NCBI GenBank assembly: GCA_017506865.1
Contig: JAFCMP010000334.1
Coordinates: 1,364,001-1,428,000 of the forward strand
Source of the DNA: Tribonema minus
Lineage: Eukaryota > Sar > Xanthophyceae > Tribonematales > Tribonemataceae
DNA: 64,000 nucleotides
Direction: 5' to 3'
The notes below the pieces were generated by a model that was not told the origin of the DNA, ran no database searches, and saw nothing but the letters and a program-made list of their open reading frames with translations. Positions 1 through 64,000 of the stretch are shown piece after piece. How positions within the stretch are numbered: the first letter of the stretch is position 1; the number at the start of each line of letters is the position of its first letter. Both the position numbers and the translations under genes were made by a program.

Positions 1-1200
1 GCAGTGGCGGCGGCGGCGGAAGTGGCGCGCATGCGAATGACCGCCATCGCCGTCGCCGAGGGCACTGGGATGCTGTGACGAATGGGCGCTGCAACAACGG
101 TGAACATGTTGAAGCGCAGCCGCTAGTCCCCGGTAGTCTGCGGCGCGCAGCTGTGCGAGCACAGGTCTGAGCACTGAGACGGCATGCTCCGCGGTTCGCG
201 ACTGCCGCTGACTGGACCTGCGCAGCAGTACAGGAGAGCAGTACAAGAGCGAGGTGCACTGAGAGGGTGGACTGAGCGATGTGGCAGCGCCGCGCACGCA
301 GCCTGGCGGACCTTGTGTCATGGCGTGCTGTGCGCGCGCGCACGCGCTCACGTAGTGCATGAAAAGCCGCTAGTCGACAGTAGTCTGCGGCGCGCACGCT
401 GTGCACTGCGCAGGCACAGTTCTGAGCGCTGAGATGGCATGCTCCACCGTTTGTGAGCGGACGTGCGCGGCAGTTCAAGAGTAAGGTGCGCTGAGAGATT
501 CGCCGTCTGAGCAACGCGGCAGCGCCGCATGCGGCCTTGCAAACCTTGTCGTGGCACGCTGTCCGCGCGCGTACGCTCACGTAACGCAATGAAACCCTCG
601 CAGGCACGCTTAGGCATACGTACATGCGTGTGCATGGCTCGATGCCACGTTGCGCTGTCAGTGCGCTCGTGTCCGAGCGTCGTCACCATGCTGGTCACTC
701 AAGCACCCATGGCAGCGCGACCTGCTCCCTGCTTCTGATGACGTGGGCAGTGCAGACGCGCGCGCGCGCGCTTCGTTGTGCAGTCGTACATTTCACACAC
801 ACACACGCGCGCCGCACCGGCGCCGCTGTGCTAGTGCACCGGCGGCACAAGAACGCACAACACCAATGGCGCCAACTGTAGTGCATGCATACCTCTCCGT
901 CACGCCCTCCCGCAGCTCCGGCTGTAGCACTGTCCACATTGCTCTCCACAGGGACCATCGTTGCGAGGCCCTCCTCCCCCTTTCCCCCCTTTCCGCCCGC
1001 CCCCCAGCCCCCCCCCGCCCCCGCCCCCCCGCGCACCGCGCCCGCAAGTCACCGCGCCAAACGCCTGCCGCATGCGCGTCCGAGAGCTATTGTTGTCTGC
1101 TGAGCAGAGCAGTACGCCCATTGAGATGCGCACACGGCGGCAGAGCAGGTGCCGACGTGCTGAGCGCTGCCGTACGCGGCCCTTGGCGTGCTGCTGCAAG
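1..1200 (-). pseudogene. Decayed Rieske oxygenase exons 6-7, left arm
   Basis: Mirror image of the pseudogene in the right arm. On the minus strand, bases 1-300 match the exon 7 region of the intact gene (57266-57605). Bases about 890-1150 match the end of exon 6: CAGCTCCGGC here is the complement of the GCCGGAGCTG-type block before the exon 6 donor, and the pyrimidine-rich run at 970-1040 mirrors the Gly-rich codon run of exon 6. Frames are broken throughout, so it is non-functional. Confidence 0.6.
110..600. repeat. Two ~248-bp tandem units (degenerate exon-7 edge), left arm
   Basis: Units starting near 110 and 361 share GCCGCTAGTC, then AGTCTGCGGCGCGCA, then GGCATGCTCC, then GTGGCAGCGCCG-like segments. 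On the minus strand each unit begins like the 3' splice site and start of exon 7 of the Rieske oxygenase gene (57251-57330). The same two units lie in the right arm at about 63240-63735. Confidence 0.7.
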
Positions 1201-2607
1201 GTGGCAAGTAGTGTGCACGCGCCAGTACTGGCGCGCTGGCCGCCCGTCTACGCCGTTGTCGTTGTTTAGCGCTGTGAGACGTTGCACCATGTTTCGGTAA
1301 GCTGTCTGTCACGTGTAGGGGCATGGGGAGACGGGGGGCAATCAACACGCATGTACAGGTATGTATCTTTGGTGCTGCATAGGGTATGTATCGCAGGTTC
1401 AGCAATACGGGTAGCAATGTGGAGAGGCTTCTGTCAGCGACTGCGCATGGTCGATGCTGCTGACGCCGACCAGCGCACATGCAGCAATTCATCAGAATTG
1501 AAGGTGCGACATTGAACTTCAAATTGGTCTGACCCAGCGTGCAATCTGCAAGCGTGAAGGCATCGCGAGCGTCGTCTGCACACACGGGGCCTGTGCCATC
1601 GCAGCGACGACCACAGTACTTGCTGCTGAAATACGCGGGCACTCGCGCATGATGCATGCCACGCGGCTCGCGCGCCCAACGTGCTAACCCCTGAGCATCA
1701 CCACCTGAAATTTTAACGGGAGCTGCTCACAGCGCCGCCGCTGCCTACGCCGACACTGGCAAGGAATTTTCATAGCACAAGAGTGAAGGCGCATGCTCAG
1801 CAATGACCTACCTCTGCAGCGCATGGCACTACATGCCCTGTTTAGTGCCACACTTCAACTTTCCTTGTCGCCGCCGCCCAGCGCGCCGCCTCGCTGGGCG
1901 CATTGAGCATAGCGAGCGCCCTTAACGCGCATTGGCAGCGCCGCGCGCCCAGCGCACCTCGCCACGGAGGGGGTAGTGCGGCAGTGGAGCGGCGGCGTGC
2001 ATGCCGCGCTGCGCAGCAGGTGAGTCAGACGCGCACAAGAGGAGGCCGTCAGGCGCCCACTTCTGTTGGATGCAATGTCGAGTGCGAAGCAGCTACTTGT
2101 CTCAGGAAGCTTGAAGTCAACAGGCTCATTCCTGCGCCACTCCAGCCTCTGTTGAAGTCGACCGAGGAATACAATGCGCAGTCGAAGACGCAACAGGAGC
2201 CGGGCAGGCGGCAGACGCGCGCGCCGGGGCCTCGTCACGAACGCAACTGCACTGCCATCTTCAACTTTACAGTATTGACTGTTGATGCATCAGGCGCCAC
2301 TTACCCTGCAACCTCCGCCAGCATCGCTTCCGACGGTAACGCCAGCGGCAGTCAGAGCGCTGCTGCCGCTGCTGCCGCCGCTGCCGCCGCTGCCACCGCT
2401 GGTGTCCATATCGCTGCGCACGCCGCCGCCGCTGCCGCCATCGTCGCCAACATCGCTGCGCATGCTGCCGTCTTGGAAGCGAGTCACTAAGCCAGCGGCT
2501 TGGTCACCTATTTGAAGCGGAAAGTGGCCAAAGTAGATTTTTGTGATGCCCACCTCAGTATGATTGCCGGTGCAGTGGAGCTGTGAGAAAACATAACGGC
2601 AACCGAG

Positions 2608-3261
2608 ATGAGCACAGCAGCGGTCACAAAGGATGTTGCTGCCACCAGAGCTGCTGCCGTGGCCGCCACCGCCGCCGCCATCGCCAACGACAAGCGGCAG
2701 TGGATGCTGCATTGGCAGTGCATGAAGGAGCAGCAGCAGGCGACGCCGGCGCAGCAGCAGCGGTGGAGCTTGCGTGACTCCTGTTGGCAGTGGCTTCAGG
2801 AGGTCATTACCCGAGCAGGAGAGAGAAATGCCGCCGAAGCCGAAGAAGCTGTGGCGCACGCTGCCGCCGCTGCTGCCGAGGCAAAGCAGGCGTTGCGGCG
2901 GGTGACGACGGAAGGAAAGCGGCTCGTGAGGCAACAGGTCGAAGTTTACGACGCTAGCATGCTGCTCGCTGGCAGGCTGCAGCAGGAGCTGTTCCGGCTG
3001 CAACGGCAAGGCGACCAGCAGTGGGAGGCCTTTGAGCACCAGCGCCAGCAGCTGCAGCGCCTGCAACGCCTGCAGCGCCCAGAGGAGCTGCGCAGAGAGC
3101 TCCTGCGGCAGCAGCAGCAGCTCGGCAGGGACCGCGCGCAGCGCCAGAAGCAGCAGGCCGAGGTGACGCAGCTGCTGCTGCTGGCGCTGGTGCTCATAGG
3201 TCTCCCACCGCTGGTCACCCTGCCAACACAGCCGGAACATCTCTTGCCGCAGCCTGCCCGT
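2608..3261 (+). CDS. Coiled-coil ORF in left arm, plus-strand copy
   Basis: An open frame with ATG at 2608. It encodes Ala-rich helix, then a motif beginning SLRDSCWQWLQEVITRAGER, then VEVYDASMLLAGRLQQELF, then Gln/Arg/Leu heptad repeats (HQRQQLQRLQRLQ). Composition and heptads point to a long coiled coil. The diverged inverted copy on the opposite strand keeps the CWQWLQE, ITRAG, DAS and GRLRQEMFRL blocks, which suggests a protein-coding origin. Past about 3180 the frame runs antisense through the second copy and is not meaningful there. Upstream frames at 1903-2490 (with LIPAPLQPLL, then Ala-rich) may be another exon. I do not recognise the family, and whether it is expressed is unknown. 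Confidence 0.4.
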
Positions 3262-3921
3262 GCGCAGCACGCTAGCATCAAAGGCACCAAATTTCGCATT
3301 CACCAGACGCTTCCCGTCTGCCGTCACCCGTCGCATCGATTGCTTTGCGGTGGCAGCAGCGGCGGCTGCGCGCGTCGCAGCTGTGTCGGCTTTGGCGGCA
3401 TTTCTGTCTCCTGCGCGAGTGATGATCTCCTGAAGCCACTGCCAACAGGAGTCACGCAAGCTTGCTGCTGCTGCTGCGGCAGCGTCTCCTGCTCTTCCTG
3501 CAACATGCGCTGCCGCTGCAGAACGTGCTGCTGCGCATCCCTGGCAACAGCGGCGGCGGCAACGGCGGCTGCTCTGGCGGCAATGACATGCTGTGTAGCC
3601 GCTTCTGTGCTGGCCTTGATTGCCCGGGCTTGCTGTCCACAGCTGTGTGCATTCTCCGCAGTGCATGTAAAAGGAATGAAAGCACGTCCAGGGCGAAGTA
3701 GACAGCAGAGCTAACAGCTCATTGGCTAAACATTGAGACTGAAGCGTGCGTGGCGCCGGCAGCGGCGGTGACGGCAGCGGCGGCGGCGCGCACAGCGACG
3801 TGGGCGGCGGCGGCAGCAGCGGCAGCGGCAGCGGCGGCAGCAGCGCTGCTGACGTCACCGCCGGAAGTGCAGCTGGCGGAGGCTGCAGAGTAAAAGGCGC
3901 CTGATGTGCAAGCAGATCCAC
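3130..3921 (-). CDS. Coiled-coil ORF in left arm, minus-strand copy
   Basis: On the minus strand an open frame runs leftwards from 3921. It starts with a Pro/Leu-rich stretch and continues into the paralogous coiled coil (DSCWQWLQEIITRAGDRNA, FDASVLRTGRLRQEMFRL, YEHQRQQQQ). The frame stays open to 2290 only because it crosses the palindrome axis and reads the other copy antisense. The plausible protein part is 3130-3921. Farther upstream on this strand, about 4030-4075 encodes a LIP/AALKPLL-like motif matching LIPAPLQPLL of the plus-strand copy. Confidence 0.35.
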
Positions 3922-5002
3922 CCATCAAATTTGGGCTAAGGCGGTGACGCTCGCGATGATGCTCCGAGCGCGCGTTCGGCGTGCGCGGAATGCAGGCTCT
4001 AGTCATCTCTGTAAACTTCGCATCTAGCTCAGCGAGCGCATACAGCAGAGGCTTGAGTGCTGCAGGAATGAGTCTACAGTGACTCTGACGGGAATGTCAA
4101 CCGTCAAATTTGTGCGCCGTTGACAGATGCGGCGGCACTCAACGATGCAGGAGGTGCATGGACTTCGGAAGGCATGACGTGCCTGCACCATTGAACTCAA
4201 TCTGTGCGCTGGACAGCGCTGCACAGACTTTTGCCGTGGTTTGCGATGTATGGCTGAGACAGTGCCTCTGATGTTCTGAAAGATCTGCGTATTTGCTTAA
4301 ATGCAACGATGCAGCATCACTGCCCTGCAAACTGCGTTTAGGTAGATAGCGTATTGAACGTACGTGGACCACAGCACACACTAGGGGCTACGATCCCAAT
4401 AAATCAACACATTTGGTGGCTACTAGCCTCGTCAGTGGCGGCACCTACAGCCATATCGCTGTGGTCGATGCTTGTTGGTCCAATGATCAAAGTTTACCAT
4501 CTATCCCATCCCCTGTGATGAAGCAGCGAGCAATTGTCAATGTCTCGGAGACCTCAAAGTCAGCATCTTCTAGTGCAGCTGCCAATCCTTCAATGGATGC
4601 CGTCCCTCACGACGTTGTCAAGACGCCAAAAATGCCATGTAAGGCGCGCCAGCGTATACTACTGCTTTTGGCCTCAGGCTGCTAGCTCACAACGAGCCCC
4701 CAAAAACTCCCAAACTGCTTTGCCCAGCAGCTACTGTGCCTGATGCTTACCTGGCGTCGGCAGGCCTTCTTGGAGAGCGTCGATGCTTAGGCTTCGTACT
4801 ATACTGCAGATTCTTCAAGGTCGGAAGGAAATGAGGCGGCATGCGGGGCAGCTGCATGTTCTTCATGGACATGGAAGTGGATGCATCAGCTGGGGGCGTT
4901 GCTCGTGTGACGCTTTAAGTTCTGCAGCCGCACCAGCAGCGAAGTGCCTACGGAAGCAGGAGCAGGGCCGCTAGAAAGCAGCAAGCACGGCCTGAGCCAG
5001 TG

Positions 5003-5437
5003 GCAGTGGTGGACACAGTGTCGTGTGCTGTCAGGTCACGATGGCACGATGATCGAAACTTGAAGAGCACCATTCGAGACGATGTGATTGAATTGAAGTG
5101 CGCATACATGAGCAGCACATTGTTCCTAGGGACGAAGTCACTGGTCTCCGTTCGCACATCGTGCAAGACTCCCAAATCGCAATATTGCAATAACTTCTGA
5201 ACTAGCACGCTATTTCTCATTCTGTTTCGTGCGTGGTACATGCAGACCAACAGTGTGATGCTGTGGGATAACTACAAAGCCTCAAAGTAAGTTTTTATTG
5301 AATAAAACAGTTTGTCCATTGAACCGTCGGTGACAGTGGTGGTCATAGTGTCGTGTGCTGTCAGGTCAGGTCAAGATTAATGCATCGACCTGACCAAACG
5401 ACGAACATTCGACGATTGAAGTGCGCATACATGTCGA
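5003..5437. repeat. Arm-boundary segment duplicated in tandem
   Basis: The last ~110 bases of the left arm (about 5003-5113: GTGTCGTGTGCTGTCAGGTC, then a gap, then TTGAAGTGCGCATACATG) recur at about 5330-5437 just outside the arm, with the same two end blocks and a diverged middle. Bases 5114-5701 hold nothing else that I recognise. Confidence 0.75.
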
Positions 5438-5701
5438 TATTTTGTTCCATTTTTTTTTACTGCGTGTAACTGCCCAGGTGCTTGAAGTTGAGTTTGTGTG
5501 CGGTGAGTGGAGGAGGAGATCATGCGTGCGTCAGGTATGTGAGGCTTTGTCGCGTGCAAACGCTTTACCATAGCTCCATTAGGGTGTGATCACACTACGG
5601 CATGTCTGTCTAAGCTGTCTTGAAACATTTTGCGATCCTCCGCCAAACAAACTTGCCGTCTCACCGCAGAGTCCGACGCAGGAGAAGCGGAGGCTGTTCG
5701 A

Positions 5702-8700
5702 ATGAGGCTGTTTCATTCGCTGAGGCACTTCCCTCATCTGCGAGGCAACATCGCCGGCATGGCCGCAGCCGCTGGACAAGCCACAATCACGTACTCCAAG
5801 GTACATTCGAAAAGAGATGTGCACAAGGTCGGAATTGATGCGCATGGGCGGCACCAGCTGAAGGTTAGAGTGCTGGTTTTCGGGCCCGGTATGGCATACA
5901 TTTGATTCTGTTGCTGGACCACCTCTGTACATCAGACGACCTCCTTCATCTTGCTTCACACTTCAATGAATGCACTGACTCACCTATCTGCTGCCTCACG
6001 ACGTGCAGCCCTCAAAGCAACGACCGCTGCAGCGCGGCGGCAGCAGCAGCGGCGGCAGCAGTGCCAGCGGTGAGGGTGGCAGCACTAGCGGCGGCGGCGG
6101 CGGCGGCACCGGTGCCGGCGGCGGCAGAGCGGGATGGGTGGACATGCGCAGCCTGACGCGCTCCGAGTACGAGTCGGAGTCGATTGACGCGCTGAGGCGT
6201 GTGCACCGCGCGCTGCTGAGCAGCCGTGTGCACGCGCTGCAGAACGACACGGCGGCGCGGCGGTCACTGTCGCAGGGGGGCGGTGCGGACATGGTGAGCG
6301 CAGGGGAAGGGGGGTATATGCATGCATGTATGGTCAGTGCGTGCCTGCAGGGAGCGCGCCACGAGTTTGTAGGCTGCCGCTGGTGCAGGCAGTGACTGAT
6401 TGGTGAACTTGTGTTGGCGCTCTCAGGCCTGTCTTTGCGTCGGTCTGGCGCGTCGCGCTGCAGCACTGCTGCATGTGCAGTGGCGCATCATGCGCGCAGG
6501 TTGCTGATATTGGTAGCGATGGCTTCCACTTTGTTGCAACAAGCCGCAGTCGCCCATGCCATCTACCTAATCAACAACTTGTACTTTCCTGACTTTGACC
6601 TGCATAGTGCACAATGGGTCTTGCCAACTATTTAAGTCCTGGCACTTCTGTGCTTGCAGCTCAAACCACCCCAAGCGGCTGCAGCTCATACCGCCATCTG
6701 TCCTACCACCCGCACACGCCATGAGCGCATTGCGGCGCCGCTTTCACACAGCACACGAGAATGCCCTAACACGACAAAGCGGACGCACGAGCGCACGCCT
6801 CAACTCAAGCCTTTTGCGGGACACTGCCCACCGGCACGTGAATATTACTCCACATACTCTGCGCCCCACTGACACGTGAGCAGCCATTGACATTACACAT
6901 TTCCGATGCTGCAGCACGGCGCCAGCGCTGCAGCGGCAGGGCTGTCGCCGGCGGCGGCGGCGGCGAAAGCTGCCGCCATGGAGGCGGAGGCGCGGCGGCG
7001 CGCGCTGAGCGCTGCTGCTGCCGCTCGCAAGCGCGCCGTGCAGGAGCTGCTTGGCACTGCGTACACGCCTGCGGACTTGCAGGTGCAACATGTATATACC
7101 TGCCTTCGTCAAGAGTGAAACTCAATCATGTCCTTGCCACAGTTCATCATCTGCGCGCACCCATGAGCCTTTGGAGTGGGGCAAGGCTAGGGTTGCAGTA
7201 TAACTGGGGTTAAGATGCAGGTTACACCTGGATCTCGCCGTATGATCATTGTACATACTTGAACAAAGACAGCTCGCCAATCGCAATCACAACCCTTGTT
7301 GAAACAACACTTCCACGCGTCCTAACGCGAATTGCACCCCTAACTTCATCCCAATGCCATCATTCAGGCTGCTTACAAATTCATGGGCTCAAGCAGTAGA
7401 CACGTGCCCCAGTTCTGTCAAGTTGCATGTGACGCGCACATTGGCCAGAAGCTGGTGCCGCCCAAATCGGAACCCCCCGCAGAAACAGCGCGCAAGAAGC
7501 AGCTAGTGACGGCTGCTTGGGGGCCGCTTTGCGTCTTGATAGGAACGGTAGCATCGATCAAGGCTGGAAGTACGTGCTGCATTTCGCCTGCACCTCGCCC
7601 AGCGCGCCGCAGGCGAACATCTTCGTGCCGAGTAAAGTCGCAGTATTACGTTGCCGCTGTCGCCCGTACTCGGAACCGACGCAGTGCATCCAAAGTGCTG
7701 CTCAATCAACGCCACCACCAGATGACTTGCAGCACATCGCAGCTCACTCAAGGGCGCTTGTCGTGGGCCATGCTGAGCGTTGTGCAGGCGGCGCGCGCGG
7801 CGGTCGGCGCGGCGGTGGCGGCGCTCCTCGCGCGTGCCCCCGCCGGCGGCCTGAGAGGCGCCACCGGCAGCGCCTTTGACGGGCAGCTGGACCCCCTGGA
7901 GATGCGCACGCAGGTACGCGCTGAATTCTCATTACCAGGCGGAGTACAAATCAGAGCATTGCAGGCATCAGTAATTGCCTGGTCTGCGGTCCTCCGTCAC
8001 CCCTCGCTTCAACCCCAATGTCACCCCGATGCTCGGCTCCCCCTGCGTGGTGCCTGCGTGCGCGTTGCGAGTCGGAAGGCACCCATTGTTCGATGCGCAG
8101 CCAGAAGCGATTCGATGAATGGTGCTGGCTGCTCTGACTGGCGTGCCCGCTGCGAGTGCAAGTGCCTCCCCCAATCTGGGCTTGGGGTTAGGTCACCCCT
8201 GATGGTCATCTTTAACAGTCAACTTCAATTGGTTGATTAATTGCCGGACACGGCTCAGGCCGCAGGGCGCAGCGGCTCGCGGCATCACCGGGCGAGACTG
8301 CAGCCCCCGATCAGACCGGCTTGATCGGCGACTGAGAGTGAGCGAGGCACTGATCAATGTCCCCGTCCCCCCTCCCCTGTGCTATGCAGCACAATTCTGT
8401 GTGGGCCAGCAGGTAGGTCAGGCGCGTACGCGGCCGTGACACACTTACCGTCCCTGATTAGTTTGCAGGCCTCGTGCCTGAAGTCAACAGTGTGCGACCC
8501 TGCGTGCGAACTCCTGCTGCGCGCCCCGATCGCAGGTCGCGCTCAGCTTCAGCGGCCTCCGCCTGTCGGACGCGCAGCTGGCGGCACTCTTCGCGGCGCT
8601 GAGCGCTGCTGCCCCCGCGACGGCGGCCGGGCGCGCGTGCGGCCACGCCTTCCAGCGCTGGGCCGCGGCGGCGGGCGCGGCGGCATGCGACGCGGATCGG

Positions 8701-8781
8701 CTGCGGCTGCGCGCCAACGAGGCGGCGCGCGCGCGGACGCGCCTGGGCGCCGCCGCCGCGCCGGCGCCGCTGGGGCGTTGA
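5702..8781 (+). CDS. Orphan 5-exon gene, about 328 aa
   Basis: I do not recognise this protein. Model: exons 5702-5863, 6009-6293, 6915-7082, 7788-7913 and 8536-8781 (stop TGA). All introns are GT-AG and phase 0. The N-terminus (MRLFHSLRHFPHLRG) is basic and aromatic like a mitochondrial or plastid targeting segment. Exon 2 holds a Gly/Ser-rich linker and then a charged helix (SEYESESIDALRRVHRALL). Exon 3 is an Ala/Arg/Glu helix ending TAYTPADLQ, exon 4 has DGQLDPLEMRTQ, and exon 5 has SGLRLSDAQLAALFAAL and CGHAFQRW. Support comes from five compatible phases and codon-like composition; no family motif is visible. It converges on the patatin gene. Start and function are uncertain. Confidence 0.5.
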
Positions 8782-10952
8782 GCGCTGCTGCGGCACAGTC
8801 ATCGCATGGGGCGGCGCGATTGGAGTGCTGAGCGTCGCCGCAGGTTGAGTGTGCAGCGCGTGCGGCACCGCTCAAAGGCGGCGGAGCGCGCTGGCGCCGA
8901 TCCAGCGCTGTGCGTCGTGCACCGCCGCCGCGGCTGTAACAGACCACCCGGTGCCGTGTGACACCGGAGCGCCGCTGCTGCCGAGTGCGCGGCGCGCCGG
9001 CACCGTCCGCACAGCTGTGCTGCCAGAGGGCTGAGCGCTGACACGGCATGCACACGGCCAGTGCGCATCGGCGCGCGCAGAGGGTGTGGTGGCCGCCGGC
9101 TTGTGGCAGGGCGCGGGCGCGCGGCCGCGGCGGCGCGCTGCTGCTTCACGGACGGCGTTCGAGCACTGCCGCTCGGGCAGTTGCACCCGCCCTGCCGAGC
9201 CGTGATGACGACGGCAAGTACTGAAGAGGAGACTGGAGGCCAGCCTCGATAGCGGGCAACAGCGCAGTGCCGCGCTGCGCCGTGCCGCGTTTTTTTCGCA
9301 GATTTGACATGGCATAAGGCGGCAAATGCGGGTCGGCAGCACCGCGCCCCGCACGTCAAGCTGTTGCGATGCGCAGCTACTCGGTGGCACCCCTGCTGTG
9401 CTCTGCGCGACAAAGGCTGACCACACATGCCGACGCCTACAGATCCACATCTGGCAGACGCTAGTGATGGATAATGATCATGATGCAGAGGCGCCTGGTG
9501 GCGTTCATATGCCTGCTAGTGCACCTCAGGATTCCATTGCTGAGGTCAGGCGCTGCTGCTGACAACAATGCATTGATCAAGCCCATACAGTGTACTGTTA
9601 TGCTGAGCTGTGCCACTTGTGAACAGCAAGGCATTTGCCACTACTTAAGCTGCAGCACCTGCCACTGGTTGTCAGTAAACGGCCTGATTCATCACTCAAG
9701 CTGCTGCAACTATCTGACTTGTAAGAGCAACAGAAAAGGTGCACTATGACCACACAGCATCTTAGACTAGAGCCTGTTGGGCACAACATGGCGGACGGCT
9801 GCCGCGTCTCTGCAATGCACGACGTGTCAGTAAAACATTGACAACACACTCGTCAAAACAACAGCATAGATCAATGCCAGGCAGGATCTGCAGAAAAGTC
9901 AATCACGGCAGCACTGCAACGTGCTGGTGCGTCAAGAGAAAGAGTCGAAACGCCCTAGCAGAGCGGCGCTGGCGCACAGAGACAGAGTGAGAGAGAGCAG
10001 AGCAGGCATCCATATGAACTGTCAACATTACCTACATGAATGCGGGAGGAGCGCGCGCGCCTGCATTGGAAGCGCGCGCTGCCCACTTGGGTGTCCGTCT
10101 GGTGTCGCCAAAAATTGACGTAACTGTGCGTGCGCAGCTGAAGGCTGCCCTAAACGAGGATAGAGACGCGGGCGGGTCACGGCCAACAGCGGGACACCGG
10201 GCCTGATAATGACTTGTTTGATGGTACACGCGGTGCACAACAATCTCCTGCCAATTCTCTCCCCTCCCCGCCCTCTTCCCCCCCCCCCCCCCTCTGATCC
10301 TTAGGAATACAGGTACGTGTCGTAAAGTTGACCCTCGTGTGCGTGGACGGCTGCACGCCATGACGCGGCGCACGCGGCTCAGAGGTGCGCCATACCATCA
10401 GCCGCAGACGGAGTCCGCCGCCGGCGCCGCGCCGCCACTTGCTAGTGTGACACTGTACACAAATGCGTGACTGTGGAAATGCCTACTATGCGCACGGAGC
10501 TCGACCATGCGCGGCGGCAGGGCTTATGCACGCCGGCGGCGACCGCAGCGGCGGCAGCAGCAGCTGCTGCTGCCGCCGCTGCTGCTGCCGCGCAGCAATG
10601 TTCACCGCCAGCGCTGCGGAAGCGATAGCGACCACCTCCGCGGCGGCCACGACCGCTGCAGCCGCCGCTGCCATCACCAGCACGGACAGGACGCCTGCGA
10701 CCGTCAGCGTCGCGAGCCCTGCCGCCGCCACCGCCAGTGCCGCAGCGCCGCATGTGGCGCCCATCGCCGCCGCTGCCGCCGCCGCAGCGCCCGCCAGCGC
10801 TGCCGCCCCCGCCGCCGCAACCGCCGCCGCTGCCACCACGACGGCCGTCGCCACTGCCGCCGCCACCGCCGCCGCCGCCGCGGCCGCCGCCACGCCCGCT
10901 GCCGCTGCCAGCACCGCGAGCCTCACTAGAGCTGTCAGTGGGCGCGGTCTGG
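8782..10952. other. Convergent intergenic stretch
   Basis: Lies between the 3' ends of the orphan gene and the patatin gene. 8790-9240 is GC-rich with no gene-like exon. 9250-10440 is mixed composition with a C-run near 10281-10292. 10545-10925 is a GCN-codon-like low-complexity tract that opens long Ala/Gly ORFs in several frames and lies just downstream of the patatin stop. No RNA gene recognised. Confidence 0.6.
10545..10925. repeat. GCC/GCN low-complexity tract
   Basis: A run of GCC/GCT/GCA triplets, open in several frames as poly-Ala or poly-Gly. It begins about 30 bases downstream of the patatin stop on that gene's strand, so it probably lies in the 3' UTR. Confidence 0.7.
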
Positions 10953-13900
10953 TCATTGTGTCGGAGCGCTGTCATCCGTTACGCGGCGCACGTCGAGGCC
11001 TTCGAACCCCGGCAGGTCCGCCAGGATCGGGTCAACGTTGAAGGTGAGGATCTCATCGGGGAAGAGGTGCGCGGCGGCGGCGGCGCCGGGCGCGCCGCGC
11101 AGCGCGTAGCGCGGCGGCGCGGCGCGGCGCAGCACGTCATGGCCGTACGCGCAGCCCTGCGCATAGCGTGATGAGCAGCGTGCGCACGTGTCCATGAGCG
11201 ATGATGCGCTTGCGCAGGGGAAGGGGGCGCCTCGTGCGGCTGCGGAAGCGCGCATTGCGGCGCTGCTTCTGCATTTGTTGGGGCAGCTCGTGCGCGGCAT
11301 GGCTGCTGCATGCGCTTAGAGAGGCTTTCTGCAGCGCACGCCGCGTCAGCGCTTCAGGGGAGGCATGCGCGCTCACAGGAACACCCGTGGCGCCGGTGTC
11401 TCGAGTCGCGGGGGCGACAACGCATCGTCCAAAGTCTAAGTTGGCGGGTTTCAAGCACGGCGTACGGCGTGACTGTCGCTCAGCCGCTACCATACGTCAC
11501 AGGCTGGTCCGGAGTCGAAACGGCCCGCCGCTTCAAGAAGCCGCGGTCTCACTAATAGGCAAAATCACTTTCGAGAAGTGCGGGAGGCAGTGCTCGGTGC
11601 GTGAGCAGCAGCAGCTCATCATTGATGAATAAGCATCATACCTTGCGGACGCCGTTGAGGATGTTTGCGCGATCCCGCTCGAGCCGCCCCACCTCCGGCT
11701 CCCCCTCCGCCAGCGACAGCGGCAGCAGAAACGGCCCCTTGTCGCCCGCCTGCGGCGCGCGCAGGGACGTGAACCGGGAAGAAGTAGGGAGCATGGGCTG
11801 GCCAATGTCATTGCGCAGGGCTGCGTCTGGGCGGTTGCAGTGGGTAGTGTGTTGGGGTCGTTGAATAAAGTTGGATGAGTTCAGGTGTATGCGTGAGCTG
11901 CAATGCAGAGTTGAAGTGAAGGCGAAACGCCCGCACACCCCAGATGCGCGTCGCGCTGTCGATCTTTCGCAGCGGCGGCGCCGACCCTGCGAAGCGCAGC
12001 ATCTCTTGTTGCTTGTAACGCTTGGGCTATGTGAAGATGCTCAGCTTGGCCATGGGCTCTGCGCTCGGGCTGTAGCCACGCATGATGACAGGCAATTGAG
12101 GGCTTGCATGTTGCATTATGTAGGCAGTGTGCCGCTACATTGCTACACTGCTATACGCAGCGCACACATCACGAGGTGAGCCGCGACGCGGCGAGCTGTT
12201 GCGAGAGCCACTGGCAACCCCGTCAGACCGCTCACTTCGATCTCTGCGACTTTGAAACGGTCAATGCGCGCAAAAGAAACTGCTGTGCGTACCGAGAAGT
12301 GCGACTATCGCCGTCACAGAAATACCGCGACGCGCTGCGACAATGAACATGCGGCACACAATGAATCACAGCGGCGGCGCAGCGGCGCCATAGCAAGCTG
12401 CGCGCGCACCTTGGCCGTGGCCGCCTCATTGAGCCTGAGCACGTCGCGCGCGTACAGCAGCTTGTGCCCCGCCGTCTTCATGTACGTGTACATGGCGGGC
12501 ATGCCGTGCTTCCTGCGCGGCGCGCACGAGGGCGGGGGGGGGAAAGAGGGGGGGGGAGGGTGATTCGAGTCGAAGTTGAGGTTGTGCGCACCGCCGCTCA
12601 ACGAGCGCACGCCGCGCGCGTCAGGCGTCATGTGCCTTCAAGTACGTGTACATGGCGGGCATGCCGTGCTTCCGGCGCGGCGCGCGGGGAAGAAGTTGAA
12701 GTTGAACTTGAGGTCGCACACACCGCGCATCAGCATCAGCCGTCGGGAGAGACGGGACGAGGTGAAGTTGAAGTTCTGACCAACAACGCGCACCAGCCGT
12801 TGAGTGAGTTGAGGTAAGGTTGCGCATACTACCGCTCCACCAGACGTCCGGGAAAAGACGGGATGATGTGAAATTGAGGTTGCGCACAACCGCGCGCATC
12901 AGGCGGCGGTATGTGCATGCATGGTACATGTACATGGCGGGCATGTCGTGCTTCCTGCGCAGCGCGGGGGACAAGTTGAAGTTAAAGTTGAAGTTGTGTG
13001 CACTACCGCACAATCAGCCGCAGGTGATGCGAGTCACAGTTAAGGTTGCACGCAGTACTGCTCAATCAGCCGGTGTGGGAGACGGGATGAGGTGAAGCTG
13101 AGGTTGCGCGCGCCGCACGTATCAGTCGCCGTGTGCTGCCTTTCTGCACGGTGCTCAGAACACGTCATAGTGCGAATGCAATGCACGCAAAGGGGCGATA
13201 CTGAAAGTCGTTTGAGGCCAGCAGTCCAACCCTCAGGCTCAAACAAAAAGTGCGCAGAAGACGCCGGACGTGCTGAGCAAGAGCAATGCACACACACGCG
13301 CGCAAGCGCCCGCACCTGCTGCAGCCACCATTGCAAGTCAAACTCCAACGAGGTTAGAGAGAATTGAGGTTGACGCTCCACACAGACCCACTGGTCAGCG
13401 CCGTGTAGCACACGCGCGGATCGCATACTGAATTTCGAGCACCCGAGAAGACGCGCAAACTTCAGAATTGAAGTTGGGGCACTCACTTGGTGAAGTAGCG
13501 CTTGGCGATCATGCGCTCCGGCAGCTTGGGCTTCCCAATGAGGCTGCAGCCATCCGGCCGTGACCGCATCACCACCACGTGCCTGCGGCCCATGGAAGGG
13601 GGGGGGGGGGGCAGGTGAATGAGGGCGCAGACTTCTGCTTGATGCGTGTTCGCTTGCATTAAATGCGGGTCTGTAGTGAATGAAAAGAAAGTGTGCACGA
13701 GCCTGTTTATTGGCCGTCGTATTTTGGTTCCACTTCCGGGATCGGATGCCGGAAGCTGTTCAGGACCTGCTTGAGTGCACATGTGATCACCCCTTAGCGG
13801 CCCATCGCCATGTACGACTGCCGGATCAAGTCGCTTTTGGAGATGGACGCTCATGTACGACACAAGACCTTTGTCAGGGTCCACCGGCTATATTAAAGCA

Positions 13901-16900
13901 GGCACTCAGCATTGTGTGCTGAGGCACTGGAAGCAGCGCATGTGTCGACGGCCTTAATCACGCTACCAATGAAGAATGGTCACCTACACTTGAATACGGC
14001 CTTGATCACTTGACATGGTTGAATTGCTGCATACGCTTGAAGGATCGATGGTGTCCGCCAGGAGTACTGTGGCTACACACACACACAGCATCATGCTTTC
14101 CGTTCTGGCAAAAAGCGCATGTTAATAAGGGGCCTGACTCACGTGCAGCCGTCGTTGAGCGCCGCCCTGTATGGTATTGGCTCGTACAGCTGGCTGTCCA
14201 CAAGCGGCTCATCCACGCCGGGCAGCGTCACCTGTTGAAGTACAGAGCGGGGCGCACAAATCAGCGCCATTCTCACGCTGTTCTATGGCATTGTGAGCAT
14301 GGCGCATGCTCGCACGGCAGCTGCGGCGCGGTGCCGTCAGACGAGAGCGGACAGACATGGCTGGCACGACTTGCTCTGACCCGTTACCGCTGCAGCGAGT
14401 GTAGATCGTAGCGCAACGCTGAGGCCGCACAGACACTTGCAGTGATTTTCGTTACAATCGCCGTGTACGTCCTGGATCTCCAAGCACCCATCTGCGCCTT
14501 CAGCGATCCACTGTATGCACAATTCGACAGTTGAACTTTGGACAGGGGGCTATACGGGGGGCTGATGAGACGCCGCTGAGCAGTGGACACGACTCGCAAG
14601 GCCTGCTGTTGTGCGCTGTCAGCTTCCAGCAGAAGGCAGGCCGCGAGGCACAGCGCATACAGCCGTGCCCCCAGGCAAGCGCGTCGCGTCTCTACATCCC
14701 CACAGAATAAAAGCATACTCCGCATTGAGCATCTGACAGGCTCTCACCATGGGCCCCGCGATCCCCGGCAGCAGCATGCTGGCGCGCATGCACGCCGTCA
14801 GCTCCCGCAGCGTCTTGAAGTGTCCCCCCGCAGAGCTGAGGCCACAGCAGCAGCGAGCAACACTTGCATCAGCAATTAGGGAGGGGGGGGGGGGGGGGGG
14901 GGGGGCTGTGCCGGTGTGCGTACGCCGCATCGACTGAGCCGTGCGCATCCGCTGCCAGCGGAGCACTGCCTGGCATACAGGACATCTCTGTTATGGGGGA
15001 CGCACAGGCTGTTGTCACTTGCGAGTTCACGACGCTGCGGACGACTAGCAATTCCGCACAGCACGTATCATACGACGCGCAGCCTCCCGAGCGCGCCCTG
15101 CCATGCACTGCAACAAACGTGCTTGCCGCAGGTGCACACGGACTGAGCATATCGAGAAAGCGCGCGCTGCCTTCCAAATCGCACTGGCGCGAGCGCGTGC
15201 CGCTCCACGAACTGGTGCACACAAACCCAGGTGAGCAATCGTCCTGAGAGCAGTTTGCTCTTGAAGTGAGTGAACCCAGGTGAGCAATCGCCCTGAGAGC
15301 AGTTTGCTCTTAAAGTAAGTGAATCTGCTGAGCGTCAACGGCAGGAGCACTAGACTCACTTCAAGACCACACTGGTGCAGGGACAATCCAGGTTTGGAAA
15401 TTGCCACTGGGAGAGGCTCGCGCTTGAAGTTGGTGAATTCGCGGAGCGTCGACTTGCAAGGAGCGCCGCGTACTCACTTCAAGATCACGCTCAAGTGTCA
15501 CTGGCCACAATGTTCACCAGCCAACTCACAAGGAGTACCGTACTCACTTCAAGACCACGCTCGAGGTTTCTCTCTTCAACGCACTGATGCAAGTGCGTGC
15601 CGCTCTAGAAGCTGGTGCATGCAATCCAGGAGCACATGGCCATGAGATGTGCACTCTCTCTCTCTCCCCCTCTTGAAGTTGGTGAATTTGCGGAGCGTCG
15701 CCAGCAAGGAGCGCCGTGCACTCACTTCAAGACGACGCTCGAGTGCGAGTGCATGCCGCTGGCCACAATGTTCATCGGCTGGTCCCGCTGCCGCTCCCAG
15801 AAGCGCTCCCAGTCCAGTGGCCTCAGGCGCTCCACCACATCCCCCAGCAGGTAGTCCAGCTGCGCAGGACGGGCCGGGGGGGAGGGGGGGGGGGGGGGGC
15901 GCGCCAAGAGGGAGGGGTAAGCGGTGCGGGCGGGTGGGCATGCGTACTGCAGGCTGGGCATGTGTACTGCGTCTCCCACCAGGTAGTCCAGCTTAGCAGC
16001 ACAGGGGGAGGGGGCGAAAGGGGGGCAAAGTGCAGGTGGGTGGGCATGCGTACTGCGAGTTGGAGTGGGTGTACTGCGGCAGGTGGTGTGCATGTGCTGC
16101 GTCGAGCGGCGCGTGCACGCTGCGGCAGCTCTTTGGACAGTGCCTCCGCTACCTTGCAAGGGCATGTGAACTGCATCAGGTGCCCATCTGCACTGCATAT
16201 AACGCCATGTATGCATTCTCGTGTACTGCATCGAGGTCCTGGGTGAGCGCACTGCAGCAGGGCAGGCAGGTAGGCAGGCATAGCCGCATCTCGGCGTCCG
16301 CGTCAGCGTCGGGGTTCTCCTCCATGGGGGCATGCGCTCGTGCGGCACCTTGATGACGGGCGCGCCGATCCTGTCCCGCGCCAGATCGCGCAGCCCCGCG
16401 CGCCGCGTGAACGGCACCGCCAGCGCGCCCACGCCCATGGCGCGCCCCAGGAAGCGCGTGTCGATGAACGAGCGCCCCGCGTTCGTGAGCGCGTCGTAGT
16501 ACACGCTGCAGCCGAGGCGCGGCATGCCGGGCTGCGCGGCGATGGCGTACGCGCCCACCTGCGGAGCGCGCGGCAGGGGGGGGGGGGGGGGCGGGGGCGT
16601 GAGTGCAGTGCGGCGCCAGATCCAACCTCAACGACGCGCAGCGCACGCGGGCGCAGCGGTGAGTGCGCGTTATGAACGCTGCCGAGCGCTGGTGCGAGAT
16701 TGCGGCGTGCCGGGCTGCGCGGCGATCGCGTGCGCGGCGACCTGCGGGGCGGCCGCTGGGCAAAGCGCACGCGAGCGCGAGCAGCGGCATCAGCGAGACT
16801 GTCGCGTGCGCACGCTGAAGGGGGGGGGGGCGGCTGAACGCCGTCGTGTAAGGCGCTTCTGCCTTGGGACTGGTGCCGAGAGCTGCCGCGTCGGCGCGCG

Positions 16901-19900
16901 CTGCACAGGCCATGGCGGCAGTAACTCCTCCAACTCAAACGTCACATACGAGGTGCTCCTGTCAGGCTGAAGCTGCCTGCTGTGCACAGCGCGTCCATGT
17001 CTGTTTGACTGCCGCCCTCGAACGCGCCTGCCGGCACCATATGATGGCCAGGGCTACCAGTGCCGCACAGAGTTTCAGAGGGAATGTACAGGGAAACTGC
17101 TGACATTACCGAAGAGAACATTGGTCATTGACCACTCTAGGGTTTGAGGCACTGCGGTTGCTGCCAGCAGCAATGAGGTATCAAGCAGTACAGGACATAT
17201 GCAGCGGTGTTTAACATCAGCACACGCTGCAACAGCCGGCAATCCGCTGTTTGCGCAACTGCACCTGCAACTGCAACCTGTGCGGTGTATGAGCAGTAGC
17301 ACGCCATGCGCTAAAAGCACCATCTGAATAATTGAACCATACTTCTACTCGACAGCACCGAGCGTTGTTGACCAACTGCCAGCAGTTATAGCAAGAGGGT
17401 GAAATCCATTCCATGAGATCTGTCATGTGCCACTTAGTTTTCGGGCTCCTCACAATAGCTGCTTGTATTCTAGACACTGGCGAAGTGTTGCAAACATCGC
17501 GGTAGTCTCTGCAAGTCTCAGCGGGGTAGCGCAGCTGAGTGGCACAGCGGATGGCCCCATCACCGCCAGTGCATTGATGCCGTCAATGGGCGGTTCGCAT
17601 GTGTTACATCGTGCCAGGGTCTCTGCACTGCCCGCATGCCCCAGGCCGCTCTGCCGTATGCGCCAGGCCCGCTCAGTCCCTGACCCTGTCTTTTTCCCCC
17701 CGCCTCGTGATTGCCGTGCACCGCATGCAGTGACCTCACGTACGTTGAGTAGTTGGTGTGCGCTCAAAGTACGCTTCTTCGAAGTTAGACTGTTTGAAAG
17801 CAAAATGTCCTCAGGCCCGTCGCCAGCGTCGATTACCGCTTCTGTACTTCGCGAGCATTTTTCCTGTACTTCAACTTCAACCACAAAATTGCCGTACATC
17901 ACGTCAGCAGCCTCGGCCAACCAGAAACACTGTCACTGCCGCGAACAGAGTGATGACTGTCACTAGCCTGTTGTCAAATGCACACACTACAGTTGCTTTC
18001 AACTAGCAAACGGTGCGGAGCCAGAACCCCTCCCCTGTCAACTTCAAATCTACAACTTCAGCGCGTGACTCACCAGGCTCCCCGCGCTGCTGCCGTACAC
18101 CGCGTCCACGCAGTCCATCGCGCCCACCGACATGATGGATGCCACCATCCCCGCGCTCACGCAGCCGCGCATTCCCCCCCCCTCGATCGCCAGCCCGACC
18201 TGCACAGAGCAGGCATGGCACGTCAATCCCGCCATACAGCCATCTATGTGCTGATTAAATTCTGAGCGACTAGCGTGCTTCATGGGCCTGCAGTTGGCGA
18301 TCAGGTGGCGAATTGGTCGACGAGCTCGAGCCTGTGCCTGCCAAAGCGGGTGGCGATCAGCAGCACGAAGAGGATGCACAGCTCAAACACGCACAGCACG
18401 GCATCGTCAGTCCCGCCTACTTCGACCGTTGAGTGCATCCCGAGGGAGCACGCAATGCGTGCGCAAGCGACAGACACGCTGCCAGTGTAAGCACGCTCAG
18501 AGTCGAGCTGGACGGCGTAGGCAAGTGTGTCGTTTGCGCGTGCTGAGAGAGGACGTCCGCCTGCAACAGGCGAACTTGACGTGTGGAGCAGCACAAGGTA
18601 GAGGCTCCTCGCACATCGGGTTGTTGCGAGGTGCATGACCAGTAGCACCGCTGGCATGTGCGCGCGCGCGGTTGTCACCAGGCAGCTGTGAACATATTGG
18701 TAGTATAGAGCAGCTAGGCACAGAGGAGCGCAGGGACTCGTGGCAAACACTAACCGGTCTCGTTGCTTGGCATGAAAACAGCTAGAGGTTTGTGCAGGCG
18801 GTGACTCCGTGATTATCGACAAAAATAGATATTGTGTATGCACCTGGCACTTAGGGGGGTGGGAGGATACAGGTGCACAACAAGTAGCACAAGAAAAGTC
18901 TGCTTACGAAAGTTGGCATGATCTGACCAAAGCGATATAACTGTTGTGAAGTGCAGTCTTGGGAACATTTTCCACAACATGTGCAAAAGTCTTTGACAGA
19001 AGCCAAACCATCAACCAAGTAGCTCATTGGTCAATGGACTTGAGCAGCATGTACAAAGTCTTTGACAGAAGCCAAATTATCAACTAAGTAGCTCATTGGT
19101 CAATGGACTTGAGCACTGGGCAGCCAGGCTGGTGGCAATCAGCAATACGGACAACACTCACAGCTTGAAAACTTGCAAGTAAGTGGTGCAGGTGATGAAA
19201 CCCCTCCAAATGCTGCAGAACTGTGCACCTTCTATAGCCAGACACTTGTGGCATGCCTGGCTGGTCAATCTGGCGAGCGGCATGCTGAGAAAACCATCGC
19301 GCATGCTGTCACTAGCACTGCATTGCCCCTATCGTGACCACTTTGTGTCTTCTGCCGCCACAGATTGCGGTAGAGACTGGCTGAATGAAAATACATATAC
19401 CAGTGCCATAAATGATGAAGTCCTATCTTTGATAGGCACCAATGCGGAATATGCATTTAATTGCACGAAGTGAATGTGTTGTGCATGTCTACCATATGCG
19501 AACATTGACGAATATAGTACTGAAATGTGACGTGCACTGTAAGTGACTACTTGTGCAATCAAAATTAGCTGGACCTTTTGCAGCCAAAACTTAGTTATTA
19601 TTTGAATATCTGACTGTTGGTTGTCCTTTGAATTGAAGAATTTATCATGCAAGCACCATTACGCTAAGTACCATCCCACATCAATATCCCTGCCACAGCA
19701 GCCATTTCTGCAGCTTCTCAAGATCATGAAACGTGTTCAAAATGTTTTGAGTTTGCGCAAATGGCAGATTGACACAATTGCCTCAAGACAATGTAGAAAG
19801 ATATGTTAAGATTGTTTTACATTGCACTCAAGCATCGACAACCTGTATGAATGCCTATGGTAATATCTTTGCGTTCACTGCAAGTAAGAACAATCCCGGG

Positions 19901-20619
19901 GCCAGTCGCAGGCCTCATCGTGACATCAGCAAATGTGAGCCGGTCCTGGCACACAAGATTACAGCGGACGGTCATATGCATGCCCACTACAGTGATATGT
20001 TCTGATCCAGAACCTTTGCCTGTGTTCTCACCTTGAATTTGTCGGTCCTCTGGCCAGGTTTGCTTCCAGCCGCCACCCTGTCCCTCAGCACCTCAAGCAC
20101 AGGATGCAAGTCGGCTTCGTCCCTCGCCATGAGGTGCGAGTAGGAGTCGCCGCGCACATCGAGGTCGAACAAGGATACTCCCTGCGCCAGCAAGGCCTCA
20201 AACTCCTCCCCGCTGGTCACACGCAGCTTGTCCTTTTTCCGCCTGAAGACGCTCCGTGTTCGACTGGGCTCCCCTAGCGCTGCAGTCTCAAGCTTGTCAG
20301 CGGCCACCTGCTTGATCGTGTGCGGCTCCTCGATGCTGATGTCGCTGGTGGGGGCCGTGTCCAGCGTGTCGCTGCTGCTGAGCGATTCCAAGTAATTGCC
20401 GCTGCTGCAGATTGTAAAATGATGCCTCCCTCTGCAGCTGTTGCCGCTGCGAGGTCGCAGCACCACTGGGGTTTGCTGCTGCAGCAGCAGCGCCTCCGTC
20501 AGCAGGCACTGCAGCACGAGCAGCACAACCCCTGATACCACCTGAGCATGTAATTTGCAGCTCCGTGGGCGGTGCCCGAGGCAGCCTGCCCGCCCCATCC
20601 CCTCCCCCCCGTGCGCCAT
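10953..20619 (-). CDS. Patatin-like phospholipase, 11 exons, about 603 aa
   Basis: Acyl hydrolase of the patatin (PNPLA) fold, with a Ser-Asp dyad acting on membrane lipids or triacylglycerol. Exons (minus strand): 20619-20032, 18199-18074, 16558-16349, 15859-15726, 14835-14748, 14231-14143, 13582-13487, 12512-12410, 12002-11937, 11749-11642, 11156-10953 (TGA). All phases join. Exon 1 has a hydrophobic segment (VVSGVVLLVLQCLL) and ends KPGQRTDKFK. Exon 2 carries the oxyanion motif EGGGMRG (about residues 202-208) and the nucleophile elbow GSSAG (about 233-237). Exon 6-7 carries the Asp motif NDGCTH (about 409). Exon 5 has FKTLRELTACMRASMLLPG and exon 10 EGEPEVGRLERDR, both typical of the family. 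The start is uncertain: ATG 20619 is the first good ATG, and an earlier exon is possible. Head-to-head with the kinase gene. Confidence 0.88.
12550..13130. repeat. Minisatellite in patatin intron 7
   Basis: About eight degenerate copies of a 45-75-bp unit between exons 8 and 7. Its core reads GTGAAGTTGAGGTTGCGCAC followed by ACCGC and ATCAGCCG (clear copies near 12560, 12695, 12765, 12815, 12865, 12975, 13040 and 13090). On the gene's sense strand the core becomes a pyrimidine-rich GTGCGCAACCTCAACTTCAC. Two copies of the exon 8 edge are embedded in the array. Confidence 0.75.
15240..15730. repeat. Tandem copies of patatin exon 4 donor edge in intron 4
   Basis: The true exon 4 end and donor (complement of CTCACTTCAAGACGACGCTC at 15721-15740) recur at about 15353-15380, 15471-15523 and 15541-15566. 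The copy at 15471 also keeps the more internal exon block CTGGCCACAATGTTCA. A linked block, GTTGGTGAATT-GCGGAGCGTC, recurs at 15430 and 15677. Confidence 0.85.
18979..19117. repeat. 70-bp direct tandem duplication in patatin intron 1
   Basis: Two adjacent units start at 18979 and 19049. They share GTCTTTGACAGAAGCCAAA, then ATCAAC, then AAGTAGCTCATTGGTCAATG, with only a few differences. This intron (18200-20031) holds no other feature I can support. Confidence 0.9.
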
Positions 20620-20961
20620 CGCCTGGCTCGCCAATGCACTGCCTGGTATGTTCAGAGCCCGGCGATGCGCAGATGCTTGCGTCGAGACCTCCAGTTCGGA
20701 TCCTCTGTCGACGCACCAAGAATGGACACTCTTGAAGTCCACTCTTCAACTGGTGCTCGACGTGCTCGTACACGGAAGGCACAAATCTTTAGAAGGCGCC
20801 AGTAGTTGTTGTTTTGCTCAACGCGCCAGGTGTTTGCACTGCCGGACAGAAGAGCCCCGCCGCGGCGAAGCAGAACATCAAGATGATTGGATCCGTTTTT
20901 GGGTTCAAGGCGTGCTGTGGCCAGCCCTAGAGACTCTGTCAGCGCTTGCTTCCCCAGCATC
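20620..20961. promoter_or_regulatory. Shared divergent promoter region, patatin / fused kinase
   Basis: 342 bases separate the patatin start (minus, 20619) from the kinase start (plus, 20962). They must hold both 5' UTRs and promoters, unless an unseen exon lies farther out. No TATA box is evident. The inference rests on gene orientation only. Confidence 0.45.
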
Positions 20962-23900
20962 ATGCTGGATCTTGCTTTGCGGGAGTTGGAGGAGGACTCG
21001 GGATGCGATGCGCCAGTGCACTTGCCTGCATTGGCTCAGCTGCTTCCCGATGGATCTTCTACCATGGTCATCGAGTCACAGGCACGCAGCAACATACAGC
21101 ACTGCGTCTGAACGTGCTAAAGTCCTTGGCATTGGTTATTCAAACATATAGCTAGCTGCTGTCGAACTTGAATTCGGCCAGAGGCCAGATTCGAATATTG
21201 CAGGTCACCTTGGATCCTGCTTGACTCAGAATAAATCAGCAGTAAGCATAGCCAGATGCGGTTCATGTGTGCATGTCACCACCGCTAGTGCTTCACCAAG
21301 CGTTGAGCATGCCAGAGCATCAGCGTATGTTACCATTCCTTCCGATCTGCAAGCCAACCCATGTTCCCGGCACAGGCAACACCACAGATCGACCTAGCCG
21401 CTCCTCATCAGGCCTTTCATTGATGCTGCATGCGCATGCGCTGGTGTCAGCAGCACACGCTCTTTGCGCCGCCTGTCAACCACCACACGTGGCCATATTC
21501 CCTGCTGATATTTTGACTGAGCACTGTTGCCACGCACGCCGCACTCGCAACAACAGATTGACGGCTCCACCGCCCAGCTGGCCGTGTCGCGCGAGGACCT
21601 AGAGGAGGTGCTGCTGCCGCTGTGCCGCTGGCTGCGCGCGCTGACGCAGCAGTGCGCGCGCGCAGCTGACGGCACGCAGCACCGCGTCGTTGTCGGCGTC
21701 GTCGGCGCCGCCGGCGCGGGCAAGAGCACGCTGTGCGCCGCGCTGGTGCACCTGTGCAATCGCCTGTGGCCCGAAGGGCTTTGCCGCAGCAGTGTCAGCG
21801 GAGCTAGCCACAATGGCGGCGGCGATAGCGGTGATGGCCGCAGTGGCGGTGATGATGGCAGTGCCGGCAGTGGCAGCGGCGGCGGCGGCGACGGCGGCGG
21901 CAGCGGCGGCGGCACCGGTAGCAGCGGCGGCGGCGGCGGCGACGGGGGTAGCGGCGGCAGCCCCGGCGACACCGACTGGGCGCTCGCGCTAAGCATGGAC
22001 GCGTACCACCTGCCCAACGCGGCGCTGGCGGCGCGCACGCGCGGCGCGCACACGTGGAAGGAGCTCAAGGGCCACGCCTTCACGCTGGACGCGGCGGCGC
22101 TCGCGCGCGACCTGGAGCGCGCGCGGCGCGACGCCGGGACCGTTCCGCTGCCCGTGTACGACCGCGGCGCGCACGAGGGCGTCGCGGGGCGCCTCGCCGC
22201 GGTGCCGCGCCACCGCCTGATCCTGGTGGAGGGGCTGCACCTGCTGTCAGGGGACGGTGAGTGGGTGAGCGCTGCCGCGCGCAGCGGTGCACGCGGGATT
22301 GGGCACGGCATCTGTAGTGTGGTCGCGCATTCTGTGCTGTGTGACGTGTCACGACACGGCAGAGACCGCCATCAACTTGGGACTTCTTCTTTATCAGTTG
22401 TGGCATGGCAGCGACCGCGTCTGCCTCGTGTGATATCACAATCGTCTGAGCCTGTTCACGCCCGCAGCGGGGACAATCAGAAAGTACACGTGGTGTACTT
22501 CGCTTGCGTGAGCGATTGACGTGTGCCACTGCCACATGAGGCTGTCGCTGGGAGCGCTCATCATCGGCAGTGCCACCCGTCGCGGCGCCGCCGATTGGTC
22601 GCTGCACGGGTGCAGCTGATCGCATACGACGATGGCACCCGCCAGCGACCGCAGGCGCATTATCTGTCCGTCACACAACACTGTACAGACCCTCACGAAC
22701 GCTCAGTGACGCCGGTCCGCCGCCTGTGCAAAACTTCAAGTTCAAACCTCTGCTTTGCGCCTTCGCTGCGCCGGCAGGCGACTGGGCGCGCGTCGGCGCG
22801 CAGCTCGACCGCTCCGTGTTCCTGCGCGTGCCGCGCGCGGCAGCGCTGCGCGCCGCGACGTCTCGCAAGGTCGCGCGCGGGCGCGACCCCGCGGACGCCG
22901 CCGCGCACTGCGCGCGCGTCGACGCGCCGATCTACGACGCGCTGCGCGGCCACGAGGCGCGCGCGCATGTGGCGCTGACGCTGCGCGGCTGCTGCGAGGT
23001 CGGCGGCGGCGGTGGCGGCGGTGGTGACGGCGGAGGCAGTGACGGTGGCGGCAGCAGCGGCGCCAGAGCTGGCAGCGAAGGCGGCAGCGGCGGCGGCGGC
23101 GGCGGCAGAAGTGCAGCAGTACCGGGGGCACGGCACCTGGCCCTCGCCGCCGTGTCCGTGCGCAGCAGCGCGGCGGCGGCGGCGGAGGCGGTAGCGCGCG
23201 CGGCGCTGCGCCCCCCCGCGTCGCCGCTGCCGCTGCTGGTCCTCGGCCTGAACCCCGCGGTGCAGCGGTGGTTCCGCCTCGCGGCGGCGGCGCGCGTCGG
23301 CGAGGTGAACCGCGCCGCCGCCGCGGGCGCGGGCGCGGGCGGCAAAGGGCAGAACGTCGCCGCGGCGCTCGCGCAGCGCGGCGGCGGCGCGGGCGTGGTG
23401 CTGGCCATGTTCGGGACGCTAGACAGCGGCGGCGGCGGCGAGGCGGCGCCAATCGAGAGGGCGTTCGCGGGCAGCGGCGTGCGCGTGGTGGCAGCGCCGA
23501 CGGCGGCGGGCGTGCGCACGTGCGTGACAGTCATCGGCGGCAACGGTGTAACGACGGAGCTGGTGGGGCCGTGGGGCGGCAGCGTCACCGCCGGTGAGCG
23601 CTGCTGCATGGGCGAAGACGCGCAGCCTGGCACGAGGGGCGTCGTGTTGGTGTGCGCCGTCGCTGTGACGGCTCTTCGGCCCTGAGTCGCGGAATGAATA
23701 ACGCGCTGCTGCTCATTTTTATCGTCACTGGCTCATCGGTTCACTCAGCAGGGTCATCACACAGCCAATGACGGCAGGGACAGCACCACCAGTGCGACGC
23801 GCGCAGGATCTTGCTCATCGTGATGACGCACTTCAAAAGCTGAGACTCAGGGCATGCTGTGGCTCAGAGGGGTATCATTCAGACAGCATCGTCTGCAGCG

Positions 23901-26340
23901 GCTGCCAGGCTGTACAGAGCGCAGCCTCAGTAGAGCAGGTCTACCACGACCAGCTCTCAATGATTGCTGGCGCAACACTGGATGCTGACCTATGCCCCTC
24001 CCCCCCCCCCCCCCCCGCCCCCCCTCGGCAGCCGAAGCGGACGCGCTCACGCGCAGCCTCACATCGGCGGCGCCGGCGCAGCCCTACAAGGGCGTCGCCG
24101 TGATGGGCAGCCTGCCGCCCGGCGTCCCCCCGGACTACCCCGCGACGCTGCTCAGCGCGCTGGCGGCGGCGGCGCCGGCGCAGCAGGCAGCGGCGGCGTC
24201 GCAGCTCGCGGGCGCGCACGTCGTGCTGGACACGACGGCCGCTGTGCCGGCACTGCTGCGCGCGGTGCGCAGCGCTCAGGCGGAGGCAGCGCTCAAGGTG
24301 AACGCCGAGGAGCTGCTGTCGCTGGCGGCGGAGGCGGCGGAGAGCGGCGGTGGCGGTGGCGGCAGTGGAAACGGCGGCGGCGGCGGCGGCAGCAGTGGTG
24401 CCGGCGGTGGCGGCAGTGGCGGCGGCGGCAGCGGCGGCAGCGGCGGCGGTGATGGCGGCGGTGGTGCTGGCAGGGATCAGGTGGGTCATTGCAGGGGCTG
24501 GTGGCGTTCCTTGGTTGAGGGCTTACACTGGTGCACCGCGCGATGGTACCGCTTCACCTGTTCGCACGGCACAGATTCAGTCTTAAGCAGTCGCAGTATG
24601 TGTATAAGCGCGGCAGCAGATTCGACGCAATTTGGCGTGATTATAGTCGCTGCGCATGTGCTAGCGGCATCTGTCGGATCGCGACGTTTGGCTGGCGTGG
24701 TGGCAGCGACATGGACAGATAATCCACGTAGTTCATGACTGCTTGGAAATTGCGACGCGGCATCAGCCAGCTTGCCGTACCCACGTGGTCACCTGCTGCA
24801 GTGTGTCAACTCTGATAGCCCCGCTATGACTCGGTGCGCTCGTGTGCGTTCCTCATCTGGCACCAGGACACGCGGGAGGAGGCACGGCTGCTGCGCGCCG
24901 CCGACGCGCTGCTGCGCGCCCACGCGGCGCTGCGCTTCGTGGCCGTGACGCGCGGGCACCGGCCGTCGCTGCTCTTCCAGCCGCGCGGCGCCGCCGCCGC
25001 GGCGGGCGGCGCGCACCGCTGCTACTGGCGCATCGCCACGCCGCGCATCGGCAGCAGCGGCGCGGACGACAGCAGCAGCGGCGGTGACGGCGGTGACGGT
25101 GATGGCGATGGCGGCGGCGGCGGCGGCAGCGGCAGCGGCGGCGGTGGTGGCACTAGCAGCAGCGGTGGCGGCAAGACACTGTTGAGCGCCACGGGGGCGG
25201 GCGACTGCGTGTCGTCGGTGGTGCTGCGCGCGTGGGCGGGAGGGGTGGCGCCGGAGGTCGCGATGCGCGCTGGCGCAGCTGCTGCCACGGCATCATGTCT
25301 CAGGTGAGCGGTACATGAAACGCGCAGGCCAGCAACGTCGAGATGGTCAACACTCTGTATCGTGTTCTTGATGGCACGGGTGGAAGGGCATTCGATGCCC
25401 ACCATGACTGGTGCCGAACTGAGGTGCCGAACTGAGGATACAACAGATAGCATATGAAATGCGCTGGCATGCTGCATGTACGGGCGCAACTGTGCTGCTC
25501 TGTCACTGTTGAGGGAGACTGGCGGCGCCTTGCCTGCACGCGCCGCTGTCTTGTGTGCAGTGACACCCAAACACGGGCCCACTTTGTTGCATCGCTTTAT
25601 GGCAATACTCACATACTCAAGCACTCGCGAGTTGCGGTGTTGGCAGCAGACTGTTGCTCATTGGGCCAAGTAGGTCTTTATTGCGAACGCCATGGATGCA
25701 TGATGTTCACGCATCATTATTGCCAGGCACTTCCCGTCAGGAGCATCGCAATGATGCTCGTAAGCGTTGAGAGTCGCATGCCTCCCCCCCCACTGCCCAC
25801 CTGCTGTGGGTGACCGGGTCAACACCTCATTCGCAATGCCACATGGAGCAATGGCTGGACTGCCAATGGCTTATGCAGAAGTGCATTTTGTGTTTTGGAT
25901 ACTTGTGAAAATGCATTTGCACTCTTTGTGGCAGCGAGCCTGTGGTCAGTGATGTCTATGATGATGCCTGATTGCGCCCACGTCATGATGTCCATTGTCC
26001 CATCTAACGTAATGGCTAATTTGCTTATCGCGATGATTCAAGCCAGTGCTGCAATGTATGCACTTGTGCTCTTGGATTTAGAAGCTGCATTGCATATACT
26101 TGCTGTTGATTTCCACTTTGGGCATGAAACAGCCCAGACGACTACTATGGTGTTTACCAAGAGGTTAGTATGTTTGTGAAATGACGCAGCGTTCGAGCAC
26201 CAGCTCATCAACATTGCCATATGGCGCCTGTTCATCCGCGCAGGCCGGAGAACAGCCTGTACGACATCGCCGATGCGGAGGCTTTTCTGGAACAGGCCCA
26301 TGTGCACAAGGTGTGGCTTGCGGGGGGCAGCGGCTCCTAG
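20962..26340 (+). CDS. Fused P-loop kinase + PfkB sugar kinase, 6 exons, 888 aa
   Basis: Two kinases in one protein. Exons: 20962-21081, 21557-22256, 22778-23593, 24032-24480, 24819-25303, 26244-26340 (TAG); phases agree. The N-terminal half is a P-loop kinase of the uridine kinase/phosphoribulokinase/FrcK type: GVVGAAGAGKST (about 87-98), SMDAYHLPN, then PVYDRGAHEG and LVEGLHLLSGDGDW. The C-terminal half (about 425-885) is a PfkB-family kinase closest to 1-phosphofructokinase: LGLNPAVQRWF, GEVNRA, GAGGKGQNVAAALAQRGG, VMGSLPPGVP, and the catalytic ATGAGDC near residue 818. Gly/Ser-rich inserts interrupt both halves. Exon 1 is tentative because it needs a GC donor (CAG|GCACGC), but the joined text (MVIESQ-IDGSTAQ...EDLEEVLLPL) resembles the usual start of the P-loop family. 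Substrates are not determinable from sequence. Confidence 0.83.
21812..21967 (+). repeat. GGC-rich Gly/Ser insert in P-loop kinase domain
   Basis: About 50 codons of Gly/Ser/Asp between the P-loop helix and the SMDAYHLPN motif. Similar GGC tracts sit at 22998-23112, 24340-24470 and 25063-25175, all in frame, and read as flexible inserts in surface loops of the two kinase folds. Confidence 0.8.
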
Positions 26341-28371
26341 CCGTTGCAGCATTGCGCAAAGTTGAAGTCTCAGGGGCTTTGACGTGCGTTAGAGAGGGAG
26401 ACCACAGAGAAAGCGGCAGTGCATGCATGTGTGCATGCATGTGTGCCAGCGCGGCGTGCAAGGGTATACTGCTTTCATCTATGTGACTGCCTGCATTGCC
26501 TGTAAAAAAGGGCGACACAACTGCAACCTCAACTTGAACATTCCAGGTGCAGGCCCCCGCCCCCCAAGGGCTCAATCAAGGGGGTTGGAGGGTTGCTTAC
26601 TTGCTCTTTTTCTGAGCATGTTTTGTGCTGTAATGAAGGGGACAATCATAGCGGCACGTGCTGCCCTGTAAAGAACGAGCGCGGCATCACACATCAAAGG
26701 GGGTTGGGGATGCAAAAAGCGTGTTTGGTGTTCGAATGTAGTAACACAGCCGCAGATGGCCGTGGTTTGCCACAGATCTGTACATGTGTACGCAAACACT
26801 GCATGCTGAATGTGATAGGAGGAGCGATTTTGTCGCAGGCGCACTCTGCACAGGCACATGTGAGCAAGCATTGAATAAACTTGCCACGTTGCTGCTGGTC
26901 GACACTGGTACGTCTACATTGGTGCACCTCGCTTCTGTGCCTGCTGGTCACTGTTTTGCTGGGTACTGGTGTGCATTGCTTGTTGTTTTTCCTGCATGAA
27001 TGCCGTTTGGTATGTGAGGTGTTGATGGTGCGGCAAGCCATGCATGGTGCAAGCCATGACCATTGCATGTGGTCACGGGCTGAATCAAACACGCACAGCA
27101 AATGAGCGGTCTCTATGGCATTGCAACATGGCACGGGACATCATTGTGGGCAGGAACATAACCATCTTCTCTCACTCATGGAGGCAGTGCTTTGCAATCC
27201 ATAAGACGCAAACGCGTGGGAGTTTTGTCCATTCAGGGTTGCATGCAAACATGGCGCGTGCATGCATCAGTGGTGCTTTGGCTTTGGTTCGGCACACACC
27301 CCTTTCCCCCCGGAGACCGCCCATCACCCTTCCGACTACATGTGCGCCGGACGTCACCCCGTGCGCACCACTGCGCGACTCCAGACATGAATGCTGAGGC
27401 CGCCGCTACAGCACAGCGCGGCGCGACGCCCCGTCACGAGCATCGCTGCCGCACAGCGCCCACCGCGCGCGACGCGGCGCTGCGGCAAGGCACGCGACCG
27501 AGCAATGCGCTGACACGGCGCATGCAGCTCCAAGGTCGCTCGTTCCTTGGTGTGAACTGAGCGCTGGTGGCACCCATGTGCCCAAGTGCCCATTGTCCCG
27601 GGGGGGGGGGGGGGGGGGGCTGCGCCACAAGCAGCCCCAGCGCGGTTCTGCAGGGTCCTGCTCTGCGCATCATGTGTCGCACCTCTCCGTCTGCGCATGT
27701 CCACTGGAGAGCGTGCGTGGGCCAGCACTTCTGGCGTAGGCACGGTCGCCATCGGTGCGCTGCTGCGCGTGCCGCACGTCTGCGCTCCGCAGCAGCGCTG
27801 GAGAGCGCGGCGCTTGGCGCAGAGGCCCTGAAGGGTGCGTCTGCTGTGGGCGATCGTGGCGCTCCTGCAGCCGCGCTGCCACCCATCTGCAGCGGTGCTC
27901 AGCTCTCTGCGCTGAACGCGCCACGCCGTCACATGTTTCAACGGCAGATCTGTCCCAACATAAGGGGCTCAGGCTCGCCGTCGATGCCATCAAGATGGGA
28001 GGTACTGCATGCACCTGTGTCACGTGGCGCCGCGGGCAGCATGTGCGCTGCACTGCGCTGGTGGCTCTGCGCGCCGCAGGGTGAATCCGCAGCGCCAGTG
28101 CTCGCGCCAGCCCCACGCACCGCCTCAAGAGCACGGGCTTCACAGAAGCCCTCAGCGTGAAAGCAGGTGCGCCTTCCGTGCGTGGCGCGCTGTGTGCTGC
28201 AGCCAGTACACGCGCGCGGACATGCCGCTCGCCTCGCCATGTACATCCCCTGGATACATCCCGCAGCGTGTGCGCGCCGCCGCATGCGTCTACGCCGCGT
28301 CCGCGCGTATGGCGCACGCGTCACACGCCGCCCTCAGCATGGAATGAGCGCATCCACACCCGCTCAGCGCT
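26341..28371. other. Convergent intergenic stretch
   Basis: Between the ends of the kinase gene (+) and the ERF4-like gene (-). AT-richer DNA with no exon I can support up to about 27300, then GC-rich DNA with a 19-base G-run at 27600-27619. Minus-strand ORFs at 27354-27941 and 27670-28317 are open only through GC bias. Confidence 0.6.
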
Positions 28372-29704
28372 CTACACCACAGCCACAACATGCGTGGCGG
28401 TGCGCTGCTCCTCGCTCTCCGTGCCGCCGGGCGCGGCCTCTGGCGCGAGCGCTGCCGCCGCCGCCTCTGATGCTGCGGCCTCCGCATCGCCGCCGGCAGA
28501 GGGTGCGCTGCCGTCGATGCGCACTGCGTGCGCGAGCAGCCGCGTGGTGCAGCAGCGGCGCCGCAGCTCGAAGCGCACGGCCGCGGCGGCGCCCTTGGCG
28601 GCGAGCGACTCGTTGACGTAGCCGATGACGACCTTCGCGCCCCGCTCCATGTCCAGGGACTGGCGCGGCGAGGCAGGCGGTAGTTACGCTTTTGAGAGGA
28701 GGCCGGTGTGTATGTGTGTGGTGGGGGTAAGCAGCGCTGTATGATGGGCACATGTCAATCACAGCATGGTGGTTGGCGCTGGTGGGTGGCGTGCAGGCGA
28801 TGGTGTGTCATGGCTGCCACGTGATGGCACACGCGGGGCAGATGACATGTATTTGCACAGCAGGTTGGTGGCCGAACACCTCACGACTCTGCAGCGCAAC
28901 TTCACCGCGGGACTGCGTTGGCAGCGTCCGCAGGCACGCACACGCAACTGCCGATGTACCTGCCCAGTCTTTGATTGCAGGATGGGCATTGCTTCCATGC
29001 TTGATACCGGTGCACGCGTCTTGCCTTTTGGTTGCGCTCACAAGTTTATGAGACTACAGCACACTTCTCAGCTCATCGCTCTGCAGTGACAAAATTCAGG
29101 AGCACTTCTGACTTAATCATCACCTCAGGCTCAGAAAGCTGCGCAGCATCACTGTACCTCTGAGCGGTAGATGCACAGCGACAGCCCCAGAGTGCACGGG
29201 CAGCACAGCCATGCATTGGCCCTGCAGGGCATGCAGAGCAGCCTGTCCTGCAGCGTGCTGTCATGCGGGAGACACAACACACACCGCTGAGTGACCGAAC
29301 ACGTGCTGCTACACAGGAAGCATCTGTCCAGGAACGACTGCCGAGGGTGGTCTGACTGCACCAGCAATGAGTTTGTCAAGCAGTGCAGCACGTGCACAGT
29401 GGTATTATTTCACGCTCTGCAGATCCCAAATTACGTAGTGCAAGCTGCCGACAAGCTATCGGCTGTATTAAAATACAAACAAACAATCACACTTTTGGTT
29501 CCAGAGGCTATCGAGCACCGTTGTGGCTTGCCTATTGATCCTGTCCATGGCGGTATCCCATTGCTCCTGCCCAATGTAATCTCCCAGTTCAGGAGGCATG
29601 GCGTCATCGTAGCTGCTTGATAGACCCGTCAACGCCAAAGTCGTTCCCGTCGCCTCCAGGGAGTAGGATGCAATGATGCTTTCCTTGATGGTCGATGTGT
29701 CCAT
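28372..29704 (-). CDS. Golgin-A7/ERF4-like palmitoyltransferase accessory protein, 4 exons, 239 aa
   Basis: Proteins of this domain (Erf4 in yeast, GCP16/GOLGA7 in animals) partner with DHHC palmitoyltransferases at ER/Golgi membranes; that is family knowledge. Exons (minus): 29704-29493, 29323-29158, 28912-28859, 28659-28372 (TAG); lengths sum to 720 and phases agree. Exon 1 has PPELGDYIGQEQWDTAMDRI, matching the family pattern PPEL-x3-I-x2-E-x4-I-x2-IN. Exon 2 is Cys-rich and hydrophobic (CMPCRANAWLCCPCTLGLSL), as expected for the membrane-associated, Cys-containing middle. Exons 3-4 join to REVFGHQPA-SLDMERGAKV, like the family's terminal x-DPVERGMRV segment. The 3' splice site of exon 2 is uncertain (29323 or 29308). 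The C-terminal Ala/Glu-rich tail is lineage-specific. Start codons of this gene and BTB-1 are 112 bases apart. Confidence 0.68.
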
Positions 29705-29816
29705 AAGGGGCAATTCAATCAGGTTTACAACAGAGTCAACACCAGAAACTTCACAAAAAACCGCAAACTTCAAACCAAACTTCAACCAAAACTTCTGTTT
29801 TGCTCTTCAACGACTG
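29705..29816. promoter_or_regulatory. Compact divergent promoter, ERF4-like / BTB-1
   Basis: Only 112 bases lie between the two start codons. The interval contains a triple direct repeat of AACTTCAAACC/AACTTCAACC-like elements (29764-29796) immediately before the BTB-1 ATG. At least one 5' UTR may instead overlap the other gene. Promoter function is inferred from geometry. Confidence 0.45.
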
Positions 29817-31601
29817 ATGAGCGACACGGGCGACGAGGGTGGGTCTTTCTGCTCTATATGGGACGATCCTGCATTCTCGGACGTCATCATCACCTTTGGA
29901 ACTGCGTCTAGTGCACAAGGTTCAGAGCAGAGCCAAGGCACCAAGAGGAAAAGGCAGGACGACAACAGCGATGACGACAGCGACAGCGAAGCAGACGAAG
30001 CCTTAGAGAACGGGAATGAGAAAGGCAATGACGTTGGCGACCGCGAGGACAACAGCGACCCGGCGGTCAACAGCCGAAATGATGGCGAGAACGGCGAGGC
30101 TGAGAAAGCTACGGAGCAGCACAGCGAGGATGCTAAGAAAGATATCCTGGAGGGGCGCTGCGAGGATCAGGGAGAGGGCGAAGAGGAGGCAGGAAGCGAG
30201 GAGGACGATACGGCGGAGGGCAGCGAGGCCGACAGGAAGGAGGACAGCGAGGACAGTGACGGAGGCGGTTCCTGCAGGCAGCTCAGGCTGCACGCCGCCA
30301 TCCTCATGGGGTTCAGCACCGTGCTGGAAGCGAGGCTGCGGCGCTGGACCAGCGCCGACAGGCCGGTGCGCTTGCACATTCAGCTGGACAGCGAGGACGA
30401 GGCAGCGGCATTTGAAGATGTGTTGTGATCCATGTATCACGGCGCGCTGCCCGAACAGGGGTCAATGACGCTACCGCGGGCCCTCTCCATCGCGCTGGCG
30501 GCAGACAAGTACGGCGTAAGTAAGGCTGTTCGGGCTAGCGTGACATGGCTAGAGTCGCAGGAGTCCTTCACTTGGGACGAAGCCCTGGCGCTTTTCACAG
30601 CGCCTCTCAGCGTCCGGCGGCTTTTTCCCCAACAAGTGAACGGCACGTTGCTGCACGCGCTGGTGGCGGCTTCAGGGGACCTGGAGGTGGCAATGGACGA
30701 CGATGACGCGTGCATGCAGCTGCTGAGCCTTCCAGAGCCAGCCCTGGTGGCCCTCCTTCGCACAGGCACTGTTGCCGTGGCGGAGGAGAGCACCGTGGCG
30801 GTGGTGGCTGTGCAGTGGGCGCAGCAGCGTGGCATGGACACGGTGCCGGACTCGGTCGCCAGCTGCGTGCGGATCATGCGCCTCAAGCCGGGTTTCACGG
30901 CAGGCATCACACAGTTTTTCCCGCAGTGGACGCCCGCTGTGCTCACGCTGGCGGCGGCGTGCGCCGGCAGCGAGAGGACGCGCATGCTGATGCAGCAGCA
31001 CAAATCCAGCCCAGTGGTGCTGCGCCTTGCCAGCGCCGGGCGGCGTCGCCCGTCAGCGGTCTCAGCGGCGCACTTTGCAACATCGGTGCCGCTGGCTGAG
31101 CTGGGTGAGGCGAAAGTGGTACAACAGGGCAGGGACGTCACGATAACGCTGCCGGGTGGCGTCTTCTACGCCGGGTATCGGTGGTTTGTCACCGTAAGGG
31201 TTCTCGCAGCTTCTGGCCATGAAATCAAGTGTTCCATTGAGCGCAACCTTGACGTGCACGGTCATCAGCGCCTTGACCAGAGGGGTTACATCAAGTACGA
31301 CGCCCGCATGGAGTGTCATGCACAGGTGCTGGGGCTCATTAACGTGCGCGCCGGTCAGAGAACCGAGGGAAGCGTGCCAGGCTCTTGGCGCGGTGTCAGC
31401 ATCCCCAGCGACACCGCGTTGGGCACCTGGGACGCCAGCAAGTTTAACGGCTGGGTGGACGACGCGGGCCTGCTGCACTTCAATGCGAGGGTCGTGTTGA
31501 GGTTGCTGCTCTGTGGGAAGGGCTTTCTGCCGTTGAGGAGCGATCGGTACATTGTTTACAAACCAGTTCCAATTCATGAAATAAGATTGCTGTCCGTATA
31601 A
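29817..31601 (+). CDS. BTB/POZ protein 1, intronless, with one in-frame TGA
   Basis: BTB proteins of this kind usually act as adaptors for Cullin-3 ubiquitin ligases or as oligomerisation modules. ATG 29817 follows a stop-free but Met-poor lead. WDDPAFSDVIITFG is the first BTB strand. A ~110-residue acidic Asp/Glu insert with a basic KRKRQ motif follows, then QLRLHAAILMGFSTVLEARL resumes the BTB fold. At 30426-30428 a TGA replaces the Trp codon seen in the tandem paralogue (FEDMLWCIY there). The same frame then stays open for 391 codons: a BACK-like helical region (FTWDEALALFTAP) and a C-terminal beta-rich domain (GGVFYAGYRWFVTVRV, DASKFNGWVDDAGLLHF). One nonsense change in an otherwise intact frame means a very young pseudogene, readthrough, or a sequencing error. 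Confidence 0.72.
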
Positions 31602-32678
31602 GCGATGTGAGCGGCCGCATTGGATGCCTCACGATGCTCATGCACTTTTGCGAGGCGCTACGTCGAGTGATGCCGCCTTGATTGCGTCATCCTGCAAGTG
31701 AATTATCGCTGCGTGTACTTTTATTAATTTCGCTTCGCAAGGGGCGCGAAAAGCCCTCTCTTTGGATGTGCACTCAATGCAACATTCCTTCGCTGCGTGT
31801 ACTTCTGTGCTCATTGATTGCATGCGCAGGCGTGGTGCGCTGCGTTCATGCCTGTACTGTATGCACTGCAAAATTGGGCCTTGTGCTCCTGGTGCTGTGT
31901 TTGGTGGCGCCGCGTCCGCTGAAGACTTGTGTGTGCTCTGCTTGCAAGACCTTGGCAAGTACTACCTGATGTAATGCATGCGTGTCACAATAGTAGTTTT
32001 ATTTGCACCATTGGCATCTCATATGCACAGGCCAGCTCAAAACTGTCAGCCGACAGCACTTGCATCGAATGGTCAATGTTCAACAATCAGAAGTTACTAC
32101 TGTACTTACAGTGTAAGTTACTTCACTGTACCTACCTGTGTGAGTCAAGTTGAGACCATGTCGGCTAATGCACATGCGCTCATTCGCTGCTTTCACCATG
32201 GTTTCAAGGGGGCTTGGCCACAACTGGCGTGGCAGCACTGCATAGCCAACTGCAGAGGAGGAAGAGCTTCCAAGGTGCCCTGAGTCAGGGATCTCGCAGT
32301 CAGTGCTCCGCAGTGCGAGCCCGACACGCACCATGAGCAATGCCTGTCTGAGGCTTGGTGTAGTCAAAATCGCTCACATCCCATCGAGATGTATCTCAGC
32401 GCGATGGCTGTACCATTTTGATGTGGACCCCTCTTGGACAGGTGGACGAGGCTGTTGTCGAGGCAGATACGCATTATCAGTTAACACACGAGAGTGATTT
32501 GTCTCGTATTCCCTGAAAAACTTTACAGTGCATCATTTGTCTCGCCCCCCCCATGCCCATGGGCTTCATCTGGATAATTCTCTCATTTTAAGTTGAAGGT
32601 TTCGCGCCTTGAAGTTCGCATTTGAAAGTAATCCTCGGCGGCGGCAGGCAGCGGGGCTTGGCTTTACCTAGTGGCCCG
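31602..32678. other. Spacer between tandem BTB copies
   Basis: AT-richer DNA with no supportable gene. It should contain the BTB-1 3' UTR and whatever promoter BTB-2 had. A short AAGTTGAAGG / TTGAAGTTCGC element at 32590-32620 precedes BTB-2, as AACTTCAA elements precede BTB-1. Confidence 0.6.
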
Positions 32679-34260
32679 ATGGGCTTTTCTGTAGGCAAGA
32701 AATGCTGTGCGACGGTGTGGGACGATCCAGCATTTGCGGATGTCGTCATGACTTTCGGCACCACAGGTGGCCAAGCGCTCCAGGCCACGCGCAGCGGCAA
32801 GCGAAAGCGGAAGGAGAGTGAGGACAGCGAGCAAGAAAGCATCTGCGGGGACGACGGCAGGGAAGATGGTTTTAAGTTCAACGAGAGCAACGACGGCAAG
32901 CGTGACCGCTGCAAGAACACTATCGAATCGCACAGCGAGAACGATGGCGAACAGAACATCGGCAGTGAGCAGGAAGGCGGCAACGTTTGCGAGACCGGTG
33001 TGTTCAGGCAGCTGTGGCTCCACGCTGTCGTCCTCATGGTCAACAGCAGCGTACTGGAAGCGAGGCTATGCCGCTGGACCAGCGCTCAAAGGCCAGTACG
33101 CTTGTACATCCCGCTGGACAGCGAGGAGGAAACCATGGCTTTTGAGGACATGCTGTGGTGCATTTACCATGATGCTCTGCCGGACGAGGAGATCATGACG
33201 CCTCACCGCGCGATCCACATCATGCTGGCAGCAGATCGCTTCGACGTGCCAGCAGCGGCGCAGCAGTGCATCGCATGGCTAGAATCACAGGGCTCATTCA
33301 CTTTGGATGAAGCCCTGGCGCTGTTTGCGGCACCCGCCAGCGTTCAGCAGCTTTTCCCCTCAGCACTCGAAGAGCATGCGCTGAGCGCGCTGCTGGCAGC
33401 TGTGGGGGACCTGGAGGTGGCAATGAATGACGCCAATGCGCGCGCGTCGCTGCTCGGCTTCCAGAGCCAGCGCTGATCGCCCTACTCGGCAGCAGCCAGC
33501 TTGCAGTCGCAGAGGAGAGCACCATGGCGGTGGTGGCCGTGCGGTGGGCGCAGCAGCGCGGTATGGACGCGGTGCCGGACGCAATCGCCAGCTGCGTGCG
33601 CATCATGCGCCTCAAGCCGGGGTTTATCCCGGGCGTCACTCACCTCTTTCCGCAGTTGACGCCCGCTGTCGCGCTGGCGGCGGCGTGCGCTGACAGCAAC
33701 ACGGCGCACACGATGCTGCAGCGCTGCGGGCGCTGCCTGGCGGTGCTGCACTCCGCCAGCGGCGCGCCGCGCCGCGCGTCGAGGGTCTCAGCGGCGCAGT
33801 TCACGGCGTCGATGCCACTCGAACAGCTGGGCGAGGTCTTGCCAGGGCCGTGCAGCAGGGCGAGGGCGCCGCGCGACAAAAGCTGCCGGGCGGCGTATTC
33901 TATGCAGGGTACCGGTGGTATGTCAGCGTCGTTGTGTGCGCGGGTCCGGGGCATGCGGGGAAGGTGGGCGTCAGGCATTACCTTGACGTTCATGGCTGGC
34001 GGAACGCTGCTCCGCCGGGCATCATCAGCTACGGCGCCAGCATAGTGAGCCCCGCGCGGCATCAGTTCGGGAACTCCGCCCGCAGAACTGCTGTGGCAAC
34101 CCAATCTGGCATGTGGGAGGCCTTCAAGGATCTCTGCGGCGCTGCGCTGACCGCCTGGGACGCGAGCAAGTTCAGCGACTGGGTGGACAGCGCGGGTCAG
34201 CTCCGTTTCGACGTGAGAGTCGCGCTGAGGTAGCTGCTCCGCGGGAGGTCTCGTATGCGC
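32679..34260 (+). pseudogene. BTB/POZ protein 2, frameshifted tandem paralogue
   Basis: Tandem duplicate of BTB-1. ATG 32679 opens MGFSVGKKCCATVWDDPAF, then the BTB strand, a shorter acidic insert with KRKRKES, and the rest of the BTB and BACK-like parts (FTLDEALALFAAPASVQQLF). Near 33460 one base is missing relative to BTB-1, and the frame stops at 33474-33476. The homologous text continues in the next frame (LPEPALIALLG... then MAVVAVRWAQQRGMDAVPD). Near 33840 it shifts again, to the frame reading LPGGVFYAGYRWYVSVVV. The last homologous block, ending FDVRVALR, meets a TAG at 34231 where BTB-1 has Leu. Two frameshifts plus a nonsense codon make this a clear pseudogene. The Trp codon that is TGA in BTB-1 is intact here. 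Confidence 0.85.
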
Positions 34261-35332
34261 TCGAGGGCGAAGGGTACACGAGAGGACCACGAGCTGGGAT
34301 CTCTCACCTCCGAGTCAGGCACACCTTGCGCGTGCGCGTGACGCAGCGGTGCGCCCTTGTGCACTGCCATCGCGGCACCCAGCGGTGGCACCCGGTGCGG
34401 CCCTGGACGTTGTGAAGTCTACTGTTGTGCACATCGCACGCGTGCACGTGCATGCGGTGCACCATGCTCCTCCATACATGCACTGCAATGCAACGCCCCA
34501 CGTGCCTGGTGTTGCGTCTGACATGGCTGCTTTCACTCAGAACACGTGTGTGTGTTCAAATTGCAATGCCTGGAGATCATCAAGTGCTGTCTGGTAGTTT
34601 CATTGTATGTTAAGCACGCCTGTCATGCGTGTCGCTTACACCACTGGCATCTCGCATGCACAAGCAGGGGGTCCAGTTATTTCCAGGCATCAGCTGGTTT
34701 TGTACCAGTATGTACATTCGCGCCTAGAACTTCAGCAGTGAAAGTGTGTCAAATGTGTGTTTCGAAGGGCTGGCAGTTGCATGCTTCATGTCCCGGTGTG
34801 CTTGTGCTGCACACGACATCCTTTGTTATTCCTGCCGTCCAGCCACGGCTGTGCCCCTGCTGCAGACTGTGCCGTGGCTTTAGTATACAGTAAGGCTGCA
34901 TTTAAGTCTCATTCACCTGAAGTCCGACTGACAGACTCCTGGCTTGGCCAGGCACGTATGCTATGACTTGCCCACGCGCAATATGGTACTTGAGCAGGCG
35001 CCTTTCAAGCAAAAACATGCGTGATGAAATCCGAAATGATTCAAGATGTATGCTGTGAGTCGTCTCTCATACGACAATGGTGCTGCATGCCGATTGTATC
35101 ACCACTTCCACATGCTGGTTTGAAGGTGCCTACCATTGTGGTACAGGCATATGAGGCAATAAATGCATTTGACAACAATTCTTCCATGTAGCTATCACCC
35201 TAGGCCTTCCATCTTTGCCTGTAACCCTACCTAACCCTACTAACTACCTAATCTGCCCCCCTTCCTTATTAGTGTGCCAACACGAGCTTGTGTCGGTCAC
35301 GTCGTACACCCGGGAAAGCACACACGCGCACG
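34261..35332. other. Intergenic stretch upstream of plastid-protein gene
   Basis: No gene recognised. Contains telomere-like CCCTAACC text at 35221-35240 and presumably the promoter of the gene starting at 35333. Confidence 0.6.
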
Positions 35333-38300
35333 ATGAAGGCAGCCTTGTTCACCGCCGCCGCCGCACTGGGTGAGTTTCCATGTTTCTTCTGCTGGCTGGC
35401 CAATGCCTGACGCCTCCACCATCTTCCTGGTGTTTTTCTCGAAAAGCTGATTTTGCCATGTTTCCTGCACGTTCATGCTGCCAGCGAGCCAGCATGTGGA
35501 CGCTTTCGTGGTGCCAGGCGCACCTTCCTTAACAGCTGTGCGCGCTGGGGCCAGGTCTGTGGCGCTGGCCATGGCGGAGAAGAACCGGGAGGGAGAGGTA
35601 TGCAAACATGAAAGACTTCAACATGCATGCTGAGGGCAAAGGAGGAAGGGCTGATCAATGCAGTTAGTTTCCTCACGGCGTCATAGATATTTCAAATACG
35701 CCGACCGATTTCTGGTGGCTCATCACGTCTCTCACGGGGCAGCTAGCTGTAAACTTCCAGAAACGCAGCTTCAACAGACCGAGGTTGTGCCACGTCTGGT
35801 GGCAACTCGCCAAGCGGACGTCCCACCACGTTGCAGTCGTGGCAGATTGGTTGCTGTGTCTCTCTGATAGAGCTTGTTGCAGCTCAAAGTCTGCAGAACG
35901 CATGTTCTGGAGGTGAATTACCTTGCATGCCAGTACCTCACTGCGTGTTTTGTGCAGTCCTCATGAATGGCAGCAGGGCACTTTGAGGTTCCCTGCAGTG
36001 CACAGGAAAAATCCGTCAACTGGTCATATGTAATCTCTTCAATTGTGTCATGTTATCGGCGGTGGCTGTAGTGGACAAGTAATATCTGCTTCAATTTGCC
36101 TTCGCCTCGAGAGGGCATTGTGAGCTTAAGCTGGTCCCACACTGACTCAAGCTGGCATGCTCAGCAACGCATCCATGACGCACCGCGCCGTGTTTTCATT
36201 GGAGAACTTTTCATAATCCGTGCCGCCCAGCAGTCCATGCGCTGTCAGATAGCCGCTCGCATGCCGCACACCCTGCTGAGGCATGCCGTTGCGACGGCTG
36301 CAGCCGCCCGCTCAAGCGCGTGCTGTTCTAAAACTGCGGATCGGTCGCACCGCGCAGATGCGTTCACATTGTGCGGCAGGTCGCCTCATCTAGTGCACCA
36401 TGACTGAATGCCATGGACTTAAATGACCACCCAAGCCTAGTACGCATGGCCTACCATGCCCGCAGTGCACCTATTCCCCAGCAGCATGCGTGTGCCATTT
36501 GGCTGCAAACGGGCAGGCTCTCGCGGAGAGGCGCGGCGCACGTCTGATGTCGAGGAACGTCACAAATCAACCTCAGCTGTCAGCAACGTGCCCGCGCTGA
36601 GCGATGCTTACGGCATACCTACATACAGCGCTCACCGGCGCGCCGTTCCGCTGCCGTCGCTCGACGCGACGCGCGCACCGTCGCACACACAGGTCTTTGT
36701 GGTCAGCGAGATCACAGAGGGCAACGTGCCCAACAAGTTCCAGGAGGAGTTCATGGACAAGGGCGTGGCGACGACGGAGGACACGTGGACCGCGGGCGAC
36801 GCGAAGTGAGTGGAGAGTCATAAGTAGCGTGTGTCATGAGCAGTTTGAGCCATGAGGAGTGTGAGTCGTGAGTAGTGAGTAGGAAGGGACCATCAGTAGT
36901 GAGCATGCGCACGGAGCCGGGCGAGGTGTTTGTGTTGTACAGCAACATTCGCGAGCTCTCGGCCACTTCCACGCATGTGTCGGCACAAAAATTACTGAAT
37001 GAACTCATGAACGCATGAATAGATGTATGCCCGTGAAGCACAAATGAAAAGTGCGTTATGTCGGTCAATGTGGTGATTCTATGAAACCTTGTGGTGCAGC
37101 GGTGATTACTCTGAGCTGCTAGCGGCGATGGTGCTCCACGTTGTTGAAGCATTTCTAGAAATAGCGCGACAGCGTCGTTGGCGATTGCAGAGGAAATGTG
37201 CAGCAGACAGGCGCGATGATAACATATGGCTTTTTCGAGTCCCTCACATTAATGGCCACGCAAACATGTGCCTGACACAGAGCGGAGACGCATGGCCGCA
37301 GTCTACTGCATGCCAAATCTGAAGCGGTGCTAGCCATTGTCTCATCTACCCTAACATGGCACAAGGTCATGGACTGCCTTGATGACCAGCTGCTGTGACA
37401 CAAGCGCGGCCAAAACGTGCAGTTGGGATTGAGGTCAAGGCGAGAAGTGCGGGTCACAGGCGGGGCAGCCACCGCAGCCGCACTGCATCAAACATGCGCT
37501 TCACATGCATGTGTGACTGTTGCACATGCTGCGCTGGAAAAAGGCAGTGCAGCTTGCCGGCGTGGTGTGCTGAGCACGTGCTGTGGCAATCGCTCTGGGT
37601 GCCCTGGTGGAACGTTTAGATGTGAAACTTCAACATCAGTGCCCCCCTGCCCCCTCTGAGCTGTGTAGATTTTCATGTGTGCTGTGCTGAAGAATGGCGC
37701 TGCAGCTCGTTGACGGTGTCACAAGCGCTGTGAGCGCTGGTACAGCGTTGTTGGCGTGATTGCAACTTCAACTCCATTGTACCGCGCCGTCAGCGCAAGG
37801 TCGTTACCCCGCTCGTCACACAGCGATCAGCGTCATGACGCCCACGCACTCCAGCAGTAGCTGTAGCCACTGCTTGTCCCCTTCCCTATCAGCGGTTCAT
37901 GGGAAAATCACGCCGTTGTTTGGTTGTTTGAAGCGGTACTACAACTCCAACCGAGCCTGCAGGCGTGCGCCGCCGCTGCCTGCTGCGCCACGCGCGCGCG
38001 CGCTTGCACCATCAGCTGGTCGCTGCCACAACAGCGCGCTGACCCCCACCTCATCAGCCCCCCCCTCCCTCAGCCTCTGTGTTGCGCCATTGCCGCGTTG
38101 AGGCGTCCCGATGTTCTGTGTGACAGCTTGCACACGCGTGCCTGCACGCTCTCGCATGTGCCTCACACACAGGCGCGCGCGCTCCTACCCCCCTCCCCCC
38201 CCCGGCTGCCCGCCCCCCCCCCCCCCCCCCCTCGCAGCGCCGGCCCGCAAACGTACACGGGGCTGGTGGACGGCGACACGTTTGATGGCGGCGATGGACA

Positions 38301-38555
38301 GGTGGGCACAGGACGCGCGCACCCATACATACATGCCCATGATCTGCTGCGCGCCATCAGGGCGCGGCGACACTTGTGCAGCGCAGCGCTGTGGCACGAT
38401 CATCAGGCGATGGCGGCGATGGCGGCGGCGGTGTGCATACCAGTACGCACGGTCTACGCTGCATGCCACAACTTCCGTTGCAGTGCTCTGCTGCATGCCG
38501 TCACGGCGTGGCTGCATCCTTGCAAAGCCGTTTGTGGTACACAGCATCAGGCGGC

Positions 38556-38593
<38 letters not shown>

Positions 38594-38619
38594 TGGTGCC
38601 GGTGCCGGCAGTCCGGCGG

Positions 38620-38651
<32 letters not shown>

Positions 38652-41600
38652 AAAGCATTCGCTGCTTGGCGTCCGTGTACAAACTTCAAGTATCCCTTCT
38701 TCATAGGGGTGCGGGCCACGTACAAACTATAAGTATCCCTTCTAACAAGAGTTGCTTGCCGGTGACGCTCCTGGCGGCGGCGGCAACGTTCGGGCCGCTC
38801 TGTCCTAAATGGTGAAGTTCTGCGCACTGGCAGCTCGGCGCGACGCGATGGCACGTGTGCGCAGCGTCAGGCAGGTGTCGCTAATTACTGTCACGCGCCA
38901 CTGGCACGTCACCGCAGGAAGGTCCTACGATGCCAGCGAGCGATGCGCCACCGCGCGGCTGGCGTCAGTCCATCGTCTGTGACGCGAGCCTCGTGAGCCA
39001 ACCGCCATCGCTGTCGTGATGCGCGCCATCGCAGTGCTGAATCGGGCGCCTTTGTGACAGCAACATCTGAGGCCCGTTTCTACCCCTGGTTCCTTCGAAT
39101 CGCATCTCGCGTTCTTCAGCAAAGGTCGGAGAAGATAAAAGAAAATCTGGTCATTAGGAAGGCTTTCGCTGTACTTGGGCTAATCGCAGCGGGTGTAGGT
39201 TCGAAGTGATGCTACAAATAAACCAGTTTTAAGGCCAAATTGTGCAAGTTTACTGACTACGACGCGTCTCTGTGTGGCTGCTGCGCGTGCAGGTCGGATG
39301 CGTTGGCGACGGCGACAATGCGCTGGACAAGTTCGACTCGCGCTCCGTCGTCAAGGTACGTTACGTACGCACGCATGCGCACCGCGGCACGCTGCTGCCT
39401 GCCGTATGCGACTCTCAAGTCACAAGTATAAGTCTGAGTGCCAACGCAACTTGCCTGTGAGTGGCGCTGGACAAGTTCGATGCGCGCTCCGTCGTCAAGG
39501 TACGTACACGCGCATGCAACTCTCACGTCACAAGTTCAAGTGTGAGTGCCACCGCGCCTCGTGGATGAGTGGCGCCAGCGATTCCACACTGTGAGCCAAC
39601 TGCCTGTGAGCCAACTGCCCTCGACGAAGCCCCTCCCCGCGTTCAGACGGTAGTGTGCGTGGGGGTGCGTCCATGTCAGCACGTCCCAGCGTGCCCGCCC
39701 CCTGGTCGCATGTTGTCGGTACCCCCCCCCTGTCGCTGCCCTCAGCCGCGTACCTTGCATGCTCGCTCATTTGAGGCTCAACGCCCACTGCCTCTGCGTG
39801 CGCATCACCAATCTTGGCTGCCCGCTCACTGGTTTGCCGTTCGCCGCCGCCGTTGCTGCTGCTCCTGTCGGCTGCGTGTGCGCAGGGCGCGACCATGGTG
39901 AAGGAGTCCAAGGCTCGCCAGGTGCGCACCAATCGAGGCTGCCGCTGCTGCTGCTGCTGCTGCCGCTGCCATTTCATCCGCATCGAATGTGTGTGCGGTG
40001 GCACACCAGCGTTTACCGGCGCGTGCGCTTGAATCAAAATGCGGTGTTGCAGTTGCGAGCCTTGTTGGTCACGATTTTGTTGGTCCTGCCGCGTTCAGCA
40101 GCCGTTCTTAGCAGCAAGTGCTGTGTGCAGCAGCAGTTGCGAGCCACTTTCATGATGACGTCATTGGCATGGCGCAACGCGACTGCGCACAAAGTGTACG
40201 CGCATGTACCGTCCCTCACGGCCCTCCACGTCAACGTGGGGCCTGGCCCCATCCTTCAAGTTTGGGGGGCGTTCCGCTGGTCGCTTCACCGTGTGTGCGA
40301 TCCTCTGCATTCTATGAAGAGCACATGGGAAACGTGTTGTGTTCAACTTCAACTCTTCAAGTTCAACTGTCTGGCGCGGCCCCTTTAGATGTACCATTGG
40401 CCCCTGTTGAGCATGCTGTGAGCACAGGCAGGCATGCTGGACAGCCTAATGTACATACAATACGTACCTCGCTTTCTGTGGCGCAGCAGCCGGCATCTGA
40501 AAGCGGCGCCTGCTGCGACCCGGCGACGACTGATTTCGCGTGGCGCAGGGCGTGCGTTTCGGCTGCCCTCAACCCCCGCTCTAGCCCTACCTAACCCTGG
40601 CCTCATTGCGCGTCTTTCGACTGAGCGCAGATGAACGCGTGGGGCTCCAGCACGGGGTACGCGGAGAGCCTCAAGGAGAAGGGCATGCAGAAGATCATCA
40701 ACGGCGAGGACATGGTGAGCGCTGCTGCTGCGGCTGCTGCGTCGCAACCGCGTCGCTGCTGAGTTGCAGTGATCAATGTGGACTGTTGTTGTGGCCGCGT
40801 CGCGATCCGGCGTCATCGCGGGCAGCGCTCAGCTGCGATGATGCGGCCGCTCCTCGCGCCGCGCGCCGCCAACGGCTGCACATGTTGCGCAGCAGCGGCG
40901 GCGCGCTTAGGAGGAGATGGGGGACAGGCGTGGGGTGGGTGGGAGGGGAGGGGGCGACAGCGTGACACCCCCCTCAGTGCTGCGGGGGGGTGCGTGCCTC
41001 GGCCACGACGCCCTGGTACACGGCGCCAGGCACGGCGTCAGGCGGCGGAGCGATGCTGCATGGCACGCGTGCCCCCGCCAGCGGGGGGGTGCCCCCGCCA
41101 GCCGGGGGGGGGGCAACAGCGTGATACCCCCACTCACTGCTGCAGGGGGGTGCATGCCTCAGCCGCGGCGCCGCAGTAACGTGTGCGGCAGACGCAGCAG
41201 CGGAGCGATGCTGCATGGCACGCGCGCCCCCGCCAGCGCCGCCGCCGCCGCCGCCGCTGCTGCGCTACGGCGGAGCGGCAGCGCGGTGGCAGCGTGGGCC
41301 AACCTGCTCGGGGAGGACTGTCTGCATTTGTCTCATACGCCTGCGGCACGAACAGCAGCAGCAGCACATGGATCAGGGCAGTGGAAGGGGGAGGGGGAAG
41401 AGGGGGGGGGGGGGGGGGGGCAAGGCGGCGCCACAGGCGCTATGGTCCCATAAGGGTTGATGCGCGGGCGCTGCTGTCTTGTCTGCAGTGCGCGGCGATC
41501 GTGAACGTGCGTGCTGCCGCCTCATTGAGAGTAGCGTTGCTGAACTCACTGCACGCGGGGCGCGTTAGCCAACGCCCGCCGCGCACGCCGCAGCCATCCT

Positions 41601-44600
41601 GCGCGGTGAATGAGAAAGTGCCGTGGCGGCAATAACCGCTCTTTGCAACACGGTCTGCAAAAACCCCTACATTGAAACTTTCGATTCACCACCTGCACTG
41701 CTTAATGGCGGTGTGCTGATGATGCCCCTGCCCCCCTTGCCCCCCTGCTCAGTGAACCAGGAAGTTTCTGTTTCATGGCGGCGTGCTGACAGTTGCCACC
41801 CTGCCCCCCTCCCCCCCCCCCCTGCGTGCGCGCGCAGCTCGCCGTGAGGCGCCAGCAGCTGGAGAACTGGCGCAACCAGCAGGAGCTGCAGGCCTCGCAG
41901 CGGGCCAAGATACAGCAGCTGGACGCGATCACGGGGCAGGAGAACAACCCCGTGGGCTGGAAGGTGCGTCACCGGAGTTGAAGTGCAGTGGTGACATGTG
42001 CGTCGCTGCACGTGTACGCTGTAGAGTCGCCGTGTCCGCTCCGGCTGCATACGCATGGCCGGCTGTGTAGTCCTCTGTACGCGCGCACTGGTGTGCGGGG
42101 TTAGGGTTAGGGGTAGGGGTAGGGGTAGGGGTTGAAGAAGGGCGTACTCGCATCAGACGGGCACTGCTGCGCGGCAGCAGCGGCGCGGGAGGCGCACGCG
42201 TGTCTCTCGCGCAGTGGGCAGAGGCGCAGCGCCTGGGCATGCGCAGAAACAACAAAGAAAGCAGGTCTCGTGTATCCTTGCGCTTTCCCAGAAGCCTTCC
42301 TGCTTACACACATCCTTCACTAGCGCCACAGTCAAACAATCGCCTGTGAATACAACAGTCGCATGTCCCGCGCTGCCTGCCTTCCTGCACTCTCTTCGAG
42401 GGTGCCGCCGCCGACCCCAGCGTGAACTGTGTATGAACTCTGCGGTGGACTGTGAACCGCTATGCACAGCTCGCTTTACCCTGTGTCCCCCTCCCCCCCA
42501 CGTTCCCTCATCGACGCCGTTGCTGACCCTGCTTTGAGATGCGGAGTTCGCCTTTGCTGACTTTTTTGTGAACTGCCTGTGAACTCTGCGCTGAACTCTG
42601 CGCTGAAGCGCGGTGAACTCTCGCGTGCAGCGCGGCGCGTCACGCGAAGTGCGGTGAACTCTGTGATGAACCCTCCCTGCACTGACCCCGCTGTGAACCG
42701 CGGTGAACTCCACGGCAAACTCTACTTGAATCGCGTGCAGCGCGGCGCGTGGCGCTCGTACATGGGTGCTGAGCCGTCGCCGCGGACTGCGGCGAACCTA
42801 CGTTGATCTCTTGCTGCTGACCCCGCTCTGAACTTTGGTGAAATCTACGGTGAACTCTACTTGAATCGCGTGCAGCGCGGCGCGTCGCGCTCGTACATGG
42901 ACAACCTGAGCGGCGGCGCGCCGGCGGAGGAGTCGGCGTGGAATGAGTTCAAGCCGCCCACCGCGGCGGATGCCAAGAGCGACGGCACCTCGTGGGACCA
43001 CGTCAAGCTCACGGGCAAGGAGAAGATCACTGCGACCGTGCAGTGCATCTCCAGCAGCGGGCGCCCCGGCTACGCGACGATCAACGTGAGTGAGCGGGGG
43101 CACGCGCACGTGATGATGCTGCACGTGGCTGAAATGCGCGATGATGGCTGTGCGTTCAGCACTTTAGAGTAGTGCATGCATACATACTGACGCTGCACTT
43201 GGCTGATTGTGCACCCATGGCTATGCGCCTGGGCTACGCGACGATCAACATGAGCGCATTGCTGAATGCGGACCACGCAGCCAAAGAAGGCCACAAAGCT
43301 GTAGAATTCCTTCAACTTTTATCAGTACAGCGACCGTGCAGTGCATCTTCAGCAGCGGGTGTTGCGGCTTCGCAACGATTACTGGGATAGGGAAGAGTGT
43401 GATGATGATCAATATGGGTAACACGAAAGTGAAAAATGCCCATGTACCTTTTCTTTTATTAAGCAGCAATGCCGATTGTTTTCAACCAATGATCGCAACG
43501 ACAACGAAGGCCATGTAATACAATGGCATAAATGTATGCAGAGCAGCTTCTCTTTCATGTGGATATGTACATGTGCTATACGGGTACACTTGTGGCTATT
43601 GGTGAGCCTGACCGTTGCATGGCGTGCGCTGTGCCGTGCCCAGCACGCCCAGTTGTAGCCCACGCATGCGGTGCTAGCCTACCCGTGCTAGCCTATGCGA
43701 CCCCCCCCCCCCCCCCCCGCCAGGAGAGCTGTGCTGCGTACGCAGTTCTGAGGCGTGCATTGCGCATTGCGCTCTGCAGCTTCCATCCTGCTGCCGGTGC
43801 TTTGGCATCTGCAACATGCAATGTCACTGCCATGTCACGCCGCAGACGCTGTGCTGCGCAGCAGAGCTCGTATCGACGCATCCGGCTGTCTCCGTGGAGC
43901 TGACGCATTTGCACCTGCTGCCGCTGCTGCTGCTGCCGCTGCCGCCGCTGCTGCTGTTGCCGCCGCCGCCGCTGTCGCGCAGGTCAAGAACTCCGTCATG
44001 ACGTTTGAGCCGTTCCACGCAGAGTACGTGGGCGAGGCGGAGGGCTTTGGCGTTGACCCCAAGGTGAGCAGTATCGCTGAGCTGCGCTGCAACATCACTT
44101 CAGATTTGAAGTGCAACATCACTGAAACATGAAGGTTCAACATGCCCCCCCTGCAGCACACTATGTGTGGGCAGGTGTTCCTGCGCACTACCTGCCGCAC
44201 GCCACACGTGGCCTCCCTTCGGAAGCGCACAGCGCACACTGCCGCTGCGCGCCGCGCCGCGCGCTGCAAATGGCGGCGACCGTGCTCATCAGACGCCGTG
44301 GTGCGCGCGCATGTTAGGACTCCTGCACGCCGCCTCGCAGTCGCAGCCACCACAGCTCAGGCGCTTTGCAATTATGAATGCCATTGTGGAGAGTGCTATG
44401 ATGAGAGTGGTGCTCTGCGCACCCCCCCCCCCCCCCTCCCCGCCTCTACCGCCGCCCCTCCACTAGCATCACTCATTGGAGAGTGTACTAGGCACCGCTA
44501 CATAGCTGTGCAGTCCGCGGAGCTCGCAGAGAATGGCCATCACACGCCCATAGAAAATTCTTACGCTTTCCGACACAGCTCCCGCTGACAGCGCCGCAGT

Positions 44601-45162
44601 TTGCCCCGCCCCCGCCTCCCTCGCCCCGCACACAACAACCCGCCGCCGCTGCAGATGGACAAGTCTCGACAGGCGCAGCAGCGAGCCTCAATGCAATCCT
44701 ATACCCTTGCACCCGCTTTATACAACATGCGGACGCCCACGAGCCTGTGGAAACCTATCACTTCCCAACAGCTCCCGCTGACAGCGCTGCTGCTTGCCCC
44801 GCCGCTGCCTCCCTCCCCCCACACACGACAACAATGCGCCGCCGCTGCAGACGGGCACGCTCAGCCGGCGCAGCAGCCAGCCTCAACGCAACCTAATACC
44901 CTTGCAACCACCTTGTATAAACACGCGGACGCGCACGAGCCTGACAGCGACGCTGCTTGCCCCGCCCCCGCCTCCCTCCCCCCGCACACAACAACGCGCG
45001 CCGCCGCCGCAGACGGGCACGCTCAACCGGCGCAGCGGCGAGGCGATCCCCGTGCAGGTCTCGTTCAAGGCGAACGGCCCCGGCGACGCGCGCAACGCGC
45101 TGCTCGTCATCGAGACGGAGGAGGACAAGTGGGTGTACGAGGTCGAGGGCCGCAGCGACTGA
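35333..45162 (+). CDS. Plastid-targeted conserved protein, 11 exons, 358 aa
   Basis: Exons: 35333-35369, 35485-35597, 36693-36805, 38238-38301, 39293-39355, 39886-39921, 40631-40714, 41838-41963, 42876-43085, 43983-44063, 45013-45162 (TGA); every junction keeps phase. The N-terminus (MKAALFTAAAALASQHVDA, then FVVPGAPSLTAVRAGARS) is a signal peptide plus a Phe-led transit segment, the signature of import into a complex plastid. The mature part has an acidic start, then FDGGDGQ-VGCVGDGDNAL, a basic helix (RRQQLENWRNQQELQASQR), and a C-terminal Ig/MSP-like beta domain (IPVQVSFKANGPGDARNALL, ETEEDKWVYEVEG). I believe related proteins with GGDGQVG exist in diatoms and other chromists, but the function is unknown to me. 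Very small exons (36 and 37 bp) sit in large introns. The alternative, a non-plastid secreted protein, is less likely. Confidence 0.8.
39328..39511 (+). repeat. Copy of exon 5 donor edge in intron 5
   Basis: Exon 5 ends GCGCTGGACAAGTTCGACTC, then GCGCTCCGTCGTCAAG|GTACG (39328-39360). The same text with few changes recurs at 39463-39511, donor included, 135 bases downstream. Confidence 0.9.
42097..42133 (+). repeat. Interstitial telomere-like repeat
   Basis: GGGGTTAGGGTTAGGGG followed by four GTAGGG-type units inside intron 8 of the plastid-protein gene. Shorter complements (CTAACCCTAACC type) occur at 35221, 40592 and 56478. Confidence 0.85.
42600..42910 (+). repeat. Copies of exon 9 acceptor edge in intron 8
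   Basis: True acceptor: CTTGAATCGCGTGCAG|CGCG at 42860-42879, continuing TCGCTCGTACATGG. A near-identical copy lies at 42716-42765 and a shorter, more degenerate one at 42609-42645. Confidence 0.9.
43041..43390 (+). repeat. Copies of exon 9 donor edge in intron 9
   Basis: The exon 9 end (GTGCAGTGCATCTCCAGCAG, then GGCTACGCGACGATCAAC|GTGAG at 43038-43090) is echoed at 43228-43258 (GGGCTACGCGACGATCAAC) and at 43333-43385 (CGTGCAGTGCATCTTCAGCA, then GGCTTCGCAACGATTAC). Confidence 0.85.
44600..45060 (+). repeat. Three units carrying exon 11 acceptor edge
   Basis: Units with CCTCCCTCGCCCCGCACACA-like text, CGCCGCCGCTGCAG and then an exon-like start occur at 44608-44700 and 44785-44890. They match the true 3' splice site and exon start at 44960-45050. 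The second unit keeps ACGGGCACGCTCA and GCCGGCGCAGC of exon 11. Confidence 0.85.
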
Positions 45163-47092
45163 GCGCTGCTGCTGCTGCTGCTGCTGCGGGGGCAGCTCTC
45201 CGCTTTCGACGCGGCGCGCGCGCGTCCTCCGCCACCGCTGCTGCTGCCGCGGCCGCGGCGGCAGCGCTCTGCCGACGGAGTCGCTGCCGCCGCGGGAGCA
45301 ATCCGCCGCCGCCGTAGCTGCGCGCTCCAGTGGCAAATGAGTAGTGGGGATTGCGCACGCGAAGCAGGGTGTGCCGCCGCATGCGGCTGCCAGTAGCGGG
45401 GTGGGCGACCAGTGGCATATGCCAATGCCCGCCACTTACTACTCTGACAGTATATTTCAAGGTTGGCGCGGGGGGGGGGGGGGGGGGGGGAGGAGAGGAG
45501 GCCCCCTGCGTCCACTGCTGTAGGCTTTTTGTGTCGGATGTTTGAGAGGTCAAGCATCGGGAGCGGGAGATCTCACTTCAGCGCACCGCCTCCTCATTTG
45601 AATCGAGTCAGTGGCGTTCCACTGATCGGTCCATAACTTACTACCAGTAGGTTCAATGAGCGCTACTGTAGAGTGGTAGGAAGCCGGCCCATGAATACTC
45701 AATAAACCATACAGACTGAATAAACGCACAATGCCCGTTGTGCTCAGCCTGTGATTGGGTGTGTTTGAGCCTCTGAGGTTGCCTTGTTTCCCGCTTCCCG
45801 TGTCGCGGAGCGCATGTCGCTGGGTACATTTGTGTCTGGCGACAGCCTTGACACGCAGGGCACATCCACGATGATCGAGGTGTCTGGCACCACGCTTTCA
45901 AGACAGCCACTGCACGCATCCTTGCAGGCAAGTGGCTCGCTGTGTGTCGGGTGACTGAGGATGCATGCTGCAATAAGGCCGCGTACGTTCTGCACCGTCA
46001 GCCCCGGACACCTGAGATCCTCAGCCGTTGGAGGCACGCTGTGCACATGCAAGGCGCTGAGGAGGTCATGCATACTACATACGCAAAGCAGTTTTCCACG
46101 CGCTTGCAACTGGCGCCAGCTTGATTGGCAGCGTGCTCACTTGCCTGCCCTGCCGCTTGGAGCACAGGCGATCCCTCAGCTGACAGCGTGTGTCCAGGCA
46201 TACTTAAAATGAAATCCATGGTGTCAGCTTTCACGTAGTAGGTGAACCCACCCCCCTTCCCCCCCCCACAACCTCCTACCTTCTGTATGTGAAGAGTGAG
46301 ACAAGGGCCGTGTTGCGGCACGCAACACACAGGTCGCTTGTAGGCGCCCCCCCCACACACACATGCAACGAACAGGTGCCTTGTAGGCACCCCCCCCCCC
46401 CCCCCCCACCCACCCTGCCCTTCGTTTGTGAAGGGTGAGACAAGGGTGCCGTGTTGACATTGACACTTTCCAATGTGCTCCACCGCCTCACGCGCGAGCT
46501 ACGCAACGTTACACCAGGCATGTCACCGGCTGCACACGAGTCGCGCAGAGGCTTAATGACCCCTGCTCGACATGCAATGCCGGGTATGACCCTCACTAGC
46601 TTGAAGTTGGAGCACACACACCCGCACTGCGCTGCGGCGCATACAGACACTGACGCGGCCAAAATGCTGGACCGCATGCGTTCAAGACAGGCTGAATCCT
46701 CAAGCTTTGGCACCAGCGTGCGGCTCTCATGACCGCGCTCGTGCCTTCACTGTAAGCTGCTCTGCAGTCCATGGACTTGCATCGACCCATAGCCTGACCA
46801 ACAGCGGCAGCCCGCGCCCTCTTTTCGAGGGACTCGCCTGCCTTGCAGCGGCAACTTGCGCCGCACATCAACACGGGCATGGCACAGTGCGCTTTACCCA
46901 GTTGCACTCACAAACGTCAGGCGGCCACGTACTTGTGTCAATCACCCGCGTCGCGATGCCAGTCCGCCTCTCCTGTCCAATGTACTAGCTCTGCAAGACC
47001 ATCACAGGCGCGCATGTGATGCTTTCACATCAAACAGCACACATACACGCACTGCCGCAAGCACAACAAAAATCGCGGACATCTCGTGTCAT
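45163..47092. other. Convergent intergenic stretch
   Basis: Between the 3' ends of the plastid-protein gene (+) and the CS-domain gene (-). 45163-45340 is CTG/GCC low-complexity; 45471-45490 is a G-run. 46230-46460 holds a duplicated ~140-bp unit (GTGAAGAGTGAGACAAGGG and GTGAAGGGTGAGACAAGGG, each next to a C-run). Minus ORFs at 45744-46109 and 46276-46907 lack family motifs and are not called. Confidence 0.6.
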
Positions 47093-50000
47093 TCAGTCGA
47101 CTGCTAGTTCGTGTGCAACGCTCGCGTCCACTGCGTCGTCCGCCGCCGGCGGCAGCACCGGCGGCAGCGGCGAACCCTGCAGCGCGGGCCACGCCCCCGG
47201 CGCCTTCTTCATGAGAACGAAGCGCACGCTGCGCTTCATCTTGCGCACCGCGACGCCCGCGAGCTCGCCGTAGAGGTCCGTGAAGGCCGCCACATGCGCG
47301 CCGTACCTGCAGTGGGGGCGAGAGTGCATGGATGGGTGAATACATATATACATTAGGAACTCACACAGGCGCGGATTTGTCGGCGCGAGTTTGTCGTCGG
47401 TCGTCGTGGCTGCACTGCCGCAAAAGGCTTGCACGCAATACGCAATTAGAATCTGACACACACACACATACACGCACAAACACACACACACACACGCACG
47501 CGCGCGCACACACACGCACTGGGTTGGCGCATTGCAGTGTGCACGCCGTGCCGAGCACAATTTCGCCTGCGGCAACAGCCGCCAGCCCATCGGCACGCGC
47601 GCATGGCAGGCGCGGACGTCGGGCAGACGCGTGTCATTCATGAACCACTACGCGTGCTGCATGAACCAGGTCACCTGGTGCAGCACACGCGCAGCACACT
47701 CGAAAGAAAGTCATCACATCACAAGCATGGATCCCGCATGGTACTTCAGGCGGCGTGAATGATGCCGCGTTACTGCATGTGCAAGAAGGGGCTCCAAGCG
47801 CCTGCTGCGGGGGCGCAGCCCACAGTGCTCAGCGCCACTGACGTACACGAGCCGGCATCTGAAGGGCGCCTGTCTGAGTCGTTGCACCGCAAGGCCTCTC
47901 GGGTTCACACGTCTCGCCTACCGCAGTTTAGTCGACGCCTAACCATCCTGATGACATGCGTCTACTTTTCAGCAGTTGCATTGCAATGCGGCGTGGGCTT
48001 CGTAAGCGATGGCGGGCACGCACTTGGTGCTGTTGATGGTGAGCCGCGCTGATCTGCCGTTCCAGTCCGCGGAGAGTTCCTGCGCTGGCACCTGGGACCA
48101 GTCCCAGCCCTCTTGCCGGAAGTCCAGCCGCACCTGCGCGGGGCAAGCGAGAAAGCGCAGCGCAAGTGCGGGTGTGCCAGAGCAAAAACACTGTTAAGGG
48201 CCGCTGCTAGCTTAGACAGGGTGGATAGATCACAATCAATGAGCACGGGCAACATGTGCAGCTCGAAAGTACAGGTTGCACATCGACAGGTGTTGAACAT
48301 CGTGCAAGGGCAACATGTGCAGCTTGTGATCGGGGCGGTGAGGCGCGATCGGCAGGCCGGAATGTGCGAAAGCGCGACAATCATTAGCTGCGACTTCAAC
48401 AGTCGCATACCACCATGCGCCCACTTGCGCGCGGACAGACTGTAGAGGGCAGGCACAAAACGCAGCTTGACGACAGGCTGGTGAAGAGAGCGCTGCAGCT
48501 AGCAGCAGCGACACCTCGCATCTGCGCGCGGGTAGCGTCGCACGCAACAGCAGCGGCTGCGGCATGGAAAAGCGTGCTCGCCTCATGCAACGTGTCCTCA
48601 TGCATGTAACTCGTGATCTTTGATCGGCAAGCACCAACAGTTCTTCTGCTTCAATCCCCACATGCGCCCGTGCAATCGGCGCGCACCATCATCAAGTTCA
48701 ACTTCAATCCCGCATGCGTTTAGTTGCGCTCACCTCGTGAAACGTGTCCTCATACGTATAGCGCGTGATCTTGATCGGCGAGCACCACCAGCTTCAACTT
48801 CAATCCCCACAGGCGTCCGCGCAGTCGGCGTGCGCCATCAAGTTCAACTTCAATCCCCACATGCGTTCGTGCGCGCTCACCTCGTGAAACGTGTCCTCGT
48901 ACGTGTAGCTCGTGATCTTGGTCGGCGGCCGCGCCGTGACGATCCTCGTCCCCAGCGGCTTGGGCCTGTTCATCTCGAACTCGTGGCTCGCGATGCCGTC
49001 GTCGGGAAGCTTGCTGTGGTGCGCCTGGTAGTACCCGAGCTCGCTCTGCGAGGGGGGGGGGGAGTCAACGCATGTACCGCGTGCGAGGTCAGCCGAGTCG
49101 AGTGTTGTCCCCTTGTTGTTTTTGACTTCTGCAGACCGCACGTGCAGGGTCAGTCAGCTGTTGTCCGCTGTTGTCTTGCCACGGTGAGTACGCAGGAAAC
49201 AGCGGCCGCGCAGAGCTGTCGCACACGCGCTTGCTGCCACAAGCCCCGTGCAAATTCTTTGATCGGGAGGTGCCGACAAGTAGGCCGGCCAAAGGGGCTG
49301 CTGCTCAGCTGGCACTTGCGGCCCCGCACCTGCGCCAATATTGACTGCAGATCCGTTTCCATGGTCTGTTGTGCCATGATGCGCATGCACCATGATGCTT
49401 GGCAATTTTGGCCCTCGCTCTGAGCAGACACCTCAATTTGTAAAGTCACTGGGGGTAATGGCACACACGTGGGTTTACAGTGAGAGGTCCGCAGACCTTT
49501 GAGCAATCGCAGTGCTGGAGGACTGATCCTCTGCATGCTGCGCCGCGCAGCTCACGCTGGCATCGGTGTGTCGGCAGGGGACGCCGCTGCGCTGCTGCTT
49601 CCACTGCGACGCGTATGACGCACGCGCGAGTCACCACTGAGAGTGGACTGTCTGCGTGCTGCGAGGCGCGGCGGCGCGCACGCTGCTGCAGCAGTACGGG
49701 CGCACCGCTCCGCTGCGCCCATCGCGACGCGTTGCACTGAGGAGAGACACCGTGAAGTATGGCGTAGCGCACGTTCGCCGTGCTCGCGCTCCACGCGCAG
49801 CAGAGGCCTGCACCTACAAACCTTGTACTCTGGACAGGTTCGCGCGGCATTCGCAGCCAGGCCGCCTGCGCAGCACAACGTGCTGCCGTCGAGCCCCCCC
49901 GTACCTCCTTGTTCGCACGCTACCCAGACTTCAACTGAGACATGAAGTAAGTCGTTTGCCGCAGGCGCTGAGCGATGCGCGTACCGCGTGAATCTTTGCC

Positions 50001-52096
50001 TCCACGCGGTCCCGCGGGGCCCGGTGTGCGTCGCAACCAGGCGCTGCAGTGCTCAGTGCTGCAGCAGCCGAGCACTGCCATAGGCACCGCTCTCAGCGCA
50101 ACAGCGCTAGGGCACTATGAAGCCATCTGTCCCATAGGTGATCACCGCGCCTCACTATCATTGTCACCCCGCCCGAATGAATGCTCGCGTTCGCCACCAC
50201 ATCTGCTTCACAGCACATAAGCGCGTACACGCTCGTCAAGAGGTACTGTGCGTAGCGGCGGCGGCGGCGCGCGCACCTTCGCCTTGCTGCGCTCCCAGGG
50301 GGTCCGCCCGTCCCCCGTGCCTGCGGCAGCGCTCCGCTCCGGCGACGCCTTGGCGCTGCCGCCCTGCGCGGGCTTCTTTGCGACGGACACGCCCGGCGTC
50401 GACGTCGCGACGGGCGTCTTTGGCTTGGGCACGCCGATGCCCTCGACGCTCTTGCTTTCCCACCAGTTCTTCTGCTTGCCTGCCGAAGGCGACGAGCGGC
50501 GGCACACGATGCGTTGTCATGATCTTAGAGTTCTGGTCATTGGTGATGCGTTGTCATGATCTTAGAGTTCTGGTTATTGGTGACCAGCGGACGCGGCATG
50601 GATGTCAGTTTGCGCTGACACTGTCAGGCCAGGGCCAGGTCTGAAGCAAAGACCCCACATCGTCCCTTGCTTGACAGCAAGTCAACGGCCACAAAGTAAT
50701 ACGGGGCATCGTGAATCATCCCATGTCAAAACACGCGCCCCTTCTGTCTTTTCCATCGCATCTTGCGATAATGCGACATGGCAACCCTGGCAACGTGGTT
50801 CACCTGCATCGGCGCTCTCTGGAGTGTGGCGCTCTTGCTGTGAGCAAATGTGCTGCGCTCTGCCTGGTAGAGCACAATGTCGATGATATCGCTGGCGTAC
50901 CCCCTCTCGCACACGCCGATGATCTTTCTATGCCCCACGCATGCTTGCATTAAGGATAGTGGTGCGATCTCAGGCTCTGTGGTAGATGAGGGACAGATTT
51001 GTAGTCTATCGTGCTTCACACTGTCATGGCTCACAAGACTGCCTGCGCAAATGCACAGTAGCTGCGGCTGGACTGCATCATGTGCGAATGTGAAATCCAC
51101 ATGTTGAGCTGGAGGGAGTGCGCTGTGTGCTGATGTCCGCACGAGAAACATCGCACTTGCTCTGGTGCACTATCGTTTCATGGGGTTGATGCAAGAAATA
51201 CTCTGGAGTCAAACCGTGCTGAAACTTTCAAAAGCACGCGTGTGCATATAGCGGTATCAGTGAAGTTTAGCACTGGGTGTAGGGGCTTCAGCTCTGTTGA
51301 AGCGCGGCTGCTACTGTTGAAGTCTGTTGCTGACGTGTGCTCGGTAGCGATAGTAGGGCAAGGGCTGTCTAGGCGCCAGCAAAGTTCAATTCGTTGCATT
51401 GAAAGAAGCTTTTCGCAATCATGCACACAACCGACTGTCGTGCGGTGGAAGCACCTACAGAGGACTGCTGCGACACAATACGTTGGGGATTCAACAAAGA
51501 CATCAAGTGGTGTTCATGCTGTGCTGCTGCGTCAATGCCATGGATAGACGCAGCCATGAATTGCGCGCAGGGAGTGCTGCTGCCGCCGCTGCTGTTGCTT
51601 CTGCTGCTGCGAAATGATCATTCAGGGCTCGCGATGGCGCAAGCTGCACCTCTCTGCTGCCCTGCTGCTACCGCTGCTGCTTCTGCTGTTGCTATCGCAT
51701 CTCAGGGGTGAACTGTTACATTCTTAAGGATGATTGGGAATACACTGTCCAGTAACAGTCACAAAGCAGTACAAATAGGCTACTGCTACATCGCCAGACC
51801 TGAAGCGAGCCAGCTCCTGCCGAGCCCGCCTCGACTGGGCGCCAACAACATTCTGTGCATCTCTCTAGCACTGCGGTCCTGCCGTCCACGGTGACCACAT
51901 CTGCCGTAAAGCACGGATGTGATCTGTCTGTAACGTGTTGCGCATGTTTTCTACAGCGCCAGCAATCAACTTTGCACACACCTTTCGGATCGCCTCCTAG
52001 CCATCCCATGTGCAGAGCAGCTGCAGTAACCAAACCCACAATCATCATCACCACCACGGTCATGTCCAGGTACGTGATGTCGCTTAAGGCCACCAT
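47093..52096 (-). CDS. Membrane-anchored CS-domain (CacyBP/NudC-like) protein, 5 exons, 268 aa
   Basis: CS domains are p23/alpha-crystallin-like beta sandwiches that work as HSP90 or ubiquitin-ligase adaptors. Exons (minus): 52096-51982, 50479-50277, 49045-48881, 48133-48024, 47306-47093 (TGA); total 807 bases, phases agree. Exon 1 supplies a single membrane helix (MTVVVMMIVGLVTAAALHMG); joining it to exon 2 gives GGDPK-G-KQKNWWESKS in phase. Exon 2 is a Pro/Lys-rich linker. Exons 3-5 give TKITSYTYEDTFHE-VRLDF, ARLTINSTK-YGAH and MKRSVRFVLMKK, the strand order of a calcyclin-binding-protein-type CS domain. The membrane anchor is unusual for this family and depends on exon 1, which I chose by phase. 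An internal start in exon 2 is the alternative. Confidence 0.72.
47455..47517. repeat. CA/CG microsatellite
   Basis: A run of CA dinucleotides with CG interruptions, in the sequence between exons 5 and 4 of the CS-domain gene. Confidence 0.9.
48568..48930 (-). repeat. Three copies of CS-gene exon 3 donor edge
   Basis: Plus-strand text at the true donor: CTCACCTCGTGAAACGTGTC, then CTCGTACGTGTAGCTCGTGA (48876-48916). A close copy lies at 48729-48780 and a weaker one at 48579-48632. The spacers also repeat TTCAACTTCAATCCC three times (48698, 48793, 48842). Confidence 0.9.
50508..50581. repeat. 37-bp perfect-type tandem duplication
   Basis: GATGCGTTGTCATGATCTTA, continuing GAGTTCTGGT-ATTGGT, occurs twice back to back with one mismatch, 29 bases upstream (gene sense) of the CS-gene exon 2 acceptor. 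Confidence 0.95.
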
Positions 52097-52519
52097 CCGG
52101 CGCTGAGGACCCTGCTAGATGCGCTCCAGATGCAGTCAGTCGCGGCGTAGTTCAGCACGCTGTATGCGTGCCCAGTGGCTTGCCCTTCAGGATCTTTCAC
52201 AAAGCTCAGCAACAGCGATGCTGGCAGGCTGTGAGCAAGAGAGAGCGCAACAGGGAAAAAAGTTTTCGCGAAGCACCGAAGTGCAAGTTTGAAGTCCTCC
52301 AAAACAGTTGGGGAAGAAGGAAGGGGAACGAACACAGAACACTGGAGCAACGTGCCACAGCCTGGAGCACAGACACGCGGGAGGCGCGTCCACACACACT
52401 TTGGAGACAGAGTATCGGTGGATTTGGCGCGCCGTGCCTTCGTGGAGTTGTCCGAGGTGCAAGACCTGCGACTCTCAAACAAAGAGATCTTCTGTCAGTG
52501 AGCAAGGTCCAAGGCAGAG
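52097..52519. promoter_or_regulatory. Divergent promoter region, CS gene / Rieske oxygenase
   Basis: 423 bases between the two start codons, genes head to head. No TATA box is evident. The ORFs inside it have no family match and are probably UTR sequence. Confidence 0.45.
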
Positions 52520-55500
52520 ATGCTAGCTCAAAGTTTGACTGCAGCCCTACTTGTCAGCGTCTTTGTGAACGGCTTTCACCTGCCTCCACGGCATCTTTCT
52601 GCGACTGGCCTCACCTCGTTCAGCAAGCCCTTCAGCGGCTGCAGCAAGTCACCATTGGAGCAGCTCCAGGCTTCCCCCGCCTATACCAATGGCGCAGCGG
52701 ATGCATCGCCTGCTGCGTTCACTGCGGATGCGCCAGTGACCGTCAGTCCGCAGTGGGCGCAACAGGTGGGAAACTGGTTTCGTGCGGGTTAAATTCATTG
52801 AGGCTTGGTGATTTTTCGCGTACTTGTGAAGCGCGCTGCTGTGCTGTTACTGCAGGTCTCCGTCTCGCCCAACAATACAACTCAGTTGAATAATATTTCT
52901 CGCTGGCTTTCAAGGTGGTTAGGAAGCTGATGCTGCAACTGTTCACTTGCAGTCATGTGCATTGGTCTCCTTCATGGTCACGCCTTTCACAATGACCTCA
53001 TAAATTGGTCAATGCACATGTCTTGTTTTATGCCTCGTGGTCATCAGTTACACTAGTGTTGTTAGGTGATGCTGCTCCACTCATGGCGACAGATGCGGCA
53101 CGTGATTGCATCAACACGGCCTCAGCAAGGCTTCACAGCACCGAATTCGCTGGCATTTGACCTGCGCCTTCGCCAGCACCCCCGCTCACTCCTCACCCGC
53201 TATAAGCATTGTAGTAATGGTCACTATTGCTGCTCATGGGAGGCGCGCGCGGTCACCATTCACTCCCTCCTCCTGCATCTCACAAATGTAAATCAATGTC
53301 CTCCCCTGTGCCTTTCTGCGTTTGGTGACGGTTGCAGTGGTGGCCGCTGGCGATGGAGAATTTGACGGACAAAACGCGGCCGCACCAGCTGACGCTGCTC
53401 AACGAGCACCTGGCGCTGTGGTGGGACCCCGTGGGGGAGCGGTGGAATGCGGTGCATGATACGGTGAGAGCCTTGTGTCTGCCGCTGCCGATGACGGATC
53501 AAACTGAGTATGGTTCATCCCTTCAGAGCCATGAGGCAGGAAGCTCGGGGACCATCTAGCAGGACAAAACCGCACCGCAAAAGGATATGATGGTGATGGT
53601 GCTGCCTCCATTTCTGCAGAAGCTAAGACCGAGTGCGTACTTGTGTGATACAGATTGCAACATAGCGGTCTCTTTGCTGTCGGCTTATGCGACGACACAA
53701 TTTATGAAGCACGGGACCATACACGGCTGCAACTCATAGAAACGTGTACTACAGGGGGTACGCTGGCAACCAGCAGTGCTATACAGTCTGTTTCCTTGAG
53801 ATGCAAGAACACCATACACACGCGCATATGCCTGGCAGGTCGTGCTATCATCCACCTGCCCCCCAGCACCAAACAACTATGTGTGCCTCCCACCTAAGCA
53901 CTGACTTGGCAACTTCAAGCCACTGACAACATGAAGCAGCTGACATCCCCCCCCGCCCCCCTCTTCCTCTGACTTGGCAATTTCAAGCCACTGACAACTT
54001 CAAGCAGCTGACATGCCTGACTCGCCCCCGTCCCCCTCTTCTTCCCCCCCGCCCCCCCCCCCGCGCGGCAGTGCCCCCACCGCATGGCGCCGCTCTCCGA
54101 GGGGCGCATCGACAAGCGCGGCTGCATAGAGTGCCCGTACCACGGCTGGGCGTTCAGCGGCGACGGCACGTGCGTGAGCATACCGCAGCAGGACGACCCG
54201 ACGCACGCGCCGCGCGCCGCGCACGATGTGCGGGACTACCCTGTCGAGGTACGCGCCTGTAAGCATGTGCTGTTGCCTGTGTGTACCATACATACGGTAT
54301 GCAGGACGACCTGACGCACGCTTCGCGCGCCGCGCACGACCTGCGCGATTAGCCTGTCGAGGTACGAGTTCGAGACACGTATGACGCCTGTGCGTGTCAT
54401 ACGAAAGGCATGTGCGCGTGATACTTGTGCGCCGTGCGATACCCTTCCGGGTCGGCAAGGGGGGGGGGGGTACGGGGGGCGAAGCGGAGCACTGAGTGTA
54501 CAAAGTGACATGCGCCCTGTGAAGTATCACAAGAGTCAGTGGCGGCCTTCACTGTGTTGTTGCTGTTACTTCATGTCCGTGCGTGCCTGGCTCACCTGCC
54601 CGCTGCGTCTCTCTCTGTGAGCGCGCAGGTGAGCGAGGGCATCATCTGGGCGTGGGCGGGGGGCGACACGGAGCCATCGGGACCACCCCCGCAGGACATC
54701 CCGCCAGGCTGTGAGTGCCACTTATGCCCGTTTAATTCACACGTCAATGCGCCTGGATTGGTGCCTGAATTCGTCATGATGCTCAATGCAGCATGAGCTG
54801 CGGGGCGATGGGAACGGGTGGGGGAGGAAGGGGGGGGGGGGGGGGGCAGTCGGTCCACAGCCCACTGGTGCAGCGACGGATGCACACGCGCGCGAGCACC
54901 CTGTACTTGAGCAAGTCTTCGGTGCTCCCTTGGCGCGCATTGCGGAGCAGGTTGACGTGGCAGGTCGCCGGTGCAGCGGTGACGTGCCACCAGCACGGGG
55001 CACATCTGCTTTGCAGGGTCTACCAACCCTTGATGCTGCTGCTGCCGGCCCTGAATGATATGCGCCTCTGAGGGTACATGGAATTGCGCGCGTCGCACCG
55101 GTGCCACGCCACTGCGCCCTTGCTGCCCGTTCGCTTGCGCTGCCGCAAATGCAGAGTCCATTCGAACCTTTGCCCACTCTCGCCAGCAGCACCCACGTAT
55201 TGCTGTGTGTTGCACCGCGCCCATTACGTCACCGCGCTGCTTGTAACCGAAGCGTGCTGACGACGCCGCTCTTAGCAGCCTCCCCCACCCACCCACCCAC
55301 CCCCAGTCGGTCGCGACATGCATGCTGACGAAACCGCTATTAACTGCCTCCCCCCTCCCCCCCCCCCTCTTCCAGCCGTCGCGACCATCGACTACTTCCG
55401 CGACGCCCCCGCGGACTACGAGTCCTTCGTGGAGAACCTGCTCGACCTCGCGCACATCCCCTTCGTCCACCACCGCGCCTTCGGCGGCATGTTCACGGCG

Positions 55501-57437
55501 GGCCCGCTCACCATGACCGTCGCCGACAGGACCCCCCCCTACGCCCCCTCCGGCACCCCCATGGGGGGCCTCACGGGGGTCTGGCAGGGCCCCGACGCGG
55601 TGCCGCGCACCGTCGACTTCGCCGCGCCGCAGCTCGTGCACTACGTGTCGAGCCGCACGCTGCTGTACGTCGTGCCGTCCGCGCCGGGGCGCTGCCGCTT
55701 CTTCCTGCGGTCGTACGCGCCGGCGGCAGCGGCGGCGGCGGCGGGCGGCGGCGGCGGCGGCGGGAAGGGCGGGGCGAAGGGCGGGGCGGGCGCGGCGCTG
55801 GCGGCGGCGGTGCGCGTGGCGCTGCCGTGGCGGAAGAAGAAGGCGAGTGCGCGCGTGATGCGCCGAAGCACTCCGCGGATACTTGTAGCATCGGCGCGTG
55901 CACGCTTTCCTATGTGCTTGGCCGCCGCGTCGCTGGCGCAGCGGATTGCCATCTTTGCACCGAACGCGGACTCCAAGTAGCTTGTTGAGGCCCCGTTATA
56001 GTGCGCTGCATGAGCTTAATGGGACCGCCGTGCGCGCGCTGCATGAGCGCTGCCGCCGCCCATGCGCGTGCTCATTCACGTCAGCCCCCTGCGCCTGCCT
56101 GCGCGCATGCAGTACGGGTACGCTTCGTCCACCATTCGAGAGGGAGTGAGGCGGCGCTGCCGCCGCGACAGAAGTGCTCGCCCACAGAGGCTTGTGTGCT
56201 TTCGTACTGCACAACACCCAGCGTTGCAGCCCTCTTGTACACCGCCTCAACGCGTGTCACTCGTCAACCCTGGCCCGCGGCCGCCAGCCGCTATCGCCGC
56301 CCGCATTGCATGCGCCGGCGATGAGGGGCGCTTTGCTGCACAGTGCTTGCCATTGAGTATGATGACGCGCGGCACTGCATCGCGCTTGGAGCACGCGCGG
56401 TCACTCACAGCAACATACGCATGACACCCACCCCCCGCTGCAGCACGACATGCGCGCTCTACCGCCGCCTCACCGCCTAACCCCAACCCTAACCTACCTC
56501 CCCCCCCCCACACTGACAGCAGCCGCCCGCGGAGGCGTGGCGCATGCACGCGGCGCTCGCGATCAACGGCGAGGACGACGCGGCGCTGCTGCCGCACCAG
56601 GAGCGCGCGCGCGTGGCGCACATCCGCGCGTCGCCGCGGCGCTCGGAGGCGGGCGCGTACCAGTTTCCTACGCGCTCCGACGCGTACACGGCGCGCTTCC
56701 GGCGGTGGCTGGGCGGCCCTGCGCGCGCGGGGGGCGGGGGAGGGGGGCCGTGGGGGGAGGGGGGTCTCGCCGCGGCGTTCCCCGCAGAGCGCATGAGGAT
56801 GGCGCCGCAGGCGGAGCTGCGCGAGGGCGTGCTGGAGAGGTGCGTATGCGTTTGTTGTGTGTTGTGAGTGCTGGCGTTTCTTGGGTGTTGTCGCGTCACA
56901 GGGTGCCGTGGCTGTGTCGCAGAGTGCCGCGGCGGTTGAGATCACGCGTGCGTGCGCGGGCGCATGTGCGTTTGCATGACTGTGCCGAGCACAGTCCGTT
57001 GCAAGGGGTGTGGGTGCGCGGGCGGCCAGGGCTGCCACGGCGCCGAGGCATCAATGCACTGCAGGTGCGAGTGCTGCAGCGTTGTTTGCATGCATTCTGA
57101 TATGCATTTGTGTGTGGTTTTGATGAAGCACACAAGTGAGCGTACCTATTGTGCCCTTGTATAAAACATGCCATCTTGGCGTCCGACCTGCCGCACACAG
57201 CGTCGTCACATTGCTAACCACGGAATTCCCCATACACAACTCATTGCCCACCTGCTGCTGCGCAGGTACCGCTCGCACACGGCGGAGTGCACCGTCTGCA
57301 GCGCCGCGCACGCGCAGCTGCGCGCCGCGGAGACGCGCCTGCGCCTCCTCGCCGCCGTCGCAGCGCTCATCACCGCCGCCGCTGTGCCCACAGCGGCGGT
57401 GACGGCGGTCATCCTGCGCGCGCCGCGCGCCGGCGTG

Positions 57438-57468
<31 letters not shown>

Positions 57469-57605
57469 GTGCTGCCGCGGCGGCGGCGGCGCTGCGCGCG
57501 GCGCGCGCGGCGGACGCGGACGCGCGCCTGCTGGAGCGCGCCGAGTACGTGCGCGCCTCGGGCGAGGTCAAGAAGCTCAACGACCACCTCGTGACGATGG
57601 GCTGA
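52520..57605 (+). CDS. Plastid Rieske oxygenase, pheophorbide a oxygenase/TIC55-type, 7 exons, 585 aa
   Basis: Rieske mono-oxygenases of this group use a [2Fe-2S] cluster and a mononuclear iron to oxidise chlorophyll-type rings in plastids. Exons: 52520-52765, 53338-53463, 54072-54248, 54629-54710, 55376-55842, 56520-56839, 57266-57605 (TGA). The start encodes a signal peptide (MLAQSLTAALLVSVFVNG) and a Phe-led transit segment. WWPLAMENL-DKTRPHQLTLL opens the Rieske domain; CPHRMAPLSEG (residue 125 on) and CPYHGWAF bind the cluster. NLLDLAHIPFVHH (about 231-243) supplies the D/H-x4-H iron site. RYRSHTAECTVC (473-484) is the C-terminal CxxC typical of PAO/TIC55, followed by a membrane helix. 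Intron 5 uses a GC donor (AAG|GCGAGT). The exact substrate (pheophorbide, protochlorophyllide a or other) is not decidable here. Decayed copies of exons 6-7 lie in both repeat arms. Confidence 0.92.
53902..54060 (+). repeat. Tandem pair before oxygenase exon 3 acceptor
   Basis: GACTTGGCAA-TTCAAGCCAC, TGACAAC, AAGCAGCTGACAT and a C-rich tract occur twice (53902-53970, 53971-54060). The polypyrimidine region of the 3' splice site is itself duplicated. Confidence 0.9.
54187..54365 (+). repeat. Copy of oxygenase exon 3 donor edge
   Basis: GCAGGACGACCCGACGCACG through CCTGTCGAG|GTACG at 54187-54253 is repeated, with substitutions and an in-frame TAG, at 54301-54365. Confidence 0.92.
55255..55395 (+). 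repeat. Copy of oxygenase exon 5 acceptor edge
   Basis: GCTGACGACGCCGCTCTTAG, C-rich tract, CAG|TCGGTCGCGAC (55255-55317) precedes the true GCTGACGAAACCGCTATTAA, C-rich tract, CAG|CCGTCGCGACC (55323-55388). The decoy acceptor is complete. Confidence 0.92.
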
Positions 57606-58740
57606 TGCGCGGCGGTGTCGGTGGCGCAGCGCGGCAGCAGAGGGTGTTGCCGGTGCCAGCGCAGCGCGCGCGCGCAGCTACCGCCGCTGCAACTGGTTCG
57701 TGGCGCACTGTCACCAGTGACATTTGCGGTTGGCGCGCGATGTGCGCTGGCAAGGTCTGCTGCTGGCTACCGACACAGCCAACGGGGTCGATAGTCGGAA
57801 CAAGGACTTCTGGCTGGCGTGCTGCCAGCCAGCTCCCCCCCCCCCACCCCTGTTTTCTCCTCCTACACGTGCCTGCCCCGCCCAGGTTTCCTCCCCCTTA
57901 CACAGCGGTTTCCCTAGACAACTATGTATGCATGTACCCCCAAGCAGTCGCCAACGCTCACATAGAGCGCGCAGGCGTACATTGCACGGATACCCCCCCT
58001 TTTTCTCCCCCCATTGTCCTGCATGTAAGTTGCTGACCTCACATAGTATGCGCGGCGCTTTTGAGCGCACGCGATGCCACCAAAAGTGGAGTAAATGGTT
58101 GGCATTGTTTAAGGATCAGGTCGCTGTTCACGGCATCTGCTTCAGGAAGTATGTAAAGCGCTGCGGAAAGCAGCAACGTCAGTGGTGCCAGCGGACAGTC
58201 CTTGTTGTGTGGCATGGTCTGACACATTAATGCCACTTTCCTCACATGAACCCCTCAACAACTTGTTGACATCCCTGCGTGTGCAGCTGTTTGTCATTGC
58301 TGCTGTCACTCGGCGCATGGGAATGTTGACGCAATCATGTCACCTTTCCTGTTTCTACAACAGTGCTCATCCAGGACATGTTGCCGTCTCTTGGATTTGC
58401 CAGTGCTGCATGCATGCTCGCTGCCCTGGGAGGGTGACCGAATAAACTACTGCACCAATACCAATAGCGCTGCAGAGTGTGCTGAGTGCGTGCCAGTGGT
58501 GCCCTGCCGCGGCTGCTCTGTGATGGCAGCAACGGCGTTGGCAAGTGTTTGCTGCTGAAGTGGTTTGCTACTAGTAGTACTCCCTTTCACATGGTGAGGA
58601 CTGCGGCTTCGGCAGGCATGTTTGTGGCTTTCCACCCGTGGGTATCGTGGGCATAACAAGCATACATGTACCAATGTGAGACAACCTCAATCTCCACAGG
58701 CAAGTTGCAGAAACATATACACACATAGGGGCACAACGTG
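57606..58740. other. Spacer between oxygenase gene and right arm
   Basis: 1.1 kb of mixed composition with C-runs near 57836 and 57992. It holds the oxygenase 3' UTR; nothing else is supportable. Confidence 0.6.
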
Positions 58741-59922
58741 CTCATGTATGCGCACTTCAATCACATAGTCTCGAAATGTTGCTCTTCGATCATCACGTCG
58801 ACGAAGCACCTACTGCAATCGTGACCTGACAGCACGCGACACTATGACTGCCATTGGCTCTCAAGCTGCGTTTGTTGGAATGTAGCGGCCCTGCTCCTGC
58901 TTCCGTGGGCAGTTCTGCTGCTGGTGCGGCTGCAGAAGCCTCACCCCCGAGCAGCAACGCGATCCACTTCCATGTCCATGAAGAGTATGCAGCTGCCGCA
59001 TGCCGCCTCATCTCCTACCCTCCATGAAGATTCTGCAACGCAGTATGAAGCCTAAGCATCGATGCTCTCCAAGAAGGCCTGCCGACGCCAGGTAAGCAAC
59101 AGGCACACAGTGGGGTAATGCAGTTTGGATTAGTTTGGGGGCTCGTTGTGCGCTTGCAGCCTGAGGCCCAAAGCAGTACTGTACACTGGCGCGCCTTACA
59201 TGGCATTTTCGACGTCGCTCAAACAACGTCGTGAGGGACAGCAACCATTGAAGGATTGGCAACTGCACTAGAAGATGCAGACTTTGAGGTCTCCGAGACA
59301 TTGACCATTGCTCGCTGCTCCATCACAGGGGATGGGATAGATGGTGAACTTTGATCATTGGACCAACAAGCATCGACCAGAGCGATATGGCTGTAGGTGC
59401 TGCCACTGACGAGGCTAGTAGCCACCAAATGTGTTGATTTATTGGGATCGTAGCCCCTAGTGTGTGCTGTGGTCCACGTACGTTCAATACGCTATCCACC
59501 TAAACGCAGTTTGCAGGGCAGTGATGCTGCATCGTTGCATTTAAGCAAAAACGCAGATCTTTCAGAATATCAGAGGCACTGTCTCAGCCATACTTTGCAA
59601 ACGACGGCAAAAGTCTGTGCAGCGCTGTCCAGCCCACAGATGGAGTTCAATGGTGCAGGCACGTCATGCCTTCCGAAGTCCATGCACCTCCTGCATCGTC
59701 GAGTGCCGCCGCACCTGTCAACGGCGCACCAATGTGACGGTTGACATTCTCGTCAAAGTCACTCTAGACTCATTTCTGCAGCACTCAAGCCTCCGCTGCA
59801 CGCGCTCGCTGAGCTAGATGCGAAGTTTTACAGAGATGACTAATTCCTACATTCCGCGCACGCGCCAAACGCGCACTCGGAGCATCATCGCGAGCGTCAC
59901 CGCCTTAGCCCCAATTTGATGG

Positions 59923-60690
59923 GTGAATCTGCTTGCACATCAGGCGCCTTTTACTCTGCAGTCTCCGCCAGCTGCACTTCCGGTGGTGACGGCAGCAGCG
60001 CTGCTGCCGCCGCTGCCGCCGCCGCTGCTGCCGCCGCCGCCGACGTCGCTGTGCGCGCCGCCGCCGCTGCCGTCACCGCCGCTGCCGTCGCCACGCACGC
60101 TTCAGTCTCAATGTTTAGCCAATGAACTGTTAGCTCTGCTGTCTACTTTGCCCTGGACGTGCTTTCATTCCTTTTACATGCACTGTGGAGAATGCACACA
60201 GCTGTGGACAGCAAGCCCGGGCAATCAAGGCCGGCACAGAAGCGGCTACGGAGCATGTCATTGCCGCCAGAGCAGCCGCCGTTGCCGCCGCCGCTGCTGC
60301 CAGGAATGCGCAGCAGCACGTGCTGCAGCGGCAGCAAATGATGCAGAAAGAGCAGGAGACGCTGCCGCAGCAGCAGCAGCAAGTTTGCGTGACTCCTGTT
60401 GGCAGTGGCTTCGGGAGATCATCACTCGCGCAGGAGACAGAAATGCCGCCAAAGCCGACACAGCTGCGGCTGTGCGCGCGCCGCTGCTGCCGCCGCAAAG
60501 CAATCAATGCGACGGGCGACGGCGGAAGGAAAGCGGCTCGTGAGGCAACAGGTTGAAGTTTACGACGCTAGCATGCTGCTTGCGGGCAGGCTGCGGCAAG
60601 AGATGTTCCGGCTGCGTTGGCAGGGTGACCAGCGGTGGGAGACCTATGAGCACCAGCGCCAGCAGCAGCAGCTGCGTCACCTCGGCCTGC
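59923..60690 (+). CDS. Coiled-coil ORF in right arm, plus-strand copy
   Basis: Right-arm counterpart of the minus-strand ORF at 3130-3921. The coiled-coil blocks are SLRDSCWQWLREIITRAGDR, VEVYDASMLLAGRLRQEMF and YEHQRQQQQ, but a frame change separates the N-terminal and coiled-coil parts, seen as ORFs 59923-60543 and 60399-61574. Here the VEVYDASMLLAGRL segment resembles the opposite palindrome half more than the left-arm counterpart does, which suggests local exchange between palindrome halves. Probably a decaying copy. Confidence 0.35.
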
Positions 60691-61233
60691 TGCTTCTGGC
60701 GCTGCGCGCGGTCCCTGCCGAGCTGCTGCTGCTGCCGCAGGAGCTCTCTGCGCAGCTCCTCTGGGCGCTGCAGGCGTTGCAGGCGCTGCAGCTGCTGGCG
60801 CTGGTGCTCAAAGGCCTCCCACTGCTGGTCGCCTTGCCGTTGCAGCCGGAACAGCTCCTGCTGCAGCCTGCCCGTGAGCAGCATGCTAGCGTCGTAGACT
60901 TCGAGCTGTCGCCTCACGAGCCGCTTTCCTTCCGCCGTCACCCGCCGCAACGACTGCTTTGCCTCAGCAGCAGCAGCGGCAGCGTGCGCCGCAGCTTCTT
61001 CAGCACTGGCGGCATTTCTCTCTCCTGCTCGGGTAGTGACCTCCTGAAGCCACTGCCAACAGGAGGCACGCAAGCTCCACCGCTGCTGCTGCGGCGGCGT
61101 CGCCTGCTGCTGCTCCTTCATGCACTGCCAATGCAGCATCCACTGCCGCTTGTCGTTGGCGATGGCGGCGGCGGCGGCGGCCACGGCAGCAGCTCTGGTG
61201 GCAGCAACATCCTCTGTGACCGCTGCTGTGCTG
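60504..61233 (-). CDS. Coiled-coil ORF in right arm, minus-strand copy
   Basis: Right-arm counterpart of the plus-strand ORF at 2608-3261. Same order: Ala-rich lead, KRQWMLHWQCMKEQQQA, SCWQWLQEVTTRAGER, LEVYDASMLLTGRLQQELF, then Gln/Arg/Leu heptads. The ATG used in the left arm is ATC here, so translation would need another start. The frame after about 60780 lies in the palindrome axis and is unlikely to be protein. Confidence 0.35.
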
Positions 61234-62639
61234 ATCTCGGTTGCCGTTATGCTTTCTCACAGCTCCACTGCATCGGCATTCATGCTGAGGTGGGCATCAT
61301 GAAAATCTACTTTGGCCACTTTCCGCTTCAAATAGGTGACCAAGCCGCTGGCTTAGTGACTCGCTTCCAAGACGGCAGCATGCGCAGCGATGTTGGCGAC
61401 GATGGCGGCAGCGGCGGCGGTGCGCAGCGATATGGACACCAGCGGTGGCAGCGGCGGCAGCGGCGGCAGCAGCGGCAGCAGCGCTCTGACTGCCGCTGGC
61501 GTTACCGTCGGAAGCGATGCTGGCGGAGGTTGCAGGGTAAGTGGCGCCTGATGCATCAACAGTCAATACTGTAAAGTTGAAGATGGCAGTGTAGTTGCGT
61601 TCGTGACGAGGCCCCGGCGCGCGCGTCTGCCGCCTGCCCGGCTCCTGTTGCGTCTTCGACTGCGCATAGTATTCCTCGGTCGACTTCAACAGAGGCTGGA
61701 GTGGCGCAGGAATGAGCCTGTTGACTTCAAGCTTCCTGAGACAAGTAGCTGCTTCGCACTCGACATTGCATCCAACAGAAGTGGGCGTCTGACGGCGGCC
61801 TCTTGTGCGCGTCTGACTCGTTGCGCAGCGCGGCATGCACGCCGCTGCTCCACTGCCGCACTACCCCCTCCGTGGCGAGGTGCGCTGGGCGCGCGGCGCT
61901 GCCAATGCGCGTCGAGCGCGCCACGTTCAATGGCCCGAGCGAGGTGGCGCGCTGGGCAGCGGCGACAAGGGAAGTTGAAGTGTGGCACTAAGCAGGGCAT
62001 GCAGTGCCATGCGCTGCAGAGGTAGGTCATTGCTGAGCATGCGCCTTCACTCTTGAGCTATGAAAATTCCTTGCCAGTGTCGGCGTAGGCAGCGGCGGCG
62101 CTGTGAGCAGCTCCCGTTAAAACTTCAGAGGTGGTGATGCTCAGGTGAACGCATCAAGCACGCGCGCGCCGCATGGCACGCCTCATGCGGAAGTGCCCGC
62201 GTCTTTCAGCGGCGAGCGCTGCAGTTGTCGCTGCGACGGCGCAGGCGCCGTGTGTGCAGACGACGCTCGCGATGCCTTCACGCTTGCAAATTGCGTGCTG
62301 CATAAGAGCAACTTGAACTTCAATTTTGCACCTTCAATCCTGATGACTGCTAAAAGTACGCTGCTCGGTGGCAGCAGCATGGACGATGCGCGCGGCCGCT
62401 GACAGAAGCCTCCCCACGTTTTGCTCCCCGTACTGTTGAACCTGCAATACATACCCCTATGCAGCACCAAAGATACATACCTGTACATGCGTGTTGATTG
62501 CCCCCCGTCTCCCCACGCCCCCGCACGTGACAGACAGCTTACCGAGACATGGTGCAACGACGCACAGCGCTCAACAACGGCAACACCGTAGATGGGGCGG
62601 CCAGCGCGCCAGTACTGGCGCGTGCACACTACTTACCAC

Positions 62640-64000
62640 CTTGCAGCAGCACGCCAAGGGCCGCGTACGGCAGCGCTCAGCACGTCGGCACCTGCTCTGC
62701 CGCCGTGTGCGCATTTCAATGGGCGTACTGCTCTGCTCAGCAGACAACAATAGCTCTCGGACGCGCATGCGGCAGGCTTTTGGCGCGGTGACTTGAGGGC
62801 GCGGTGCGCGGGGGGGCGGGGGCGGGGGGGGACTGGGGGGCGGGCGGAAAAGGGGGAAGGGGGAGGAGGGCCTCGCAACGATGGTCCCTGTGGAGAGCAA
62901 TGTGGACAGTGCTTCAGCCGGAGCTGCGGGAGGGCGTGACGGAGAGGTATGCATGCACTACAGTTGGCGCCATTGGTGTTGTGCGTTCTTGTGCCGCCGG
63001 TGCACTAGCACAGCGGCGCCGGTGCGGCGCGCGTGTGTGTGCGTGAAATGTACGACTGCGCAACGAAGCGCGCGCGTGCGCGTCTGCACTGCCCATGTCA
63101 TCAGAAGCAGGGAGCAGGTCGCGCTGCCATGGGTGCTTGAGTGACCAGCACGGTGACGACGCTCGGACACGAGCGCACTGACAGCGCAACGTGGCATCGA
63201 GCCATGTACACGCATGTACGTATGCCTGAGCGTGCCTGCGAGGGTTTCATTGCGTTACGTGAGCGTACGCGCGCGGACAGCGTGCCACGACAAGGTTTGC
63301 AAGGCCGCATGCGGCGCTGCCGCGTCGCTAAGACGGCCAATCTCTCAGCGCACCTTACTCTTGAACTGCCGCGCAGGTCAGCTCACAAACGGTGGAGCAT
63401 GCCATCTCAGCGCTCAGAGCTGTGCCTGCGCAGTGAACAGCGTGCGCGCCGCAGAATACTGTCGACTAGCGGCTTTTTGCGCATTACGTGAGCGCGTGCG
63501 CGCGCGCACAGCACGTCATGACACAAGGTCCGCCAGGCTGCATGCGCGGCGCTGCCACATCGCTCAGTCCACCCTCTCAGTGCACCTCGCTCTTGTACTG
63601 CTCTCCTGTACTGCTGTGCAGGTCCAGTCAGCGGCAGTCGCGAACGGCAGAGCATGCCGTCTCAGTGCTCAGACCTGTGCTTGCACAGCTGCGCGCCGCA
63701 GACTACCGGGGACTAGCGGCTGCGCTTCAACACCGTTGTTGCAGAGCCCATTCGTCACGGCATCCCAGTGCCCTCGGCGACGGCGACGGCGGTCATTTGC
63801 ATGCGCGCCACTTCCGCCGCCGCCGCCACTGCCGCTGCTGCCGCTGCCTGCCGCCGCCGCCCAGTGGCGCCGCGACAAGCGCGGTGCATGCAGCCGAACA
63901 GTGACACGCATTTATTGGAATGCACGCGTATGTGCGTGCCTCCGGCGAGGTCAAGCAGCTCTGCCACCGCTCATGACGACAGGTTGATGCAATGGTCGGT
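62640..64000 (+). pseudogene. Decayed Rieske oxygenase exons 6-7, right arm and beyond
   Basis: In the same orientation as the intact oxygenase gene. 62740-62950 follows exon 6 in order: CGGACGCGCATGCGGCAGGC like the Ser-Asp-Ala-Tyr block, a G-rich tract like the Gly-rich codons, then GGAGCTGCGGGAGGGCGTGA ending GGAGAG|GTATGC like the exon 6 donor. 63610-63990 follows exon 7: a CTGCTGTGCAG acceptor, GCGCGCCGCAGAC, GGCGACGGCGGTCAT and finally codons for YVRASGEVKQL, close to YVRASGEVKKL at the intact C-terminus. Between them are two extra tandem copies of the exon 7 edge. The window ends before the next gene. Confidence 0.7.

What the first reader, a model, noticed from the sequence alone, without database searches (positions are those of the whole stretch)
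12410..55395. Introns repeatedly contain degenerate copies of the adjacent exon edge with its splice site
In at least four genes (patatin, plastid protein, CS protein, oxygenase), and for both donors and acceptors, 30-60 bases spanning the exon-intron junction are tandemly copied one to three times within the next few hundred intronic bases. Copies include the GT or AG and then decay. This looks like a systematic process (slippage or repair duplication anchored at splice sites, or a source of alternative exons and intron growth), not chance repeats.
Basis: partly seen in the sequence, partly recalled or inferred. Interest (0 to 1): 0.85.

Follow-up and report, generated by a model that had tools for sequence, protein, structure and literature searches.

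The report
Intron-grown copies of exon ends
In the sampled parts of this green-alga-like genome about one exon end in five has a decaying copy, splice site included, in the intron beside it; the copies look like leftovers of short DNA duplications that straddle exon-intron borders and lengthen introns.

Summary
In 326,664 sampled bases of a 158-Mb algal-type genome, 60-base exon edges have a copy in their own intron for 35 of 145 donors and 25 of 145 acceptors; edges of other genes give 3 of 2,877 each. Units are mostly about 100-190 bases, some 20-80 of them exon. At 36 of 81 junctions the alignment fills at least 70% of the unit, as in a head-to-tail duplication. The exon copy stays functional; the intronic copy decays neutrally and usually keeps GT or AG (95 of 104). 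Using a decoy would rarely be harmless. Some excess at edges is expected, because a frozen exon copy stays recognisable longer. Position-blind simulations still give too few junction copies (0.67-1.18 against 2.59; gene bootstrap 1.94-3.53) and too many long exon parts. So duplications are concentrated at exon edges, or the simulations miss something; the cause is unknown. Closest known: short tandem duplications from break repair, and intron gain by tandem duplication. No RNA evidence was available.

The parts
12439..12525 (-). patatin-like gene: true acceptor edge of exon 12370-12512 (exon part plus intron edge)
   Evidence: Patatin PF01734 E 1.8e-10 for the predicted protein
12607..12685 (-). 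decoy copy 1 of that acceptor edge, 80% identical
12882..12994 (-). decoy copy 2 (core 12924-12966, 93% identical to 12482-12524)
15671..15774 (-). patatin-like gene: true donor edge of exon 15726-15859
15423..15516 (-). decoy copy of that donor edge (80%); further pieces at 15307-15373 and 15529-15565
15840..15891 (-). acceptor edge of exon 15726-15859; copy at 15972-16025 (78%, E 0.002)
16519..16578 (-). acceptor edge of exon 16349-16558; copy at 16702-16760 (85%)
39320..39361 (+). true donor edge of exon 39293-39355
39464..39505 (+). decoy donor copy, 95% identical; the following intron piece 39403-39467 recurs at 39511-39575 (78%), which fits a tandem duplication with a 36-base indel
42866..42900 (+). 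true acceptor edge of the exon starting at 42876; copies at 42621-42645 and at the end of 42643-42765
43029..43090 (+). donor edge of the same exon (read as ending at 43085); copies at 43225-43254 (GT changed to AT) and 43327-43379
   Evidence: and reading; not counted by the pipeline because the gene finder extended this exon to 43149
44941..45042 (+). true acceptor edge of exon 45013-45162
44575..44880 (+). two decoy copies of that acceptor edge (44575-44685 and 44768-44880), both with CAG
48871..48927 (-). true donor edge of exon 48881-49045; copies at 48728-48780 and 48572-48628 (TRF unit 147 x 2.4)
54179..54253 (+). Rieske oxygenase: true donor edge of exon 54072-54248
   Evidence: PF00355 E 4e-15
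54291..54366 (+). decoy donor copy, 86% identical
55252..55385 (+). 68-base unit x 1.9 reaching only 10 bases into the oxygenase exon at 55376; copy at 55252-55317

Best explanation
The copies are relics of recurrent DNA duplications, mostly about 100-190 bases long, that straddle an exon-intron junction. Shown: the copies and their excess; head-to-tail structure at 36 of 81 junctions; neutral decay of the intronic copy while the exon copy is held by coding selection; a splice site in the decoy nearly as strong as the true one. Inferred: the other pairs are decayed duplications of the same kind; because the spliceosome keeps using the exon-contiguous site, each event adds one unit to the intron without changing the protein, so introns lengthen and fill with decoy sites. 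Also inferred, and least certain: junctions are hit about 2-4 times more than position-blind duplication predicts, with one breakpoint usually 20-80 bases inside the exon. The likeliest source is repair of opposed nicks or staggered breaks (fill-in end joining) arising preferentially at exon edges, perhaps for chromatin, R-loop or replication reasons, with some selection against copies that lie too close or carry too much exon.
For: Own-edge copies 60/290 against 6/5754 control. Shifting the repeats at random within each stretch: 81 of 290 junctions spanned observed, mean 40.5, sd 6.3, maximum 62 in 500 runs. Alignment length at least 0.7 of the spacing at 36 of 81 junctions; copies touching end to end, e.g. 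L015 (unit 120, 90%), window 147 (83%) and 68 (78%). Homology runs on through the intron part, with indels, in many pairs. Exon part: codon positions 1+2 10.0%, position 3 18.3%, intron part 16.3% over 38 pairs: one copy frozen except for synonymous change, the other neutral. Decoy-decoy: 15.3% exon-derived, 15.7% intron-derived, means of 34 pairs; pooled 219/1391 and 258/1498. Position-blind simulations: junction/free-coverage 0.67-1.18 in eight settings, observed 2.59 (1.94-3.53); exon 60-120 to exon 0-60 ratio 0.36-0.56 in four settings, observed 0.08 (0-0.15). Whole-alignment identity >=85%: 21 junction events, 5.7 expected from exon-free ones after a 1.54 correction of my own.
Against: At 45 of 81 junctions the alignment does not fill the unit; the six junction pairs at >=90% identity are only 39-51 bases long with spacings of 114-169, and L011 4844 has 51 bases at 98% beside a 76-base spacer that I could not align: adjacency is not shown for these. 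Gene models come from my own self-trained HMM, with no RNA. The sample is 327 kb and 42 genes, strongly clustered (L027 9 of 10 junctions, many genes 0). Simulations are simple and their duplication lengths come partly from junction arrays. The exon share of the unit departs from uniform (median KS p 2e-4, one junction per gene), but uniform is not the right null: simulated medians are 0.38-0.71 against 0.32 observed, so the real contrast is the missing upper tail. At >=90% identity the excess is 6 against 2.3, P 0.03. Exon-free pairs show no rise towards junctions. GC step does not mark duplicated junctions. Nothing here tests nicks, breaks or R-loops.
Confidence: 0.5

Rival explanations
1. 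Position-blind tandem duplication plus ascertainment. Duplications fall anywhere; those inside exons are purged, those straddling a junction are neutral, and they stay recognisable longer because the exon copy is frozen. No anchoring at all.
For: Explains the direction of the effects and the neutral decay. Simulated edge rates of 0.18-0.20 are not far from the observed 59/240. Duplications free of exons cover 7-12% of intron bases beyond the first 50.
Against: Predicts junction/free-coverage 0.67-1.18 (observed 2.59, 1.94-3.53), exon parts above 80 bases in 21-56% (observed 11%), intron parts below 40 in 14-51% (observed 6%). Adding selection against long exon parts and short units, in the two settings that finished, lowers edge copies to 0.03-0.09, further from the data.
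Confidence: 0.3
2. Templated insertion: breaks inside introns are patched with filler copied from the nearby exon edge, so copies arise at a distance and not head to tail.
For: The six most similar junction pairs are short blocks with wide spacing; L011 4844 has a spacer that I could not align; in L012 a telomere-type run stands between two copies.
Against: 36 of 81 junctions have near full-length tandem alignment; around several of the short blocks (window 39355, L002 6035, L024 2927) the flanks also align, with many differences.
Confidence: 0.06
3. The copies are functional: alternative exons, regulated or recursive splice sites.
For: GT or AG kept in 95 of 104 decoys (acceptors 45 of 46, donors 50 of 58) while the same dinucleotide elsewhere in the exon part is kept in 111 of 165; decoy site scores close to the true ones, donors 4.81 against 5.32, acceptors 3.84 against 4.60, background 1.17 and 1.06.
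Against: Between decoys, exon-derived parts decay as fast as intron-derived parts; distances to the true site are spread over frames 38/33/31 and only 13 of 102 intervening stretches are stop-free, 9 of them also a multiple of three. Donor GT retention alone is not clearly above control (p 0.09).
Confidence: 0.06
4. Exon-to-intron gene conversion keeps refreshing the exon-derived part of old copies.
For: Some pairs have a near-identical exon part beside a much more diverged flank, e.g. L016 5216 with 26 of 26 identical, L010 4744 and L012 828 with 96% within 71-74% alignments; gaps are rarer in exon parts, 1.6% against 12.5%.
Against: On average the ratio of codon-position-1+2 to intron divergence is 0.59, near the 0.5 expected without conversion; the cases named were picked as extremes, and exon parts lie at alignment ends, where gaps cut the alignment short.
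Confidence: 0.06
5. Intron gain by tandem duplication of an exonic AGGT segment (new introns made of exon copies).
For: Established mechanism with many cases (PMC3443670, passages; PMC2891723, passages).
Against: Here the unit contains intron sequence as well; donor-edge copies lie downstream and are followed by copies of the intron start, acceptor-edge copies lie upstream.
Confidence: 0.03

Closest known systems
Small tandem duplications from end joining of breaks with protruding ends (Pol alpha-primase/CST fill-in; PMC8355091, passages read)
   Same: Head-to-tail duplication next to the source; that paper cites the idea of nearby nicks in opposed strands for natural insertions in humans and plants
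   Different: It speaks of short insertions under 100 bp, and the word intron does not occur in its main text; here units are mostly 100-190 bases and concentrate at exon-intron junctions
Intron gain by tandem genomic duplication (PMC3443670 and PMC2891723: passages; PMC4974935: listing and start of abstract only)
   Same: Tandem duplication next to splice sites, one copy becomes intronic and decays
   Different: There an exonic AGGT segment is duplicated and creates an intron; here an existing junction is duplicated and the intron grows
Intron sliding (PMC7730772, passages)
   Same: Alternative splice sites near an exon border
   Different: No evidence here that the border moved
Decoy splice sites and exon-end motifs (PMC4476162, passages)
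   Same: Unused sites in introns as a burden on splicing
   Different: Here the decoys have an identifiable source, the neighbouring true site

Membership tests
Short tandem duplications | two copies head to tail, unit equals spacing | tested here: inconclusive
   met at 36 of 81 junctions (alignment at least 0.7 of spacing); not shown for the other 45
Short tandem duplications | formed by break or nick repair | not testable with these tools
   no mutant or mutation-accumulation data
Intron gain by tandem genomic duplication | new intron made only of duplicated exon sequence, AG|GT at both ends | tested here: not met
   aligned units include intron sequence beyond the splice site
Alternative or tandem exon duplication | copy constrained and in frame | tested here: not met
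   neutral decay, frames 38/33/31, 13 of 102 stop-free
Alternative or tandem exon duplication | copy present in mRNA | not testable with these tools
   no transcripts
Transposon or introner insertion | same element at many unrelated introns | tested here: not met
   copies match their own exon; edges of other genes match in 3 of 2877 trials for each edge type

The most novel reading that the evidence does not exclude
Exon-intron borders of this alga are mutational hot spots for a duplication process tied to the border itself (through R-loops, nucleosome phasing, replication stalling on entering exons, or splicing-coupled nicks), which repeatedly copies about 45 bases of exon with the splice site and some 100 bases of intron into the intron, and is a main route of intron growth and decoy-site birth.
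Probability: 0.3. Interest if true: 0.8.

Novelty: new variant of a known kind. Interest (0 to 1): 0.55.

Why it matters
If exon borders are favoured sites of duplication, intron length, decoy splice sites and cryptic exons share one mutational source. It also gives a natural experiment in exon definition: two nearly equal splice sites with up to about 80 shared exon bases, one used and one (by inference) ignored. Practically, gene finding in such a genome is misled: for 38 of 119 edges with a copy, my gene finder labelled the copy scored there as exon.

Tried and rejected
Pure chance: rejected. Inverted copies: about 52 local inverted pairs against 470 direct ones, so direct repeats dominate. 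Exon GC step as the driver: no support, step 0.146 against 0.121, p 0.14. Interstitial telomere repeats as general filler between copies: 81 loci, 12 lie between copies of a pair; L012 is one clear case. A first young-event count (17 against 1.5 expected) was dropped as unfair because it scored only the exon part on the junction side; the whole-alignment version is used instead. A strong claim of constrained GT/AG was not kept: acceptors 45/46 are suggestive, donors 50/58 are not. Mid-intron rates (3/132) were not leaned on because base coverage far from junctions is not low. Simulation with selection did not reach the observed edge rate (six of eight settings printed, two of them with selection). 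Papers: ten searches showed no paper on this pattern by title or abstract start, but five of the lists were capped and the library lacks most subscription journals. Naming the species was not achieved; TTAGGG at the starts of contigs C2 and C3, 92 PF00504 matches and a MIP-T3 domain (a cilium protein, as I recall) point to a flagellate green alga (review PMC7046594, passages, names Dunaliella and 'Stephanosphaeria' with TTAGGG).
Full report
Setting. The window is bases 1364001-1428000 of a 2.04-Mb contig of an unnamed eukaryotic genome of 158,181,000 bases. The repeat TTAGGG stands at the start of contigs C2 and C3, chlorophyll a/b-binding family PF00504 has 92 matches and one sampled gene carries a MIP-T3 domain, so a flagellate green alga is likely; the species was not identified. 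I took 26 further stretches of 10 kb and one of 2.7 kb, 326,664 bases with the window. No annotation was at hand, so I wrote a two-strand HMM gene finder, seeded on exons read by eye in the window and self-trained. 209 exons of at least 50 bases with a strong coding score gave 145 introns between confident exons, median 673 bases. Ten predicted proteins were scanned: seven have a Pfam family well above its cut-off (MIP-T3, protein kinase, FIBP, ABC transporter, LRR_9, peptidase M3, patatin), one has only a glycosyltransferase hit just above its cut-off (24.4 against 23 bits), two have none. Of three hand-joined window proteins one matches Rieske and two have nothing above cut-off.

The observation. 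Sixty-base exon edges (40 exon, 20 intron) were aligned with up to 600 bases of their own intron. At score 45 or more, 35 of 145 donors and 25 of 145 acceptors have a copy; edges of other genes against the same introns give 3 of 2,877 for donors and 3 of 2,877 for acceptors; exon interiors 5 of 113 and 4 of 108; random intron-interior windows searched downstream 31 of 369. With introns of at least 300 bases: edges 59 of 240; intron windows 20-140 bases from the junction 62 of 480; exon 0-60 bases from the edge 52 of 234; exon 40-100 13 of 202; exon 60-120 3 of 172; mid-intron 3 of 132; predicted intergenic 4 of 56 (the first, second, third and fifth totals repeated). Genes differ strongly: 75 of 214 junctions outside the window but 6 of 76 in it are spanned by a repeat pair; in eight genes with Pfam support it is 15 of 50.

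Anatomy. Blast of each stretch against itself gave 470 local direct pairs and about 52 local inverted ones. Junction-spanning pairs fall on 33 donors and 25 acceptors by the strict rule. Over 81 junctions of exons of at least 100 bases the largest exon part has median 47 bases (10th-90th percentile 19-82) and the smallest spacing median 159 (104-227); the two are uncorrelated, r -0.03. The alignment fills at least 70% of the spacing at 36 of the 81. Clear head-to-tail cases are L015 (unit 120, 90% identical, exon part 56), window 48572-48927 (147), 44575-45042 (about 193) and 55255-55385 (68). In many other pairs the flanking intron still aligns, with indels. The most similar junction pairs are short: the six at 90% or more are 39-51 bases long with spacings of 114-169. 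One of them, L011 4844, has a 51-base block at 98% and a 76-base spacer that I could not align. So tandem origin is shown for part of the set and inferred for the rest.

Fate of the copies. For 38 pairs whose alignment holds at least 60 intron bases, mismatches are 10.0% at codon positions 1 and 2, 18.3% at position 3 and 16.3% in the intron part; the Jukes-Cantor ratio of positions 1+2 to intron is 0.59, and 0.59 again with one pair per junction, 29 junctions. That is close to what one frozen and one neutral copy give. Between two decoys of the same edge, exon-derived parts differ by 15.3% and intron-derived parts by 15.7% (means of 34 of 41 pairs, those with 15 bases of each; pooled 219/1391 and 258/1498; 23 junctions). 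The decoys are therefore not visibly constrained. Gaps are rarer in the exon part (1.6% against 12.5%), partly because the exon part lies at alignment ends. Decoys keep GT in 50 of 58 and AG in 45 of 46 cases, against 111 of 165 for the same dinucleotides elsewhere in the exon part; that control also counts synonymous changes of the exon copy. The acceptor figure is higher than neutral decay suggests and I leave it open. Kept sites score nearly as well as the true ones (donors 4.81 against 5.32, acceptors 3.84 against 4.60, background 1.17 and 1.06); decoy-to-true distances are 38, 33 and 31 in the three frames; 13 of 102 intervening stretches are free of stops. Using a decoy would mostly break the protein, so the true site must be preferred; this is inference, as no RNA was available.

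Is it tied to the junction? Two effects favour junction copies without any anchoring: duplications inside exons are purged, and a pair with one frozen copy stays recognisable longer. Shifting all pairs at random within their stretch gives 40.5 spanned junctions (sd 6.3, maximum 62 in 500 runs) against 81 observed; a two-fold excess of this kind could come from those effects. I therefore simulated position-blind duplication with decay, small and large indels, deletions and frozen exons. The fraction of junctions spanned divided by intron coverage by exon-free pairs is 0.67-1.18 in eight settings and 2.59 in the data (95% gene bootstrap 1.94-3.53, 42 genes). Hits to exon 60-120 relative to exon 0-60 are 0.36-0.56 in four settings and 0.08 (0-0.15) in the data. 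Edge relative to near intron is 1.2-1.4 against 1.9 (1.42-2.74), a weaker contrast. Exon parts above 80 bases make up 21-56% in the simulations and 11% in the data. The exon share of the unit departs from uniform (one junction per gene, 29 genes, median KS p 0.0002, mean share 0.34), but simulated shares are not uniform either (medians 0.38-0.71 against 0.32 observed), so the contrast lies in the missing long exon parts. Exon-free pairs themselves cover 7-12% of intron bases beyond the first 50, without a rise towards junctions. Adding selection against long exon parts and short units makes the simulated edge rate fall to 0.03-0.09 in the two settings that finished. So either duplications really are favoured at exon edges, or the simulations miss something, such as faster loss of intron-only repeats.

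Mechanism. Direct adjacent units are what repair of opposed nicks or staggered breaks produces; PMC8355091 (passages) describes fill-in synthesis by Pol alpha-primase with end joining and cites the same idea for natural insertions in humans and plants, mostly for units under 100 bp. Why junctions would suffer more of it is open: R-loops, nucleosome phasing at exons, or polymerase stalling at the exon border are guesses. Microhomology at breakpoints was not measured. Duplicated junctions have AT-richer flanking introns (GC 0.552 against 0.598, p 5e-5) and shorter exons (152 against 223, p 0.0009), while the GC step does not differ significantly. The cap on the exon part could also be selection, since a longer exon copy may be spliced in; the minigene test proposed would separate the two.

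Known relatives. Intron gain by tandem genomic duplication (PMC3443670 and PMC2891723, passages) duplicates an exonic AGGT segment and makes a new intron; here existing junctions are duplicated with intron sequence in the unit, so it works alike but is not a member. Ten library searches showed no paper on degenerate exon-edge copies as a genome-wide feature by title or abstract start; five lists were capped and most subscription journals are not held, so this is weak evidence of novelty.

Limits. Exon borders are predicted; 327 kb of 158 Mb were sampled, most of it from one contig; duplication lengths for the simulations were partly taken from junction arrays; no transcripts, relatives or strains were available.

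Noticed in passing
window 1-5046 and 58814-63832: A 5-kb inverted repeat, 93% identical over 5,068 aligned positions, flanks a centre of about 54 kb; predicted genes at the two ends share sequence.
   Followed up: partly
L012 787-808, L015 9686-9739, L002 4081-4108 and others: Interstitial TTAGGG telomere-type repeats: 81 loci in 326,664 bases, 78 labelled intronic; one sits between two copies of a duplicated acceptor edge (L012). The 36-base perfect repeat matches at 1,935 + 2,713 places genome-wide, overlapping places and contig ends included.
   Followed up: partly
sampled stretches, e.g. window 12690-12715, 48790-48805: The motif AGTTGAAGT / ACTTCAACT occurs 71 times where a Markov model expects 6; I saw it near some repeat units but did not count that.
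   Followed up: no
window, e.g. about 12533-12560, 14880-14906, 41402-41421: Long poly-G/poly-C runs: 37 G/C runs of 8 or more against 1 A/T run in the window; those named lie in predicted introns.
   Followed up: no
L023 6661-7303, 7738-8380, 9154-9796: Three separate arrays with the same 330-base period, 95-96% matches within each; whether they are the same sequence was not checked.
   Followed up: no
window 42098-42132: GGGGTA x 5.8 next to a TTAGGG stretch, a variant telomere-like array inside an intron.
   Followed up: no
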